NCBI RefSeq assembly: GCF_001426245.1
Contig: NZ_LMCM01000001.1
Location: forward strand, 186,001-250,000
Source: Phycicoccus sp. Root101
GTDB lineage: Bacteria > Actinomycetota > Actinomycetes > Actinomycetales > Dermatophilaceae
Direction: 5' to 3'
DNA length: 64,000 nucleotides
How positions within the stretch are numbered: the first letter of the stretch is position 1; each line of letters starts with the position of its first letter. Made by a program: the position numbers and the translations under genes. Below, in pieces: positions 1-64,000 of the stretch. The notes under the pieces were generated by a model that made no database searches, was not told where the DNA came from, and worked only from the letters and a program-made list of their open reading frames with translations.

Positions 1-196
1 CCTTGGGGACGGTCAGCAGTGGGTACCCGCGCTCGGGCACCAGGCGGCTCTCCAACCCGGTCTCGGTCCCGAGGGCCGTCACGAGGATGTCGGGGTCGCG
101 GCGGCGCAGGCAGTCGGCGAGGGCGAGCAGCGGCGAGACATGGCCGGCCGTCCCGCCACCGGCCAGCAGGACCGACGTGGGGGTGTCAGCAGTCAT
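1..196 (-). CDS. murG: MurG, N-terminal part (runs off the window)
   Basis: Undecaprenyl-diphospho-muramoylpentapeptide beta-N-acetylglucosaminyltransferase, which converts lipid I to lipid II on the inner face of the membrane. Only the first 65 residues are inside the window. They contain the glycine-rich loop GGGTAGH at residues 13-19, followed by [12 protein letters not shown], typical of the MurG N-terminal Rossmann domain. The ATG overlaps the ftsW stop by one base (TGATG), so translation is probably coupled. Its place after ftsW is the usual dcw order. Confidence 0.93.
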
Positions 197-1470
197 CAGC
201 GATTCCGCCGCCCCGGGAGCACCGCGAGGGACCGCTTGACGACCGACGGCTTCGCCGACAGGGCCTCGGAGCAGCCGGGCTCCTGTCGGGCGAACGACAG
301 CAGCATGCCGAGGGCGAACATGGTCGTCATGAGGGAGGAACCACCGTAGGAGACGAGCGGGAGCGGGACACCGATGACGGGCAGCAGCCCGATCACGGCT
401 CCGATGTTGATGATGGCCTGGCAGACGATCCACGCCATGACCCCGGCGGTCGCGATGCGCACGAACATGTCCTTGCTGCGCAGCACGATCCGGTAGCAGA
501 CCAGGGTGAGGGCGCAGAAGAGACCGAGCATCACGAGGGTGCCGGGGAGACCCAGCTCCTCGCCGAGGATGGCGAAGATGAAGTCGTTGTGCGCCTCGGG
601 GAGCCACGACCACTTCTCGCGCGAGGCGCCGAGGCCGACGCCCCACCACCCGCCGTCGGCGAGGGCGTACCGGCCGTGCAGCGGCTGCCGGGCCGCGCCG
701 TACGGGTCGGTGTCCTTGCCCAGCCACACGTCGAATCGGGCGAGTCGGTTGGGGCTGGTCACGACCATGAGGACGGCGAGCGTGGTGAAGGCGGTGAGCC
801 CCCAGACGAACAGGCGCCGCGGCACCCCCGCGGCGAAGAGCAGGGCGGCGACGATGCCCCCCATGACCATCACGGTGCCGAGGTCGTGGCCCAGCAGGAC
901 CAGGCCGATGGTCGCGGCGGCCACGGGCACGAGGAAGGGCACGAGGACGTGCCGCAGCCGGCCGAGGGAGCGACGCTTCGCGGACAGCACGGCGGCGCCC
1001 ACCAGGACGAGGCCCACCTTCGCGAACTCCGAGGGCTGCAGCGAGATCGGGCCGACACCCAGCCAGTTGCGGTTGCCGTTGACGGAGACGCCGAGCGGGG
1101 TGAAGACGAGGACCTGCAGGAACAGCGCGCCCACGAGGATCGGGACCGACAACGCCTTCCACGTGCGGATCGGCACGTGCGCGGCGACGGCCATGGCGAT
1201 CCCGCCGAGGACGGCGAACTGCAGCTGCTTGCGGAAGTAGACGTAGGGCGTGGCGTTGTCGGTCTGCACCAGCGACTTCACCGACGAGGCGGACAGCACC
1301 ATGATCAGGCCGATGACCACGAGGACGACGGCCACGGAGAGCAGGACGTAGTAGCTCGTCACGGGAGAGTCGAGGCGCTGGAGCCAGGTGCTGACCTTGG
1401 TGGGCTCGTCACGCGAGGCACCACCGCGGGCCCGCGGCTTCGAGGCGGGCGCGGCGGTCACGCTGCTCAC
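196..1470 (-). CDS. ftsW: FtsW, SEDS peptidoglycan polymerase of the divisome
   Basis: 424 residues. SEDS-family glycosyltransferase that polymerises lipid II at the septum with its partner FtsI. About 40 polar cytoplasmic residues precede roughly ten hydrophobic segments; the first is near residues 40-62 and ends in VLSASS. SEDS signatures include [19 protein letters not shown] in the central part, the [14 protein letters not shown] stretch and the C-terminal [11 protein letters not shown]. The GTG start lies in a GTGA overlap with the murD stop; the stop overlaps the murG ATG. RodA is the alternative, but the position between murD and murG favours FtsW. Confidence 0.93.
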
Positions 1471-3011
1471 GCCTGGTCCCCCTGCGGGTCGGTCGGGTCC
1501 GTCCGGCCGGAGCCGGTCGCGCCGTCGCTGGCCCGGCGGGCCACCGCGGCGGCGAAGGCGTCGCCCCGTGCGCCGTAGTCGGTGAACATGTCCATCGACG
1601 CGGCTGCGGGTGCGAGGAGCACCACGTCACCGCTGCGGGCGAGCCCGGCGGCGTGCTCGACGACGACATCCATGGCACCAGTGTCCGTGCTCGACACGTC
1701 GACCACGGGGACATCCGGCGCGTGTCGGGTGAGCGCCTCGGCGAGGGTCGCGCGGTCCGCCCCGAGCAGGACGACGGCCCGCAGCCGGGGAGCCGCCTCG
1801 CGGACGAGCTCGTCGACGTCGGCGCCCTTGAGCAGGCCACCGGCGACCCACACCACGTGCTCGAACGACAGCAGCGACGCCAGCGCTGCGTGGGGGTTCG
1901 TGGCCTTGGAGTCGTCGACGTACCGCACGCCGTCGACCTCGCCGCAGTCGGCGATGCGGTGCGGCTCGGGACGGAAGGCCCGCAGGCCGTCACGGACCGC
2001 GGCGGGCGGGACGCCGTAGGCACGGGCCAGCGCCGCGGCGGCGAGCGCGTTCGCGAGGTTGTGCGGGGCCAGCGTCGCGGCACTGCCTCGGACGTCGTCG
2101 AGCGTGGCGAGCTCGGCGGCGGAGGTCTTGCGCTCCTCGACGAAGGCCCGGTCGGCGAGGATGTCGTCGACCACCCCGACCATCGAGAGGGCGGGCATCC
2201 CGAGGGTGAACCCGATCGCGCGGCACCCTTCCTGGACCTCGGCCTCCATGACGAGCCGCTCGGTGGCGGGGTCCTGGACGTTGTAGACGCAGGCGACCTT
2301 GGTGTTCGCGTAGACCTTGCCCTTGGCGGCGGCGTACTCCTCGAACGACCCGTGCCAGTCGACGTGGTCGGGCGCGACGTTGAGGCAGGCCGAGGCGTGC
2401 GGGGCGAGGGAGTCGGACCAGTGCAGCTGGTAGCTCGAGAGCTCGACCGCGATGACGTCGTAGGGCTCGGGGTGCAGGACCGCCTCGAGGATCGGGGTCC
2501 CGACGTTGCCGGCGGCGGTGGCGCGCAGGCCGGCCGCGCGCAGCATCTCGGCCAGCATGGTCACGGTGGTGGTCTTGCCGTTGGTTCCGGTGATCGTCAG
2601 CCAGGGCGCCGGACCGACGGCGGCGCGCATCCGCCAGGCCAGCTCGACCTCGCCCCACACCGGCACGCCGGCGGCCGCGGCCTCGACGAGCAGGGGCTGG
2701 TCCGGCCGCCAGCCCGGGGAGGTGACGACGAGGTCGGCGGCGTGGCCCTGCGGCATACCGGCCACGTGCTCGGGCCCGAGCCGGACGTCGACGCCGAGGA
2801 TGTCGAGGATGCGCGCCCGCTCCCCCAGCCGGGTGTTCGTCTCGGGGTCTCCCCCGTCGACGGCGACCACGTGCGCGCCCCGCTCGTGCAGGGCGTCCGC
2901 GGCGGCGAAGCCACTCACCCCGAGCCCGGTGACCACGACCCGCAGGCCGCTCCAGTCGGCGCTGCCGTTGGTCAACCCGTCGAGTCGTCCGCCGACCGGT
3001 GTGCTGCTCAC
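1467..3011 (-). CDS. murD: MurD, UDP-MurNAc-L-alanine:D-glutamate ligase
   Basis: 514 residues, slightly longer than the usual 450-490. Cytoplasmic ATP-dependent ligase adding D-glutamate to UDP-MurNAc-L-Ala. An N-terminal Rossmann part (GLGVSGFAAADAL, near residues 29-41) is followed by the Mur ligase P-loop TGTNGKTTT at 141-149, the central ATPase domain and a C-terminal domain with DDSKATNPHA. The start is a GTG. A 111 bp gap with a tandem repeat separates it from mraY upstream; downstream it overlaps ftsW by 4 bp. Confidence 0.95.
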   Translation of the reverse strand: MSSTPVGGRLDGLTNGSADWSGLRVVVTGLGVSGFAAADALHERGAHVVAVDGGDPETNTRLGERARILDILGVDVRLGPEHVAGMPQGHAADLVVTSPGWRPDQPLLVEAAAAGVPVWGEVELAWRMRAAVGPAPWLTITGTNGKTTTVTMLAEMLRAAGLRATAAGNVGTPILEAVLHPEPYDVIAVELSSYQLHWSDSLAPHASACLNVAPDHVDWHGSFEEYAAAKGKVYANTKVACVYNVQDPATERLVMEAEVQEGCRAIGFTLGMPALSMVGVVDDILADRAFVEERKTSAAELATLDDVRGSAATLAPHNLANALAAAALARAYGVPPAAVRDGLRAFRPEPHRIADCGEVDGVRYVDDSKATNPHAALASLLSFEHVVWVAGGLLKGADVDELVREAAPRLRAVVLLGADRATLAEALTRHAPDVPVVDVSSTDTGAMDVVVEHAAGLARSGDVVLLAPAAASMDMFTDYGARGDAFAAAVARRASDGATGSGRTDPTDPQGDQA

Positions 3012-3064
3012 TGCTGGTGCTTCCTCACTGCTGGTGCTGCTGTCTGGTGCTGCTGTCCGGTACC

Positions 3065-3109
3065 GGTGTTCGGGTGGCCGGTGTTCGGGTGGCCGGTGGT
3101 CAGGTGGCC
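3065..3109. repeat. 15-bp tandem repeat between mraY and murD
   Basis: Three copies of a 15-bp unit read ggtgttcgggtggcc (3065-3079 and 3080-3094, identical) and ggtggtcaggtggcc (3095-3109, two changes), with a partial fourth. It lies in one of the few non-overlapping junctions of the dcw cluster. No promoter or stem-loop is obvious in it. Confidence 0.85.
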
Positions 3110-3122
3110 GGTGCTGCCGGGG

Positions 3123-4205
3123 TCACTGCGCCCCGACGACCCACTCGGCGTAGAAGAGTCCGAGGCCCAGGGCCACGAACAGTCCCGCGATGATCCAGAA
3201 CCGGATGACGATGGTGACCTCGTTCCACCCGAGCAGCTCGAAGTGGTGCTGCAGCGGCGCCATCCGGAAGACGCGCTTGCCGGTCATCTTGAAGGACCCG
3301 ACCTGGATGATGACGGACAGCGTGATCGTGACGAACAGGCCGCCCAGGATGATGATGAGCAGCTCGGTGCGGGTCGTGATCGCGAGGCCGGCGAGCGCGC
3401 CACCGAGGGCCAGCGAACCGGTGTCCCCCATGAAGATCTTGGCGGGTGAGGCGTTCCACCACAGGAAGCCGAAGCAGGCGCCCATGCAGGCCGCGGCGAC
3501 GACCGCCAGGTCGCGGGAGTCGCGGACCTCGTAGCACTTGAGGCCGGGCGTGATCTGGCAGTTCTGGTTGCCCTGCCAGATGCCGATGAGGACGTATGCC
3601 GCGAACACCATCACCGACGCACCGGTGGCGAGTCCGTCGAGGCCGTCGGTGAGGTTCACCCCGTTGGACGTGCCGGCGATCATCAGGTTGGCCCAGATGA
3701 CGAACAGGATTAGCCCGACGAGGGTCCCCGCGAACGCGAGGTTGACGGGGGTGTCACGGACGAACGAGATGTACGTCGACGCCGGCGTCCGGTGCTTGCT
3801 GTTGGGGAACTGCAGGGCCAGGACGGCGAACACGACCGCCACGAGGGTCTGCCCGGCGAGCTTCTCGCGCGACCGCAGGCCGAGGCTGCGCTGCTTGGAG
3901 ATCTTGATGTAGTCGTCGAGGAACCCGACCAGCCCGAGCCCGGCCATGAGGAACAGCACCAGCACGCCGCTCCACGTCACCGGGGTGCCCGTGACGAGGT
4001 GCGCCAGCGCGTAGGCCGCGATCGCCGACCCGATGATCACCGCGCCACCCATGGTGGGCGTGCCGCGCTTGGTGTGGTGCGAGGTCGGGCCGTCGTCGCG
4101 GATGAACTGGCCGTAGCCCTGCTTGACCAGGTACTTGATGAACATCGGCGTGCCGAACAGGGCGCCCACGAGGGAGACGACGGCAGCGATCAGGACCGCC
4201 TTCAC
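3123..4205 (-). CDS. mraY: MraY, phospho-MurNAc-pentapeptide transferase
   Basis: 360 residues, the family's normal length. Integral membrane enzyme moving phospho-MurNAc-pentapeptide from UDP to undecaprenyl phosphate to make lipid I. It shows about ten hydrophobic segments and family motifs [17 protein letters not shown] near residues 44-60, [20 protein letters not shown] and [12 protein letters not shown] chose the GTG at 4205 (protein begins [14 protein letters not shown]) because it forms a GTGA overlap with the murF stop; the longer open frame upstream is murF in another frame. Confidence 0.95.
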
Positions 4206-5662
4206 GTCGCGTCCTCCTCGCTGGTCTGGGCACCCTGCGGGCCGGCCTCGGGGGCGCCGAGGGCAGCCACCTTGTCTCCGAGCCACCGTAGTCCGGCGTC
4301 ACGGCTCGACTTGAACAACACGACGTCACCGGGGCGACAATTCTCGACGAGCAGGTCGTACGCCGCGTCGGCGTCGGGCACCCAGACCGCCTCCTCGCCC
4401 CACGACCCCTCGTGCTGCGCGCCGCTGGCCATCGGCCGGGCGACGTCGCCGACGACGACGAGCCGGGAGATGTTGAGCCGCACGGCGAGCCGGCCGATGG
4501 CGTCGTGCTCGATGGTGGACTCCTCCCCCAGCTCGAGCATCGAGCCGAGCACGGCCCAGGTGCGACGCTCGCGGCCCTGCGCGTCCCGGCCCATCGCGGC
4601 GAGCGCCTTGAGGGCCGCGCGCATCGAGTCGGGGTTGGCGTTGTACGCGTCGTTGACCACCGTGACGCCGTCGGGTCGTTCGACGACCTCCATCCGCCAG
4701 CGCGAGGCCGGGGTGGCGGAGGCCAGTGCCTCGACGACCGACTCCAGCGGCAGTCCGCACTCGAGCGCGGCGGCGACGACGGCCAGGGCGTTGCCGACGT
4801 GGTGCTCGCCGTGCAACGGCAACGTCACCGGCGCCTCGCCGGCGGGCGTGAGCAGTCGGAAGGTGGGTCGACCGGAGGCGTCGAGCACGATGTCCTCGGC
4901 GCGGACGGTGGCGTCCGGGGCGGTCCCGACGAGCTGCACCCGGGCAGCGGTCCGGCCGGCCATCGCGCGGACGACCGCGTCGTCGGCGTTGAGCACCGCG
5001 AGCCCGTCGTCGGGCAGGGCGGCGACCAGCTCGGCCTTGGCCACGGCGATCGCCTCACGGGAGCCGAACTCCCCCACGTGGGCGGTGCCGACGTTGAGCT
5101 CGATCCCGATCCGGGGCGGGGCGATCGTCGTGAGGTACTCGATGTGCCCGATCCCCCGGGCGCCCATCTCCACGACGAGGTAGCGGGTCTGCGGCGTGAC
5201 GCGGAAGACCGTGAGCGGGACACCGACCTCGGAGTTGAGCGAACCCACCGGGGCGACGGTCGGCGCCACGGACGACAGGACGCTCGCCAGGAGGTCCTTG
5301 GTCGACGTCTTGCCGGACGACCCCGTGATGCCGATGACGGTGAGGTCGGGGTGGCGGTCGACGACGGCGCGGGCCAGGGAGGCCAACCCCGCCTGGATGT
5401 CGCCGACGACGACGCACGGGAGCTCGTCCACCTCGCGGGTGGTCATGGCGGCGACGGCGCCGAGCGCCGCTGTCGGGCCGACGAACTGGTGGCCGTCCAT
5501 CTGCTCGCCGACGCGGGCGATGTAGAGGCCACCGGCTCCCGCTTCCCGGGAGTCGGTGACGACGGGGCCGTCGACGACGAGGCGCGCCGCCTCGTCCTCC
5601 GGTATGCCGTGGAGCCGCCCACCGGTGATGGTGGCGATCTCCGCCAGGGACAACGGGATCAC
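4202..5662 (-). CDS. murF: MurF, UDP-MurNAc-tripeptide:D-Ala-D-Ala ligase
   Basis: 486 residues. It adds D-Ala-D-Ala to the UDP-MurNAc-tripeptide. The protein begins [15 protein letters not shown]. The substrate-binding N-domain contains [14 protein letters not shown] (34-47), and the P-loop [11 protein letters not shown] lies at 111-121, where MurF typically has [20 protein letters not shown] marks the C-terminal half. The GTG at 5662 overlaps the murE stop as GTGA, which fixes the start; the open frame extends far upstream but only as antiphase reading of murE. Downstream it overlaps mraY by 4 bp. Confidence 0.95.
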
Positions 5663-7251
5663 TGCGTACCTCTCGTGCCGGTGGCGACGGCGCGCAGGGC
5701 GCGGGCCACCTCTTCGCGGTCGTCGAACGGGTGGATGGTGCCGGCGACGTCCTGGCCGGTCTCGTGGCCCTTGCCCACGACGGCGACCACGCTGCCGGGC
5801 CCCCGGTCGTGCGCGGCCCGGACGGCCTGCTCGATGGCAGCGGCCCGTCCGTCGACGTCGTGCAGGTCGTCGGTGCCGCCGGCCGAGGCGGCCCCACGCG
5901 CGCCGGCGAGCACGGCGGCGCGGATCACCGCAGGGTCCTCGGAGCGCGGGTTGTCGTCCGTGACCACGACCACGTCGGCACCGAGGGCCGCTGCCCGCCC
6001 CATGGCGGCGCGCTTGCCGCGGTCGCGGTCGCCACCGGCGCCGAGGACGACGACGAGGGCACCGGAGGTCTGCGGCCGCAGGGCCTTGAGCGCCGCGGCG
6101 ACCGCGTCGGGGGTGTGGGCGTAGTCCACGACGACCAGCGGCAGCGACGGGTCGTCGGCGGCCCCGGCACCCCCCGTGCCCTCGGGCAGCGACACCTTCT
6201 CCATCCGGCCGGGCACGTGCGGGTCGCTGCGCAGGGCGCGCTCGACCTCCTCGGCCGCCAACCCCGAGTCGAGCAGGGCGAGGGCGGCCATCGCGGTGTT
6301 GACCCGGTTGAAGTCCCCCGGCAGGGCCGAGCGCAGCCGCAGGGTGGTGGTGCCGTCCGACAACGTGAAGTCCGCCGGGTCGTGCCCGGACGAGGTGTCG
6401 GCGGCCGTCACGAGGTGCCAGTCGGCGTCGACGTCCGGCAACGAGGTCATCGTCGTGACGGGCACGGTGGCGATCGTCGCGAGCTCGCGTCCCCACTCGT
6501 CGTCCACGCAGACGATCCCGCGCCGTGCCCGTTCCGGAGTGAACAGCGAGGCCTTGGCGAGGAAGTAGTCCCGCATCGTCGGGTGGAAGTCGAGGTGGTC
6601 CTGCGAGAGGTTGGTGAACAACGCCACGTCGTAGACGACGCCGTCGACCCGGTGCTGGGTCAGGGCGTGGCTCGACACCTCCATCACGCAGGAGTCGACC
6701 GACCGCTCCCGCATCACCGCCAGCAGGGCGTGCAGGACGGTGGCCTCGGGGGTCGTCCGCATGCTGCGCAGCCGCTCCTCACCGATGCGGGTCTCGACCG
6801 TGCCGATCAGGCCGGTGGTCTGGCCCAGGGCGGTGAGTGCGGAGTCCATCAGGTAGGCGGTGGTCGTCTTGCCGTTGGTGCCGGTCACGCCGTAGAGCCG
6901 CAACCCGAGGTCCGCCGTGCCGTAGAGCGTCCGGGCGACGGCGCCGACGACGCTGCGGGGTCCTTCGACGAGGACGGTCGGGACGTCCAGCCCGTCGGCC
7001 GCGAGCACCGCGACCCCCGCCGCGTCCGTCAGGACGGCGACGGCACCGGCCTCCAGCGCCCCGGCGGCATACCGGGCACCGTGGGCGTTGGCACCGGGGA
7101 GGGCGGCGTAGAGGTCGCCGGGCACGACGTCCTGGGAGGCGAGGGTGACCCCGGTCACGACGACATCCTCACCGCTGACGGTGCCCCCGACGAGGGCGGC
7201 CACGGCAGAGATCGGGGTGGCGTGCAGGGACGCCGGACGGGGGGAAGGCAC
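5659..7251 (-). CDS. murE: MurE, UDP-MurNAc-dipeptide:diaminopimelate ligase
   Basis: 530 residues. It adds the third stem-peptide residue. P-loop TGTNGKTTT at 123-131; the carbamoylated-lysine region and VVDYAHTPDAV follow. The substrate-specificity motif DNPR is present at residues 433-436, which in characterised MurE enzymes goes with diaminopimelate rather than lysine, so DAP-type peptidoglycan is inferred. GTG start, 17 bp after the ftsI stop; the stop overlaps the murF GTG. Confidence 0.95.
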   Translation of the reverse strand: MPSPRPASLHATPISAVAALVGGTVSGEDVVVTGVTLASQDVVPGDLYAALPGANAHGARYAAGALEAGAVAVLTDAAGVAVLAADGLDVPTVLVEGPRSVVGAVARTLYGTADLGLRLYGVTGTNGKTTTAYLMDSALTALGQTTGLIGTVETRIGEERLRSMRTTPEATVLHALLAVMRERSVDSCVMEVSSHALTQHRVDGVVYDVALFTNLSQDHLDFHPTMRDYFLAKASLFTPERARRGIVCVDDEWGRELATIATVPVTTMTSLPDVDADWHLVTAADTSSGHDPADFTLSDGTTTLRLRSALPGDFNRVNTAMAALALLDSGLAAEEVERALRSDPHVPGRMEKVSLPEGTGGAGAADDPSLPLVVVDYAHTPDAVAAALKALRPQTSGALVVVLGAGGDRDRGKRAAMGRAAALGADVVVVTDDNPRSEDPAVIRAAVLAGARGAASAGGTDDLHDVDGRAAAIEQAVRAAHDRGPGSVVAVVGKGHETGQDVAGTIHPFDDREEVARALRAVATGTRGTQ

Positions 7252-7268
7252 GGACAGCGAGCCTACCG

Positions 7269-9347
7269 TCAGGGCCGTGACCGGGCTGCGTCAGAGCCCC
7301 GGTCCCGCAGCACCGTGGCGTCGGACGGGTCGGGGGTCTGGTCGGCCTTGACCTTCACCGTCGGCGACTTCGTGCCGGTCGGCGGGATCTGGAGCTCCTG
7401 GAGGGCGTAGGTCATGACGTCCTTGAACACCGGACCCGCGACGACACCGCCGAAGTAGCCCTTGATCGGCCGCTGCAGCGTCACGGCGACGACGATCTCG
7501 GGGTCGTCGGCGGGGGCGAAGCCGATGAAGCTCGCCGTCTTGCCCGAGTAGCCACCCACCTTGGCGTCGTACCGGTCGGCCGTACCCGTCTTGCCCGCGA
7601 CGCGGTAGCCGGGGATCTTCGCCTCGGGTGCGGTCCCCTCCTTGCCGACGACGCCCTCGAGCATGTCGCGGACCTTCTTCGCCGTCTCCGCGGAGACCAC
7701 CTTGACGCCCTTGGCCTTCGCGACCGGCGTGAACGTGCCGTGCCCGTCGCTTGTGGCGGCGACGATGCGCGGGGGGATGCGGACCCCGTCGTTGGCGATG
7801 GTCTGGAAGACGCCGGCGGCCTGGAGGGCGTTGACGGACAGGCCCTGGCCGAAGAGCACGGTGTAGCGCTGCGAGCCGCTCCAGTCCTTGTAGTCGGTCA
7901 GCAGGCCGGGGCCCTCACCCGGGAAGCCCATGCCCGAGGTCGACCCGAGGCCGAACTTCTTGAAGTAGGAGTACATCGTCGAGGCCTTGACCTTCTCCCC
8001 GGCGAGGATGGTGCCGATGTTGCTGGACTGGGCCAGGACGCCCGCGAAGGTGAGGTACTCCGTCGGGTGGTCGTGGCTGTCCTTGAACTCCGTGCCGGAG
8101 CGGTGGATCCGGTTGGGGACCTCGACCACCTCCGACGGGGTCACGGCCCCCTCCTCGAGCGCCGCCGCCGCCGTGATGACCTTGCCGGTCGAGCCGGGCT
8201 CGTAGACGTCGTTGAACGCCTTGTTGGTCCAGTTCTCCGGGTCCTGACCCGGCTGGTTCGGGTCGAACGTCGGGTAGGACGCGACTGCCAGCAGCTCCCC
8301 CGTCTTGACGTTCTGCACGACGACCGTGCCGGACAGCGCCTTGGTCTCGATCACCTTCTGCGCCACCGCGTTCTGCGCGAACCACTGCAGGTCGGAGTCG
8401 ATGGTGAGCTTGACGTCCTTGCCGGGGACCGGCTCGGTGGTCTCGGACCGGGCGTTCGGGATGGCGCGGCCGTCCTGGGACTGCTCGAAGATCGTCCGAC
8501 CGGCCTTGCCCTTGAGCGTGGAGTTCATCAGCACCTCGAGCCCACCACCGGCGGAACCGTCGGACTGCACGAAGCCCACGAGGGACGCGGCCGCGGTCGA
8601 CGTCGGGTAGTTGCGGTCCGAGGTCGCCTCGGAGTAGATGCCGTTGATGCCGAGCTCGGAGATCTTGCGCCAGTTCAGGGGCGTGATGTTCTTGGCCAGC
8701 ACGCGGTAGCGCGAGGTGCCGGTCAGCTCGGTGACGAGCTGGTCGACGGGCACCCCGAGCAGCGGGGAGAGGTCCTGAGCGGCCCCGGCGACGCCGACGG
8801 TGGCGCGGACGCCGTTGACCGACTTGATGTACTTCGGCACGGCGGTCTGGTCGACCGTGACCGTCCGGCGCTCGATGCTCGAGGCGAGGATGGTGCCGTT
8901 GCGGTCGACGATGCTCCCGCGCATGGCAGGCAGGGCCACCGTGGCCGTGCGGTTGGTCTGGGCGTCGGCCGAGACCGCCGAGGCGTCGAACCCCTGCAGC
9001 CGCAGCAGCTGGGCCCCGAAGATGCTGAAGACGAACAGGATCGCCACCGTCATCGACCGCATCCGTCGACGGGGGTTCGACCCGTCGAGGCTGACCGAAC
9101 GGCCCAGGGGGCGACGCGGCGGTGAGGCGGGGCGCTGGGGTGCCACCGGGCGCTTGCGGGGCACCGGTCGACCGGGGGCCGCCTCGGACCGGGCGCGGGT
9201 GCCGCCCGCTGCGGGACGGCCGGCCTTGGTCGAGGTCGCCCGCTCCTTGCCCGCGGCGGCGCCGGGTGCCGGACGTCGGCGGGGTGCTTCACCGTTCGCA
9301 GGACGAGGGCGCGGGGCTCCGGGGCGAGTGCCTCGGGTCTGCGTCAC
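7269..9347 (-). CDS. ftsI: FtsI/PBP3, septal peptidoglycan transpeptidase
   Basis: 692 residues. Class B penicillin-binding protein that cross-links septal peptidoglycan with FtsW. The first ~97 residues are a Pro/Arg/Ala-rich cytoplasmic tail, longer than in model species; one membrane helix follows (TVAILFVFSIFGAQLL). The dimerisation domain starts near MRGSIVDRNGTILA. The active-site motifs are intact: STGK with nucleophile Ser386, SSN at 441-443 and KTG at 586-588. GTG start with GAGG upstream. The gap to ftsL carries a 12-bp tandem repeat. Confidence 0.94.
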   Translation of the reverse strand: MTQTRGTRPGAPRPRPANGEAPRRRPAPGAAAGKERATSTKAGRPAAGGTRARSEAAPGRPVPRKRPVAPQRPASPPRRPLGRSVSLDGSNPRRRMRSMTVAILFVFSIFGAQLLRLQGFDASAVSADAQTNRTATVALPAMRGSIVDRNGTILASSIERRTVTVDQTAVPKYIKSVNGVRATVGVAGAAQDLSPLLGVPVDQLVTELTGTSRYRVLAKNITPLNWRKISELGINGIYSEATSDRNYPTSTAAASLVGFVQSDGSAGGGLEVLMNSTLKGKAGRTIFEQSQDGRAIPNARSETTEPVPGKDVKLTIDSDLQWFAQNAVAQKVIETKALSGTVVVQNVKTGELLAVASYPTFDPNQPGQDPENWTNKAFNDVYEPGSTGKVITAAAALEEGAVTPSEVVEVPNRIHRSGTEFKDSHDHPTEYLTFAGVLAQSSNIGTILAGEKVKASTMYSYFKKFGLGSTSGMGFPGEGPGLLTDYKDWSGSQRYTVLFGQGLSVNALQAAGVFQTIANDGVRIPPRIVAATSDGHGTFTPVAKAKGVKVVSAETAKKVRDMLEGVVGKEGTAPEAKIPGYRVAGKTGTADRYDAKVGGYSGKTASFIGFAPADDPEIVVAVTLQRPIKGYFGGVVAGPVFKDVMTYALQELQIPPTGTKSPTVKVKADQTPDPSDATVLRDRGSDAARSRP

Positions 9348-9388
9348 TGGGTACCTCGTGTCTGGGTCAGGGCTTGATCAGGGTCTGG

Positions 9389-9424
9389 TCGGGGCTTCGA
9401 TCGGGGCTTCGATCAGGGCTTCGG
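9389..9424. repeat. 12-bp tandem repeat across the ftsL stop
   Basis: Two identical copies of tcggggcttcga (9389-9400, 9401-9412) are followed by tcagggcttcgg (9413-9424). The third copy supplies the ftsL stop codon on the minus strand. Looser copies continue to about 9367. The array fills most of the 65 bp between ftsL and ftsI. Confidence 0.8.
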
Positions 9425-10072
9425 GGTGGCGGGCGTCGGCGTCGTGGTCGCCTTCTTCGCCGGGGTGGTGGTGCTGGTGCTGGTGGTCGTCTTCGTCTTC
9501 GCGTCGACGCTGGTCACCGTGGTGACGAGCGACCCGTCCGGCTTGGTGACCTTCTCGGTCGTCGTCGTCACGTCCCCCTTCGTGCTGACGGTGGTCTTCG
9601 GCCCCGTGCTCTTCGCCGCGGCGGACGATGCGGACGTCGCCTCCGGAGCCGTGACCACGGTAAAGCCGACCTGCTTCTTGGCCGGGCTCGCCACGCCGAG
9701 GACCTTCCCGTCGCTGAGGCGCAGGAACGCGGCCGAGTCGGCCGGCACCATCCCCAGCTTGGCGGCCCGCGCCGCGAGGTTGGCCGGGCTGCGCTGGGCG
9801 TCGATCGCCTGGGTGAGGGCCTGCTGGGTGTCGGTGAGCTCACCGGAGGTCGCCTGGAGACGGTGCAGGGTGAACGACCCCTCCGCCATGGCGGTGTTGA
9901 GCATGAGGAGGGCGACCAGGCCGGCCACGAGCAGGGTCATGCACAGCGCCGCGAACACGCCGTTGCCCGGCTGGCCGATCGCCGCCGGCACGACCCGCAG
10001 CGGCTGGGGCGACACCTGCCGCCGCAGTGGTGCCCGAGATGCGACCCTCGCCGTCGCAGTCTGCTGGCTCAT
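9413..10072 (-). CDS. ftsL: FtsL-like bitopic division protein with Thr/Lys-rich tail
   Basis: 219 residues. A ~45-residue cytoplasmic part precedes one membrane helix ([20 protein letters not shown]) and an extracytoplasmic helical segment with [20 protein letters not shown], the short coiled-coil typical of FtsL/Div[20 protein letters not shown] follows, as in actinobacterial FtsL. From about residue 140 to the end the protein is low-complexity Thr/Ser/Lys/Pro, unusually long for FtsL. The ATG overlaps the rsmH stop (ATGA), which rules out the longer upstream frame. Position between rsmH and ftsI supports the call. Confidence 0.85.
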
Positions 10073-11058
10073 CGGTGGGTTCCCTTCGTTGCAGTGGAAA
10101 GTCGGGTGCGTTCGGCGGCCCGCAGGCGCACCGAGGCAGATCGGGGGTTGGCGGCCTGCTCGTCGGCGGGCGCCTCCTCGGCGCCACGCGTGAGCAGCCG
10201 CAGGTATGCCGCGTGCTCGGGGAGCTCGACGGGCAGGCCCTCCGGGCTGCTCCCCTTGGCTCCCTGCGCCAGCACGCGCTTGGTGATGCGGTCCTCGAGC
10301 GAGTGGTAGGACAGGACGGCGACCCGGCCGCCGACGCCGAGGGCGTCGATGACGCGCGGCAGCGCCCGGGTCCAGACGGACAGCTCGGCGTTGACCTCGA
10401 TGCGCAGCGCCTGGAAGGTCCGCTTGCCGGGGTGTCCCCCGCTCTTCTGGGAGGCGGCGGGCACGGCCTTCTTGAGGAGGTCGACGAGGCGGCCGGACGT
10501 GGTGAACGGCTCCGTCTCGCGCTCGCGCACGATGGCGCCGGCCACCTTCCTGGCGAACCGCTCCTCGCCGAACTCGCGCAGGATGCCCTCGAGGTCGGCC
10601 GCCGAGTAGGTGTTGAGCACCTCGGCCGCTGTGATCCCGGTGGACTGGTCCATCCGCATGTCGAGCGGCGCGTCCTGGCTGTAGGAGAACCCGCGGTCGG
10701 TCTCGTCGAGCTGCAACGAGGAGACACCGAGGTCGTAGAGGCTGGCGTCGACGTGGGTGACCCCGGCCTCGGCCAGCGCTCGCGGCACCTCGTCGTAGAC
10801 GGCGTGGACGAACGTGGTGCGGCCGGCGAAGCGGTCGAGGCGTTCCGCGGCGAGCGCGAGGGCCTCCCGGTCGCGGTCGATGCCGACGACGCGGGCCTGC
10901 GGGCAGGACTCGAGGATCGCCTCGGCGTGGCCGCCCATGCCGAGGGTGCCGTCGAGGTAGACGGCACCGGGCTCGGTGAGGGCGGGGGCGAGCAGCTCGA
11001 CGATGCGGTCGCGCAGGACGGGAATGTGCCGGTCGGCGGCCATTCCTCGTGAGTTCAT
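10069..11058 (-). CDS. rsmH: RsmH, 16S rRNA m4C1402 methyltransferase
   Basis: 329 residues. SAM-dependent N4-methyltransferase acting on C1402 of 16S rRNA (formerly MraW). The SAM-binding loop [16 protein letters not shown] is near residues 34-49, then [10 protein letters not shown]; family motifs [15 protein letters not shown] and [12 protein letters not shown] are present. I chose the ATG at 11058 because GGAG sits 8 nt upstream; an internal ATG at 11043 has its Shine-Dalgarno-like bases too close. The stop overlaps the ftsL start. Confidence 0.95.
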
Positions 11059-11061
11059 CGC

Positions 11062-11140
11062 GCTGCTCCTGCTCGGGTCCTGCTCGGGTCCTGCTTGGGG
11101 TGGTGTCCGGGTCCTGCTGGGGTGGTGCCGGTGGTGCTGG
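11062..11140. repeat. G-rich reiterated sequence between mraZ and rsmH
   Basis: Imperfect copies of gggtcctgct (four) alternate with ggggtggtg. They lie in the 234 bp between the mraZ stop and the rsmH start, and include the rsmH ribosome-binding region. The rest of the gap (to 11292) shows no clear gene. Confidence 0.65.
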
Positions 11141-11292
11141 GTGGGGCGGTGCGCCCGGTCCTGCTCTGGTGGACCCTGCGGTCAGGTCCCCATCCGCTCC
11201 GTGCGGCCCGGGACGGGGGAAGTCGTCCCGGGATGTGAAGCGGCTGGAGACCTGGCTGCAGGGGCCGCGGGCACGAGTGCCCGGCGGGTGCG

Positions 11293-11724
11293 TCACAGCA
11301 GGCCCGGGATCACCTCCTCGGACTGGTCGGCGAAGCCCTGCTCGGTGCTCTCGAGGTAGGCGTTCCAGGCGTCGGTGTCCCAGACCTCGACCCGCGACCC
11401 GGCGCCGATGACGGTGCAGTCGCGGGTCAGGCCGGCGTAGGCGCGCAGGGTGGCGGGGATGGTCACGCGACCCTGCTTGTCGGGGACCTCGTCCGAGGCC
11501 CCGGAGAGGAAGACGCGGGTGAAGTCACGGACGGCCTTGCTGGTCGTCGGCGCCGACTGCATCTGCTCGGTGACGCGGACGAACTCCTGCATGGGGAAGA
11601 CGTAGAGGCAGCGCTCCTGGCCCCGGGTGACGACCAGCCCGCTGGCCATCCGCTCACGGAACTTCGCGGGCAGGAACAGGCGGCCCTTCTCGTCGAGGCG
11701 GGGGCTGTGCGTCCCGAGGAACAC
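11293..11724 (-). CDS. mraZ: MraZ, transcriptional regulator of the dcw operon
   Basis: 143 residues, full length. An AbrB-like double-domain protein that forms ring oligomers and binds repeats in its own promoter. The two SpoVT/AbrB halves are visible: [20 protein letters not shown] near residues 10-29 and [18 protein letters not shown] near 81-98. GTG start. First gene of the dcw cluster, with candidate operator repeats 53-90 bp upstream. Confidence 0.96.
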
Positions 11725-12118
11725 GGTGCACCCCTCCCCTCACTGCGACCACAGGACCCCACGGCCCTCTTGTTTCCCCCACTTTACTCCACCGTCACCC
11801 CCACAGGTACCCACTTCCGCACGTTTTCCTCATCCTTTCGGCTGTTTCTGCAGGTCAGACTGGTGGTGGAAAGTGGTGCGCCTTGACGGTCCCGGACCAC
11901 CTGATTGGCCCGTCGTCGCGGCTTTCGGCGACGAATGACCGGTGAGTGGAACCTCGGGGACGATCCGGGCACCGAAACGGGGGCCCGGGCGTTCCCGAAC
12001 CAGCCCCGTGAGGTCACGAGACGGCATACCTGCTGTCCCGGTGGGGCAATGTGGGGAAAGATCGAGACCATCCGCAGGGCGCAGCGTGGCGCCGACGGAA
12101 TCGACGGAAGGACAGCCG
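11725..12118. other. Divergent intergenic region between mraZ and the MoxR gene
   Basis: A 394 bp gap without a supported gene; the frames running through it are extensions of flanking genes without ribosome-binding sites. It is locally richer in A and T near 11760-11880, holds the MraZ-box repeats, one GTATGCC-type motif (12021-12029, read as GGCATAC) and, at its right end, the GGAAGGA ribosome-binding site of the MoxR gene. It must contain promoters for both directions. Confidence 0.7.
11777..11814 (-). promoter_or_regulatory. MraZ-box operator repeats
   Basis: Read on the minus strand, four hexamers occur: GTGGGT (11814-11809), GTGGGG (11804-11799), GTGGAG (11792-11787) and GTGGGG (11782-11777). 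Start-to-start spacings are 10, 12 and 10 bp. MraZ is known to bind short direct GTGG-type repeats at about one helical turn; the match and the position upstream of mraZ support the call. I could not identify -35/-10 boxes with confidence. Confidence 0.75.
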
Positions 12119-13222
12119 GTGCAGGGTGGGTACGAGGACCAGGGCGGGGGCCCCCACGGGTCGATGGGCGGTTCCGCAGGGAACCAGCTCGGCACCGGCG
12201 GCCGGCAGGGGGCGGGCAGCTCACCCGCCACCGGACCGGAGAGCCTGCTGTCGTTCCCGGCCGGCTCCCCCGCATCGCTGAGCCAGGTGACCGAGGTGGC
12301 CGGGCGGCTCGCGCGGGCCATGAACTCGGTCATCGAGGGCAAGCCGGACGTGGTGCACACGGCGATCACCGTGCTGCTCGCCGAGGGGCACCTTCTCCTC
12401 GAGGACGTGCCGGGCGTCGGCAAGACGATGCTGGCCAAGACGCTGGCGAAGACCATCGACTGCTCGGTGCGGCGCGTGCAGTTCACCCCCGACCTGCTGC
12501 CCAGCGACATCACCGGTGTCAGCGTCTTCAACCAGGACGTGCGCGACTTCGAGTTCCGGCCGGGGGCGATCTTCGCCAACGTCGTGGTGGGTGACGAGAT
12601 CAACCGCGCCTCCCCGAAGACCCAGTCCGCCCTGCTCGAGTCGATGGAGGAGGGCCAGGTCACCGTCGACGGCCAGACCTACGACCTGCCGAAGCCGTTC
12701 ATCGTCATGGCGACGCAGAACCCCATCGAGATGGAGGGCACCTACCCCCTCCCCGAGGCCCAGCGCGACCGGTTCATGGCCCGCATCTCCCTCGGGTACC
12801 CCTCGTCCCGCGCCGAGGTCGCCATGCTCGACAGCCACGGCCAGGTCTCCCCGCTGGAGACGCTCAGCCCGGTCACCGATGCCGCGACGATCACCGCCAT
12901 GGTCAAGGCGGTCCGCTCCGTGTTCACCAGCGACGCCATCAAGCAGTACGTCGTCGACCTCTCCTCGGCCACCCGGTCCAGCTCGGCCCTGCGGCTGGGC
13001 GCCTCACCGCGCGCGACGCTGCACATGCTGCGCGCGGCCCGGGCCCACGCCGCCCTCGAGGGTCGGGACCACGTGCTGCCCGACGACGTCCAGGCCATCG
13101 TCGTCCACGTCCTGGCGCACCGCGTCATCCCCACGGGCGAGACCCAGCTCGCCCGCCGGAGCACCGCCGAGGTCCTCCAGGACCTGATGCGGCGGGTGCC
13201 GGTCCCTGCGGCCGGCCGCTGA
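12119..13222 (+). CDS. MoxR-family AAA+ ATPase
   Basis: 367 residues from the GTG at 12119, which has GGAAGGA about 10 nt upstream; the open frame is longer but the extension lacks such a site. The first ~50 residues are Gly/Ser-rich. Then come Walker A GVGKTMLAK (around residues 99-107, Lys102) and Walker B VVGDEINRASP (Asp159), followed by sensor motif MATQNPIE and a C-terminal lid. MoxR ATPases act as chaperones for maturation of partners with VWA or DUF58 domains. It heads an operon with a DUF58 and a transglutaminase gene. Confidence 0.92.
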   Translation: MQGGYEDQGGGPHGSMGGSAGNQLGTGGRQGAGSSPATGPESLLSFPAGSPASLSQVTEVAGRLARAMNSVIEGKPDVVHTAITVLLAEGHLLLEDVPGVGKTMLAKTLAKTIDCSVRRVQFTPDLLPSDITGVSVFNQDVRDFEFRPGAIFANVVVGDEINRASPKTQSALLESMEEGQVTVDGQTYDLPKPFIVMATQNPIEMEGTYPLPEAQRDRFMARISLGYPSSRAEVAMLDSHGQVSPLETLSPVTDAATITAMVKAVRSVFTSDAIKQYVVDLSSATRSSSALRLGASPRATLHMLRAARAHAALEGRDHVLPDDVQAIVVHVLAHRVIPTGETQLARRSTAEVLQDLMRRVPVPAAGR

Positions 13223-13231
13223 GGCTGCGCC

Positions 13232-14491
13232 GTGCGCAGACTTCGCGACCTCCTCACCACCCGCGGGCGGGCGTTCGTCGCGGCGGGAATCACGTTGGTG
13301 CTGTGCGGGATCGGGCTCGGGTTCACCGACCTGACCCGGATCGGCGTGCTGCTCGTCGCGCTCCCCCTGCTGAGCGGGCTGCTCATGAGACGGCACGACC
13401 TGCGGTTCGCGCTCGAGCGCACCGCGGTGCCCGGACGCATCCAGGTCGACGAGCAGTCGGTGGTCACCCTCGGCATCGAGAACGCCGGTGGCGCCGCGAG
13501 CCCGTTGCTCATGGCCGAGGAACAGCTCGACTACGCCCTCGGTGACCGACCGCGGTTCGTCGTCCCGCGCCTTCGTCGTGGTGACCGGCAGGAGATCCAC
13601 TACACGGTGCGCTCCCACGTCCGGGGACGTCACCGCCTGGGTCCGCTCGGCGTCCGCCTCCGCGACCCGTTCGGGCTCAGCACCCGGGTCGCAGCGATCT
13701 CCGGTGCCAGTGACGTGCTCGTGCTGCCCCGCATCCTCCCCCTGGGCGGCGGGCTCCCGCCGGGCAGCGGTGTCGGTGCCGAGGGCGCCATACCCCACAT
13801 GGTCGCCCTCCACGGCGAGGACGACGTCTCGATCCGCTCCTACCGTGACGGCGACGACCTGCGCCGCATCCACTGGCCGGCCACGGCCAAGACCGGTGAG
13901 CTCATGGTGCGCCAGGAGGACCGTCCGGCGCGCCGTCGTGCGGCGATCGTCCTCGACTCGCGCTCCCGCGGCCACCACGGGTCCGGCAGCTCGGGGTCGT
14001 TCGAGTACGCCGTGACCGCGTGCGCCTCGATCGCGGTCCACCTCCTCGACCAGGGGTATGCCGTGCACCTCGTCAGCGACGAGACCGCCGACGACAGCCG
14101 CGCCGCCACGGCGATGGAGGTCGACCCGCTGCTGGACGTCCTGGCCATGGCCGAGCCCGGCTCGGAGGACCAGTTCGCCGACGTGCTCCAGTCCGCCCAC
14201 CCCGTCACCGCGTCCGGTGGCCTGGTCCTGGCCGTCGTGACCGACCTCGACGAGGAGGTGGCCCGCCAGGTCGCCTCGCTGCGCCAGCCGGGCGGCACCG
14301 CGCTGGCCATCGTGCTCGACCCGCACGGGTTCGGGGCGTCGCGACGCCGACCCGGCGCTGCTTCCGAGCTCGCCTGCGTCCCGGTCCTGCGGGGCGCCGG
14401 GTGGGGGGTGGCGGTCGTGGGTTCCGGTGACGACCTCGCCTCCGTCTGGGGTGTCCTGTCCGGTGGGTCGGCGAGGGTGGGCGTCGCATGA
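13232..14491 (+). CDS. DUF58-domain membrane protein
   Basis: 419 residues. Two hydrophobic segments lie near the N-terminus (AFVAAGITLVLCGIGLGF and IGVLLVALPLLSGLL), then a beta-rich region and the DUF58 signature IRSYRDGDDLRRIHW near residues 200-214, followed by a VWA-like fold (AIVLDSRSRG). GTG start 9 bp after the MoxR gene; ATGA overlap with the next. MoxR, DUF58 and transglutaminase proteins are commonly co-encoded and thought to form one membrane-linked module; the exact function is not known. Confidence 0.88.
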   Translation: MRRLRDLLTTRGRAFVAAGITLVLCGIGLGFTDLTRIGVLLVALPLLSGLLMRRHDLRFALERTAVPGRIQVDEQSVVTLGIENAGGAASPLLMAEEQLDYALGDRPRFVVPRLRRGDRQEIHYTVRSHVRGRHRLGPLGVRLRDPFGLSTRVAAISGASDVLVLPRILPLGGGLPPGSGVGAEGAIPHMVALHGEDDVSIRSYRDGDDLRRIHWPATAKTGELMVRQEDRPARRRAAIVLDSRSRGHHGSGSSGSFEYAVTACASIAVHLLDQGYAVHLVSDETADDSRAATAMEVDPLLDVLAMAEPGSEDQFADVLQSAHPVTASGGLVLAVVTDLDEEVARQVASLRQPGGTALAIVLDPHGFGASRRRPGAASELACVPVLRGAGWGVAVVGSGDDLASVWGVLSGGSARVGVA

Positions 14492-16887
14492 GCCGCGGAC
14501 GCGTTCCCGAGTCCCTGCTCGCCGGGGCGGCCTCCGCCGTCGTCGCCTGGCCGATCACGACGCTCTTCACCCCCAACACGTGGGTCCGGCCCACGCTCGC
14601 CGTGATCCTGGTGGTCGTGCTGACGGGCATCGCCGCCCGGATGCTCACGACGTCGTGGGTCCTCGTCGCACTCTCCCAGCTCGCCGGCATCGTCCTGGTC
14701 GCCAGCTGGCTCCACGGCCGCGGGCACCTCTGGTACGGCCTGCCCACGCCCGACATGGTCCTGGCGTTCAACAACCTGCTCGTGGACGCCCGGCTCACGG
14801 TGCAGAACTACGCAGCCCCCGCGCCCACCAACCGCGGCGTCACCCTCGGCATCGGCCTGGCCATCGGTGTGGCTGCCGTCATCGTCGACCACCTCGCCGT
14901 CATGCGGCGCTCCCCGGCGATGGCCGGCCTCCCCCTGCTCACCGCCTTCCTCATCTCGGCCTCCAACTCCGGCGAGTCGCTCAACCCGATGTACTTCGTC
15001 GCCGCCGGAGGCGTCTGGCTGCTGATGCTCGGTCGCCAGGGCATCTCCTCGTTGCGCCGGTGGAGCACCACGACCCCGATGAGCACGACCGGCCGCCGCT
15101 CCTCCGAGGACCACGACGGCGCCTACGGGTATGCCGCGGTGGGACGCACGCTGGCCGTGGCCGGCCTCGTCACCGCGGTCGCGCTCCCCGTCGTGATCCC
15201 CCACTTCCCCACGCGCTACCTCATCGACGGCCTGGGGCGGTCGAGCGACGCCGCCGGGTTCAGCGACGGCCAGATCGGCCTCAAGACGACCCTCGACCTC
15301 CAGCGCAGCCTCGGGAACCCGTCCAAGGCCCCGGTCCTGTCGTACACGACCAACGCCCCGATCCTCACGCCGCTGCGCGTCGGGGTGCTGGTCAACTACG
15401 CCAACGACGAGTGGCGACCCGACGACGCGGACGTGCGCTACACGCGCCGCCCCGACCTGCAGCTCCCGCCCGAGCTCGACGACAGCGTCCCGCGCGAGAC
15501 CTACCGGATCTCGGTCGACGAGTCCCGCATCGAGGCACCCCAGATCGCGGCACCCACCCCGCTGGTCTCCGGTGACCTCGACGGCGTCGCGTGGGGCCTG
15601 GACCGCCAGACCTCCGTCGCGAGCGTCAACCGGACGGCCAGCTCGTACAGCTTCACCTACCTGGCCCTCAACCCCAGCGCGCAGACCCTCGACCAGGGCG
15701 CGCAGGGTGCGACCGGCGCGTTGCTGCCGCCCGAGCTGCAGGTCGACCCCGAGTCCGAGCCACTGGTGCGCGACCTCGTGGCCAAGGTCGTGCCCGAGGG
15801 CGCCAGCAGGATCGAGGCGGCCCGGGCGATCCAGAGCTACCTGCGGACCGGGGGCGGCTTCACCTACTCCCTCACCCTCCCCAAGACCGTGACCAACGAG
15901 TTCGGACAGTCCGAGGCGCCCGACCCGATCTCGTTGTTCCTGCGCAGCAAGGTCGGCTACTGCGTGCAGTTCGCCACCGCGATGGTGATGATGGCGCGCG
16001 AGAGCGGGATCCCTGCCCGCATGGCCATCGGCTTCCTGCCCGGGACGGCCGACCGCGGCACGTACACCGTGCGCGCCTCGGACGCGCACGCGTGGCCCGA
16101 GCTGTTCTTCGAGGGGGTCGGGTGGCTGCGCTTCGAACCCACGCCCTCGGGTACGCAGAACACCGTCGCACCGCCCTACTCGCTGGCTCCCACCACCCCC
16201 GACCCCACCAACCCCTCGTCGACGGCGAGCGGCAGCAGCTCGGTGTCGTCCAACACCCGGGTCGACGGCGCCAACGACCCCGGCGCCCAGGACCCGACGT
16301 CCACCTCGGGGTCCAACAGCGACAGCTCGTCGTTCCTCGGACAGCAGACCCGGACGGTGCTGCTGTGGGTGCTCCTCGCCCTGGTGGCCGGGATCCTCGG
16401 ATCGCTGGCCGTGCCGCTGGCCGCACGCTCGCGGCTGCGCCGACGGCTCAAGGACGCCCCCGACGAGGCAACCCGGGTGGAGATCGAGTGGCAGGCCATG
16501 GTCGAACGCCTCGGCGACCTCGGCGTCATCCCCCCTCGGGGGAGCACCCCGCGGCAGGCCGGTCGGTTCTACCAGCGCGAGGCCTACCTCGAGGGTGAGC
16601 AGACCCAGGCGCTGCGCCGGGTCGTGGACGGCGTGGAACGGTCCCGGTACGCACCCCCGGGCACGACGGTGACCAACGTGCGGCCCGACACCCACGAGGT
16701 CGTCAAGGCCGTCTCCGGGGTGCGCCGCCGCAAGGACCGGCTGCGGGCCGCGTGGTGGCCGAGCGAGGGCCTGCTCGAGTGGCGCGAGCGTCGCGAACGC
16801 GCCGCCCGGGTGGCGCGCACGCCGTGGGACCGCTGGCAGGAACGCCGCGCCGAGCGCCGGGCCGAAGCCCGGGGCGGCCGCAGCTAG
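14488..16887 (+). CDS. TgpA-type membrane transglutaminase-like protein
   Basis: 799 residues. Six or so N-terminal membrane helices (to about residue 245) precede an extracytoplasmic transglutaminase-like domain with catalytic candidates Cys492 in GYCVQFATAMVMMAR and His534 in SDAHAWPELF, and WLRFEPTPSG after it. A Ser/Asn/Thr-rich linker (about 570-615), one more helix (TVLLWVLLALVAGILGSLAVPL) and a charged cytoplasmic tail follow. The ATG overlaps the DUF58 stop. Its closeness to the dcw cluster suggests, but does not prove, a cell-envelope role. Confidence 0.9.
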   Translation: MSRGRVPESLLAGAASAVVAWPITTLFTPNTWVRPTLAVILVVVLTGIAARMLTTSWVLVALSQLAGIVLVASWLHGRGHLWYGLPTPDMVLAFNNLLVDARLTVQNYAAPAPTNRGVTLGIGLAIGVAAVIVDHLAVMRRSPAMAGLPLLTAFLISASNSGESLNPMYFVAAGGVWLLMLGRQGISSLRRWSTTTPMSTTGRRSSEDHDGAYGYAAVGRTLAVAGLVTAVALPVVIPHFPTRYLIDGLGRSSDAAGFSDGQIGLKTTLDLQRSLGNPSKAPVLSYTTNAPILTPLRVGVLVNYANDEWRPDDADVRYTRRPDLQLPPELDDSVPRETYRISVDESRIEAPQIAAPTPLVSGDLDGVAWGLDRQTSVASVNRTASSYSFTYLALNPSAQTLDQGAQGATGALLPPELQVDPESEPLVRDLVAKVVPEGASRIEAARAIQSYLRTGGGFTYSLTLPKTVTNEFGQSEAPDPISLFLRSKVGYCVQFATAMVMMARESGIPARMAIGFLPGTADRGTYTVRASDAHAWPELFFEGVGWLRFEPTPSGTQNTVAPPYSLAPTTPDPTNPSSTASGSSSVSSNTRVDGANDPGAQDPTSTSGSNSDSSSFLGQQTRTVLLWVLLALVAGILGSLAVPLAARSRLRRRLKDAPDEATRVEIEWQAMVERLGDLGVIPPRGSTPRQAGRFYQREAYLEGEQTQALRRVVDGVERSRYAPPGTTVTNVRPDTHEVVKAVSGVRRRKDRLRAAWWPSEGLLEWRERRERAARVARTPWDRWQERRAERRAEARGGRS

Positions 16888-16944
16888 GACCAGCGGGGGC
16901 CGCCGGAGCCCCGTGACGGACTCCCCCCTGCCTGCGGCGGGCGC

Positions 16945-17736
16945 TCAGGACCTCAGCTGGGACATCTGCAGCCAGCAGGACCAGTCGGCAGCGCTCGAAC
17001 CCCACGCCTTCGCCGTGGTCGGGTAGGCCACCCAGCCCCCTCCCCGGCCGTACCTGGTCACCAGCGTGCGGCAGCCGGCGTCGGCGACCTTCTTCGCCGC
17101 GGCCTTCCCGGGAAACGCCCCGGTCGGCTTCTTGTGCTCCCCGAGCCAGACCCACTGCGCGGACCCCAGCTCGCACTTCTCCGGGCTGAACGCCTTGGCC
17201 GTGTGCGTCTGCGCGCACCGGCCCAGGAGGCTGGGAAGAGGGTTGGTCTTGCCCGTGAGCCGGCCGTTGAGGGAGCCGACCGTCCGGCTCAGTGTCTTGT
17301 GGTCCGGGGCCAGCCCGACCACGGCCACGCACGCGGTCCACCGGGCCCCTGCCGCGATCTGCTCCCGGGTGGGGAAGCGCCACGTCCGCAGGACCCCCAG
17401 CGGGACGGCACCGGAGTACCCGACCCAGGGGCGCAGGTTGGGACAGACCGCGTTCGGGTCGAGGCGCCCGAGCTGGGTGCGGTCCGCCGGGTCGGTCAGA
17501 CCAGGTGGCAGCCCGACCACGGCGTAGACCTGGCCCTCGTGGGGAGTCCCGCAGTCGACCGCCGCGGCCTGAGCGAGATCGCTCACCGAGCTCATCTGCA
17601 GGCAGGCGTTGAGTGCCGGTGCCGGTGCCGGCGTCGGTGTCGGCGTCGTCCCGCCCCCCGTGCTGCTCGAGCACCCGGTCAGCCCCAGGACGCCGAGCAC
17701 CACCACCAGCGCCAGCCCTCGCTGCGATCGCCGCAT
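16945..17736 (-). CDS. Putative secreted lipoprotein (septum-formation-like domain)
   Basis: 263 residues from the ATG at 17736, preceded by GGGGGA. A lipoprotein signal peptide is clear: MRRSQRG, a hydrophobic core, and lipobox LTGC with Cys22. A Thr/Pro linker follows (TPTPTPAPAPA). The rest is a cysteine-containing globular domain with CGTPHEGQVYAVVGLP and a second half containing CAQTHTAKAFSPEKCE. It resembles actinobacterial septum-formation family proteins in the C-x-H-x-E arrangement; I infer this from pattern only. Faces the transglutaminase operon tail to tail. Confidence 0.75.
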   Translation of the reverse strand: MRRSQRGLALVVVLGVLGLTGCSSSTGGGTTPTPTPAPAPALNACLQMSSVSDLAQAAAVDCGTPHEGQVYAVVGLPPGLTDPADRTQLGRLDPNAVCPNLRPWVGYSGAVPLGVLRTWRFPTREQIAAGARWTACVAVVGLAPDHKTLSRTVGSLNGRLTGKTNPLPSLLGRCAQTHTAKAFSPEKCELGSAQWVWLGEHKKPTGAFPGKAAAKKVADAGCRTLVTRYGRGGGWVAYPTTAKAWGSSAADWSCWLQMSQLRS

Positions 17737-17814
17737 GTGATCCCCCGCCCCTCCGGTCGCCATGTCCTAGCGGATCACCACGGTGGGGGCGCAGGCAATG
17801 ACCCGATGTGACTA

Positions 17815-17878
17815 CGGGCCGAGGTGACCACGGGCCGCGGTGACCACGGGCCGCGGTGACCAGGGGCCGGGGTGACCA
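17815..17878. repeat. Four tandem 16-bp repeats
   Basis: Four head-to-tail 16-bp units: cgggccgaggtgacca (17815), cgggccgcggtgacca (17831 and 17847, identical) and ggggccggggtgacca (17863). They lie between the lipoprotein start and the sigma-factor terminator. No gene is seen in 17737-17972. Confidence 0.9.
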
Positions 17879-17900
17879 CCCGACGCACGGTGGGACGCAG

Positions 17901-17934
17901 AAAGGTCAGGCGCCCCGTGGGGCGCCTGACCTTT
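17901..17934. terminator. Terminator downstream of sigA
   Basis: A perfect inverted repeat with 16-bp arms (17901-17916 and 17919-17934) and a two-base centre. It begins 38 bp beyond the sigA stop; on the minus strand the stem ends in a T-rich-compatible TTT. Flanking AAA/TTT makes it usable from both sides. Confidence 0.85.
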
Positions 17935-17972
17935 CGAGGCCGAGCCGACGCCGGCGTCGGCGGCAGGTCTGC

Positions 17973-19589
17973 TCAGTCCAGGTAGTCGCGCAGGACCTGG
18001 GACCGGCTCGGGTGACGCAGCTTGCTCATCGTCTTGGACTCGATCTGGCGGATCCGCTCGCGGGTCACGCCGTAGACCTTGCCGATCTCGTCGAGCGTCT
18101 TGGGCTGGCCGTCGGTCAGGCCGAAGCGCATCGAGACCACTCCGGCCTCGCGCTCGGAGAGCGTGTCCAGCACCGAGTGCAGCTGCTCCTGCAGCAGCGT
18201 GAAGCTCACGGCGTCGGCCGGGACGACCGCCTCGGAGTCCTCGATGAGGTCACCGAACTCGCTGTCACCGTCCTCGCCGAGCGGCGTGTGCAGGGAGATG
18301 GGCTCGCGGCCGTACTTCTGGACCTCGACGACCTTCTCCGGGGTCATGTCGAGCTCCTTGGCGAGCTCCTCCGGGGTGGGCTCGCGCCCGAGGTCCTGGA
18401 GCATCTGGCGCTGCACGCGCGCCAGCTTGTTGATGACCTCGACCATGTGGACCGGGATGCGGATGGTGCGCGCCTGGTCGGCCATGGCGCGGGTGATGGC
18501 CTGACGGATCCACCACGTCGCGTACGTCGAGAACTTGTAGCCCTTGGTGTAGTCGAACTTCTCGACCGCACGGATCAGGCCGAGGTTGCCCTCCTGGATC
18601 AGGTCCAGGAACAGCATGCCGCGACCGGTGTAGCGCTTGGCCAGCGAGACCACGAGGCGCAGGTTGGCCTCGAGGAGGTGGTTCTTGGCCTTCTTGCCGT
18701 CCTGGGCGATCCACCAGAGCTCACGCTTGAGCTTCATGTCGATCTTGTCGCCGGAGTTGAGCCGCTCCTCGGCGAACAGGCCGGCTTCGATGCGCTTGGC
18801 GAGCTCGACCTCCTGCTCGGCGTTGAGGAGGGCGACCTTGCCGATCTGCTTGAGGTAGTCCTTGACCGGGTCGGCGGTGGCGCCGGCGGTCACGACCTGC
18901 TGGACCGGGGCGTCGTCCTCGTCGTCGTCGCGCAGGACGAAGCCCGAGGAGGACTCCTCCTCGTCGCTGTCCTTCTTCTTGTCGTCGGTCTCGTCCTCGA
19001 TGACGACGTCCTCGAGCTCGGCCTCGACGACATCGGTCGGCTCGGCGTCCGCGGGCTCCTCGCCGTCGACGACCGGCGCGTCGTCCTTGCCGGCAGCGGC
19101 CTTGGCCGTCTTCGCGGTCTTCGCCGCAGCCTTCTTGGCCGCGGGCTTGACCGGCTCGGCAGCGGCCGCAGCCGCCTTCTTCGTGGTCGTCGCCTTGGCC
19201 GCAGCCTTGGCGGCGGGCTTGGCAGCGGTCTTGGTCGCCGTCTTCGCGGTGTCGTCGGCCGCGGCAGGCTTGGCTGCCGCCTTGGTCGTCTTCGCGGCCG
19301 CCTTCTTGGCGGGCGCGGTCGCGGTGCGACGGGTCGTCGTCGCAGCAACGGCACGCGAGGCGGTGGCGGCGTCCAGGGTCACGGTGATGCCCTGCTCGTC
19401 CAGCGAACGCAGCACCACCTTCATCCGCTTCGGCGGGACCTCGGCGCCCTCGAGCGCCTCACGCAGCGCGCCGCTGTCGACCGAGCCGTTGGTGCGGCCC
19501 TGCATGAGCAGCTGCTGCAGGGCTGGATGGGTGAACTCGGTGGGGAGAGACGGTGCGGGGCTCGCAGCCTTCTTGGACACAGGCGACAC
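17973..19589 (-). CDS. sigA: Primary RNA polymerase sigma factor (RpoD/HrdB/SigA)
   Basis: 538 residues. Housekeeping sigma-70. After a short N-terminal domain, residues ~90-175 are a Lys/Ala/Thr-rich stretch resembling histone H1 tails, then an acidic segment (to ~235). Conserved sigma regions follow: [16 protein letters not shown] (1.2), [19 protein letters not shown] and [17 protein letters not shown] (2.1-2.4), region 3, and [12 protein letters not shown] to [19 protein letters not shown] (4.1-4.2). GTG start with AAAGG upstream. It stands alone with its own terminator. Confidence 0.97.
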
Positions 19590-19726
19590 GGACTACCTTT
19601 CGTCGCGGGATCGCGGCACGGCGCACGCCATCACGGGCATGGCGGGGCATGCCTACGACAACAACTGCGGGGGCGGAAGTATTGCCGAGACCGGGCGGGA
19701 GTGCCCTGCGCGACCTCGTTCCAGCC

Positions 19727-19732
19727 ATTGTA
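19727..19732 (-). promoter_or_regulatory. Candidate -10 box of the sigA promoter
   Basis: TACAAT on the minus strand, about 138 bp upstream of the sigA GTG, inside a relatively AT-rich patch. I see no convincing -35 box at 16-18 bp, so the promoter type is uncertain. A 14-bp palindrome ATTCGTGCACGAAT lies at 19757-19770, just upstream. Confidence 0.35.
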
Positions 19733-19770
19733 AAACGAGAAGGCGCTCATTCCCGCATTCGTGCACGAAT

Positions 19771-19790
19771 TCGGGCCGTTCGCGGCCCGA
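19771..19790 (-). terminator. Hairpin downstream of the universal stress gene
   Basis: Inverted repeat TCGGGCC (19771-19777) and GGCCCGA (19784-19790) with a 6-base loop, 19 bp past the stop of the universal stress protein gene. No long U tract follows. Confidence 0.55.
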
Positions 19791-19808
19791 TCGCGTCGTT
19801 CGTGGCGC

Positions 19809-20210
19809 CTACGCGTCGGCCTTGACCGCCAGGACCGGGCAGGACGCGTCGAGCAGGATGCGCTGCGCGTTCGACCCGAGGATGAGCTTCCCGACCGGGG
19901 TGCGTCGACGCAGCCCGATGACGATGAACTCGGCGTGCTCCTCCTCCGCGACGGCGATCAGGTCCTCGGCGGGTTCGTTGCCCCGGACCAGCTGGCGCAC
20001 CTCGTGCACCAGCCCCTGGTCGTCGAGCTGGCCCTGGATCCGCGAGAGCTCGGCCTCGAACCGCTGGGCCTCGTCGCTGTCGTAGTCCCGGCCTCCACGG
20101 TTGGAGTTGATGACGATGAGCTTGGACTTGCGCAGCAGCGCCTCGTCCGCCGCGCGTCGTAGCGCCGCTCGCCCTTCCTTCGTCGGGACATACCCCACAA
20201 CGATGGCCAC
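19809..20210 (-). CDS. Universal stress protein (UspA family)
   Basis: 133 residues, a single Usp domain. It begins MAIVVGYVPTKEGRAAL and ends with the nucleotide-binding type motif IGLRRRTPVGKLILGSNAQ and CPVLAVKA, typical of the ATP-binding Usp class. The start is a GTG with AGGAGG 6 nt upstream. Standalone gene between metX and sigA; the role in stress or ATP sensing is inferred from the family. Confidence 0.9.
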   Translation of the reverse strand: MAIVVGYVPTKEGRAALRRAADEALLRKSKLIVINSNRGGRDYDSDEAQRFEAELSRIQGQLDDQGLVHEVRQLVRGNEPAEDLIAVAEEEHAEFIVIGLRRRTPVGKLILGSNAQRILLDASCPVLAVKADA

Positions 20211-20278
20211 GGGAACCTCCTCGTTCGTCGACAGCTGCGGCAGTGGCCGCGCGGCCGACGCTACCGGAAATCACCCGG

Positions 20279-21415
20279 TCAGGCAGGGTCCCCGAGAACC
20301 CGCACCACGATGGCACCGACCTGCTCCAGCTCGATGAGGAAACCGTCGTGGCCGTAGTCGGAGTGGACGGTGTGGACGACCGCACCCGGGACGGCGTCCG
20401 CGATCTCGTGGGACAGGCGCGGCGGGTACAGCCGGTCGGAGTCGACCGCCACCACGACGACGTCCGCCGTGATGCGGGCGAGCGCGGCCTCGACACCGCC
20501 CCGCCCCCGGCCGACGTCGTGGGAGTTCATGGCCTCGGTCAGGACGACGTAGGAGTTGGCGTCGAACCGGCCCGCGAGCTTGCCGGCGTGGTGGTCGAGG
20601 TAGGACTCCACCGCGTAGCGCCCCCTCCCCCCGAGCGGGTCCTCCTCACCCTGCGCCGAGCGGCCGAAGCGCTCGTGCAGCTCGATCTCGCTGCGGTAGG
20701 TGACGTGGGCGATGCGCCGGGCGATGCCGAGTCCGGTGTCGGGCCCGGTCTCCTGGTCGTAGTAGTCGCCGCCGTGGAAGTGCGGGTCGCTGCGGATCGC
20801 GAGCAGCTGGGCCTGACACCAGGCGATCTGCTCGGCCGACGCGTAGGCCGTGCTGGCCAACACCAGCGCGGAGGCCACGCGGTCGGGATGGGTCACCGCC
20901 CACTCGAGGGCGCGCATCCCTCCCATCGACCCGCCGAGCACCAGGTGCCACCTCTCGACGCCGACGCGGTCGGCGAGCAGGGCCTCGACCCGCACCTGGT
21001 CCCGCACGGTCACGAACGGGAAGCGGCTCCCCCAGGGGCGCCCGTCGGGGGCAGGTGAGGCGGGGCCGGTGCTCCCCTGGCAGCCGCCGAGCACGTTGAC
21101 GGCCACGACGAAGAAGCGGTCCGTGTCCAGCGGGCGGCCCGGGCCGATGAGGCCGTCCCACCAACCAGGGGTCGGGTGGCCCGGCCCGGCCACCCCGGTC
21201 ACGTGGCTGTCCCCGGTGAGGGCGTGCTCGACCAGGATCGCGTTGTCACGGTCGGCGTTGAGCTCCCCCCACGACTCGTAGGCGAGGGTGACGTCGGGCA
21301 GCACCCCGCCGCGTTCGAGCTCGACCGCGCCGAGGGCGACGAACCGCCGGTCACCCACCGGGTCCCCGGGACGCCAGGCCCCGGTCGTCGTCGGGGGTCG
21401 GGAGGTGGTCGTCAT
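20279..21415 (-). CDS. metX: MetX, homoserine O-acetyltransferase
   Basis: 378 residues from the ATG at 21415 (protein MTTTSRPP...), which has a GGAG-type site upstream; a longer reading frame runs back through the riboswitch and is rejected. Alpha/beta-hydrolase that acetylates homoserine with acetyl-CoA, first step of the sulfhydrylation route to methionine. Visible: ILVEHALTGDSHVTG, nucleophile Ser163 in GGSMGGMRALEW, catalytic Asp in VVAVDSDRLYPP and His in SDYGHDGFLIE. A SAM-IV riboswitch lies 50 bp upstream. MetA-type succinyl or serine acetyltransferase homologues are the alternative substrates. Confidence 0.93.
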   Translation of the reverse strand: MTTTSRPPTTTGAWRPGDPVGDRRFVALGAVELERGGVLPDVTLAYESWGELNADRDNAILVEHALTGDSHVTGVAGPGHPTPGWWDGLIGPGRPLDTDRFFVVAVNVLGGCQGSTGPASPAPDGRPWGSRFPFVTVRDQVRVEALLADRVGVERWHLVLGGSMGGMRALEWAVTHPDRVASALVLASTAYASAEQIAWCQAQLLAIRSDPHFHGGDYYDQETGPDTGLGIARRIAHVTYRSEIELHERFGRSAQGEEDPLGGRGRYAVESYLDHHAGKLAGRFDANSYVVLTEAMNSHDVGRGRGGVEAALARITADVVVVAVDSDRLYPPRLSHEIADAVPGAVVHTVHSDYGHDGFLIELEQVGAIVVRVLGDPA

Positions 21416-21465
21416 GAGGGTGCTCCTGTGGCCATCGCGCTTGCCGCCCAGGACAGGGCCGGCCG

Positions 21466-21543
21466 GGTCCTCACCCGGGGCACCCCACCGCGAGGAGGGT
21501 TGCCGCCCAGCAAGCCGGGGCTTGGTGCTGGGACTCATGACCT
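21466..21543 (-). ncRNA. SAM-IV riboswitch controlling metX
   Basis: On the minus strand the leader begins GGTCATGAG and contains the core CCCGGCTTGCTGG, GGCAACCCTCC and GGTGGGGTGCCCCGGGTGA, then closes with GGACC pairing to the first GGTC. This is the actinobacterial SAM-IV class pattern and nearly repeats the leader of metY at 39393-39471. It should repress metX when S-adenosylmethionine is high, probably at translation, since the start codon is only 50 nt beyond the core and no terminator is seen. Confidence 0.88.
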
Positions 21544-21550
21544 GCCGACC

Positions 21551-21579
21551 ATCATACGAGCCCCGGGTCGAGGTGTCCG
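21551..21579 (-). promoter_or_regulatory. metX promoter
   Basis: On the minus strand a -35 CGGACA (21579-21574) and -10 TATGAT (21556-21551) are 17 bp apart. A start about 7 nt on falls at the first base of the riboswitch. The -10 box contains the stop codon of the upstream DUF4192 gene. Confidence 0.65.
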
Positions 21580-22739
21580 GCCCGTCCGGACACTGGACCG
21601 GAGGGAGGAGGACGACCTCGTCTCGTCAGGCCTCCGGGCACGGAGCCGAACCCGTGTCGCGGCGGGGGTTCGGCCGCCGGCCGGGAGCGCACCCCGAGGT
21701 CGACCATGCGTTCCAGCAGGCGGGCGAGCCGGTACCCCGGGTGGTGCTGGAGGGCGCGGTCGAGCGCGACGCGGGTCAGCGCCCCGTCCCCCAACCACCA
21801 GGCGAGGTTGGCGAGCACCGTGAGGACGGCGGCGCAGTCGTCGTCCGGCACCGCGCGGGCGACGGCCTGCAGCCGGGACAGGACCCGGCGTCCTCCCACG
21901 GCAGCACGCTCGCCCCCACCCTGCAGCCAGGCCGGCTCAGGGAGGCAGCTGTGCAGGGCGTCGACGAGGTCGACCGACAACGCGTCGAACGGCAGCGTGC
22001 CCGGACAGACCCAGGCGATGACGGCGTCGCGCAGCTCCACGTCACGCAGACCTGCGACGAGGAGGGCCACCTCTTCGGGGCCCAGCTCGAACGCACCGCG
22101 GAACTGGTCCGCGCCGGCGACATCGAGGACCTTGGCCCAGGTGGCGAGGTGCCTGAGCCGGTGGACGGCGACCGCACGCCCGCCGAAGGAACGGCCGTCG
22201 GCGCGTGCCCCGATGTCCTCGAGCGCGGCGGCCACCGCCGGCGTCCGGGACGGGTCGGCGGCGACGAGCTGCGCCAGCGACTCCCTACCGGGCAGGGGGG
22301 CGACCTCCAGGGCGACGAACTGCGCCACGGCCGGGACGTCTCGCGGGACGTCCTGCTCGTGGCCGACGCTCGGGCAGCAGCCGTGGTCGCAGTCGGGGGC
22401 ATACCACCGGCCGTCCCGGACGACGAGGCGGTCGAGGACCGGGACGTCGGCCGCGACGAGGGCGTCCCGGACCGCGTCGGCGAGCGGGAGCGCGTCGCCC
22501 GGTCGTGACTCGTACCCGACGAGCAGCACCGCGTCGGGCTCCTCCCTCAGCAGCGGTGGCACCAAGGCCGTGCAGGCGTCCTCCACGGCGTCCTGAGGTG
22601 ACAGGTCGATCCGCTCCACGAGACCGATCTGGCGCTCATGCAGGGCGATCGCGACGAGGGACTCGCTGGGGTGGTACCCGAGCTGGTAGGGCAGGACGGC
22701 AAGGACGTCGGCGGGTCCGGCGAGACGGATCGGTTCCAT
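21552..22739 (-). CDS. DUF4192-domain protein
   Basis: 395 residues from the ATG at 22739 (MEPIRLAGPADVLAVLPY); the open frame extends further but the extension is Arg/Pro-rich and not family-like. The opening LPYQLGYHPSESLVAIAL is the hallmark of the actinobacterial DUF4192 family. A central CDHGCCPSVG cysteine cluster and a TPR-like C-terminal region (ANLAWWLGDGALTRVALDRAL) are visible. The function of the family is unknown. It ends inside the metX -10 box. Confidence 0.85.
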   Translation of the reverse strand: MEPIRLAGPADVLAVLPYQLGYHPSESLVAIALHERQIGLVERIDLSPQDAVEDACTALVPPLLREEPDAVLLVGYESRPGDALPLADAVRDALVAADVPVLDRLVVRDGRWYAPDCDHGCCPSVGHEQDVPRDVPAVAQFVALEVAPLPGRESLAQLVAADPSRTPAVAAALEDIGARADGRSFGGRAVAVHRLRHLATWAKVLDVAGADQFRGAFELGPEEVALLVAGLRDVELRDAVIAWVCPGTLPFDALSVDLVDALHSCLPEPAWLQGGGERAAVGGRRVLSRLQAVARAVPDDDCAAVLTVLANLAWWLGDGALTRVALDRALQHHPGYRLARLLERMVDLGVRSRPAAEPPPRHGFGSVPGGLTRRGRPPPSGPVSGRAGHLDPGLV

Positions 22740-22928
22740 GGCCACCACGGTGGTGGGCCGGACGCCGAGGACCCAGGGCGTCCGGGGCGGCCTGTGGACA
22801 CCCCGTCGGGTGACCACCACCTGTGGACGGACGACCCGGGGGGGCGGCGAGCCCCCGCGATCGACGAGCCACCTCGGTCGACCAGTCACCCCAGTCGCCG
22901 AACGACTGCCGTCAGCCGCCCACCGCGG

Positions 22929-23360
22929 TCACCGGACGACGTGCCCCGGCACCGTGCGACCCTGCTGCCGGCTCGAGCCGTTCGGCTCCTCCTGGGCCGC
23001 GGCATACCCGTCGGCGGGGTGGGCGGTCCCGCGGACGGTGCGCTCCCACCGCAGGTAGCCCTCGGTCTCGTTGATGAAGGCCGCGGCGAGCCACGACACC
23101 ACGACGGCGTCGTCGGCCAGGCCCAGGACGGAAAGGAACGCCTCGGGCACGAGGTCGATCGGCGACACGACGTAGGCGACCGCTGCAGCGATCATGAGCA
23201 GGCGTCCACGGGTGCTGCCCCGGTACTCCCCCCGGAAGGTCGCGCGCAGCAGGCGCGGGAGGCTGGCGAACCGCTCCCCCAACCCGGGCGAACCGGGGCG
23301 CAGGGCGGTGCGCAGTGCGGTGCCGATGGTGCGGAAGGCTCCGAGGCGGTTCACGGCCAT
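22929..23360 (-). CDS. YkvA/DUF1232-family small membrane protein
   Basis: 143 residues from the ATG at 23360, with GGAG 9 nt upstream. The DUF1232 core AAAVAYVVSPIDLVPEAFLSVLGLADDAVV is split over two hydrophobic segments near the middle. Termini are polar. Family function is unknown. Same strand as its neighbours but separated by over 100 bp. Confidence 0.85.
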   Translation of the reverse strand: MAVNRLGAFRTIGTALRTALRPGSPGLGERFASLPRLLRATFRGEYRGSTRGRLLMIAAAVAYVVSPIDLVPEAFLSVLGLADDAVVVSWLAAAFINETEGYLRWERTVRGTAHPADGYAAAQEEPNGSSRQQGRTVPGHVVR

Positions 23361-23469
23361 GTCGTCTCCAGGTGTGTCAGCGGTGCTGGTCGGTGGGACG
23401 GACGGCACGGGCGCCGACCGCGCCCGAACACGGGTCCAACGAGTCGTGCGGGCCAGACATTCCCGGCCG

Positions 23470-24183
23470 TCAGAGCCCGGTCGCGCGCTTCGGGAACTCG
23501 TGGCGCGCGTGGTCGGCGATCCGCTTGAGGAGGTAGGTGTCCAGGCCGGCGCCGACGACGCCGCCGAGCACCGGGACCCCCTTGCCGAACCGCGTCAGCG
23601 TCTTCTTGCCGGCCGTCGACAGCAACCGGAAGCCGACCGCCTTGTTGACGACCATCAGGGCCGGGCCGGGAAGTCGTTGCGCCGCAAGGTTCGACAGCCG
23701 CCCGGTCGACATCACGCCGGCCTTCTTGAGCAGGTCGTCGGCGTCAGCGCCGACGAGGGTCAGCAGGACGGCGGAGCGGATCTCCGGCTGCTTGATGTCG
23801 TACCCGCGCAGCGACGCGATGGAGGCGACCATGCGGGTGGCGACGAGGTAGAACTCGACGACGTTGGCCGGCAGGGCGACCGGGAGGGTGATGAACCCGC
23901 CGAGCCCGGTCACGAACCCGCCCGCCGCAGCGAGCTTGAGGTGTCCGCGCACCACCGCGTCGACGGCGTCCTCGGCGTCGGGACGCTCCGCACGCTTGAC
24001 GTCGGCGATCTTCTGCGCGGAGTCGAACGGCCCCTTGCCGTCGATCCCGACGTCCAGGAGGTTCTCGACGAGCCCGGTGACGGCGCCGGTGAACATCCCC
24101 GTGTCCTCCTTGCCGGCCCTGGCCTGCTCGAGTGCAGGGACCTTCGCCCCCGACCCGTCCTTGCCCAACCCGAGGAAAGCCAC
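23470..24183 (-). CDS. EcsC-family protein
   Basis: 237 residues from the GTG at 24183 ([10 protein letters not shown]), which has AGGGAG upstream; the longer frame begins with no such site. It matches the EcsC family pattern: a [38 protein letters not shown] stretch (hydrophobic, about residues 78-115), then [33 protein letters not shown] near the end. EcsC proteins are poorly understood. Divergent from the sulfurtransferase gene. Confidence 0.8.
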
Positions 24184-24302
24184 GCTGTACTCCCTGTCGT
24201 CGTCCGTCCGGGTCTGCGAACCCGTGCCCTGCGACCGCTGGCGCGGGCGTCCCGACCATCCTGCCACGCAGTCCCGGGACCAGCAGGTTTAGCCTTGGGA
24301 GC

Positions 24303-25235
24303 ATGGCCGACCACACCGAGTCCACCCCCACCACGTCCACCACCGAGTCCGCCTTCGCCGCGTACGCGCACCCCGAGCGGCTGGTCAGCACGCAGTGGCT
24401 GGCCGAGCAGGTCGAGGCCGGGAAGGTCGGCGGGCCCGACGGCATCGTCGTCCTCGAGTCCGACGAGGACGTGCTGCTCTACGACACGGGCCACATCCCC
24501 GGGTCGCTGAAGCTCGACTGGCACCAGGACCTCAACGACGCCGTGGTGCGCGACTACGTCGACGCCGAGCAGTTCGCCGCCGTCATGTCGGCGCGCGGCA
24601 TCTCCCGCGACACCACGGTCGTCGTCTACGGCGACAAGAACAACTGGTGGGCGGCCTACGCCCTGTGGGTGATGAGCCTGTTCGGCCACGAGGACGTGCG
24701 CCTGCTCGACGGCGGCCGCGCCAAGTGGGTCGCCGAGGGCCGCGAGCTCACCAAGGACGTGCCGCAGGTCGCGCCGCTGACCGGCGACGCGGCATACCCG
24801 GTCGTCGAGCGCGACGACACTCCGATCCGCGCGTTCAAGGAGGACGTCCTCGCCCACCTCGGTGGTGCGCTGGTCGATGTCCGCTCCCCCGGCGAGTTCA
24901 GCGGCGAGCTGCTGCACATGCCCGACTACCCGCAGGAGGGGGCCATGCGCGGCGGTCACATCCCGGGTGCGCGCTCGGTGCCGTGGGCGCGGGCGGCCAA
25001 CGAGGACGGGACCTTCAAGTCCCGCGAGGACCTCGAGGCCATCTACCTCACCGAGCAGGGCCTGTCCCCCGCCGATGCCACGATCGCCTACTGCCGCATC
25101 GGGGAACGCTCCTCGCACACGTGGTTCGTCCTCACCCACCTCCTCGGCTTCGGGCAGGTCCGCAACTACGACGGCTCGTGGACCGAGTGGGGCAACTCGG
25201 TCCGCGTCCCGGTCGAGCAGGGCGCGCCGAAGTGA
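24303..25235 (+). CDS. Thiosulfate sulfurtransferase (two-domain rhodanese)
   Basis: 310 residues from the ATG at 24303, with GGGAG close upstream. Two rhodanese modules: an inactive N-terminal one ([20 protein letters not shown] near residues 57-76) and a catalytic C-terminal one with [13 protein letters not shown] and active-site loop [14 protein letters not shown] near residues 263-276. This [11 protein letters not shown] loop matches mycobacterial CysA2/SseA-type enzymes. It overlaps sufE by 4 bp (GTGA), suggesting sulfur transfer toward SufE or Fe-S assembly, which is inference. Confidence 0.92.
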
Positions 25236-25696
25236 CCGACACCGTCGACCTCCCGCCGGCGATGCGTGAGGTCGCCGACGACTTCGCCGAGCTCACCGCT
25301 AACGAACGGCTCCAGCTGCTGCTGGAGTTCAGCGAGGGCCTGCCCGAGCTGCCCGAGCGGTATGCCGGGTCGCTCGACTCGATGGAGCAGGTGCACGAGT
25401 GCCAGTCGCCGATCTTCCTCGCCGTCGAGGTCGACGACGAGCCGGCGGACCGCCCGGGCGACCGGGCGGTGCACCTGTTCTTCTCCGCCCCGCCGGAGGC
25501 GCCCACGACCCGCGGGTTCGCGGGGATCCTCCATGAGGGCCTCGACGGGCTGACCGTCGCCGAGGTGCTCGCCGTCCCCGAGGCGGCGCCGTACCAGTTC
25601 TCGCTCGGCGAGGCGGTGTCCCCGCTGCGGCTGCGTGGCATGGTGGGGATGCTGAGCCGCATCAAGCGGCAGGTGGCGCTGAAGTCCCAGTCCTAG
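25232..25696 (+). CDS. sufE: SufE-family sulfur acceptor protein
   Basis: 154 residues; GTG start overlapping the sulfurtransferase stop. SufE accepts persulfide sulfur for iron-sulfur cluster assembly. The conserved acceptor cysteine is in HECQSPIF (near residue 57), and the C-terminal [19 protein letters not shown] is typical. Being paired with a rhodanese and not with a SUF operon is the usual actinobacterial arrangement. Confidence 0.9.
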
Positions 25697-25755
25697 CAAC
25701 GACATCCGCGCCCAGCGGACGAGGACGACCTCGTAGGGCGCCCGGTCACGACGAA

Positions 25756-25783
25756 GCCGCGGCCCCCTCCCGGGGGCCGCGGC
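25756..25783 (+). terminator. Terminator after sufE
   Basis: Perfect 12-bp stem gccgcggccccc (25756-25767) and gggggccgcggc (25772-25783) with loop tccc, 60 bp after the sufE stop, followed by ctcgttcgt. Confidence 0.8.
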
Positions 25784-25810
25784 CTCGTTCGTGTCACGGC
25801 ACGTGCGTCC

Positions 25811-25843
25811 GTGACGGGACGTCCGTCACGGACGTCCCGTCAC
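25811..25843 (-). terminator. 33-bp near-perfect palindrome beyond the subtilase stop
   Basis: Arms gtgacgggacgtccgt (25811-25826) and acggacgtcccgtcac (25828-25843) pair perfectly round one base. It begins 11 bp beyond the protease stop, so it probably ends that transcript; a protein-binding role is possible. Confidence 0.6.
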
Positions 25844-25853
25844 GGGACGGGCC

Positions 25854-27392
25854 TCAGTGGCGGGACTTCCGGACAGCGTCGAGGGCGTCGACGATGCCCT
25901 CGCCGTAGTAGCTGTTGTCACCGGCCGGGCCGACGCAGGCGGGGCCGGCGTTGTTCTCGGCGGCCGCGCAGGCGTGGTCGTCGGCCTGCTTGCGCAGCTC
26001 CTCGATCATCGTCTCCGGGCTCCACGACGGGTGCGCGGACTTCATCAGCGCGAGGACGCCCGCCACGTGCGGCGAGGCCATCGAGGTGCCGCTGAGCTTG
26101 GCGTAGGTGCCACCGGGGTAGGTCGACAGGATGGAGCGGCCCGGCGCCGCGACGTCGATGACGCCGAGGCCGCGGTTGGAGAAGGACGCCAGGGTCGTGG
26201 CCTGGGTCGTCGCCGACACCGTCACCACGCCGGGGAGCTCGGTGGGGATGTCCTTGCAGCCGTCGTTGATCGTGCGCGTGATCGGCGTCGTGTCGTTCGG
26301 GCTGGCGGTGTCGGTCGTCTTGTTCGCCAGGTCCTTGCCGGAGTTGCCGGCGGCGGCAGCGTGCACGACGCCCTGCTTCGTCGACCACGACACGGCCCGC
26401 TGGACGGCGGTGCGCACGGCAGCCTGGTCGGGCTGGTCGTCGCACCAGAACTCCATCGGGTCGATGTAGTAGCTGTTGTTGGTCACGTCCATCTTGTGCA
26501 TCCCGGCCCAGACGAAGCCACAGATGGCGTACTCGGGGTAGATGAACCCGTCGTCGTTGACGACCTTGACGGAGGCGAGGCGCACGTTCGGCGCGACACC
26601 GACGATGCCGACCCCGTTGCGGGCTGCGGCGATGGTGCCGGCGACGTGGGTGCCGTGCCCGGAGGTGGTGGGGTTCCACGCGCCGGGGGTGAGGTCGGGC
26701 CGACCGGCCGTCGTGCAGTTGACCGAGTCCTTGGTGTCGATGTTCGCCGCGAGGTCGGGGTGGGTGCCCTCGATCCCGCTGTCCAGCACACCGACGACGA
26801 CCTTGCGGGACCCGTCGGTGACCTGGTGGGCCTGGTCGGCCTTGATCTGCGCGTTGTCCCACTGCTCGCCCTCGCGGGGATCCGGGGTGACGGACTCGAG
26901 GGTCGCGGAGCCCGCGGACATGGTCGCGGCCGTCCTGGCCGCCGAACGGGTCGCGGAGGCCGAGCGGGTGCTCTCCGCGGACGGGGTCCCCTCGGACACC
27001 TCGGCGGTGCGGGACGCGCCCACCGACTCGACGGCCTGCCCGCCCTTGCGGACCACGTCGGCCCGGAAGGCCGCACGGTCGGAGTGCGCGACGACGACCC
27101 CGATCTGCGGCCACGACTGCACGACGACACCGCCGGCAGCGCGCACGGCCCGCTCGACGAGCCTGGTCTGCCCCGGGTTGGCGTGCTTGGCGTTGACGAC
27201 GTAGCTCATGAGGAAGCCGTCGGGGGTCAGCACGGGGACCGGCGTGGAGCGCGGACCGTGGTCGCCGCCGTGGCCTCCGGTCGTGCCTGCCGCGGCACTG
27301 CCGCCGGTGAGGAAGGTGGCGGCGACGAGGGCGCCGCTGGCGACCAGCGCGAACGAGCGGGCGCTGCGAGGTCGGTGGGTCCTGTGGGACAT
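25854..27392 (-). CDS. Secreted subtilisin-like serine protease (S8)
   Basis: 512 residues from the ATG at 27392, which has AGGAGG 8-9 nt upstream. A signal peptide (basic start, hydrophobic SFALVASGALVAATFLTGGSAAA) precedes an inhibitor-like pro-region. The catalytic triad is intact: Asp in GVLDSGIEGTHPDL (near 204), His in GHGTHVAGTIAA (near 250) and Ser in SGTSMASPHVAGVLAL (near 446); the oxyanion Asn is in AAAAGNSG. Cysteine pairs suggest disulfides outside the cell. Likely an extracellular nutrient or processing protease. Confidence 0.93.
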   Translation of the reverse strand: MSHRTHRPRSARSFALVASGALVAATFLTGGSAAAGTTGGHGGDHGPRSTPVPVLTPDGFLMSYVVNAKHANPGQTRLVERAVRAAGGVVVQSWPQIGVVVAHSDRAAFRADVVRKGGQAVESVGASRTAEVSEGTPSAESTRSASATRSAARTAATMSAGSATLESVTPDPREGEQWDNAQIKADQAHQVTDGSRKVVVGVLDSGIEGTHPDLAANIDTKDSVNCTTAGRPDLTPGAWNPTTSGHGTHVAGTIAAARNGVGIVGVAPNVRLASVKVVNDDGFIYPEYAICGFVWAGMHKMDVTNNSYYIDPMEFWCDDQPDQAAVRTAVQRAVSWSTKQGVVHAAAAGNSGKDLANKTTDTASPNDTTPITRTINDGCKDIPTELPGVVTVSATTQATTLASFSNRGLGVIDVAAPGRSILSTYPGGTYAKLSGTSMASPHVAGVLALMKSAHPSWSPETMIEELRKQADDHACAAAENNAGPACVGPAGDNSYYGEGIVDALDAVRKSRH

Positions 27393-27553
27393 GGGGATGC
27401 CTCCTGGTGTGGGGGGTGGTGCACCGGCCCTGCGGATCGGGCCTCCCGGCACTGTGCCCGATTGGCCCGGCGTATGGGGGTTTGCCCGCTCTCCAATCGT
27501 TCACCGGTCCGCCCGGCCGAGGTGTCCGGGCGACCTGACAGGATGGCGCTGCC

Positions 27554-29242
27554 ATGGCCTCTCCCCTCGTCGCGTTCGTGACCGCACCCGACGGTCGGGT
27601 GGCGCTCGTCGGCCCCGAGGCCTCGAGCGTGCTGACCGCGGCCGACGCCGCCGCCCGCGCGCAGGAGCTCGTGGCGCAGGGCAGCACGCGGTTCGTCTGG
27701 TGGGCCGCCGCCGTGGACGCCGCGCCCCTGGTGGCGGCCCGCGTGCCCCTCGCCCGCGGCTGGGACGTCGCCGAGGCGCACCGCCTGCTGTTCGGCGGGT
27801 GGGACGCCTCACCGCAGACCGCGTGGGCCGCCGTGCACGGCCTGGATCGCGGCGCCCTCCCCGAGGCCTCGCGGGGCGACCTGTTCGACTTCCACACCGC
27901 CGACGAGTCGCCCACCGACGGGGTCGTGCGCCCCGATGGCTACCTCACCCCCGACGCAGGGACGCCGACGTGGCGGCCGCCGGACCCCGTGCTGCTCGCC
28001 TGGGGCCGGGCCGCGATCGACTGCGCCACCGCCCAGGCCACCGCCCTCGAGTCCGTCGGGCCGCGCAGCGTCGCTGCGGCCCACTCGGAGTCGGCCGCGG
28101 CATACCTCTGCGTGGAGCTGGCCCGCGACGGCCTCCCCATCGACCGCGGTGCCGCCGAGGCGCTGATCGCTGCGAGCGCCGGCCCCCGTCCCACCGACGA
28201 AGGCGACGCACGGCGGATCCGGGCCGAGCGCGACGCAGCGGTGCTCGTGCACACCCCCGGGCGGGAGTCCACCGACCTGCGCAACCCCGTCCAGGTGCGC
28301 GAGCTGCTCGCCTCGGTGGGGGTCGTCGTGCCCAACACCCGCAAGTGGGTGCTCGAGCCGTTCCGCGACACCCACCCGGTCGTGGGCGCGCTGCTGGAGT
28401 GGCGCAAGGCCGAACGCATCGCCACGACGTACGGCCACACCTGGCTCGACACCCACGTCGGGCCCGACGACAGGCTCCGCGGAGGATGGACCGCGTGCGA
28501 CGGCGCGGCCGGGCGGATGACCGCCCAGAACGGCCTGCACAACCTCCCCGCAGCCCTGCGCCCCGCCGTGGCGGCGCGCCCCGGACACGTCTTCGTCCGG
28601 GCCGACCTCGGGCAGATCGAGCCCCGGGTGCTGGCCGTGGTCGCCGGTGACGCGGCGTTCGCCGCCGCGACCCGCGCGGACGACCTCTACGCCCCGGTCG
28701 CCGCCACCCTGGGGGTCGAGCGCCCGGTCGCCAAGATCGCCGTCCTCGCCGCGATGTACGGGCAGCGCAGCGGCGCAGCCGGCGAGGCCCTCAAGGGGCT
28801 CGAGCGCGCCTACCCCGTCGCCATGGGCTACCTCGACGACGCGTATGCCGCCGGGGTGCGTCGCGAACCCCTGCGCACCTTCGGGGGTCGGCTGATCCGC
28901 CTGGACACGGTCCTGGCCGACGTGCCGGTCGAGGGCGCTGCGGCCCACGACGCGGCGCGCGGCCGGTTCGCCCGCAACGCGGTCATCCAGGGCAGTGCGG
29001 CCGAGCTGTTCAAGGCGTGGGCGGCCACGGTCCGTGCGACCACCCGCGACCTCGGTGCGCAGATCGTGCTCTGCCTGCACGACGAGCTGCTCGTCCACGT
29101 GCCGCAGGAGCACGCCGAGGAGGCCAGGGCGCGGGTGGTGACCGCCCTCGACGACAGCGCCCGCCGCTGGACCGGGTCGACCCAGGTGCGGTTCGTCGCC
29201 GACGCCTCGGTGATCCACCGCTGGTCCGAGGCCAAGGACTGA
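27554..29242 (+). CDS. DNA polymerase I-like protein with altered motifs
   Basis: 562 residues. Family-A polymerase fold without a 5' nuclease domain; actinobacterial members are called bifunctional 3'-5' exonuclease/DNA polymerase. Motif A ADLGQIEPRVLAVVAGD has the metal-binding Asp351 but DLGQIEPR instead of DYSQIELR. Motif B keeps Arg390, Lys394 and Tyr402, but the Phe at Lys+4 is Leu398. Motif C LHDELL has Asp510 and Glu511. The N-terminal third lacks the DxE signature of a working 3'-5' exonuclease. It may polymerise poorly or specially. Standalone and divergent from the subtilase. Confidence 0.88.
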   Translation: MASPLVAFVTAPDGRVALVGPEASSVLTAADAAARAQELVAQGSTRFVWWAAAVDAAPLVAARVPLARGWDVAEAHRLLFGGWDASPQTAWAAVHGLDRGALPEASRGDLFDFHTADESPTDGVVRPDGYLTPDAGTPTWRPPDPVLLAWGRAAIDCATAQATALESVGPRSVAAAHSESAAAYLCVELARDGLPIDRGAAEALIAASAGPRPTDEGDARRIRAERDAAVLVHTPGRESTDLRNPVQVRELLASVGVVVPNTRKWVLEPFRDTHPVVGALLEWRKAERIATTYGHTWLDTHVGPDDRLRGGWTACDGAAGRMTAQNGLHNLPAALRPAVAARPGHVFVRADLGQIEPRVLAVVAGDAAFAAATRADDLYAPVAATLGVERPVAKIAVLAAMYGQRSGAAGEALKGLERAYPVAMGYLDDAYAAGVRREPLRTFGGRLIRLDTVLADVPVEGAAAHDAARGRFARNAVIQGSAAELFKAWAATVRATTRDLGAQIVLCLHDELLVHVPQEHAEEARARVVTALDDSARRWTGSTQVRFVADASVIHRWSEAKD

Positions 29243-29313
29243 AGCGTCCGGCCGGTCGAGGCAATCCCTCCGCCGGGCCCTCTGCGGCCCCGGTTGGTGG
29301 TTAGGTGTCCTCC

Positions 29314-30114
29314 ATGGATGGACACGACGTCAAGCGGGCGGCCTCCCAGGCCTCCGACCACCCGGCCCTCGAGGCCGCTGCGCGGGTGGGCTACGCGACG
29401 AGTGGGATGCTGCACCTGCTCATCGGCTGGATCACCCTGCAGATCGCGTTCGGCGGCGGGGGCAAGAACGCCGACCAGAGCGGCGCCCTGTCCTCCCTCG
29501 CCGGCAACGGCGCCGGGAGGGCCGCCCTGTGGATCGGTGTGGTCGGGTTCTTCGGGCTGGCCCTCTGGCAGGTCGCCGACGCCATCGTCGGCCACCCCGG
29601 TGACGACACCGACGCCTGGGGTGGTCGGGCCAAGGCCGGCGGCAAGGCCGTCGTCTACCTCGCCCTCGCGTGGTCGGCGTTCGGGTTCGCCCGTGGCAAG
29701 GAGAGCAGCAGCCGCAAGCAGAGCGTCGACTTCACCGCCAGCCTCCTCGACAAGCCCGGGGGCCGGGTCCTCGTCATCATCATCGGCATCGCCGTCATCG
29801 CCGTCGGCGCCTACCACGTCTACAAGGGCGCGAAGAAGAAGTTCCTCGAGGACCTCGTCGACCACCCCGGTACCTGGGTGACCCGTGCCGGACAGGTCGG
29901 CTACATCGCCAAGGGTGCGGCCCTGGTCATCGTCGGGTTCCTCTTCGCGGCCGCCGGGTTCCACAAGAAGGCCAAGGAGGCCAGCGGTCTCGACGGGGCC
30001 CTGAAGTCGCTGCGGGACGAGGCCTTCGGGACCACCCTGCTGGTCATCATGGCGATCGGGTTCGCCGCCTTCGGTGTCTACAGCTTCGCCCGCGCCAAGC
30101 ACGCCAAGGTCTGA
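29314..30114 (+). CDS. DUF1206 membrane protein
   Basis: 266 residues from the ATG at 29314 (MDGHDVKRAAS); a GTG nine bases upstream is an alternative start. Three repeats of about 85 residues, each with two hydrophobic segments, begin with ARVGYATSGMLHLLIGW, FGGR...KAVVYLALAWSAF and RAGQVGYIAKGAALVIVGFL. This three-fold repeat defines the DUF1206 family, of unknown function. Confidence 0.88.
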   Translation: MDGHDVKRAASQASDHPALEAAARVGYATSGMLHLLIGWITLQIAFGGGGKNADQSGALSSLAGNGAGRAALWIGVVGFFGLALWQVADAIVGHPGDDTDAWGGRAKAGGKAVVYLALAWSAFGFARGKESSSRKQSVDFTASLLDKPGGRVLVIIIGIAVIAVGAYHVYKGAKKKFLEDLVDHPGTWVTRAGQVGYIAKGAALVIVGFLFAAAGFHKKAKEASGLDGALKSLRDEAFGTTLLVIMAIGFAAFGVYSFARAKHAKV

Positions 30115-30180
30115 CGCGCCATACCTCCGCGGTCTCCGACTGCTGCCGGGCACCGCGGGTCAGGAACCCCCCGCACAGAG

Positions 30181-30210
30181 CGAGGCCCCCGGCAGGTGCC
30201 GGGGGCCTCG
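30181..30210. terminator. Bidirectional terminator between convergent genes
   Basis: Perfect 14-bp stem cgaggcccccggca / tgccgggggcctcg with loop gg, between the DUF1206 gene (plus) and the PAC2 gene (minus). Confidence 0.85.
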
Positions 30211-30228
30211 TGCGTCCTGTGCCGCGGG

Positions 30229-31152
30229 TCAGCTCGCGGACGGACCCTCGTCGGAGACGTCGCGCAGGAACTGCTCGAACTCCGCACCGATCTCGTCGGC
30301 CGACGGGAGCTCGCTCACGTCGGTGGCGAGCAGGCTCGGCTTCTGGCGTCCCTCGCTGAAGGTGTCGTACTGGCGCTCCAGCGCCGCGATGACCTGCGAG
30401 ACCTCCTCCGAACCCTCGACCTCACGGGCGATCTCCGCCCGGTTGAGGCCGGCTTGGGCGATGAGGTCGTCGGTCGGCAGGCTGAGGCCCGTCGCCCCGG
30501 TGATGGCATTGAGCGCGGTCACGGCACCATCGGCGAACTCCGCCTGGGCGAGGTAGTGCGGCACGTGGACGGCGAAGCCGATCGCGTCGTGGCCGGACTC
30601 CCCGAGGCGCAGCTCGAGCAGGGAGGACAGGCTGCCCGGGACCTCGATCCGCCCGAAGGGGTTGTCCTGGGCGGGCACGAGCCGCGGGTCGGTGGCGTGC
30701 GACGTCAGCCCGATCGGGCGGGTGTGCGGCACGGCCATCGGGATGCCGTGGGCGGTGACGACCAGGTTGACCCCGAGCAGGACCACGAGCTGGCGCACGG
30801 CCTCGGTGACCCGCTCCCACTGGAAGTCCGGCTCGGGACCGGTGAGCAGCAGGTAGGGGGTGCCGTCGCGGTCGGTGAGCCGGTGCAGGGCCAGGCAGGG
30901 GTCCTCGTAGCTCAGCCACCGGTTGGTGTCGAACACCATGGGAGGACGTCGACTGCGGTAGTCGATCAGCTGGTCGGTGTCGAACGCCGCGACGACGGTG
31001 GACTCGGCGGTCGCGAGCAGGTGGTCGGTCAGCAGCCGCTGGGTGTGTCCGGCGTCCATGAAGCCGCCGAGGGCGACGACCATGACGGAGGCGCGCAGCT
31101 CCTCCGGGTCGGTGTCGGTCTCGAAGTGGTAGAGCTCGGATGGGTTCAGCAC
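30229..31152 (-). CDS. PAC2-family protein
   Basis: 307 residues, GTG start. Matches the PAC2 (proteasome assembly chaperone 2-like) family: VMVVALGGFMDAGHTQRLL near residues 23-41, FDTDQLIDYRSRRPPMVF, LLLTGPEPDFQWERV, and GIPMAVPHTRPIGLTSHAT. Actinobacteria have several such proteins, function unproven. The acidic C-terminus (SADEIGAEFEQFLRD) is typical. Divergent from the TetR gene. Confidence 0.88.
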   Translation of the reverse strand: MLNPSELYHFETDTDPEELRASVMVVALGGFMDAGHTQRLLTDHLLATAESTVVAAFDTDQLIDYRSRRPPMVFDTNRWLSYEDPCLALHRLTDRDGTPYLLLTGPEPDFQWERVTEAVRQLVVLLGVNLVVTAHGIPMAVPHTRPIGLTSHATDPRLVPAQDNPFGRIEVPGSLSSLLELRLGESGHDAIGFAVHVPHYLAQAEFADGAVTALNAITGATGLSLPTDDLIAQAGLNRAEIAREVEGSEEVSQVIAALERQYDTFSEGRQKPSLLATDVSELPSADEIGAEFEQFLRDVSDEGPSAS

Positions 31153-31324
31153 GATGACTCCAGCGGTGGGATCTCGGGTGGTTCGCGATCTGGCGTACGG
31201 CGTTCCTCGTCGTACGACAGTGCCAACGCCTCAGCATGACAGGGGATTCCGGGCAGCGGCCCCGGTGTTCGGCGGAGAAACCATGAGCAGGTTGCGGGAA
31301 TGGATCCCGGCGTTCTACTGTTCG

Positions 31325-31351
31325 GATGAAACGAAACAGTTTCGTATCATC
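31325..31351. promoter_or_regulatory. Palindromic TetR operator upstream of TetR/MFS genes
   Basis: A 27-bp near-perfect palindrome centred on cag. Half-sites read gatgaaacgaaac and gtttcgtatcatc; only one pair in the arms mismatches. It ends 14 bp before the TetR start, immediately before the ribosome-binding site AAGGA, so the regulator would block its own transcription. The length and symmetry suit a TetR dimer. Confidence 0.8.
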
Positions 31352-31365
31352 CAAGGACGGCAGAC

Positions 31366-31995
31366 GTGACCACCACCAGCACGACCCCCACCACCGAGGA
31401 ACCGGCCCGCAGCCGCCCCCGGGTCGAGGGCGAGCGCGAGCGCGAGATCCTCGAGGCGACGCTCGAGGCGCTGGTGGAGCACGGCTACGACCGGCTGAGC
31501 TTCGACGCGGTGGCCGCGACGGCCAAGGCGTCGAAGGCGACGCTCTACCGGCGCTGGCCGACCAAGGTCGACCTCGTCGTCGACGCCATGCAGCTCATGC
31601 TGGGCGTCGAGGCGGACCGCCACCCCGACACCGGCAGCCTCCGCGGTGACCTCATCGCGCAGGCGTGCGCCAAGGGCGGCCTGTCCGACGACCGCCCGAT
31701 CAAGGTCTTCGGGTCGCTGATGAACGCCATGCAGCGCGAGCCCGAGCTCCACGACGCCATCATCACGCGCCTCATCGGGCCGAAGATGGCTGCCGCGGTC
31801 CGACCCTTCCGCGCTGCCCAGCAGCGCGGGGAGATCGGCGACGACGCCGACCTCGACACGTTGGCGCGCCTGCTGCCGGCGATCTCCATCCACGAGGCGA
31901 TGCTGACGGGGTCCCACCCCTCGCAGGACCGGCTCGTCACCCTGGTGGACAGCGTCGTCCTCCCGGCCTGCGCAGCGACGCTGCCGCGCGACTGA
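31366..31995 (+). CDS. TetR-family transcriptional regulator (efflux control)
   Basis: 209 residues, GTG start with AAGGA about 8 nt upstream. N-terminal helix-turn-helix: EILEATLEALVEHGYDRLSFDAVAATAKASKATLYRRWPTK, residues ~27-67. The C-terminal ligand domain is of the TetR_C type with a predicted helical bundle. It is followed by a DHA2 transporter gene and sits beside a palindromic operator, so it probably represses itself and the exporter until a substrate binds. Confidence 0.92.
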   Translation: MTTTSTTPTTEEPARSRPRVEGEREREILEATLEALVEHGYDRLSFDAVAATAKASKATLYRRWPTKVDLVVDAMQLMLGVEADRHPDTGSLRGDLIAQACAKGGLSDDRPIKVFGSLMNAMQREPELHDAIITRLIGPKMAAAVRPFRAAQQRGEIGDDADLDTLARLLPAISIHEAMLTGSHPSQDRLVTLVDSVVLPACAATLPRD

Positions 31996-32095
31996 CCGCA
32001 CCCAGCACCACTCACCACCTCACCCGTACCAGCTCACCCACACGGCTCCCCCGCACTCGGCGGGCGGCACCTCCTCACCACCCAAGGACACACCC

Positions 32096-33646
32096 ATGTC
32101 ATCCACCTCTGCGATCGAGCACGCCTCGACGCCCGAGAGCACGGAGCCGTCGAAGGCTCCGAAGCGGCTCGGACTCGCCCTGACGGTCATCAGCGCCGCC
32201 CAGCTCATGGTCGTCCTCGACGGCACCATCGTGAACATCGCCCTGCCCCACCTTCAGACCGACCTCGGCTTCACGCCGGGCAACCTGTCCTGGGTGGTCA
32301 ACGCCTACACGCTGGCCTTCGGTGGCCTGCTCCTGCTCGGTGGTCGCCTCGGTGACCTGTTCGGCCGGCGCAAGGTCTTCATGACCGGCGTCATCGTCTT
32401 CGCCGTCGCCTCCCTCATCGGAGGCATCGCCCAGACCGAGGCCATCCTGCTCGGCGCGCGCGCCCTCCAGGGTGTCGGTGCGGCGCTCGCCTCCCCCACG
32501 GCGCTGGCCCTCATCACCACGACCTTCCCCGCCGGCCAGGCGCGCAACCGCGCCATGGGCGTGTATGCCGCCATGTCCGGTGCCGGCGCGGCCATCGGCC
32601 TCATCCTCGGTGGCGCGCTCACCGAGGCGTCGTGGCGCTGGACCTTCTTCATCAACGTGCCGATCGGCCTGCTCGTCGTCTTCCTCGCCCCGCGCGTCCT
32701 GCGTGAGTCCGAGCGCGGCCGCGGCAGCCTCGACGTCCCCGGCGGCATCACCGGCACCGCCGGACTGGTCTCGCTCGTCTACGGCCTGACCCACGCCGCC
32801 TCCACCTCGTGGACCGACGGGGTCACGATCGGCACGCTCGTCGCCGGTGTCCTGCTGCTGGCCCTGTTCATGGTCATCGAGGTCCGCTCGGAGCACCCGC
32901 TGCTGCCGATGCGCATCCTCCAGGACCGCACGCGCGGCGTCTCCTTCATCGTCATGCTCGTGGTCGGTGCCGCTATGTTCTCGATGTTCTACTTCCTGGG
33001 CCTCTACATCCAGCAGGTGCTCGGGTACTCCCCGCTCAAGGCCGGCTTCGCGTTCCTGCCGTTCTCGTTCGGCATCGTCATCGCGGCGCAGGTCGCTTCG
33101 GCCCTGATGACCCGCGTCGACCCGCGCTTCATCTCGGGCACCGGTGCGCTGCTCGCCTCTGGCGCGATGTTCGGGTTCTCCCGGCTCGAGGTCGACAGCT
33201 CCTACGCGGGTCACCTGCTGCCGTTCATCATCCTCATGGCGTTCGGCATGGGCCTGGTCTTCGTCCCGATGACCCTCACGGCCGTGGCCGGGGTGGCGCA
33301 GGAGGACTCGGGCGTCGCGTCCGCCGTCCTCAACACGATGCAGCAGGTCGGTGGCTCCCTGGGCCTGGCGACCCTGAGCACCGTCTTCGCCAGCGCGCTC
33401 ACCGACCGCGCCGGTGTGCTCGGCGCCGAGCTGCAGACCAAGGCGGCCGCGGGTGGCATGTCCCCGGACCAGATCGCGCAGGCGAAGGCGTTCATCGGCC
33501 TGCAGGCGCAGACCTACGGCTCGGGCAAGGCCTACCTCGTGGGCGCGACGATGATCCTCGTCGCCGCCGCGATCACGTTCGGGTTCCTCAACGTCAAGCA
33601 CGAGAAGCTGTCGACCGAGGGCCACGAGAACGTGCACCTCGCCTGA
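32096..33646 (+). CDS. MFS multidrug exporter, DHA2 (14-helix) family
   Basis: 516 residues, ATG with AAGGA upstream. Fourteen hydrophobic segments can be counted. Motifs: LDGTIVNIALPHLQTDLGF in helix 1, motif A GGRLGDLFGRRKVF, motif C-like GAGAAIGLILGGALTE, and WRWTFFINVPIG, all typical of the EmrB/QacA (DHA2) group of drug/H+ antiporters. Lies 100 bp after the TetR gene; that spacer is C-rich and shows no structure. Substrate unknown. Confidence 0.92.
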   Translation: MSSTSAIEHASTPESTEPSKAPKRLGLALTVISAAQLMVVLDGTIVNIALPHLQTDLGFTPGNLSWVVNAYTLAFGGLLLLGGRLGDLFGRRKVFMTGVIVFAVASLIGGIAQTEAILLGARALQGVGAALASPTALALITTTFPAGQARNRAMGVYAAMSGAGAAIGLILGGALTEASWRWTFFINVPIGLLVVFLAPRVLRESERGRGSLDVPGGITGTAGLVSLVYGLTHAASTSWTDGVTIGTLVAGVLLLALFMVIEVRSEHPLLPMRILQDRTRGVSFIVMLVVGAAMFSMFYFLGLYIQQVLGYSPLKAGFAFLPFSFGIVIAAQVASALMTRVDPRFISGTGALLASGAMFGFSRLEVDSSYAGHLLPFIILMAFGMGLVFVPMTLTAVAGVAQEDSGVASAVLNTMQQVGGSLGLATLSTVFASALTDRAGVLGAELQTKAAAGGMSPDQIAQAKAFIGLQAQTYGSGKAYLVGATMILVAAAITFGFLNVKHEKLSTEGHENVHLA

Positions 33647-33665
33647 CCCGGCCTGACCACCCTGC

Positions 33666-33711
33666 TCCGGGTGCCCGGGAGTGCGGATCCCCGCACTCCC
33701 GGGCACCCGGA
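33666..33711. terminator. Strong bidirectional terminator (21-bp stem)
   Basis: Perfect inverted repeat with arms 33666-33686 and 33691-33711 and loop atcc. It lies between the exporter (plus) and hrpA (minus), 14-20 bp from either stop. Confidence 0.88.
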
Positions 33712-33725
33712 CGTGGTTGTGGGGG

Positions 33726-36700
33726 TCAGGTGTCGAGCGTCGCGATGGCGGCGCGGATCCGCTTCTCCGACACGGGGTATGCCGTCCCGATCCCGTTCGC
33801 GAACAGGCTCACCCGGAGCTCCTCGACCATCCACCCCACGTCCCGGACGGGCGTCGAGCGGCGGTCCACGGGCGGCAGGGAGTCGAGCAGGTCGGCATAC
33901 GCTATCTCCATGCGGTCCACGACCTCCTGGCTGGCGGCGTCGCGGGCCAGTGCGGCGGGTGACGAGGGGGCCTTCTCGAGCCGCTGGGCCATGGCGCGCA
34001 GGTAGCGGCGCAGGTGCGGCAGGTGCTCCAGTCCCGTGTCGGCGACGAACCCCTTGTAGACGAGGCTGTCGAGCTGCGCGCGGACGTCGGCCACCAGGGC
34101 CGCCGTCGCCGGGGCGGTGAGCCGCTCCAGCGCGGCACGCACCTCACGCGCGGCCCCCAGCACCGGCTCCACCTCGTCGACGACGAGCAGCACGCGCGTC
34201 GCGACGTGGGTGCGCACGGTCGCCAGCACGTCCTCGAACGCCTCGGGGCTCCGCACGCCGGCAGCCGTGCCGGCGCGCTCCGCCACGAGGGCGTCGACGG
34301 CGCACGCGAGGCAGTCCTCGAGCAACGCCGGGACCGAGCCGTGCGGGTTGTCGCCGAGGGTGAGCTTCTGGGAGTTGCTCAGGCGGGCGAGGACGCGCTT
34401 CCACGGAGCGGTGGTGTTGAGCAGCAGCAGCCGGCGCACCCCGAGGGCGGTGGCGGCCTGCGCCTCGCGCTCCCCCGCGAGCACCTGGAGGTCGACGCCC
34501 TCACCGCGGTCGACGAGGGCGGGGTACCCCTGGACGACCTGCCCGCCGGACCGGGTCTCGAAAGTCGTCGGCAGCTCGCCGAAGTCCCACTGCCGCAGCC
34601 CCTTCCGCTCCACCGAGGCACCGGCGCGTGACATCCTGCGCTGGACCTGGCCGGCCAGCTCGTCCTGGAGGGCGGCGAGGTCCTTGCCGCTGCCGAGCAC
34701 CCGGCCGCGGTCGTCCTCGACGCTGAACGTGATGCGCAGGTGGTCGGCGACCCGCTCGACGCCCCAGTCCTCCGGCGGGATCCGGGTGCCGGTCTGGGCG
34801 TGCAGGACCCGGGCCAGCTCCTCGTCGAACCGGCGCCCACCTCCGGGGTGCACAGCGGTCAGGGCGGCCGACGCGTGGTCCGGGGCCGGGACGAAGTGGC
34901 GCCGGGTGGCCTTGGGCAGCGCGCGGATCAGGGCGGTCGCGAGGTCGGTGCGCAACCCCGGCACCTGCCAGTCGAACCCCTCGTCCTGCACCTGGTTGAG
35001 CACCTGGACGGGGATGTGGACCGTGACGCCGTCGGCCGCGGTGCCCGGCTCGAACTGGTAGGTCACGCCGAGCTCGAGGGCACCCTGGCTCCACGTCCTG
35101 GGGTAGTCCTCGGCGGACACCCCGTCCGCCGAGTCGCGGGTGAGGAACTCCTCGGTGAAGGTCAGCAGGTCGGGCGTCTCCTTGCGGGCGTCCTTCCACC
35201 AGCGGTCGAAGTGCCGCTGCGAGACGACCTCGGCCGGCACGCGCTGCTCGTAGAAGGTGACGAGGTCCTCGTCGTCGACGACGATGTCCCGACGGCGCGC
35301 CCGCTCCTCGAGTTCCGAGAGTCGTTTCAGGAGAGCCTCGTTCGCACGGAAGAACGTGTGGTGGGTCTCCCAGTCGCCCTCGACGAGCGCGTGCCGGATG
35401 AACAGCTCGCGCGACTCCTCGGGGTTGATCCGCGCGTAGCTGACCGTGCGGGCGGCGACGAGCGGCACGCCGTACAGAGTGACGCGCTCGGTGGCCTGCG
35501 CCGCTCCCTGCTTGCGGGACCAGCGCGGCTCCGAGTAGCTGCGCTTGACCAGGTGCGGCGCCAGCCGCTCGGCCCACACGGGGTCGATGCGCGCGTTGGT
35601 GCGCGCCCAGAGGCGGGTCGTCTCGACGAGCTCGGCGGACATGACGAACGTCGGCTGCCGCCGGAACAGCGTCGACCCCGGCGAGATGCCGAACCGTGCA
35701 CCGCGGGCGCCGAGGTAGTCGCGCTTGGCCTCGTCCCGGAGCCCGACGTGCGACAGCAGCCCGGCGAGGACGGCCTGGTGGATGACGTCCGGGTTGGCGT
35801 CCTCGCCCTCGGCCGAGGTGGCCTGCCTCGGGTCGATGCCCACGTCCTGGCAGGCCTTGCGGAGCTGGCTGTGCAGGTCCTGCCACTCGCGGACCCGGAG
35901 GTAGTGCAGGAACTCGTTGCGGCACATGCGCCGGAAAGCGCTGTGGCTCAACGCCTTCTGCTGCTCCTTGAGGTAGGCCCACAGCAGCAGGAGCGACATG
36001 AAGTCGGAGTGCTCGTCCTTGAACCTCGCGTGCGACTGGTCTGCCTGGGTCTGCTTGTCGGCCGGGCGTTCGCGCGGGTCCTGCATCGACAGGGCCGCGA
36101 CGATGACGAGCACCTCGCGGGTGCACCCGAGCTTCCCCGCCTCGATGAGCATCCGGCCGAGGCGCGGGTCCACGGGGAGCCGGGCGAGGGAGCGTCCGTA
36201 CGGCGTGAGCTGCCGCCCGCGGCGCCCCTCGTCCTCGGAGTCGAACGCCTGCAGCTCCTCGAGCAGCCGCACGCCGTCGGCGACCTGGCGCGGGTCGGGC
36301 GCGTCGACGAACGGGAACCGGCCGACGTCCCCGAGGCCGAGCGAGGTCATCTGGAGGATGACGGACGCCAGGCTGGTGCGCTGGATCTCGGGCTCGGTGA
36401 ACTCGGGGCGACTGTCGTAGTCCTCCTCCGAGTAAAGCCTGATGCAGATGCCGTCGGCCACGCGCCCGCACCGGCCCGAGCGCTGGTTGGCGCTGGCCTG
36501 CGAGATCGGCTCGATCGGCAGCCGCTGCACCTTGGTGCGCTGGCTGTACCGGGAGATGCGCGCGGTTCCCGCGTCCACGACATACCGGATGCCGGGCACC
36601 GTCAGGGACGTCTCGGCGACGTTCGTGGCCAGCACGATCCGTCGTCCGCTGGCCCGACCGAAGACCTTGTGCTGCTCCGCGGCGGAGAGACGGGCGTAGA

Positions 36701-37649
36701 GCGGGAGGACCTCGGTCTGCGGGAGCTTCATCGACGTCAGCGCGTCAGCGGTGTCGCGGATCTCGCGCTCCCCCGAGAGGAACACGAGGATGTCGCCCTC
36801 GCGGTTCTCGGTCCACAGCTCCTCGACGGCCTCGCACACCCCGGTCACCTGGTCGCGCTCGGGGTCGTCGGGGCGGTCGGGGTCGACGAGGGGGCGGTAG
36901 CGGTGCTCGACGGGGTAGGTGCGCCCCGACACCTCGATGATCGGCGCGGGCTCCCCCGTCCGCGCATCAGCGAAGTGCTCGGCGAAGCGCTGCGGGTCGA
37001 TGGTCGCCGAGGTGATGACGACCTTGAGGTCGGGCCGGCGCGGCAGCAGCTGCTTGAGGTAGCCGAGGATGAAGTCGATGTTGAGGGACCGCTCGTGCGC
37101 CTCGTCGATGATGATCGTGTCGTACTTGCGCAGCATCCGGTCGCGCTGCATCTCGTTGAGCAGGATGCCGTCGGTCATCACCTTGACCAGCGTGCTGTCG
37201 CTGCTCTGGTCGGTGAACCGCACCTGGTAGCCGATGGCCGTGCCGAGCTCGACCTCGAGCTCCTCGGCGATGCGCTCCGCCACGGACCTGGCGGCGATCC
37301 GCCGCGGCTGGGTGTGGCCGATCAGGCCTGCCTGCCCACGACCGACCTCGAGGCAGATCTTCGGCAGCTGGGTGGTCTTCCCCGACCCGGTCTCCCCCGC
37401 CACGATGACGACCTGGTGGTCGCGGATGGCGGCGGCGATGTCGTCCTTGCGGGCGACGACCGGCAGGTTCTCGGGGTACCTCAGCTCCGGGACCGGGGGC
37501 GGCACCCGCACCGGTCGGGAACCCCGGCCTTCCCGGTCCCCGCGACGGGGACGGCGTCCCCGAGGCCTGCGGGTGCCCCGGGCCGCACCGTCACCACCTG
37601 CGTCCTCCGACCGGACGGCCCCGGGCTCGGTGGCGTCGACGGAAGGCAT
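33726..37649 (-). CDS. hrpA: HrpA, DEAH-box ATP-dependent RNA helicase
   Basis: 1307 residues, the usual HrpA size. The first ~60 residues are Arg/Gly-rich. Helicase motifs: GETGSGKTTQLPK (motif I, near residue 88), IIIDEAHERSLN (DEAH), VITSATID (motif III), LATNVAETSLTVPGIRYVVD and QRSGRCGR (motif VI), then HA2 and OB-fold regions and the large DUF3418 C-terminal domain typical of HrpA. The ATG at 37649 starts the MPSVDATEPG sequence; one 12 bases upstream is possible; neither has a strong ribosome site. Likely role in mRNA processing or ribosome rescue, from the E. coli homologue. Confidence 0.93.
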   Translation of the reverse strand: MPSVDATEPGAVRSEDAGGDGAARGTRRPRGRRPRRGDREGRGSRPVRVPPPVPELRYPENLPVVARKDDIAAAIRDHQVVIVAGETGSGKTTQLPKICLEVGRGQAGLIGHTQPRRIAARSVAERIAEELEVELGTAIGYQVRFTDQSSDSTLVKVMTDGILLNEMQRDRMLRKYDTIIIDEAHERSLNIDFILGYLKQLLPRRPDLKVVITSATIDPQRFAEHFADARTGEPAPIIEVSGRTYPVEHRYRPLVDPDRPDDPERDQVTGVCEAVEELWTENREGDILVFLSGEREIRDTADALTSMKLPQTEVLPLYARLSAAEQHKVFGRASGRRIVLATNVAETSLTVPGIRYVVDAGTARISRYSQRTKVQRLPIEPISQASANQRSGRCGRVADGICIRLYSEEDYDSRPEFTEPEIQRTSLASVILQMTSLGLGDVGRFPFVDAPDPRQVADGVRLLEELQAFDSEDEGRRGRQLTPYGRSLARLPVDPRLGRMLIEAGKLGCTREVLVIVAALSMQDPRERPADKQTQADQSHARFKDEHSDFMSLLLLWAYLKEQQKALSHSAFRRMCRNEFLHYLRVREWQDLHSQLRKACQDVGIDPRQATSAEGEDANPDVIHQAVLAGLLSHVGLRDEAKRDYLGARGARFGISPGSTLFRRQPTFVMSAELVETTRLWARTNARIDPVWAERLAPHLVKRSYSEPRWSRKQGAAQATERVTLYGVPLVAARTVSYARINPEESRELFIRHALVEGDWETHHTFFRANEALLKRLSELEERARRRDIVVDDEDLVTFYEQRVPAEVVSQRHFDRWWKDARKETPDLLTFTEEFLTRDSADGVSAEDYPRTWSQGALELGVTYQFEPGTAADGVTVHIPVQVLNQVQDEGFDWQVPGLRTDLATALIRALPKATRRHFVPAPDHASAALTAVHPGGGRRFDEELARVLHAQTGTRIPPEDWGVERVADHLRITFSVEDDRGRVLGSGKDLAALQDELAGQVQRRMSRAGASVERKGLRQWDFGELPTTFETRSGGQVVQGYPALVDRGEGVDLQVLAGEREAQAATALGVRRLLLLNTTAPWKRVLARLSNSQKLTLGDNPHGSVPALLEDCLACAVDALVAERAGTAAGVRSPEAFEDVLATVRTHVATRVLLVVDEVEPVLGAAREVRAALERLTAPATAALVADVRAQLDSLVYKGFVADTGLEHLPHLRRYLRAMAQRLEKAPSSPAALARDAASQEVVDRMEIAYADLLDSLPPVDRRSTPVRDVGWMVEELRVSLFANGIGTAYPVSEKRIRAAIATLDT

Positions 37650-37801
37650 GCAGGCCAGCATACGGAGGCCGCTGGGCCGTCACCCCGTGCCGCCCCCGCC
37701 ATCCACGACGCCGTCCCCACCCCCGTCCCTCGAGACGTCGGTGGGCTGGCGCGGGCACCACTCAGCAGAGGGTGCTGCCCTTGGGCCACGGTGCTACCTG
37801 T

Positions 37802-37845
37802 CCCGTGTGCAGCAACCTCTGCTAGCAGAGGTTGCTGCACACGGG
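37802..37845. terminator. 44-bp perfect palindrome after metY
   Basis: The sequence from 37802 to 37845 is its own exact reverse complement, centred on gctagc; each half is 22 bases. It begins 80 bp beyond the metY stop and 153 bp before the hrpA start, in a 275-bp gap with no gene. It could be the metY terminator or a binding site; a similar diverged stretch (cagcagagggtgctg) lies at 37761-37775. Confidence 0.6.
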
Positions 37846-37924
37846 GTCGGGGCGAGGGTCGGGACACGGGGTTGGGGCGAGAGGTCGGGGCGAGGGGGTT
37901 CGTGCTGCGGCTGCGGCGCGCCGG

Positions 37925-39244
<1,320 letters not shown>

Positions 39245-39392
39245 GTCACTGACCTTCACTCTCGTGCCGCGTGGGCGGCGTCGGCGTGGTCCGTCACCGA
39301 GGGTGGAGTGCTGCAGGTCGCCACCGTCAGAAACGGTGCGGGACACGTGGTTGGGGTCTCCCGCGCTTGCGCACGGCAGGTGCCGTGTGCCT

Positions 39393-39471
39393 GGTCCTCA
39401 CCCGGGGCACCCCACCGCGGAGGAGGGTTGCCGGCCAGCGAGCCGGGGCTTTCCGCTGGCACTCATGACCT
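39393..39471 (-). ncRNA. SAM-IV riboswitch controlling metY
   Basis: Read on the minus strand: GGTCATGAGTGCCAGCGG, then CCCCGGCTCGCTGGCCGG, CAACCCTCCTCCGCGG and TGGGGTGCCCCGGGTGAGGACC. This is the SAM-IV core, close in sequence to the one before metX. The first GGTC pairs with the final GGACC. The stretch from 39245 to 39392 (148 nt) between the core and the start codon is the putative expression platform; I saw no clear terminator there. Confidence 0.9.
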
Positions 39472-39478
39472 GTGGAGA

Positions 39479-39512
39479 GGGTATGCCGCGTCGTCACCGA
39501 CGCGGCATACCC
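39479..39512 (-). terminator. Hairpin built from two GTATGCCGC motifs, after lldP
   Basis: Perfect 14-bp arms gggtatgccgcgtc (39479-39492) and gacgcggcataccc (39499-39512) with loop gtcacc. It lies 65 bp beyond the lldP stop and 8 bp before the metY riboswitch on the same strand, so it probably separates the two transcripts. Each arm contains one copy of the window-wide GTATGCCGC motif. Confidence 0.7.
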
Positions 39513-39576
39513 GTCTCTCATCGCGGACCGGTCGGTCCGCCCGCCACCGAACCTCACGAACGCGTCATGCCGCCCG

Positions 39577-41328
39577 TCAGGGCAGCATCCAGCCGAGCAC
39601 CGCGGTCGACTGCAGGAACACGATCACGCACATGAAGGCCAGGAACCCCAGGCTCCAGCCGACGACCTTGCGGAACAGGTCGCCCTCGCGCCCCGACAGA
39701 CCCACCGCGGCAGCGGCGATGGCGAGGTTCTGCGGCGAGATCATCTTGCCGAGCACCCCGCCGGACGAGTTCGCTGCGGCCATCAGCGCGGGGCTGAGCC
39801 CGACGTCCTTGGCCGCCGAGACCTGCAGCGCGCCGAAGAGCGAGTTCGAGGAGGTGTCGGAGCCGGTGACGGCGACACCGAGCCACCCGAGGATCGGCGA
39901 CAGGATGGCGAACGCCGAGCCCGCACCCGCCATCCACGAACCGAGGCTCGCCGTCTGGCCCGAGGCGTTCATGACGTAGGCCAGGCCGAGAACCGCCATC
40001 ACGGTGAGGATCGCGGACGCCAGCTGCCGGTAGGTCGCGCCGTAGGCCCGCAGCGCCTTCGCCGGGGAGATGCCGATGGCCGGGATCGTCAGCAGGCCGG
40101 AGAGGAGCATGAGGGTGCCGGCGGCGCTGAGCCAGTTGAGCTTGAACGTCGGCAGGGTGGAGGCCTTGCCGGAGGCCGTCTGCAGCCCGTCGAGGCCCGG
40201 CCACCCGAACGACCGCGTCGGGGCGTCCAGCGCTCCCTTGATGCCGGGCAGCTGGGCGAGGATGAACAACGCGATGATGATGAGGTACGGCGCGTAGGCC
40301 TTGACCACCTCGCCGGTGCTGTCGACCTTGCCCTCGTCGCGGGCGGCCAGGTCGTGGGCCGAGGTGGAGGGCACGGGTTCGTCGTGCCGACGTACCTCGC
40401 CCCGACGCGTGCCCGAGGCGGCGGTCGCACCCGTGGAGCGGGCGGCGCCGCCGGTGCTGCTGCTGCGGGCCCCGACGAGCTCGTCGTCGTCGGTCTCGGT
40501 CTCGACGTAGGTGTCCGAGGGCTGCCAGACCCGCAGGAGGACGACGACGGACAGGGCCCCCACGAGGGCCGCGACGATGTCGGTCAGCTGGGTCGACAGG
40601 AAGTTGCTCGTGGCGAACTGCGCCACGGCGAAGGCGATCCCGCACGTGAGGGTGGCCGGCAGGGTCGCCCGGACGCCCTTGCCCTTGTCGACGATGTAGA
40701 CCAGCGCCATCGGCACGAAGACGCCGAGCAGCGGGGTCTGCCGGCCCACGATCTGGGCGAGGTGGTGCTCGGACTCGCCGCTCACGGTGGCGAGCGTCGT
40801 GATCGGCACGGCCAGCGCCCCGAACGCGACGGGGGCCGTGTTGGCCACCAGGGCGACGACCGCGGCCTTCATCGGGCGGAACCCCAGGGCGATGAGCATG
40901 ACGCTGGTGATCGCCACCGGCGTCCCGAACCCGGCCAGCGCCTCGAGCAGCGCCCCGAAGCAGAACGCGATGATGACGGCCTGGATCCGCTGGTCGTCGC
41001 TGACCTTGGCGAAGGACCGCCGCAGCACGTCGAAGTGCCCCGTCTCGACGGTCATGTTGTAGACCCAGATGGCGTTGATGACGATCCACAGGATCGGGAA
41101 GAAGCCGAAGGCGGCGCCCTCCAGCCCGGCCGACAGGGTCGCGCCGACGGGCATCGAGTACGCGGTCAGCGCCACGACGATCGAGACCGCCAGCGAGATC
41201 AGGGCGGCCTTCCACGCGGCCAGGCGCAGCACGCCGAGCAGGACGAACAGGGTCAGCAGCGGCAGCATCGCCACGAGGGCGGTGATGGTCAGCGAGCCGG
41301 CGACGGAGTCGAGTTCCGGTCTGTACAT
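39577..41328 (-). CDS. lldP: L-lactate permease (LctP family)
   Basis: 583 residues, ATG with GAGGTG upstream. Twelve or more hydrophobic segments of the LctP family; marks include FGALLEALAGFGTPVAITS and GWLGVAVTGSDTSSNSLFGALQ and NSSGGVLGKMISPQNLAIA. A hydrophilic, Ser/Thr/Arg-rich loop of about 65 residues (roughly 270-335) separates the two halves and is longer than in E. coli LldP. Last gene of the glcDEF operon; imports lactate and/or glycolate. Confidence 0.93.
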   Translation of the reverse strand: MYRPELDSVAGSLTITALVAMLPLLTLFVLLGVLRLAAWKAALISLAVSIVVALTAYSMPVGATLSAGLEGAAFGFFPILWIVINAIWVYNMTVETGHFDVLRRSFAKVSDDQRIQAVIIAFCFGALLEALAGFGTPVAITSVMLIALGFRPMKAAVVALVANTAPVAFGALAVPITTLATVSGESEHHLAQIVGRQTPLLGVFVPMALVYIVDKGKGVRATLPATLTCGIAFAVAQFATSNFLSTQLTDIVAALVGALSVVVLLRVWQPSDTYVETETDDDELVGARSSSTGGAARSTGATAASGTRRGEVRRHDEPVPSTSAHDLAARDEGKVDSTGEVVKAYAPYLIIIALFILAQLPGIKGALDAPTRSFGWPGLDGLQTASGKASTLPTFKLNWLSAAGTLMLLSGLLTIPAIGISPAKALRAYGATYRQLASAILTVMAVLGLAYVMNASGQTASLGSWMAGAGSAFAILSPILGWLGVAVTGSDTSSNSLFGALQVSAAKDVGLSPALMAAANSSGGVLGKMISPQNLAIAAAAVGLSGREGDLFRKVVGWSLGFLAFMCVIVFLQSTAVLGWMLP

Positions 41329-41383
41329 GGGTCACCTCGTTGTGAGACGTGTCCTCGCGGACACGGGAGTGGGGCGGGTCGCG

Positions 41384-42775
41384 TCAGGTCGTGGTCGGCC
41401 TCCCGGGGGTGCGTCCGGTCGCCGGGGCGCCGAGGTCGGAGGGTCGTCGTCCGCGGATCGAGGCGTCGAGCACCTCGATGGTGTGGGCGAGGGGCACGGG
41501 GGTGCCCGACCGCTCGAGCGCGGAGTGGATCTGCATGAGGCACCCCGGGTTCGCCGTGACGAGCAGGTCCGCACCGGTGCGACGGACGTTGGCCGCCTTG
41601 AGGTCGCCGAGCTCCTGGGCGGTGCCGGGGTTGAGCAGGTTGTAGATCCCCGCGCTGCCACAGCACAGCGACCCGTCCGGGACCTCCCGCAGCTCCAGCC
41701 CCGGTATGGCGCCGAGCAGCTGCCGCGGCTGGCTGCGGATCCCCTGCGCGTGCCCGAGGTGGCAGGCGTCGTGGTAGGCGACGCTCACCTCGAGCGGGTG
41801 CCGGGTGGCCACCGGTCCGACCTCGGCGAGGAACTCGCTGACGTCACGCACCTTCGCCTCGAACGCCTCGGCCCGGGCGGCGTAGGCGGGGTCGTCGGCG
41901 AGCAGCGCGGCATACTCCTTCATCGCGGAGCCGCACCCCGCGGAGTTGACGACGACGTGCTCCACGCCCGCCGCCTCGAACGTGTCGACCAGGCTGCGGG
42001 CGAAGGCTGCTGCCTCGGGCTCGCGGCCGTTGTGCGCCGAGAGGGCGCCACAGCACCCCTGCCCCGCCGGGGCGAGGACGTCGAAGCCCTCGGCCGCCAG
42101 CACCCGCGCCGTGGCGGCGTTGACGCCGGGGAAGAACTCGCGCTGCACGCAGCCGAGGAGCATGCCGACCGTGCCCCGCCTGGCCCCAAGCGCCCGGGTG
42201 ACCTCGGCGACCGGCACCGGGCGGCCGAGGGGTGGGGCGAGCGCCTCCATCGCCGCCAGCTGCGGCGAGATCCGTTGCAGCACACCGGACCTGCGCAACA
42301 GACGGGAGAGCCCGGAACGCTGGTGCAGGCGCAGCGGGCCACGCAGGGCACGGAGCCGGCGAGGGTAGGGGAACAAGGCGAAGATGGCCGATCGCAGGAG
42401 CCGCTGGGCCGGCGGCCTTGTGGTGTTGCGCTCCACCTGCGCCCGCGTCGCGGTGATGAGCTCGTCGTACTCCACGCCGGAGGGGCAGGCGGTCACGCAG
42501 CCCATGCAGCCGAGGCAGGCGTCGAAGTGGCCGGCCACCTCGGGCGTCAGGGGTTCGCCCTCGCGCACCTGCGACATGAGGTGGATGCGTCCGCGCGGCG
42601 AGTCCATCTCCTCGCCCCACAGCACGTAGGTCGGGCAGCTCGGCAGGCAGAAGCCGCAGTGCACGCAGTCGGCGAGCAGCTCCGCCGACGGCGGGCGGTG
42701 CGCGTCGAACGACCCTGCGTGGTGGGGGTCGATGGGTCCACCGGACCCGGGGGCAGGGTTCGTCGTGCTCGTCAT
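41384..42775 (-). CDS. glcF: Glycolate oxidase iron-sulfur subunit GlcF
   Basis: 463 residues. Two 4Fe-4S motifs: CVHCGFCLPSC (Cys37, 40, 43, with Cys47) and CLGCMGCVTAC (Cys87, 90, 93, with Cys97). Two CCG-type cysteine domains follow, with GCCGAL and SAGCGSAMKEY, then CHLGHAQG and CCGSAGIYN. This is the electron-transfer subunit of a membrane-linked glycolate/lactate oxidase. The ATG overlaps the glcE stop by one base (TGATG). LutA/LldE-type lactate dehydrogenase subunits are shorter. Confidence 0.9.
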   Translation of the reverse strand: MTSTTNPAPGSGGPIDPHHAGSFDAHRPPSAELLADCVHCGFCLPSCPTYVLWGEEMDSPRGRIHLMSQVREGEPLTPEVAGHFDACLGCMGCVTACPSGVEYDELITATRAQVERNTTRPPAQRLLRSAIFALFPYPRRLRALRGPLRLHQRSGLSRLLRRSGVLQRISPQLAAMEALAPPLGRPVPVAEVTRALGARRGTVGMLLGCVQREFFPGVNAATARVLAAEGFDVLAPAGQGCCGALSAHNGREPEAAAFARSLVDTFEAAGVEHVVVNSAGCGSAMKEYAALLADDPAYAARAEAFEAKVRDVSEFLAEVGPVATRHPLEVSVAYHDACHLGHAQGIRSQPRQLLGAIPGLELREVPDGSLCCGSAGIYNLLNPGTAQELGDLKAANVRRTGADLLVTANPGCLMQIHSALERSGTPVPLAHTIEVLDASIRGRRPSDLGAPATGRTPGRPTTT

Positions 42776-44028
42776 CAGATGCCTCCCACGAAGCGGCCCG
42801 GCGCCAGGACGCCGCCGGGGTCGAAGCGCTGCTTGACCGAGCGCATCAGGTCGAGGGCCGTCGCGGGCCCCCAGACGTCGAGGCGGTCGCGGACGGCGTC
42901 GGGGGCCTCAAGGACGACGACGGCACCCCCGAGGGCCGCCGCGGTGGCCCGCAGGTGGTCGACCGCTGCGACCACGGTCGTGGCCTCACCGTCGAGGACG
43001 GCGCAGCCGACGCCGACCGCGGGCGAACCCCGGTAGGACGCGAGGACGCCGCAACGCTCCCGGAGGTCGCCGGTGGCGCGCAGCAGTCGCCCCGCCCCGG
43101 CGATCTCGTGGGTGACCCGGACCAGGGTGCGGCCGCTTCCTCGGTCCCGGGGCCCCTCGCGTTCCAGGTCCTCACCCCACCACGGCGGCGCGCTGCCCGA
43201 GACGTGGGCGCCGTCGCCCAGCTCCTGGGCCACGGTGGCTGCACACTCCTCCGTGGCCTCGGCGTGGCCCTCGAGCAGCGCCGCGACCGTCCCGGTGGCA
43301 CCGTCCCAGTCGACCTCCACCGCGACCGGCACCTGCTGGCTGTGCACGAGCGACTGGACGGCGTCCTGCGCCGCGTCGGGCCCGTCCACGGACACGGTCA
43401 CCCAGCGCCGCTCCCCCGGGACGGGGTGCAGCCGGAACGCGACCTCGGTGATGACACCGAGCGTGCCGAACGACCCGGTGAGCAGCTTGGCGAGGTCGTA
43501 CCCCGCCACGTTCTTGACCACCTTGCCGCCGCTCTTGGCGACCACCCCGTCCGCGCGCACGAGCGTCATGCCGATGACGAGGTCGCGAACTGCCCCGTGC
43601 CGCAACCGCATCGGGCCACTCGTCCCCGTCGCGACGGTCCCGCCGATGGTGCCACTGCGCGTCGGGTCGATCCCGAGCCGCTGCGCGGATCCGGCAAGGT
43701 CCTCCTGCAGCGTGGCCAGGGGCCGCCCCGCACCGGTGACCAGGATGAGGTCCCCGGCCGCGTGCTCGACGAGGCGGTCGAGGCGGGTGGTGTCGAGGAC
43801 GACGTCCAGCCTCCGGGGCGCGTTCCCCCAGCGCAGCTTGGTCCCGCTCCCCCGCGGCACGACCGCGAGTCCCGACGCCGAGGCCGCGGACATGACGGCC
43901 GAGACCTCCGCCGTCGTGGCGGGCGACGCCACCCAGCGCGGCGCCATACCGAGGACCGTGTCGTCGTCGGAGGCCTCGGTGACGTGTCCGTCGCACGCGC
44001 GCAGGAGTGCGTCCGGCACGACGCCCAT
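42775..44028 (-). CDS. glcE: Glycolate oxidase FAD-binding subunit GlcE
   Basis: 417 residues. FAD_binding_4 (PCMH) fold with VVPRGSGTKLRWGNAPRRLDVVLDTTRLDRLVEH near residues 56-89, GGTVATGTSGPMRLRHGAVRDLVIGMTLVRADG and GGKVVKNVAGYDLAKLLTGSFGTLGVITE. This is the GlcE pattern, which resembles GlcD but lacks the C-terminal substrate domain. Start and stop overlap those of glcD and glcF by one base each. Confidence 0.9.
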   Translation of the reverse strand: MGVVPDALLRACDGHVTEASDDDTVLGMAPRWVASPATTAEVSAVMSAASASGLAVVPRGSGTKLRWGNAPRRLDVVLDTTRLDRLVEHAAGDLILVTGAGRPLATLQEDLAGSAQRLGIDPTRSGTIGGTVATGTSGPMRLRHGAVRDLVIGMTLVRADGVVAKSGGKVVKNVAGYDLAKLLTGSFGTLGVITEVAFRLHPVPGERRWVTVSVDGPDAAQDAVQSLVHSQQVPVAVEVDWDGATGTVAALLEGHAEATEECAATVAQELGDGAHVSGSAPPWWGEDLEREGPRDRGSGRTLVRVTHEIAGAGRLLRATGDLRERCGVLASYRGSPAVGVGCAVLDGEATTVVAAVDHLRATAAALGGAVVVLEAPDAVRDRLDVWGPATALDLMRSVKQRFDPGGVLAPGRFVGGI

Positions 44029-45485
44029 CAGAAGACCTCCGCCACGCCGGACTCGGCCAGCGGGTGGACGCCCTGGTGCCGACCGGGGCGTTCACCGCAG
44101 AGGCGAGGCGTCGGGAAGATCTTGCCGGGGTTGGAGATCGACTCGGGGTCGAACGCGCACCGCACGAGCTGCATGGTGTCGAGGTCGTCGTCGGTGAACA
44201 TGCGCGGCATGAACTTCGCCTTGTCGCTGCCGACCCCGTGCTCGCCCGTGATCGAGCCCCCGTGCTCGATGCAGAGGTCGAGGATGGCGCCGGAGACCTC
44301 CTCCGCCCGCTCGCCCTCCCCCGGCTTCGACTCGTCGAACAGCACGAGGGGGTGCAGGTTGCCGTCGCCGGCGTGGAAGACGTTGGCGACACGGACGCCG
44401 GACTCCGTCGACAGGTCAGCGATCCGGCGCAGCACCTCCGGCAGCGCGGTCCGCGGGATGACCCCGTCCTGCACGATGTAGTCCGGACTGATCCGGCCCA
44501 CCGCGGCGAAGGCCGACTTGCGCCCCTTCCAGAACAGCGCGCGCTCGGCGTCGTCCTGCGCGATGCGGATCTCGAAGGCGTCGGCCTCCCGGCAGTGCCG
44601 CTCCACCTCGGCGAACACGTGCCGCACGTCGACCGCCGGGCCGTCGATCTCCACGATGAGCACCGCACCCGCACCCGCGGGGTAGTCGCAGTGCACCGCC
44701 GCCTCCGCCGCCTCGATCGCCAGCGCGTCCATCATCTCGATGGCCGCCGGGATGACCCCGGCGCCGATGATCGCCGACACGGCGGCCCCGGCCTGGTCGG
44801 TCGAGGCGAACGCCGCCAGCAGGGTGCTCACGTCCTCCGGCGTCCGGGTCAGGCGGACGGTCACGCGGGTCGCGACCCCGAGGGTGCCCTCCGAGCCGAC
44901 GACCGCACCGAGCAGGTCGTAGCCCGTCGGGTCGGGGGCCTTGCCACCGAGCTCCACCACCTCGCCCTGAGGGGTGACGAACTCCAGGCCCGTGACGTGG
45001 TTCGTGGTGAAGCCGTACTTGAGGCAGTGCGCTCCCCCGGAGTTCTCCGCGACGTTGCCGCCGATGGAGCAGACCTGCTGGCTCGAGGGGTCGGGGGCGT
45101 AGTAGTAGCCCTCCGGGCGGGTGGTGTCGCTGAGCTGGAGGTTGATGACCCCGGGCTCGACGACCGCGCGCTGGTTGGCCCGGTCGACCTCGAGGATCTG
45201 TCGCATCCTGCTCAGCACGATGAGGACACCGTCGGCGTGCGGCAGGGCGCCCCCAGACAGCCCGGTCCCCGAGCCGCGGGCCACGAACGGGATGCCCGCC
45301 CGGGCGCACTCGGTGACCGCCGCGGCGACGTGCGCGGTGCACTCCGCCAGCACGACGAGGGCCGGGACGACCTTGTAGTGCGTCAGCCCGTCGCACTCGT
45401 AGGTGCGCAGCTGCTGCCGGTCGGTGATGACGGCGTGGTCACCCACGAGGGTGCGCAAGCGTCGGGCGAGGACGTCGGTGTCCAT
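44028..45485 (-). CDS. glcD: Glycolate/D-lactate oxidase FAD subunit GlcD
   Basis: 485 residues from the ATG at 45485 (MDTDVLARRLRTLVG). FAD_binding_4 domain with VARGSGTGLSGGALPHADGVLI near residues 66-87 and GGNVAENSGGAHCLKYGFTTNHV; C-terminal FAD-oxidase domain with FHAGDGNLHPLVLFD and GEHGVGSDK. First gene of the glcDEF-lldP operon; with GlcE and GlcF it oxidises glycolate (or D-lactate) and passes electrons to the respiratory chain. Substrate cannot be fixed from sequence alone. Confidence 0.9.
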   Translation of the reverse strand: MDTDVLARRLRTLVGDHAVITDRQQLRTYECDGLTHYKVVPALVVLAECTAHVAAAVTECARAGIPFVARGSGTGLSGGALPHADGVLIVLSRMRQILEVDRANQRAVVEPGVINLQLSDTTRPEGYYYAPDPSSQQVCSIGGNVAENSGGAHCLKYGFTTNHVTGLEFVTPQGEVVELGGKAPDPTGYDLLGAVVGSEGTLGVATRVTVRLTRTPEDVSTLLAAFASTDQAGAAVSAIIGAGVIPAAIEMMDALAIEAAEAAVHCDYPAGAGAVLIVEIDGPAVDVRHVFAEVERHCREADAFEIRIAQDDAERALFWKGRKSAFAAVGRISPDYIVQDGVIPRTALPEVLRRIADLSTESGVRVANVFHAGDGNLHPLVLFDESKPGEGERAEEVSGAILDLCIEHGGSITGEHGVGSDKAKFMPRMFTDDDLDTMQLVRCAFDPESISNPGKIFPTPRLCGERPGRHQGVHPLAESGVAEVF

Positions 45486-45536
45486 GGGGGGATGCCTCAC
45501 GATTCCACATGGCGGAAACTGGCTTCTGCACCATGG

Positions 45537-45566
45537 ACCCTATTTGCGGCATACAGGACAGGTCAA
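45537..45566 (-). promoter_or_regulatory. Promoter of the glcDEF-lldP operon
   Basis: On the minus strand -35 TTGACC (45566-45561) and -10 TAGGGT (45542-45537) are 18 bp apart, giving a leader of about 45 nt. The -35 box contains the stop codon of the upstream gene. The spacer carries a full GTATGCCGC motif (45546-45554). Confidence 0.6.
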
Positions 45567-46852
45567 CGGTGTCGGGTACCACTGTCGCGCAGGTCAGCCT
45601 GCTCCCGCGCGTCGAGGAGCCGCTCCCTCACCGCATCGCCCTGGTGCACGCCACGCGCCACTCCGTCCGCCGCCACCCCGGCCACGTGCCAGCTCGTCGA
45701 GGCGCCCTCTGCCCTCGCCACCGCGGTGAGGTCGTCGACCCAGCGGACCTTGGCCCAGGTGGCCGCTCGTACTGCGGCCTGCTCGTGCAGCCACGGGCGC
45801 AGGGCCGCTGCCGACCGCGGCGGCCGGGTCCACGGCAGGGGCGCGCGTGGTGCGGGTGCCTCGACCAGCCGCACGCCCTTGCGCGCCAGCCGTTCCCCCG
45901 CGAACCCGGCCCCGCGCGCGCCGGACACACCGAGCCGGGCCGAGGGGACGTTCTCCGCGAGCCCCGCAGCCAGGCGGTCCCGGGCGGTGAGCCGCAGCGC
46001 GCTGCGCCCCGACCGCGAGCCGGTCGCACCGACGACGGCAGCGTTCGTCGCCCGGGCACCGGTCTTGAGGACCGATCCGGTGCTCCCCAGCACCGCGGCC
46101 GCCGTCGCCAGGGCGAGGTGGGTCGGGTCGCCGTCGCCGTACCCGACGAGCACCACCGCATCGGCCGCCACCTGCAGTCCGGCGGACCCTGCTGCCACCG
46201 CCGCCAGCGGACGCAGCGGGGGCACGAGGGCGAGGGTCCCTGCGGCACCCGCCACCTCTCCTGCCACGCGGCTGGTGCCCGTCAGCGCGTCGTACAGGCC
46301 GCTGTCGGCCAGCCCGTCGTCGAGGAGCCCGCGCAGCACCGCAGCGCACCGACGGTCCGCGGCGGTCCAGGCGTCGTGCGCCTCCGCGTGGCGCCGCACC
46401 GCGACCTGCACGCGTTCGCCGTGCGTCACCATCTCGGCGCGGTACCTCCCCGCCTGCGCCCGCTGGGCCGGGTCCGCGCTGCCCTCCGCGACCCCCATGA
46501 GCTCCCCCGCCCGCAGGAAGGCGTCCCACTCCACCCGGTGGACCCGCTGCGCCCCCGCCACCTCGACCTGCACCCGCTCGAGCTCGTCCGCGAGGCGACG
46601 CAGCGCCGACGCGGCCACGGCATACCGACGGGCCACCCGCTCCAGCACCTCGGGGACCGCACCGAACCTGCGGCCGAAGGCCGCACCGGCCGGGGAGGAC
46701 CACACGGCGACGCCCGGGTCGGCGAGTCCCCGGGCGGTGCGGGCCAGGGCGGCCAGCTGCTCACCCTCGGCGGACAGGGTCGCTGCGATCCCGCGCACCC
46801 CGGCGGGGTCGCCCGCGACGGGGCCGAGCACCGCTGCCGCAGAGCTGCTCAC
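45563..46852 (-). CDS. Helical WXG-like protein with hydrophobic centre
   Basis: 429 residues, not firmly recognised. The N-terminal ~160 residues are alpha-helical and resemble a WXG100-type exported protein: VWSSPAGAAFGRRFGAVPEVLERVARR around residues 50-76. A Gly/Ala/Val-rich hydrophobic region spans about 200-265, then a variable C-terminal part with WAKVRWVDDLTAVARAEG. It follows a 121-residue helical partner by a 4-bp overlap (GTGA). The layout is like type VII secretion substrate pairs or polymorphic toxin carriers, but no toxin motif is seen. Function unknown. Confidence 0.7.
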   Translation of the reverse strand: MSSSAAAVLGPVAGDPAGVRGIAATLSAEGEQLAALARTARGLADPGVAVWSSPAGAAFGRRFGAVPEVLERVARRYAVAASALRRLADELERVQVEVAGAQRVHRVEWDAFLRAGELMGVAEGSADPAQRAQAGRYRAEMVTHGERVQVAVRRHAEAHDAWTAADRRCAAVLRGLLDDGLADSGLYDALTGTSRVAGEVAGAAGTLALVPPLRPLAAVAAGSAGLQVAADAVVLVGYGDGDPTHLALATAAAVLGSTGSVLKTGARATNAAVVGATGSRSGRSALRLTARDRLAAGLAENVPSARLGVSGARGAGFAGERLARKGVRLVEAPAPRAPLPWTRPPRSAAALRPWLHEQAAVRAATWAKVRWVDDLTAVARAEGASTSWHVAGVAADGVARGVHQGDAVRERLLDAREQADLRDSGTRHR

Positions 46853-47214
46853 GTCGTACGTCCGGCGTCGACCATCCCACCGACGGCCGCCTCGACCTCG
46901 ACGTAGAGACCGCCGGCCCGGCGGGCCGCGACCGCGAGGTCGTCGAGCGCCCGACCGAGCACGAGGCGCCGGTGCTCGAAGTCACCGAGGACGTCGCCGA
47001 GCGCCGCAGTGCTGTGCCCGACCCCCAGGGCCCACGCCCGGTCCGCGACCTCTGCCGCATGCCACTGCAGGTCGGTGGCGACGTGCGACAGCGCCACGCC
47101 CAGCGCGGCGACCTCGGAACCGCTCACCTCGATCCTCGTGGAGACCGGGGCAGGGTGCGAGGTCAGGCGCGAGCTGGGCTGCGGGGTGGCGCCTGTCGAC
47201 GCTGCCGTCGTCAT
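46849..47214 (-). CDS. Small EspC/WXG-like helical protein
   Basis: 121 residues from the ATG at 47214; a longer frame starts upstream without support. After about 30 polar residues, two long helices can be seen (EVAALGVALSHVATDLQWHAAEVADRAWALG and STAALGDVLGDFEHRRLVLGRALDDLAVAARRAG), as in the EspC family of type VII exported proteins. No WXG and no signal peptide. Coupled to the next gene by GTGA. The call is from architecture only. Confidence 0.6.
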   Translation of the reverse strand: MTTAASTGATPQPSSRLTSHPAPVSTRIEVSGSEVAALGVALSHVATDLQWHAAEVADRAWALGVGHSTAALGDVLGDFEHRRLVLGRALDDLAVAARRAGGLYVEVEAAVGGMVDAGRTT

Positions 47215-47308
47215 GGCCCCGAGGGTAGGAGGACCGGAGCGGGTGCCCGGCACGTTGTCCACAGGTCCCGGTCGTGCGGTCGTCCCGCGCGCGTGCTTGC
47301 ATGGCGTC

Positions 47309-47761
47309 ATGACGATTCAGGGTGAGTACGTCCCCAGTCCCACCGCGTGGGTCCGTGAGCAGGTCGAGAAGATCGAGGAGACCGGCACCACCCGGTCGGT
47401 CAGCGTCCAGGACCGCGAGGTGGTCATGCTGACGATGCTCGGCGTCTCCGGCAAGGTGCGCAAGGTGCCGCTCATGCGGGTCGAGCACGACGGCGTGTAT
47501 GCCGCGGTGGCCAGCAAGGGCGGCGCTCCGGAGCACCCGGCGTGGTACGCCAACGTCCGCAAGAACCCGGTCCTGGACCTCCAGGACGACGACCGCACGT
47601 GGACGGTCCGGGCCCGCGAGATCGACGGCGAGGAGCGCGAGCAGTGGTGGGAGCGCTGCGTCGCCGCCTTCCCGCCCTACGCGGAGTACCAGGTCAGGAC
47701 CGACCGGCTGATCCCGGTGCTGCTGCTCGAGCCCGTCGAGGACCAGCCCGACCAGGGCTAG
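47309..47761 (+). CDS. Deazaflavin-dependent nitroreductase-family protein
   Basis: 150 residues from the ATG at 47309. Matches the Ddn/F420-dependent nitroreductase fold: VVMLTMLGVSGKVRKVPLMRVEHDGVYAAVASKGGAPEHPAWYANVRKNPVLDLQD (residues ~38-92) and the closing PYAEYQVRTDRLIPVLLLEP. Such proteins bind F420 or flavin and reduce quinones or nitro-compounds. Divergent from the EspC-like gene. The physiological substrate is unknown. Confidence 0.9.
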   Translation: MTIQGEYVPSPTAWVREQVEKIEETGTTRSVSVQDREVVMLTMLGVSGKVRKVPLMRVEHDGVYAAVASKGGAPEHPAWYANVRKNPVLDLQDDDRTWTVRAREIDGEEREQWWERCVAAFPPYAEYQVRTDRLIPVLLLEPVEDQPDQG

Positions 47762-47798
47762 CCGCTCGGGAATCGGTCAGGAACCGGTCGGTCGAGGA

Positions 47799-48239
47799 TC
47801 AGCCCGTCGGGTCGCCCGCGGCCTGCGCCGTCGAGGCGGGCCGGCTCGCGGTCCGGCGCAGCCACAGCAGCCCCAGCACCGGCAGCACGAGCGGGACGTA
47901 GCCGTACCCGGAGCCGAAGTGGGACCACACGGTCTTGTCGGGGAACGCGTCGGTGGCCAGGTACGACGCCAAGCCCACCACCAGCACCCCGGCGAGCTCG
48001 ATGGTGATGGCCGTCGTGGCGACCCGCCGTGAGGTCCGGTCGCCACGCGCCAGCGCGATCGTGGCCACGACGTAGATGACCGCAGCCAGCGCCGACAGCA
48101 CGTAGGCCAGGGGGGCGCGGGAGAAGTACTCGGTGATCTGCAGGACCGAGCGGCCGGTCGCGGCGAGGGCCAGCAGGCCGTACACGGCGACGAGCACGAT
48201 GCCCGGCCCGGAGCGGGTGGAGCGCGGCGCGTCAGCCAT
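47799..48239 (-). CDS. Small four-helix membrane protein
   Basis: 146 residues. Four hydrophobic segments (IVLVAVYGLLALAATG, VLSALAAVIYVVATIAL, ITIELAGVLVVGLASYLA, YVPLVLPVLGLLWL). A conserved-looking DKTVWSHFGSGYGYVPLVLP sits before the last helix, typical of an actinobacterial family of integral membrane proteins with no known function. It overlaps the upstream membrane gene by 8 bp. Confidence 0.8.
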   Translation of the reverse strand: MADAPRSTRSGPGIVLVAVYGLLALAATGRSVLQITEYFSRAPLAYVLSALAAVIYVVATIALARGDRTSRRVATTAITIELAGVLVVGLASYLATDAFPDKTVWSHFGSGYGYVPLVLPVLGLLWLRRTASRPASTAQAAGDPTG

Positions 48240-48597
48240 GGAGGTTCCAGATCTGTTGGAGGCGGGCGGTCATCACCGCGACGGCGAACGCCGCGACGGC
48301 GACGACCCCCATCGACCAGCGGGTCTTCTCCTTGAGCGCCAGGAACACCGCCACCGGGGGAAGGAACGGCAGCGTGATCGCGTATGCCGCGAACGTCGCC
48401 GTCTCCGCGTCGTCCCCGGGGACGCTGCCGAGGTGCGCGAGCGCGACGGCGGCCTGGACGAGCACCCCCAGCTCCACCACCGCCGCCACGAGGAGAAGGC
48501 GGTCGTCGACGAGGCGGGTGCGGGCGGCATACCAGCCGGCGATCGCGAGCAGGGCCACCGCACCGGCGAGGACGACCACGGTCAGGGGGAAGAGCAC
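48232..48597 (-). CDS. Small membrane protein
   Basis: 121 residues, GTG start. Four hydrophobic segments are seen (TVVVLAGAVALLAIAGWY, LLVAAVVELGVLVQAAVAL, TFAAYAITLPFLPPVAVFLAL, MGVVAVAAFAVAVMTARL). It has a C-terminal RLQQIWNLHG. Probably co-transcribed with the next membrane gene, which it overlaps. Not recognised beyond being an integral membrane protein. Confidence 0.8.
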   Translation of the reverse strand: MLFPLTVVVLAGAVALLAIAGWYAARTRLVDDRLLLVAAVVELGVLVQAAVALAHLGSVPGDDAETATFAAYAITLPFLPPVAVFLALKEKTRWSMGVVAVAAFAVAVMTARLQQIWNLHG

Positions 48598-48647
48598 GCG
48601 GGAAGCCTACGCGAGCAGGACCACCGCCCTGCCGAGGGCGGTCGCGG

Positions 48648-49046
48648 TCAGGACGCGCTCGTCCGGGACGCGGCCGGGGCGAGCACGAGGTAGGCCTGCG
48701 CCGCGAGCAGGACGACGACCGCCACCCACTTCCCTGCGGGCAGCTCGACGCCGTACCGCACCCGGTCGACGACCACGAGGCCCACCTGGAGCATGACGAT
48801 CCAGCCCATGGTGACGAGGGCGAGCTCGGCGTACTGCAGCGACGAGGCGTAGACCCAGAACAGCACCCCGAACGCGAGGAGCCCCAGCAGCATCGGCCAC
48901 CACGACCGGTGCTCGGCCCACTCCTTGGCGGCCACCGCACCGGCGAGGTCGAGGGCGGCGAGCGCCACCATCGCCGTGGTGGCGACGAGCGCCACCGGCC
49001 ACCCCTGCGGTGCCTTGATCATCGGCACGAGCTCCACACTGACCAT
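48648..49046 (-). CDS. Small membrane protein
   Basis: 132 residues from the ATG at 49046; an internal ATG at 49022 has a better ribosome site (GGAG) and could be the true start. Four hydrophobic segments with the sequence WWPMLLGLLAFGVLFWVYASSLQYAELALVTMGWIVMLQVGLVVVDRV across the middle. Unknown function; small multidrug-resistance or DUF-type proteins are possible but no diagnostic residue is seen. Confidence 0.7.
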   Translation of the reverse strand: MVSVELVPMIKAPQGWPVALVATTAMVALAALDLAGAVAAKEWAEHRSWWPMLLGLLAFGVLFWVYASSLQYAELALVTMGWIVMLQVGLVVVDRVRYGVELPAGKWVAVVVLLAAQAYLVLAPAASRTSAS

Positions 49047-49206
49047 CGCCCCCACCCCCGGGTGCGGCCGACCCGCTGCCGGCCACGTTCCAGTGCAGCG
49101 CCCGAGGACCGACCCCGGCATCGGTCATCTCACCGAGATCGCCACCGACGCAACGAGCAAACCACCCGGTCCGCGCGGGGTGCGACGCCCGGCATGGGTG
49201 GTTCCT

Positions 49207-49254
49207 GGGGGTTCGTCCGGCCGGGGGTTCGTCCGGCCGGGGGTTCGTCCGGCC
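49207..49254. repeat. Three tandem 16-bp repeats
   Basis: Three identical copies of gggggttcgtccggcc at 49207-49222, 49223-49238 and 49239-49254, just beyond the stop of the sigma-like gene. No gene is seen in 49047-49276. Confidence 0.9.
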
Positions 49255-49276
49255 GGGCGCTCGCCCTGCAGGACCG

Positions 49277-50749
49277 TCAGGGATTCGTGACGTCCGTCGT
49301 CGACGTGGCGCTGGGGCCGGTGGTCGACGACACCGTGGAGTCGCCCGACCCGGTGGCCGGCCCCTTGGTGGGATGCGAGCCCGGGGTCTTCGTCCTCGGC
49401 GCCTTGGTCGTCGGTGCCTTGGTCTTGGTCGAGTGGGAGTTCGGCGTGTGGGAGCTCGGGACCCCCGACGTCGCGGTCGAGCCGGTGGACGGCGCCCGGG
49501 TGGGCGACCCCGTGCCGTGGGGCACCGAGCCGGTGACGGAGGAGGTCGACGTCGGGCTGGGCGAACCGGTCTTCGTGCCGCCCTTGCCCTTCCCCTTGCC
49601 CGGAGCGGTCACCTCGGCGGTCGGCTGGACCGGGGCGACCCCGCCGCCGGGGAGGATGCGGCCGATGCCGTTGGACGGACGGGACGAAGCCGGCGAACCG
49701 GGCGCCTTCGGCTTCGGTGCCCCGGACCGCGAGGCTCCAGGGGCCGGCGCCCCGATGGTTTCGTGCATGAGCCGCTGGACCCCCGTGGGAAGGGCACCGA
49801 CGTAGGCAGCGGCGCTCAGTCCACCGAGCGACATGACCGAGGCCGAGATGGTCGCGATGCCGAGCAGGGCGGTGCGCGAGCGGCCGGCGGCGTTGGCGAT
49901 GCCGTGCGGCCGTTTGGCCCCCCGACGGGCCGGCGCGTTGCCGACCGTGACGACCCGGGTGCGCGGGACGGACCAGGCCGGAGGCCGCGGGATGCTGCGG
50001 AACGCCCCCAGCGCGACGCGTTCGTCGGCGAGCTCCGCGGGAGTGGCCGGCGCGTCCAGCGACCACGTGAGCAGCTCGGCGTCGGCACCCAGGCGCTCGA
50101 GCGCGCGAGCCTCGGAGCGGCGCACGCTCTCGGCGTCCGAGCCCACCACGTCGGAGACCGCCCGGACGGGCAGCGCCCCACCGAGGCGCAGGACGAGGAT
50201 CTCGCCCTGGCCCAGGGGCAGGGCGCGCAGGGCGGTGATGGTGTCGCCGAGACCGCGGTGGGCAGGGTCGGTGTCAGGGGACGCAGCGAGCAGGGCGTCG
50301 ATGTCGAACTCGTCGGCGTCGCTCCGGCGCCGGGCCATCGTCGCGGCCGCAGCCGCTGTCGCCGCCGTGGCAGCGGTGGCGGCGGAGGAGGCGGTGGTGG
50401 CCTGCGAGAACGCCCGCCGGTCGATGGGGGTGACCGTGGCCCAGCTCCCCTGCCCCGTCCCCTGCTCGGCGCGCAGGCGCGCGCACGCGAGGATCCAGAC
50501 CCGCCAGGCGGACTCGTCGCCGGTGAAGCCGATGAGGCCACGGATCGCGGTGATCCAGCCTTCGCAGGCCGCGTCGTACGGGTCGTCGGCACCCACGACG
50601 CGCAGGTAGCGGATGACCAAGGGGTTGGCGTCGCGCCAGAGCCGGGTGAAGGCTTGCTCATCCCCGGCTTGGGCTTCTCTCAACGTTCCCGTGAACGCGC
50701 TCCCCAGCACTCCCCCAGTATCGGTCCCGTCAGCCGGTCCCGGGGTCAT
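49277..50749 (-). CDS. Sigma-factor-like protein fused to membrane helix and mucin-like tail
   Basis: 490 residues. Residues 25-97 look like sigma region 2 (EQAFTRLWRDANPLVIRYL ... AWRVWILACARLRAEQ), 168-222 like region 4 (LPLGQGEILVLRLGGALPVRAVSDVVGSDAESVRRSEARALERLG), joined by an Ala/Thr-rich linker (112-145). One membrane helix follows (about 294-319, ALLGIATISASVMSLGGLSAAAYV), then a ~160-residue Ser/Thr/Pro/Lys-rich tail predicted outside the cell. ECF groups with C-terminal membrane extensions are known in actinobacteria. No anti-sigma gene is adjacent. Function inferred. Confidence 0.8.
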   Translation of the reverse strand: MTPGPADGTDTGGVLGSAFTGTLREAQAGDEQAFTRLWRDANPLVIRYLRVVGADDPYDAACEGWITAIRGLIGFTGDESAWRVWILACARLRAEQGTGQGSWATVTPIDRRAFSQATTASSAATAATAATAAAAATMARRRSDADEFDIDALLAASPDTDPAHRGLGDTITALRALPLGQGEILVLRLGGALPVRAVSDVVGSDAESVRRSEARALERLGADAELLTWSLDAPATPAELADERVALGAFRSIPRPPAWSVPRTRVVTVGNAPARRGAKRPHGIANAAGRSRTALLGIATISASVMSLGGLSAAAYVGALPTGVQRLMHETIGAPAPGASRSGAPKPKAPGSPASSRPSNGIGRILPGGGVAPVQPTAEVTAPGKGKGKGGTKTGSPSPTSTSSVTGSVPHGTGSPTRAPSTGSTATSGVPSSHTPNSHSTKTKAPTTKAPRTKTPGSHPTKGPATGSGDSTVSSTTGPSATSTTDVTNP

Positions 50750-50933
50750 CCGTTTGGCCGTGTTCAGGACAATCCGAGTACCCCCTCGGGTGACGTGCTA
50801 CAGCCAGCCCGCGGCCGGACGCCGTCGTTCGCCGCCGTTTGCCCGCGGTGGATGGCGGCGAACGGACGGGCGACCGGCGGACCACCGGCGGCCGCTGGGG
50901 GCCGACCGGGTGTGCGACCTGGTGGGTGACCGA

Positions 50934-50967
50934 CGGCCCGGTGCTCCGCGAGGGGAGCACCGGGCCG
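50934..50967 (-). terminator. Terminator after the mmpL gene
   Basis: Inverted repeat cggcccggtgctcc (50934-50947) and ggagcaccgggccg (50954-50967) with a 6-base loop, 5 bp beyond the MmpL stop. The rest of the gap (50750-50933) shows no gene and should hold the promoter of the sigma-like gene. Confidence 0.8.
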
Positions 50968-50971
50968 CGGC

Positions 50972-53248
50972 TCAACCGGCCGGCTGCAGGACCGGCGGTT
51001 CAGCCGGCTCCGAGGGCCCGGAGGTCCCTGAGGTCCCGGAGGTCCCGGTCGCGTCGGTAGCCGCCGCGCGGGTCTCCTCGCGGTGCCCGTGGCGCTCCCA
51101 CCACCGCGCCAGCGGGGCGGGGGCCCACCAGTTGGCGCGGCCGAGCAGCCGCATGGTGGCCGGGACGAGCAGGGCGCGCACGACCGTGGCGTCGATGAGC
51201 ACCGCCACGAGCATGCCGACCCCGATCATCTTGAGGAACACGATCCCGCTGGTGGCGAACCCCCCGATGACGACCGCGAGCAGCAGCGCCGCACTGGTGA
51301 TGATGCGCCCCGAGCGCTGCACCCCGGCTGCGACGGCCCGCGTGTTGTCGCCGGTGCGGTCCCACTCCTCCCGGATCCGGCTGAGCAGGAACACCTCGTA
51401 GTCCATCGACAACCCGAACAGGATCGCCAGCATGAGGATGGGCTGGGTGACGTCGAGGTACCCCGGGGAGGTGAAGCCGAGCAGCCCGGCGAGGTGCCCC
51501 TCCTGGAAGATCCAAGTCACCACACCGAAGCTGGCGCCGATCGACACCGCGTTCATGACGATCGCCTTGAGGGGCAGCACGACCGACCCGAAGGCCACGA
51601 ACAGCAGCACGAGCATGACCACCGCCACCGTGAGGGCCATCCACGGGAGCCGGGCCCCGATGGAGTCGACGAGGTCGACCGCGTCGGCGGTGGCTCCTCC
51701 GACGAGCACCGTGCTGCCCGCCGGTGCCGCGACGGCGCGCAGCTCTCGGACCAGGTCCTGGCTGGCCGCCGACTGGCCGTTGCCCGGCCAGGTCACCCGC
51801 AGCAAGGTCCTGGCCTGCCCCTCGTAGGTCGTCCGCCCCGTCGGCTGCACGGCGGTGACGCCGTCGACGCGACCCAGCTGTGCGGCATACGCGGAGACGG
51901 CGGTGGGGTCACCACCGGTGACGACGAGGGACGCCGACGAGGTCTCGCCGCCGAAGAGGTCGGCCTGCAGCTCGGCCGCCTGGCGGCTGGGCGAGCTGGC
52001 CGGCAGCACCCGCTCGTCGACACTGCCCCAGCGCGCCTGGGTGAACGGACTCCCCAGGGCCAGCAGCCCCACCACGATGACGACGAGGAAGACGACGGGG
52101 CGACGCATGACGCTGTGGGCGACTCGTGCCCAGGCGCCGTGGACGACCTCGCGGTCGGTGCCGTGGACCTCCTGCAGCGCCTGCGCGTCGGCCCGGTGCG
52201 CCCGGGTGCCGCGCCGCCACGGCATCCGGCCCAGCTCGATGCGCGGGCCGAGGACTCCGAGCAGCGCCGGCAGGATGGTCAGGGCAGCTGCCATCGCGAC
52301 GAGCACCGCGGCGACCCCGCCGTAGCCCATGGAGCGCAGGAAGTTCTGCGGGAAGATGAGCAGCGAGGCGAGGGACGCGGCGACGATGAGGCCGGAGAAC
52401 AGCACCGTCCGCCCGGCCGTCGCCATGGTGCGGCTGATCGCCGTCGCCACGCTGGCACGGCTCTCGTCGGGCTGGGTGGCGAGCTCCTCGCGGAACCGGC
52501 TGACGACGAACAGCGCGTAGTCGATCGCCAGGCCCATCCCGAGCAGGGTGATGACGTTGATGGAGAAGACCGAGACGTCGGTGATGCCGGTGACCAGGCG
52601 CACGACGGCGAACGCCCCCATCACGGCGATGCCGCCGACCAGGGTGGGCATCAGGGCCGAGGCCAGGCTTCCGAAGATCAGCAGGCTGAGGACGAAGACG
52701 ATCGGCATGGAGATCGACTCGGCGCGCGCGATGTCGTGCGAGACCTGCTCGTTGACGTCACCGAAGACGGCCCACTTCCCGCCGACGCTGGTTGCCAGGC
52801 CGGGGGCCCGGAGGTCGTCCTTGACCGCCTCCCAGTTGTCGCTCTTGGCGTCCTGGGTCGCCCCGGCAAGGGTGACGACCACCCGGGTGGCGTGCCGGTC
52901 ACCGCTCACCAGGTCGGGGGCCCTGGTCGACCACCACGTCGTGGTCGCGGCCACGTCGGACCGCGGGAGGGCGCCGAGCGTGCGGGTCACGGCCTGCTCG
53001 AACGCCGGGTCCTGCACCGTGAGGGTCGGGCTCGAGTAGACGACGACCAAGTCGGTGTCCCGCCCCGGGAAGGCGGCCTGCTCGAGGACCAGCTCCTTCG
53101 CGGAGTCGGTCGCCGGGTCGTCGAACCCCCCGTTCGCGAGGTGGCCGAACACCCCGATGCCGTATGCCGCCGCGGCCAGCACGACGACGATCCCCGCCAC
53201 GAGGACGGCCCACGACCGTCGGGCGACGAATGCTCCCCAGGACTCCAT
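50972..53248 (-). CDS. MmpL-family RND exporter
   Basis: 758 residues from the ATG at 53248, with AAGGAG 9 nt upstream (a GTG three codons earlier overlaps that site). Two halves, each with a large extracytoplasmic loop and a group of membrane helices. First half: SMPIVFVLSLLIFGSLASALMP and INVITLLGMGLAIDYALFVVSRFREEL (GLAIDYALF, with proton-relay Asp/Tyr). Second half: GLSMDYEVFLLSRIREEWD. This DY motif pair is typical of MmpL lipid/drug transporters. The C-terminal tail has short GTS repeats. Divergent from a TetR gene that probably regulates it. Confidence 0.92.
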   Translation of the reverse strand: MESWGAFVARRSWAVLVAGIVVVLAAAAYGIGVFGHLANGGFDDPATDSAKELVLEQAAFPGRDTDLVVVYSSPTLTVQDPAFEQAVTRTLGALPRSDVAATTTWWSTRAPDLVSGDRHATRVVVTLAGATQDAKSDNWEAVKDDLRAPGLATSVGGKWAVFGDVNEQVSHDIARAESISMPIVFVLSLLIFGSLASALMPTLVGGIAVMGAFAVVRLVTGITDVSVFSINVITLLGMGLAIDYALFVVSRFREELATQPDESRASVATAISRTMATAGRTVLFSGLIVAASLASLLIFPQNFLRSMGYGGVAAVLVAMAAALTILPALLGVLGPRIELGRMPWRRGTRAHRADAQALQEVHGTDREVVHGAWARVAHSVMRRPVVFLVVIVVGLLALGSPFTQARWGSVDERVLPASSPSRQAAELQADLFGGETSSASLVVTGGDPTAVSAYAAQLGRVDGVTAVQPTGRTTYEGQARTLLRVTWPGNGQSAASQDLVRELRAVAAPAGSTVLVGGATADAVDLVDSIGARLPWMALTVAVVMLVLLFVAFGSVVLPLKAIVMNAVSIGASFGVVTWIFQEGHLAGLLGFTSPGYLDVTQPILMLAILFGLSMDYEVFLLSRIREEWDRTGDNTRAVAAGVQRSGRIITSAALLLAVVIGGFATSGIVFLKMIGVGMLVAVLIDATVVRALLVPATMRLLGRANWWAPAPLARWWERHGHREETRAAATDATGTSGTSGTSGPSEPAEPPVLQPAG

Positions 53249-53281
53249 GCCGACCACTCCTTGCGATGTTGCATCACGAAT

Positions 53282-53312
53282 GTTTACGGCAGTAACAGTG
53301 ATGGGCGTAAAC
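53282..53312. promoter_or_regulatory. Candidate TetR operator between mmpL and tetR
   Basis: Inverted repeat GTTTACG (53282-53288) and CGTAAAC (53306-53312) in the divergent region, with an inner TTAC/GTAA pair (53284-53295). A TTGACA (53323-53318, minus strand) lies just outside it. This AT-rich patch stands out from the surrounding GC-rich DNA. Confidence 0.5.
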
Positions 53313-53457
53313 TAACTTGTCAAGGGTTCATGGTTGACTCTGTGGTGAACAGCCACGACGGGCACGGGTCGGCGACGACAAGGGCGACGGGGCACTGGTC
53401 GGCGACGACGAAGGCGACGACCGGCGAGTGGCGACGACAGCGAGGAGCAGCGACCAG

Positions 53458-54279
53458 ATGACGACGGCACCGACCCGCCGGGAACGCCAGCGGCAGGCGA
53501 CCTACGACGAGATCGTCGAGGTCTCGCGGCGGCTCCTGCGCGCCGGAGAGGACGTGTCCATCCGCGCGGTCGCCCAGGAGATGGGGCTGACTCCCCCGGC
53601 CCTGTACCGGTACGTCGACAGCCACGCCGAGCTGATGCAGCTCGTCGCCCGGTCGATCTTCGGAGACGTCGTGGCAGCCATGGTCGCGGCCCGGGACGAG
53701 CAGCCGGATGACGACCCGGCCGCCCAGATCGTCGCGTCGGCAGGGGCGTTCCGGCGCTGGGCACTCGGCAACCACGAGGAGTTCCAGCTCGCCTTCGCCT
53801 CACCCACGTCCGCCGGGCTGAAGAACCCCGCGACGGGGTCGCCGCAGCCCATCACCTCGCTCGACGACTGCGCCGCCGAGGAGAGCGGCGCCCACCTGTT
53901 CGCCGGGTTCTTCAGCGAGATCTTCGGCCGGCTGTGGGTGCGCTACCGGTTCCCGATCCCCACCGACGACGACCTCGACCCCGACGTGGTCTCGGTCCTG
54001 CGGGGCGAGATCGCCGCCGGCCAGCCCACCCAGGGGAAGCTGGCGCACGGCGGCCCGGGCGTCGGGCCCCTCGGTGCCCCGACGCCGGGGATGATGTGGA
54101 TGTTCGAACGCTCGTGGGCCCGCCTCTACGGCACCGTCACCCTCGAGGTGTTCGGGCACGTCCACCCGGCCTTCATCAGCTCGGGTGCGTTGTTCCGGGC
54201 GGCGATGCTCGACATCGCCCGCGAGCTGCACATCGACCACGAGTGGGACCGCCTGCAGGACGTGGTCCGCGACTCGTAG
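53458..54279 (+). CDS. TetR-family regulator of the MmpL exporter
   Basis: 273 residues from the ATG at 53458 (MTTAPTRRERQRQ). Helix-turn-helix region: ATYDEIVEVSRRLLRAGEDVSIRAVAQEMGLTPPALYRYVDSHAELM, residues ~14-60. The C-terminal half (FRRWALGNHEEFQLAFASPTSAG) belongs to the WHG-type TetR ligand domain, larger than average. It is transcribed away from mmpL; the UvrA-like gene converges on it with only 12 bp between stops. Confidence 0.9.
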   Translation: MTTAPTRRERQRQATYDEIVEVSRRLLRAGEDVSIRAVAQEMGLTPPALYRYVDSHAELMQLVARSIFGDVVAAMVAARDEQPDDDPAAQIVASAGAFRRWALGNHEEFQLAFASPTSAGLKNPATGSPQPITSLDDCAAEESGAHLFAGFFSEIFGRLWVRYRFPIPTDDDLDPDVVSVLRGEIAAGQPTQGKLAHGGPGVGPLGAPTPGMMWMFERSWARLYGTVTLEVFGHVHPAFISSGALFRAAMLDIARELHIDHEWDRLQDVVRDS

Positions 54280-54291
54280 CCGCCGAGCCCC

Positions 54292-56709
54292 TCAGCCGCC
54301 GACGTAGGCGGCGAGGTGCTCCCCGGTGAGCGTGGACCGGCCCGCGACGAGGTCGGCCGGGGTGCCCTCGAAGACGACCCGGCCACCGTCGTGGCCGGCG
54401 CCGGGACCGAGGTCGATGATCCAGTCACCGTGGGCCATGACGGCCTGGTGGTGCTCGATCACGATGACGGACTTGCCCGACTCCACGAGCCGGTCGAGCA
54501 GCCCGAGCAGCTGGTCGACGTCGGCGAGGTGCAGGCCGGTCGTGGGTTCGTCGAGGATGTAGACGTCCCCCTTCTCGGCCATCTGCGTGGCCAGCTTCAG
54601 GCGCTGGCGCTCACCCCCCGAGAGCGTCGTCAGGGGCTGGCCGAGGGTGAGGTACCCGAGGCCGACGTCGGCGAGCCGCTCGAGCACCTTGTGCGCCGCC
54701 GGGGTCCGGGCCTCGCTGTCGTCCCCGCCGAAGAAGCCGAGCGCCTCTGCCACCGGCATCGCGAGCACCTCGGCGATGTTGCGGCCGCCGAGCCGGTACT
54801 CGAGGACGGCCGCCTGGAAGCGTCGTCCCTCGCACTCCTCGCAGGTCGACTCCACGGTGGCCATCACCCCGAGCTCGGTGTAGATGACCCCGGCGCCGTT
54901 GCAGGCAGGGCAGGCTCCCTCGGAGTTCGAGCTGAACAGGGCCGGCTTGACGCCGTTGGCCTTGGCGAACGCCTTGCGGATGGGCTCCAGGAGCCCCGTG
55001 TAGGTCGCCGGGTTGCTGCGCCGTGAACCGCGGATCGCGCCCTGGTCGACGACGACCACGCCGTCGCGACCGGCGACCGAGCCGTGGATCATCGAGCTCT
55101 TGCCGGACCCGGCGACACCGGTGACGACGCAGAGCACGCCCAGCGGGAGGTCGACGTCGACGTCCTTGAGGTTGTGCGCCGACGCCCCCCGCACCTCCAG
55201 CACCCCGGTCGACCGGCGGACCGTCTCCTTGAGCCGCACCCGGTCGTCGAGGTGGTGGCCGGTCGTCGTGTCGCTGGCGCGGAGCTCCTCGACGGTGCCC
55301 TCGAAGCAGACACTCCCACCTGCGGTGCCGGCCCCCGGTCCGAGGTCGACCACGTGGTCGGCGATCGCGATCGTCTCCGGCTTGTGCTCCACCACGAGGA
55401 CCGTGTTGCCCTTGTCGCGGAGCTGGAGCAGCAGCTGGTTCATCCGGGCGATGTCGTGCGGGTGCAGGCCGATCGTGGGTTCGTCGAAGACGTACGTGAC
55501 GTCGGTGAGCGACGACCCGAGGTGCCGGATCATCTTGGTGCGCTGGGCCTCCCCGCCGGACAGCGTCCCGGCAGGACGGTCCAGCGACAGGTACCCGAGG
55601 CCGATCTCGGCGAACGAGTCGAGCAGGTGCTGGAGGTTCGCCAGCAGCGGTGCGACCGAGGGCTCCGAGACGTCGCGCAGCCAGACGGCCAGGTCGCTGA
55701 TCTGCATGGCGCAGAGCTCGGCGATGTTCTTGCCGTGGATCTTCGAGGACAGCGCCTCCTTCGACAGGCGGGTCCCCTTGCAGTCGGGACACGTCGTGAA
55801 GGTGACGGCGCGTTCGACGAACCGCCGCACGTGCGGCTGCATGGCGTCGAGGTCCTTGGACAGCATCGACTTCTGCACCTTGGTCAGGACGCCCTCGTAG
55901 GTGAGGTTGACCCCGTCGACCCTGATCTTCTCCGGCTCGCCGTACAGCAGCTTGTCGAGCTGCTTGGGCGTGAACTTCGCCACCGGCTTGTCCATGGGCA
56001 GACCGGCGCCGCTGAAGATCCGGCCGTACCACCCGTCCATGCTGTAGCCCGGCACGAGCAGGGCGCCGTCGGCCAGCGACTTCGTCTCGTCGTAGATCGC
56101 AGTCAGGTCGAAGTCGTTGACCGCCCCCATGCCCTCGCACCGTGAGCACATGCCGCCCTGGTAGACGGCGTCGCGGACGATCGACTTCTCCTCACGGCCG
56201 CCCTTGTCGGTGCGCATGACGCCGCTCGCCACCCGGGTGGGCACGTTGAACGCGAACGCCGTCGGCGGCCCGATGTGCGGAGAACCGATGCGGCTGAACA
56301 GGATCCGCAGCATCGTGTTGGCATCGGTCGCGGTCCCCACGGTCGAGCGCGGGTTCGCGCCCATCCGCTCCTGGTCGACGATGATCGCGGTCGTCAGGCC
56401 GTCGAGCAGGTCGACCTCGGGCCTGGCGAGGTTGGGCATGAACCCCTGCACGAAGGTGCTGTACGTCTCGTTGATCATCCGCTGCGACTCCGCGGCGATG
56501 GTGCCGAAGACCAGCGAGCTCTTCCCCGAGCCGGAGACCCCGGTGAACACCGTGAGCCGCCGCTTGGGGAGGTCGACCGTGACGTCCTTGAGGTTGTTCT
56601 CCCGCGCCCCCTGGACCCTGATGACGTCGTGGGTGTCGGCGGGATGGGTGATGACGTCGTGGGTGTCGGCGGCGTGGGCCGACGGCTGCGTCCCCTGCGT
56701 GGCTGCCAT
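54292..56709 (-). CDS. UvrA-like ABC ATPase (drug-resistance subfamily)
   Basis: 805 residues, about 150 shorter than UvrA. Two ABC ATPase modules: Walker A GVSGSGKSS (58-66) and GVAGSGKSSMIHGS; signature motifs LSGGEAQRTK and LSGGERQRLK; zinc-cysteine pairs CSRCEGMG, CPDCKGTR, CPACNGAG and CEECEGRR. It lacks part of the UvrB/DNA-binding insertion, as in UvrA2/DrrC-type proteins linked to antibiotic or DNA-damage tolerance. The N-terminus holds a direct repeat ADTHDVI. Convergent with the TetR gene; preceded closely by a DUF4177 gene. Confidence 0.88.
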   Translation of the reverse strand: MAATQGTQPSAHAADTHDVITHPADTHDVIRVQGARENNLKDVTVDLPKRRLTVFTGVSGSGKSSLVFGTIAAESQRMINETYSTFVQGFMPNLARPEVDLLDGLTTAIIVDQERMGANPRSTVGTATDANTMLRILFSRIGSPHIGPPTAFAFNVPTRVASGVMRTDKGGREEKSIVRDAVYQGGMCSRCEGMGAVNDFDLTAIYDETKSLADGALLVPGYSMDGWYGRIFSGAGLPMDKPVAKFTPKQLDKLLYGEPEKIRVDGVNLTYEGVLTKVQKSMLSKDLDAMQPHVRRFVERAVTFTTCPDCKGTRLSKEALSSKIHGKNIAELCAMQISDLAVWLRDVSEPSVAPLLANLQHLLDSFAEIGLGYLSLDRPAGTLSGGEAQRTKMIRHLGSSLTDVTYVFDEPTIGLHPHDIARMNQLLLQLRDKGNTVLVVEHKPETIAIADHVVDLGPGAGTAGGSVCFEGTVEELRASDTTTGHHLDDRVRLKETVRRSTGVLEVRGASAHNLKDVDVDLPLGVLCVVTGVAGSGKSSMIHGSVAGRDGVVVVDQGAIRGSRRSNPATYTGLLEPIRKAFAKANGVKPALFSSNSEGACPACNGAGVIYTELGVMATVESTCEECEGRRFQAAVLEYRLGGRNIAEVLAMPVAEALGFFGGDDSEARTPAAHKVLERLADVGLGYLTLGQPLTTLSGGERQRLKLATQMAEKGDVYILDEPTTGLHLADVDQLLGLLDRLVESGKSVIVIEHHQAVMAHGDWIIDLGPGAGHDGGRVVFEGTPADLVAGRSTLTGEHLAAYVGG

Positions 56710-56712
56710 CGC

Positions 56713-56913
56713 TCAGGCGGTCTGGCGCTCGAACGTCACGAGCACGCCCTCGGTCGCCCCCGGCCCGATCCGGCCCTTCACCTCGACGGCGGTCACCGAC
56801 TTCAGCTGCCACCCCTTGGCGGCCCACTCGTTGAGCACCTTCTCCAGCTTGTCGGCCGACATCTTCCCGCCGATGAGGCCTTCGCGGACCTGGACCACCT
56901 TGTACTCGTACAT
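56713..56913 (-). CDS. DUF4177-family small protein
   Basis: 66 residues, starting MYEYKVVQV, as DUF4177 proteins typically do, with the core LEKVLNEWAAKGWQLKSVTAVEVKGRIGPG and ending LVTFERQ. Single small beta-alpha fold, function unknown. Only 3 bp separate its stop from the UvrA-like start, so the two are probably co-transcribed. Confidence 0.85.
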   Translation of the reverse strand: MYEYKVVQVREGLIGGKMSADKLEKVLNEWAAKGWQLKSVTAVEVKGRIGPGATEGVLVTFERQTA

Positions 56914-56954
56914 GGCGCCAGACTAGTTCGGACCGCCCGCCCCGCGGTGGGGTT

Positions 56955-56982
56955 TCTCCGGCCGGGTGGATTCGGCCGGAGA
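56955..56982 (-). terminator. Hairpin after the 142-residue hypothetical gene
   Basis: Arms tctccggccg (56955-56964) and cggccggaga (56973-56982) with an 8-base loop, 7 bp beyond the stop codon on the minus strand. Confidence 0.65.
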
Positions 56983-56989
56983 GGACCGG

Positions 56990-57418
56990 TCAGGACGCCT
57001 CGCGCAGCGGCGGCGGGAGGGCGGCCACGCCGTACGGGGACGCGAGGTGGAAGCCGAGGAGGCGGACGCCATACCGGGCGCAGGCGTCGATCGTGGCCTG
57101 GTGCCACGCGCGGTCGAGGTCGCTGGGCAGCAGCCCGCGCCGGCGCCCCCGCCCGACGAGGATCGCCCCGCCCGCCTCCCCCACCATGGGCAGGAGGAGG
57201 TCGAGCAGGCGGACCAGGTCCGCCACCGAGGCGTCCTCGGGGAGGTCGCTGAGCACGAGGGGCTGCAGGCCGCGGTCGTCCTCGTCGCACACCATCAGGG
57301 CGACCGCACCGCTGCGGCGCTCCTCGATGCCGAGGACGAGGTCGATCACGTCGCCCTGGAGGCCGGCTTCATGCAGCGGCCGGGTGCGGATGTCGTCGGG
57401 CAGGTCGTGGTAGCTCAT
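56990..57418 (-). CDS. Hypothetical protein, 142 residues
   Basis: Starts at ATG 57418 (MSYHDLPDDIRTRPLHEAG); a longer frame upstream lacks support. Soluble alpha/beta sequence with VIDLVLGIEERRSGAVALMVCDEDDRGLQPLVLSDLP and RAWHQATIDACARYGVRLLGFHLAS. I do not recognise the family. The AILVGRGRRRGLLPSDLDRAWHQA segment resembles actinobacterial proteins of unknown function near division or repair genes, but this is weak. Confidence 0.65.
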   Translation of the reverse strand: MSYHDLPDDIRTRPLHEAGLQGDVIDLVLGIEERRSGAVALMVCDEDDRGLQPLVLSDLPEDASVADLVRLLDLLLPMVGEAGGAILVGRGRRRGLLPSDLDRAWHQATIDACARYGVRLLGFHLASPYGVAALPPPLREAS

Positions 57419-57585
57419 GACGAGATGGTGCCGCGCCACGGACAGGGGGCCGGCGAGTTGTCCACAGGGTCGGGGGTCGGGAAGGCGGCCCGACTCGTCC
57501 CTTCCGGGGAGGTTGGTCGTCCGTTCGGCCCAGTCCCGGGGCGTTGGTGTCCGTGCACAGGTCACGCATCAATAACGTCCCGCTC

Positions 57586-57774
57586 GTGGACAACGACAGC
57601 GCAACCTTCCAGCCCCGGGCACACCGTGCAGCCGTCGGCACCCCCGAGCACACCGCTCGCGTGGCCGCCTCGGCCGACCTGCTGGTCAACCGCCTGCTCG
57701 CCGTCCGCGCCATCGGCCAGCTCGACGCCGAGCTCCAGGGCCTGGGCACCGAGGAGTCCTGGCTCACCAGCTGA
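57586..57774 (+). CDS. Small hypothetical protein, 62 residues
   Basis: Possible start GTG 57586 (VDNDSATFQPRAHRA); other in-frame GTG codons lie up to 40 bp upstream and none has a good ribosome site. Helical, with HTARVAASADLLVNRLLAVRAIGQLDAELQGLG. No domain recognised. Codon pattern is consistent with coding, but a gene of this length is uncertain. Confidence 0.45.
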   Translation: MDNDSATFQPRAHRAAVGTPEHTARVAASADLLVNRLLAVRAIGQLDAELQGLGTEESWLTS

Positions 57775-57810
57775 GTCCGGTGGGCGCACCCCATGACGGG
57801 CGCCGGGTCG

Positions 57811-58137
57811 TCAGTCCGTGACGGCCATCTCACCGAGCTCGGACCAGCCGGTCCCCTCGATCGTCGTGTTGACGATGCGCGGCGTGGCCGACAGGTAGGC
57901 CGGGAGCTCGCTCGTCGCAGCCTTGAAGTGGTCGGACTGCACGTGAGCCGCGCCCGCCTCGTCGTCGCGGAACGCCTCGACGAGGACGTACTCGTTCGGG
58001 TCGTCGAGGCTGCGCGACCAGTCGAACCAGAGGCAGCCCTCCTCGGCGCGGCAGGCCTGCGTGAACGCCCGGCTCAGCTCCGGCCACTGGTCGGCGTGCT
58101 CCGGCTTCACGGGGAACTTCGCGGTGATGAAGATCAA
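57811..58137 (-). CDS. Antibiotic biosynthesis monooxygenase-domain protein
   Basis: 108 residues, ATG with GGAGG upstream. The ABM ferredoxin-like fold is clear: MIFITAKFPVKPEHADQW at the start, CLWFDWSRSLDDPNEYVLVEAFRDDEAGAAHVQSDHFK in the middle (HxxSxHF motif). Such proteins are dimeric cofactor-free monooxygenases or heme-degrading relatives. No neighbour suggests the substrate. Confidence 0.9.
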   Translation of the reverse strand: MIFITAKFPVKPEHADQWPELSRAFTQACRAEEGCLWFDWSRSLDDPNEYVLVEAFRDDEAGAAHVQSDHFKAATSELPAYLSATPRIVNTTIEGTGWSELGEMAVTD

Positions 58138-58218
58138 GGGTCCTCCTACGGTCGGCGCCAGCCCGGCACGTGCGTCCGGGCCGACTGGGGCGGGGTCGTG
58201 TCCACCCTGCCACGGGGG

Positions 58219-59538
58219 TCACCGGGTCGCACCGACCACCCCGGTGAGCGCCTGGCGGGCGCGGTGCGCCCCCGAGGAGGTATGCAGCCTGCTCGCCAGC
58301 GAGCGGACGCGCAGCGTGGTCTCCGTCGAGCCGAGCAGCTGCTCCACGGCAGTCCGCAGCTCGGCCGGAGTGGCGGTGTTCGGTGCGAGCACCGTTGCCA
58401 TGCCTGCTGATTCGAGCGCCGCTGCTCCGGAGAACTGGTCGGTCGACAACGGCAGCACGAGCATGGGCACCCCCGCCGACAGTGACTCGGTGACGCTGTT
58501 GTTGCCCCCGTGGGTGACCGCGAGCGCAGCCTCCGCGAGGAGCGTGACCTGCGGCAGGACCTCACGGACCAGCCACGACGCCGGGAGCTCCCCGAGCGCC
58601 TGCGCCGGGGTCGACCCGTGGGCCAGGGCCACCCGCACGTCGAGGCCACGGAGCGCCTCGACGACCCGGGCGAGGACGTCGCCACGCACCGACAGGAAGC
58701 TGCCGAGGCTGACGTAGACCACCGGCTGTCGGCTGGAGGCGAGCCACTCGCGCACCTGCTCGTCCTCGGGCTCGGCTCGGACCGCCGACCCCAGGAACTC
58801 GTGCGCGGGCAGGAGCGAGGTGCGGGCGGGGTCGTGGAGCTCCGCCGGGTAGTTGAGGAGGAGAACGTCCCCGGTGACGGCGAACGCATCCACCACCTCG
58901 GGCGGCGACCCGTCGGCGGAGAGAGCACGGACGGCGGTGTTCCACTCACGGGTGAAGGCGTCGCGGACGTCCTCGCAGAGAGTGCGCAGGAGTCCGAGCC
59001 GGCCCGGGTCGACGTCGAAGGCCTGCGGGAACACCGTCGGGCAGCCGTACACCTCGTCGCCCACGGGCAGGGCGGTCGGATGCCCCAGCACCACGTCGCC
59101 GTGCGGCACCCCGGCCGCCGTGAGCGCCAGCCGGGCCGAGAAGGCGAGGTGGTCGACGAGGACGGTGTCCGGGCGCACGCGGTCCACGACGTCGAGCACC
59201 GCGCGGCCGACCGGGACCGGCGACCACAGGAGGTCGTCGCCCCGGGCCCGAGCCTGGAACTCCAGGGTCTCCAACGCCCCGCGACGGGTGGCGTCGAAGA
59301 ACCCGCGCAGGGCGTCGTCCTCACCGGACGGCTGCTCCTCGGCACGGATGACGCCGGGGTTCGAACCGCGTCCGAGCTGCAGGTGGGCGCGCTCGAAGCC
59401 GAACCCGCGGACGATCGCCTCCGTCGCGGGTCCGGTGGCGACCACCACCCGCTCCCCCTCTTCCGCCCAAGCTGTGGCGAGGGTCGCGAGCGGGTAGAGG
59501 TGCGAGGCATAGTCGGGGCTGATGACCAGCAGGGTCAC
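58219..59538 (-). CDS. UDP-glucuronosyl/glucosyltransferase-like (GT1) protein
   Basis: 439 residues from the GTG at 59538, which overlaps the preceding gene's stop (GTGA). GT-B fold: the N-half starts LLVISPDYASHLYPLATLATAWAEEG, and the C-half has VVYVSLGSFLSVRGDVL (sugar-nucleotide domain) and the PSPG-like HGGNNSVTESLSAGVPMLVL-PLSTDQ region near residues 337-362. Similar to macrolide or flavonoid-type glycosyltransferases. Acceptor unknown; coupled to a GT4 gene. Confidence 0.88.
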   Translation of the reverse strand: MTLLVISPDYASHLYPLATLATAWAEEGERVVVATGPATEAIVRGFGFERAHLQLGRGSNPGVIRAEEQPSGEDDALRGFFDATRRGALETLEFQARARGDDLLWSPVPVGRAVLDVVDRVRPDTVLVDHLAFSARLALTAAGVPHGDVVLGHPTALPVGDEVYGCPTVFPQAFDVDPGRLGLLRTLCEDVRDAFTREWNTAVRALSADGSPPEVVDAFAVTGDVLLLNYPAELHDPARTSLLPAHEFLGSAVRAEPEDEQVREWLASSRQPVVYVSLGSFLSVRGDVLARVVEALRGLDVRVALAHGSTPAQALGELPASWLVREVLPQVTLLAEAALAVTHGGNNSVTESLSAGVPMLVLPLSTDQFSGAAALESAGMATVLAPNTATPAELRTAVEQLLGSTETTLRVRSLASRLHTSSGAHRARQALTGVVGATR

Positions 59539-61814
59539 GATGCCTCCCCCGTAGGGGGCACCTGGTGGGCGTCGTCCGGCGCGAGCTCGGCCACGCCGCT
59601 CGCACCGGTGTACACGCAGGCCAGGGCGTCCGCCATGGTGGTGATGCTGAACCGGTCGCGCAGGGTCGTCAGGGCCCGGCGCTGCTGCAGGGCGGCCTCC
59701 GGGGACGCGGCCAGCTCCAGGGCGCGGCCGATCGCCGCGGCGAGCGCGGCGGGTGACCCGGTGTCGGTCAGGAACCCTGTGACGCCGTCCTCGACGTAGG
59801 TCGCTGGGCCGCCCCCGTCGGGGGCGACCACGACGAGGGAGGCCGCCATCGCCTCGAGGATGGCCAGACCGAACTCCTCCTTGAGGCTCGCCGACACGTA
59901 CACCCCTGCGGGGGCCGCCAGCGAGCCCCGTCCGTGCCGGGTCGCCGCGAGCCATGCAGCCACGGTGGCATGGGGGCGGTGGCCAGGCAGGAGCAGGCCG
60001 TGCCGCACAGCTGCGGCACGCGGGACGACGGCCTCGATCCGGGCCAGCTCCGCGGCCTCCTCCGCCGAGGGGTCGTCGAGGTCCCCTCCGACGACCAGCA
60101 GGTTGCTGCGGGCCCTGAGGGCAGGGTCGGCGTGCCACGTCTCGACGAGCGTGGCCATGCCCTTGACGCGGTTGAGCCGGCCGACCGTGACGAGCAGGGG
60201 CAGCCCGCGTCGGGCGGCAGGGAGCTGCACGAGCAACGCATCCAGCTCCGCGAGCGCCGCCCCGGTGGGGCCACCGCCGGCGTCACCTCCCGTGGTGACG
60301 ATGGAGCCGCCCGTGGGGCCGGTGGGGCCGGCCGTGGGGCCGGGGCGGGTGGGCGTGGCACCCCGCTTGAGTGCCGCACCGGCATGCTCCACAGCCCTGA
60401 AGTCGATGCCCTCGGGCACGACCGTGGCCCGGTGCGCCTCGACGTCCAGGTCGAGTCCGAGCAGGGCACGGCTGTCGCGGCGGAGCTCGGGTCGGGGGAA
60501 CAGCACGAGCTGCGCAGCCGCCCGCGCGAGGCCACGGACGAGGTGGTCGCGGAAGGCGAGGTGCTCGGTGGCGTCAGCGGCGCCGAACGACGCCCGCGTC
60601 AGCTCACCGGAGGCCTCCCGGGACGCCAGCAGGGCATGCGGGTCGGGGGCCACGGTGAAGACCACCGGTATGCCGAGCTCGTTCGCCGCCTCGGCCGCAG
60701 CCAGGGACCCGACGTCGGCCATCCGCAGGTGGATCACGTCGACCCGACCCGCCGCGAGCAGCAGCTGACGGACCCCGCGACGCACGGCGACCCGGTGCAT
60801 CCACGCCTGCCCCATCCCGACCGGCGGGCCCCACAACGGCACCTGGACATAGTGGTGCCCCGGTGCGGCGAGGTCGGACGGCACGAGGTCGCCGTCCGGG
60901 CGCCCCCGCGAGATGGTCAGGACGCGTTCGACGCTGTCGGACTCGAGCAGGGCGTTGCCGAGGTGGACGAGCAGGGTGGCGATGCCTCCGGTGTCGCCCT
61001 TGCCGGCGCTGCTGAGCTCACCGTCGATGTCGGCGTGCAGGAACAGCTGGGCCACCGTCAACCCGGTCACGGTCGAGGGCACGGACGGGTGCGATCCGGT
61101 GCGGAGCGCGTGAGCGGAGCCGTGGGTACGCGGCTCGGTCCCCCGCCTCGGGCGGGCCGTGAACCGGTCGGCCAGCGCGGCGGTCGCCGCTGCCCGCGTC
61201 GACGCGGACTCGCTCTCGTCGTCCACCACACCGAGCAGCACCGACCGCGCAGCCTCACCGGGGACCAGGTCGACGGTCTCGACGAGCCAGGTGCGAGCCC
61301 GGTCGTCGAGCGGCGGGACGGTCGGGTCGGGCTCCAGCGGGGCGCGGTCGAGGGCGGACACGAGGGAGACCAGGACGAGCCCGGGCGACGCTGCGGCCCA
61401 CACCTCCAGGGTCCGCTGGGCCAGCATGCCGGTGACGCCACCCGCGGACACGAGGTCGACCAGCGAGGGCACGGCGGCCGGCACCGGGGCAGCACGGCGC
61501 AGCGCCCAGGCGGCGTGCTCGACGCGGAACGGGTCGCCCGACCCCAGCATCCGCACCAGGTGTGCCCCGTCGGCCACCGGGAGGGCAGCGAGCGCGTGCA
61601 CGGCAGCGAGCGCGACGACGGCGTCGCCGGCGTCGTCGGCCGCCCTCCGGAGCTCCTGCCGGGACGAACCCGCGTGGTCGTCGGCGGACGCCGTGGCCAC
61701 GTCGGCCGCCAGCCGCAGGCCTTCCAGGATGGTCGGTGCAGAGCGCACCGCGTCGAGGGCCTCGCGGACCGCTCGTGCCGGGTGCGTCGAGGGAACCGCG
61801 CTGCCACTCACCAC
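59535..61814 (-). CDS. GT4-family glycosyltransferase with N-terminal HEAT-like domain
   Basis: 759 residues, GTG start (a second GTG follows directly). Residues ~30-230 form Ala/Leu-rich paired helices like HEAT or armadillo repeats (AVHALAALPVADGAHLVRML, AAWALRRAAPVPAAVPSLVDLV). From about 250 a GT4 catalytic region begins, with FLHADIDGELSSAGKGDTGGIATLLVHLGNAL, LLVTVGRLNRVKGMATLVETW, and SASLKEEFGLAILEAMAASLVVVAPDGGGPATYVEDG, the nucleotide-sugar EX7E motif. A repeated GPTGPT stretch interrupts it near residue 490. Fusion of scaffold and catalytic parts is unusual. Overlaps the next gene. Confidence 0.85.
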   Translation of the reverse strand: MVSGSAVPSTHPARAVREALDAVRSAPTILEGLRLAADVATASADDHAGSSRQELRRAADDAGDAVVALAAVHALAALPVADGAHLVRMLGSGDPFRVEHAAWALRRAAPVPAAVPSLVDLVSAGGVTGMLAQRTLEVWAAASPGLVLVSLVSALDRAPLEPDPTVPPLDDRARTWLVETVDLVPGEAARSVLLGVVDDESESASTRAAATAALADRFTARPRRGTEPRTHGSAHALRTGSHPSVPSTVTGLTVAQLFLHADIDGELSSAGKGDTGGIATLLVHLGNALLESDSVERVLTISRGRPDGDLVPSDLAAPGHHYVQVPLWGPPVGMGQAWMHRVAVRRGVRQLLLAAGRVDVIHLRMADVGSLAAAEAANELGIPVVFTVAPDPHALLASREASGELTRASFGAADATEHLAFRDHLVRGLARAAAQLVLFPRPELRRDSRALLGLDLDVEAHRATVVPEGIDFRAVEHAGAALKRGATPTRPGPTAGPTGPTGGSIVTTGGDAGGGPTGAALAELDALLVQLPAARRGLPLLVTVGRLNRVKGMATLVETWHADPALRARSNLLVVGGDLDDPSAEEAAELARIEAVVPRAAAVRHGLLLPGHRPHATVAAWLAATRHGRGSLAAPAGVYVSASLKEEFGLAILEAMAASLVVVAPDGGGPATYVEDGVTGFLTDTGSPAALAAAIGRALELAASPEAALQQRRALTTLRDRFSITTMADALACVYTGASGVAELAPDDAHQVPPTGEAS

Positions 61815-62032
61815 TCGACCCTAGGTCGGACCCCGGGGGGTCGCACCCGGAGCAGCGGACCCAGCGGAACCTGACCCGCGGCATACGCGCCACGCCGGGC
61901 GAGGCACCGGACACGCCGGTCACGGGTCGTCCGAATGGCTCATCTTTTTGTTCTAGTCCCTGTCGCACGGAGCCGCGGTGCCACTCTTCACTGTCGTCAC
62001 ACCCGCCCCTGCTGACCCCCCGGACTTCCCTG
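61815..62032. other. Divergent intergenic region
   Basis: 218 bp between the GT4 gene (minus) and the amidase gene (plus). It holds one GTATGCCGC motif (61879-61887, minus orientation) and a locally AT-rich stretch (catctttttgttctag near 61940-61956) that may belong to the amidase promoter. No gene seen. Confidence 0.5.
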
Positions 62033-64000
62033 ATGCGACTGATCTCTGCTGCCCTCGCCATTGCCCTCACCCCCGCCTTCGTCGCTCTCCCGACCGTCTC
62101 GTTCGCCGCCGCCGACACCCCCCACCCCGTGGCCCCCACGGTCGTGAGCACCCCCATCTCCGGCATCGACGCCGGGGCCGCCCGCCGCGAGGCGAAGGCG
62201 GGTCGTGCCCTGGCCACCGGCCAGGTGTCCGCACGGACCGTCACCTCGGACGCGGCCCGGTCGGTCGCCACCAGCCAGGCCGCACGGGTCACCACCGTCC
62301 TCACCGCCGAGCAGGCCCGCCCACACTTCACGGTGGCCGGGATCTCGTGGGCGGCCGGCACCGACCTGACCGCTGACGACGTCACCGTCCAGGTGCGCGT
62401 GAGGGAGGCCTCGGGCTGGACGGCCTGGGACGTCCTCCCCGTCCCCGACGACGGCCCGGAGCCCGGCACCGCCGAGGCGGTCGGGGCCAGGCTGGGCACC
62501 ACCCCCATCGTCAGCGAGGGCGGCAACGGCATCCAGGTCCGCGTCGACACCCCGCGGGGCCGGTCGCTGCCCGACCTCGAGGTCACGACCATCGACCCGG
62601 GCTCCTCCCCCGCGGACGACGACCTCACGCCGAAGGCCCCTGCCGCCTCGGCGTCGGCCGCCGCGGCCCAGCCGACGATCATCACCCGCGCCCAGTGGGG
62701 GGCCGACGAGCGGCTGCGCGGCAGCAAGACGTTGAGCAGCACCATCAAGGCGATCACCATCCACCACACGGCGGGCACCAACGACTACACGCCCGAGACG
62801 GCCGCCGCGCAGGTGCGTGGCATCTACGCGTACGACACGCAGGGCCTGGGGTGGGCCGACATCGCCTACAACTTCCTCGTCGACAAGTGGGGTCGGGTCT
62901 ACGAGGGTCGCGCCGGGTCGATCACCGAGCCGGTCCGCGGCGCCCACTCGATGGGCTTCAACACCAACACCATGGGCATCGCGGCGATCGGCAACTACGA
63001 GACCACGAGCGCACCCTCGGTGATGGTCGACTCGCTCGCCAAGGTCGCCGGGTGGAAGCTCTCGCAGTACGGCGTGAGCCCCAGCGCCACGACGCAGCTG
63101 ACCTCCCAGGGCGGCACCGGGGCGAAGTACGCCGCCGGTGTCACCGTCACCCTGCCGACGGTCCACGCCCACCAGAACACGTCCTACACGCTGTGCCCCG
63201 GCAAGTACCTCTACCCCAAGATGGACACGATCCGCAGCAAGGCCACGAGCTACGCCTCGGCCTCGGCGCCCGTCTCCAACCCCACCCCGGCTCCGGTCCA
63301 GACGAGCAAGCTGTATGACGCGTACGGCAAGCTCACGCTCGCCGCCGGCGCCACCGGCTGGCCGGTCCGCGACCTGCAGCTCGAGCTCAACCGTCGGGGC
63401 TACGCGGTGGGGACGGCGGACGGCGCCTTCGGCGCCAAGACCACCACCGGGGTGTCCTCGTTCCAGAAGGCCGCCCAGGTCAAGGTGACCGGCGTGGTGT
63501 CGGCCAACGACTGGCGGGCCCTGTCGGGCCTGAGCTACACCAAGGCGCTGGCGCTCTCGGTCCCCGCGCGCGGCGGCTTCAACGCCGACGGCCGGGGCGA
63601 CGTCCTCGGCCGGACCAGGGCCGGCGACCTCATGCTCTACCCCGTCCTCGGCAGCACCGTCGGCAAGGCCGTGAAGATCGGCGCGGGGTGGGGCGGTTTC
63701 GCCCAGGTGCTGTCCCCCGGCGACTGGAACGGCGACCGGTTCTCCGACGTCCTGGCGTTGACCGGGACCGGCGACCTGTGGCTCTACCGCGGCAACGGTC
63801 GCGGCGGCATGTTGGCCGGAAGGGTCCTCGTCGGCAGCGGGTTCAAGCCGAGCACCCTCCTCGTCGCCCCCGGCGACTGGACCGGCGACGGCAGGCCGGA
63901 CCTGTTGGCCCGCAAGACCAACGGCGAGCTCTGGATGCTCACGGGCAACGGCCTCGGAGGCTTCGCGAGCACGGCCCGGAAGATCGGCACCGGCTGGCAG
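62033..64000 (+). CDS. Secreted N-acetylmuramoyl-L-alanine amidase with FG-GAP repeats (3' partial)
   Basis: 656 codons visible, still open at the window end. Signal peptide: MRLISAALAIALTPAFVALPTVSFAAA. PGRP/amidase_2 domain (about 215-400) with zinc His in TIHHTAG and the partner set HAHQNTSYTLCPGKYLYP. A peptidoglycan-binding domain follows (WPVRDLQLELNRRGYAVGTADGAFG ... ANDWRALSG, about 440-505). FG-GAP/VCBS-type beta-propeller repeats then begin: NADGRGDVLGRTRAGDLMLY, GDWNGDRFSDVLALTGTGDLWLYRG, GDWTGDGRPDLLARKTNGELWML. It cleaves the peptide from muramic acid outside the cell. Start chosen at the first ATG before the signal peptide; no strong ribosome site. Confidence 0.9.
   Translation, partial: MRLISAALAIALTPAFVALPTVSFAAADTPHPVAPTVVSTPISGIDAGAARREAKAGRALATGQVSARTVTSDAARSVATSQAARVTTVLTAEQARPHFTVAGISWAAGTDLTADDVTVQVRVREASGWTAWDVLPVPDDGPEPGTAEAVGARLGTTPIVSEGGNGIQVRVDTPRGRSLPDLEVTTIDPGSSPADDDLTPKAPAASASAAAAQPTIITRAQWGADERLRGSKTLSSTIKAITIHHTAGTNDYTPETAAAQVRGIYAYDTQGLGWADIAYNFLVDKWGRVYEGRAGSITEPVRGAHSMGFNTNTMGIAAIGNYETTSAPSVMVDSLAKVAGWKLSQYGVSPSATTQLTSQGGTGAKYAAGVTVTLPTVHAHQNTSYTLCPGKYLYPKMDTIRSKATSYASASAPVSNPTPAPVQTSKLYDAYGKLTLAAGATGWPVRDLQLELNRRGYAVGTADGAFGAKTTTGVSSFQKAAQVKVTGVVSANDWRALSGLSYTKALALSVPARGGFNADGRGDVLGRTRAGDLMLYPVLGSTVGKAVKIGAGWGGFAQVLSPGDWNGDRFSDVLALTGTGDLWLYRGNGRGGMLAGRVLVGSGFKPSTLLVAPGDWTGDGRPDLLARKTNGELWMLTGNGLGGFASTARKIGTGWQ

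Follow-up and report, generated by a model that had tools for sequence, protein, structure and literature searches.

The window, i.e. the whole analysed stretch of 64 kb, contains 29 copies of GTATGCC (14 on the plus and 15 on the minus strand), 20 of which are part of GTATGCCGC. Both counts, as well as the approximate balance of orientations, agree with the original prediction. Upon dinucleotide shuffling of the window, the mean counts were 1.66 for GTATGCC and 0.23 for GTATGCCGC, and none of 100 shuffles reached the observed values. All but one of the 20 coordinates listed earlier for GTATGCCGC were correct; the copy placed at 61879 occupies 61878–61886. The heptamer is extended to GTATGCCG in 28 of the 29 cases. 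The core of the motif is GTATGNCG, which in the window genome mostly takes the form GTATGCCG, followed by C or T. There are five copies of the second form, GTATGGCG, in the window; 297 kb of the window genome (window included) contain 41, with 3.4 expected. The sites are as follows (window coordinates, strand, feature).

2751..2758, -, GTATGCCG in GTATGCCGC
3594..3601, +, GTATGCCG in GTATGCCGC
5602..5609, +, GTATGCCG
7065..7072, -, GTATGCCG in GTATGCCGC
10204..10211, +, GTATGCCG in GTATGCCGC
12022..12029, -, GTATGCCG, between genes
13786..13793, -, GTATGGCG (second form)
14056..14063, +, GTATGCCG
15129..15136, +, GTATGCCG in GTATGCCGC
22398..22404, -, GTATGCC with C as the next base, heptamer only, not part of the 8-base core
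23000..23007, -, GTATGCCG in GTATGCCGC
24790..24797, -, GTATGCCG in GTATGCCGC
25360..25367, +, GTATGCCG
28098..28105, -, GTATGCCG in GTATGCCGC
28843..28850, +, GTATGCCG in GTATGCCGC, conserved in all six congeners examined
30117..30124, -, GTATGGCG (second form), between genes
32563..32570, +, GTATGCCG in GTATGCCGC
33777..33784, +, GTATGCCG
33893..33900, -, GTATGCCG
39481..39488, +, GTATGCCG, one hairpin arm
39503..39510, -, GTATGCCG, other hairpin arm
39478..39513, -, inverted motif pair, 15-bp stem, 4-base loop, -33.5 kcal/mol
41704..41711, +, GTATGGCG (second form)
41908..41915, -, GTATGCCG in GTATGCCGC
43942..43949, -, GTATGGCG (second form)
45547..45554, -, GTATGCCG in GTATGCCGC, between genes
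46618..46625, -, GTATGCCG
47497..47504, +, GTATGCCG in GTATGCCGC
48382..48389, +, GTATGCCG in GTATGCCGC
48525..48532, -, GTATGCCG in GTATGCCGC
51883..51890, -, GTATGCCG in GTATGCCGC
53162..53169, +, GTATGCCG in GTATGCCGC
57067..57074, -, GTATGGCG (second form)
60668..60675, +, GTATGCCG
61879..61886, -, GTATGCCG in GTATGCCGC

Gene positions in the window were taken from simple gene calls of our own. Intragenic GTATGSCG sites (27 of 33) fall in several reading frames, as had been proposed, and 14 of the 19 TAT codons of the window sit in the motif. Copies between genes (e.g. GTATGCCG at 12022 and 45547) and a hairpin with the motif in both arms (pair 39481/39503, 15-bp stem, -33.5 kcal/mol) had been noted as well and were found again. 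This hairpin lies on the 3' side of the gene at 39577-41328 (minus strand), which encodes an L-lactate permease domain, and on the 5' side of a SAM-IV riboswitch. Judging from the sequence, it is a possible candidate terminator; no T run was seen at it. Neighboring motif pairs less than 60 bases apart have the hairpin arrangement in 5 of 6 cases in the window's genus and in only 14 of 35 cases in other genera, and strong folds were predicted for six motif pairs. Two viral contig records, representing one element, carry a perfect 24-base hairpin palindrome, with no further copy in the stretches examined; this was too slight a basis to build on.

Abundance in the genome, the family and other families

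The excess extends beyond the window, as a genome-wide count demonstrated: GTATGCCGC occurs 903 times in the genome (440 and 463 copies on the two strands), and the reversed word, 21 times (12 and 9). No copy of GTATGCCG was found in 20 kb of contig C4 and in the first 20 kb of contig C12 of the window genome. General exclusion of the motif from small contigs was rejected, given that C2 contains 16 copies, C3 four, and the whole of C12 nine.

The density of the motif across 186 genomes of the family is bimodal, with at least 100 copies of GTATGCCG per Mb in 108 genomes and less than 30 per Mb in 62. Many chromosomes of the family carry hundreds to thousands of copies, and the 108 rich genomes taken together contain 101,176 forward and 101,512 reverse ones. 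None of the 318 genomes from 19 other families reached 100 copies per Mb. In a sample of rich genomes (804 kb, 16 genomes) 493 copies of GTATGCCG were observed and 8.5 expected; the respective numbers for poor genomes (593 kb, 14 genomes) were 7 and 8.4. In six genomes the motif exceeds expectation 27 to 120 times. It forms dialects by genus around the common core GTATGNCG, several of the samples being small. The patchiness is seen inside genera as well, e.g. in G127 compared with G128 and G035. Ornithinimicrobium sp. CNJ-824, from a genus assigned to Dermatophilaceae in GTDB, is probably a member of the family and has seven copies of GTATGNCG in 16 kb. The 12 best matches of its LeuS after the protein itself come from genomes of the family, although some other members score lower than genomes of different families.

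Variants of the motif at position 6 are enriched. Near-misses at the remaining positions numbered 472 in rich genomes, with 471.8 expected, and 467 in poor ones, with 394.7 expected. Depletion of near-misses as a sign of conversion was considered and rejected, since motif-poor genomes have similar deficits. In samples of 20–40 kb from seven poor genomes no substitute motif stood out, the search being weak for sparse motifs. The clearest word difference between rich and poor genomes concerns GTACGCCG; for GTAaGCCG the counts were 0 versus 8, both small numbers.

Orientation, spacing and conservation of sites

Neighboring copies in the same orientation less than 500 bases apart are strongly depleted in the window's genus, 7 being observed and 37 expected. 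Opposite-orientation neighbors at these distances are not avoided (38 observed). The avoidance acts at distances below about 1 kb, and only one of 234 control 8-mers was as low in same-orientation pairs in the window genome. Spacing within strands is even in five of six sets, and alternation of orientations is not significant in G017 taken alone. Evener than random spacing of both strands combined was rejected as a general claim: it is clear only in G014, one of six genomes (5 of 2000 simulations, compared to 111 to 1074 of 2000 for the other five). The exclusion of same-orientation neighbors only is a new observation of this study; in the portions of the literature covered here, strand-specific exclusion was not found as a property of uptake sequences.

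Conservation at orthologous sites, another check proposed at the outset, was observed: the motif was kept in 33 of 53 comparisons, and controls in 36%. Thus the suggestion that selection or targeting operates at the DNA level is supported, given the genome-wide excess, the occurrence in several frames, the conservation and the strand-specific spacing. The accompanying list of mechanisms (methylation target, segregation signal, uptake signal, nucleoid-protein site) holds only in part.

Exclusion restricted to same-orientation neighbors argues against both mutational bias and orientation-blind binding. Mutational bias, such as deamination of methylated C in GTACGCCG, could explain why this one-step source is less frequent in rich samples, with 53 copies in 804 kb, than in poor ones, with 147 copies in 593 kb. 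However, source and product together are about 2.6 times more common per kb in rich samples, a mutation process is blind to a same-strand copy 500 bases away, and G017, G064 and G193 have no match to PF00145, which speaks against methyl-C deamination; we regard this explanation as extremely improbable. Binding by a nucleoid, condensin-loading or regulatory protein agrees with genome-wide, conserved sites and is still quite unlikely, as most copies are intragenic and orientation-blind binding cannot exclude same-orientation neighbors alone; the nucleoid-protein proposal does not account for this exclusion either. A polar translocating motor may be considered as a variant of such a protein, but regional strand bias is absent (27 regions, X2 = 12.2), which also counts against a segregation signal.

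A short, sharp word with a patchy distribution could also be recognized by a methyltransferase or by a restriction, BREX or phosphorothioate type system, with epigenetic or protective benefits maintaining it. This is very unlikely given the enzyme families. Among 46 rich genomes searched, PF01555 had no match in 29 and PF00145 none in 19; both were missing in 14, including G017, G064 and G193, which also have no match to PF02384 and PF07669. Moreover, modification gives no reason for strand-specific spacing, and the proposed methylation target leaves it unexplained. HIP1 of cyanobacteria is likewise a high-density octamer of unsettled function; it is a palindrome and has been associated with orphan methyltransferases (PMC4390886), whereas our motif is non-palindromic and has no such link in the four families searched.

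Comparison with Chi, and the proposed uptake-sequence reading

Chi is a non-palindromic over-represented octamer acting strand-specifically. The motif, with the strand-specific action suggested by its spacing, could by analogy be a polar octamer read single-stranded by a helicase-nuclease of the RecBCD, AddAB or AdnAB type, which would switch from degradation to recombination. Chi of E. coli K-12, used as a yardstick, nevertheless behaves differently. It exceeds expectation 3.1 times (100 sites in 400 kb), far below the motif's 27 to 120 times; it has regional strand bias (X2 26.4, 8 regions), and the motif has none; and its same-orientation neighbors within 500 bases are clustered (17 observed, 8.1 expected), whereas those of the motif are excluded. 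A Chi-like role is therefore unlikely.

Uptake sequences have been described in two Gram-negative families (PMC1939737, PMC7811141). Like the DUS of Neisseriaceae, the motif is short and non-palindromic, has hundreds to thousands of copies and forms some hairpin pairs; it is family-limited, with dialects around a fixed core and some members lacking it (PMC3630211, PMC2397512). With the USS of Pasteurellaceae it shares a density that reaches about one copy per kb in the genomes richest in it, lack of orientation bias, some inverted pairs and excess outside genes (PMC1939737, PMC7811141). A share of about 10% inverted repeats and an excess of mismatched forms that grows with their similarity have been reported (PMC1939737). 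The sequence is unrelated to either system. It differs from DUS in being found in high-GC Gram-positives and in its same-strand exclusion. Uptake in H. influenzae is reported to be orientation-independent (PMC1939737), whereas the neighbors of the motif are strand-specific. This independence, reported for H. influenzae and not a defining trait of DUS or USS, was not seen for the motif in a comparison of genomic positions.

Among the mechanisms originally offered, an uptake signal best fits the genome-wide excess, the conserved sites and the strand-specific spacing. The motif probably works like DUS or USS, as a putative self-recognition signal for natural transformation. It would accumulate since DNA bearing it is preferentially taken up or recombined, its copies spreading via uptake-biased recombination. 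The recognizer may belong to the Flp-pilus/ComEA-ComEC uptake route and may be polar or act on single strands, so that each strand would need its own copy about every kilobase. It is a plausible but less certain proposal that these Gram-positive Actinobacteria have a strand-specific, polar self-recognition signal with evenly spaced tags on each strand, working via Flp pili and ComEA-ComEC without type IV pili. If true, this would make a third uptake-sequence system of independent evolutionary origin, whose polarity can be read from the genome; a dense, dialect-forming and family-wide counterpart in high-GC Gram-positives would mean that bacteria had evolved sex restricted to their own kind once more, using another type of pilus. 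Same-strand exclusion would open a way to study how these signals work once bound, and the patchy genera offer natural gain/loss pairs useful for receptor hunting.

The type IV pilus marker PilM_2 had no match in 34 of 36 family genomes, and since it is nearly absent, ComP-type reception is unlikely. Flp-pilus-dependent transformation has been shown in an actinobacterium (PMC4322843). Presence or absence of competence genes was rejected as the cause of patchiness, given that both rich and poor genomes contain ComEC, the Flp pilin and the Tad locus, and no gene separating the two groups was found among the com and tad genes compared. ComEC was matched in 57 of 58 genomes, and a ComEA-like protein (HHH_3 + SLBB) adjoins comEC in all four cases checked; ComEA genes, too, are found in motif-poor relatives. 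The Flp pilin DUF4244 is present in 172 of 186 family genomes; the 14 genomes without a match include motif-rich ones, e.g. G063 (given as 100% complete). TadE and TadF were found in 20 of 20 Tad loci, which were selected by a DUF4244 match and thus contain Flp by construction (20 of 20).

Abundance, distribution and dialects of the motif

The 29 copies of GTATGCC and 20 copies of the extended 9-mer GTATGCCGC originally counted by eye in the window were confirmed on both strands; the chance levels given by dinucleotide-keeping shuffles are 1.66 and 0.23, respectively. Among words with at least six occurrences in the window, GTATGCC ranks first by excess of all 7-mers and GTATGCCG, the 8-base core form further referred to as the motif, of all 8-mers. 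The excess holds beyond the window, which is C1:186001-250000: the genome (4.38 Mb, 12 contigs) contains 440 + 463 copies of GTATGCCGC vs 12 + 9 of the reversed word, and 727 + 741 copies of the motif vs 36 + 46.

The motif density was calculated for 186 genomes of the family Dermatophilaceae from 53 genera. In total, 108 genomes from 31 genera have at least 100 copies per Mb (further referred to as rich; maximum 1,356), 62 genomes from 22 genera have less than 30 (poor), and 16 are intermediate. Outside the family, none of 318 genomes from 19 families reaches 100 copies per Mb; the three highest counts are 180, 177 and 167, with reversed-word controls of 195, 135 and 184, and a few large genomes contain about three times their own control at low density (131 vs 45 in G299). 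The nearest LeuS matches of the Ornithinimicrobium locus L108 are family genomes. Rich and poor genomes co-occur in three genera: g26 (19 copies in G127, 3,681 in G128, 1,062 in G035), g68 (50 in G151, at least 394 in each of the 30 remaining genomes) and g50 (37 in G065, at least 1,251 in each of the four remaining). A ComEC tree covering 34 genomes requires five changes between rich and poor, at least four of them across supported branches, and therefore both an ancient signal later lost in places and several independent gains are possible.

In 297 kb of the window's genome the motif occurs 97 times vs 3.6 expected, and its second form GTATGGCG, 41 times vs 3.4. The counts of the remaining single-base variants lie close to or under expectation, the largest excesses being GTATGtCG (9 vs 2.2) and GTATGCgG (8 vs 2.8). 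Across six genomes the motif excess is 27 to 120 times expectation. In other genera the core GTATG-N-CG is constant, and position 6 and the flanks vary, yielding dialects that are provisional because several samples contain just 7–15 sites: GTATGNCG in G014 (position 6 in 80 kb: 28 A, 71 C, 27 G, 19 T; similarly relaxed in G013, G078 and G066), CGTATGCCG in G017 (101 motif copies over 69 kb, a density of one every 683 bases), GTATGCCGCTG in G025 (13 of 13 sites) and CGTATGCCGT in G194 and G088.

Near-miss words were counted in 16 rich genomes with position 6 fixed or nearly so (804 kb, relaxed dialects excluded) and in 14 poor ones (593 kb). The motif itself occurs 493 times vs 8.5 expected in the rich and 7 vs 8.4 in the poor set, and its single-base variants, position 6 excluded, 472 vs 471.8 and 467 vs 394.7. 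One of these words, GTACGCCG, is a single synonymous step from the motif in its commonest frame. It is found 53 times vs 50.0 expected in the rich genomes and 147 vs 55.9 in the sampled loci of the poor ones (2.6 times the trinucleotide expectation), the latter perhaps due to codon-pair usage. Therefore some of the motif copies appear to be derived from GTACGCCG.

Gene context, conservation and strand-specific spacing

Within genes the motif occurs in both orientations and several frames, as initially noticed. Given rough gene calls, it is 1.2 to 2.6 times as frequent at and outside gene edges as under a uniform spread. The rare Tyr codon TAT lies in the motif in 14 of 19 cases in the window and in 47 of 82 in 200 kb elsewhere. 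Conservation at orthologous sites was assessed by aligning window positions 27001–47000 with six congeners. Of 53 covered sites, 33 remain GTATGSCG (10/13 in G007, 6/13 in G010, 6/8 in G008, 4/5 in G003, 5/7 in G006, 2/7 in G009), vs an unchanged share of 36% (2,129 of 5,894) among control 8-mers of similar composition, a comparison slightly tilted to the motif because the GTATGSCG rule accepts C or G at position 6.

Adjacent copies show a tendency to alternate in orientation. Orientation labels were shuffled, 2000 times for the window's genome, where 42 of 122 neighbours have the same orientation (shuffle mean 57.6; one shuffle as low). The same holds for other genomes of the window's genus (24 of 94, mean 44.0; none as low), G014 (53 of 141, 68.9; 15 as low), G031 (16 of 55, 26.3; 5 as low) and nineteen further rich genomes, each represented by one 20-kb stretch (95 of 256, 124.2; none as low). 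For G017 the alternation is not significant (41 of 99, 48.5; 153 as low).

In the window's genus there are 7 same-orientation pairs closer than 500 bases vs 37.0 expected, compared with 38 opposite-orientation pairs vs 37.0; the same-orientation pairs regain expectation by 1.5–2.5 kb. Outside this genus the depletion is less strong: between 100 and 1000 bases, same-orientation pairs stand at 0.49–0.82 of expectation. In G014 and G017, both dense in the motif, opposite-orientation pairs closer than 250 bases are somewhat low as well (0.84 and 0.76). We used 234 other 8-mers with 90–190 copies in the window's genome as controls. Only one is as depleted as the motif in same-orientation pairs at 60–1000 bases (6 vs 15.6 expected), and in eight the share of same-orientation neighbours is no higher than for the motif. 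GTACGCCG in poor genomes shows no spacing effect (23 same-orientation and 28 opposite-orientation pairs vs 28.3 expected of either kind). The force that acts on the motif therefore senses strand, over about a kilobase. Hence a directional or single-strand process ranks above mutational bias, methylation and orientation-blind binding, and the nucleoid-protein site of the original prediction loses ground to it. Selection at the DNA level, also predicted, is supported by the strand-specific spacing together with the several frames, the conserved sites and the genome-wide excess.

Regional strand bias is absent from the 27 regions sampled, each of which has five or more sites (X2 = 12.2). The 108 rich genomes contain 101,176 forward and 101,512 reverse copies, and their per-genome orientation imbalance is below binomial (sd of z 0.78), as predicted from the alternation. 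Chi of E. coli K-12 (100 sites in 400 kb), taken as a yardstick, differs in all these respects: it is at 3.1 times expectation, far from the motif excess, has regional strand bias (X2 26.4, 8 regions), and its same-orientation pairs closer than 500 bases are enriched (17 vs 8.1 expected) instead of depleted.

Competence genes, methyltransferases and likeness to uptake sequences

The motif is thus a real, family-specific, genome-wide signal under strand-aware selection. Among the mechanisms offered originally, an uptake signal provides the best likeness, and methylation ranks below a strand-aware process. Judged by classical uptake-sequence features, as described in the available parts of PMC3630211, PMC1939737, PMC7811141, PMC2397512 and PMC2346458, the motif would be most like an uptake sequence in its working; this analogy does not claim class membership, and the orientation behaviour may differ. 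Among the open-licence papers listed by the literature searches there was no report of the motif (weak evidence), and the available parts of the Micrococcus luteus papers PMC4322843, PMC8467076 and PMC12849477 do not contain the term "uptake sequence".

ComEC is present in 57 of 58 relatives, including all 36 family genomes among them. In the rich genome G005 it is matched by two adjacent partial hits in different open frames (C1:1517076-1517881), either a sequencing error or a broken gene. In 13 of 20 loci, simple gene calls place next to comEC a gene belonging to a single sequence cluster. Its product is ComEA-like, with HHH_3 and SLBB domains, in all four genomes checked (rich G000 and G001, poor G033 and G034), and two of the three among these that were compared with NCBIfam as well pass the TIGR00426 ComEA-repeat cut-off. 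Transformation of M. luteus needs Flp pili and two tad clusters, according to the available part of PMC4322843. The Flp pilin DUF4244 was matched in 172 of 186 family genomes; the other 14 include rich ones, among them G063, given as complete. Each of 20 Tad loci, whether from a rich or a poor genome, has TadE and TadF. The type IV pilus marker PilM_2 is matched in just 2 of 36 family genomes. None of ComEC, ComEA-like protein, Flp pilin, Tad and PilM_2 separates rich from poor genomes.

Methyltransferases of PF01555 and PF00145 were searched for in 65 genomes, comprising 46 of the 108 rich ones (completeness 96% or higher) plus 19 more. PF01555 is missing in 29 and PF00145 in 19 of the 46 rich genomes. 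Both are missing in 14, and in these 14 PF02384 and PF07669 were searched for as well: 3 lack PF02384 and 6 lack PF07669. G017, G064 and G193 lack all four families.

Hairpins and palindromes

Structural features of the window

21432-21542, minus strand, SAM-IV riboswitch (gathering score)
37753-37850, element between genes, predicted to fold strongly (z −7.0)
39358-39470, minus strand, SAM-IV riboswitch (gathering score), 5' of a gene (37925-39244, minus strand) whose product has a Cys/Met-metabolism PLP-enzyme domain
39478-39513, inverted motif pair 3' of an L-lactate permease-domain gene (PF02652) and 5' of a SAM-IV riboswitch
46010-46106, minus strand, tRNA-SeC call by ARAGORN inside a predicted gene (45563-46831, minus strand)

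Neighbouring copies less than 60 bases apart are inverted with the motif outermost in 5 of 6 cases in the window's genus vs just 14 of 35 across other genera; long stems are predicted for six such pairs from five genomes. The hairpin at 39478-39513 is a plausible terminator, though no T run follows it. The element at 37753-37850 contains a perfect 44-base palindrome (37802-37845, two 22-base arms without a spacer); similar stretches are found at several places in the congeners G007 and G010, and it looks like a dispersed palindromic repeat. The tRNA-SeC call is possibly false; the product of the surrounding gene has no Pfam match at 1e-10. Two IMG/VR contigs, with no further motif copy in the 5 and 14 kb covered, contain the same perfect 24-base palindrome formed by two motif copies (L261:3297-3320 and L262:6216-6239).
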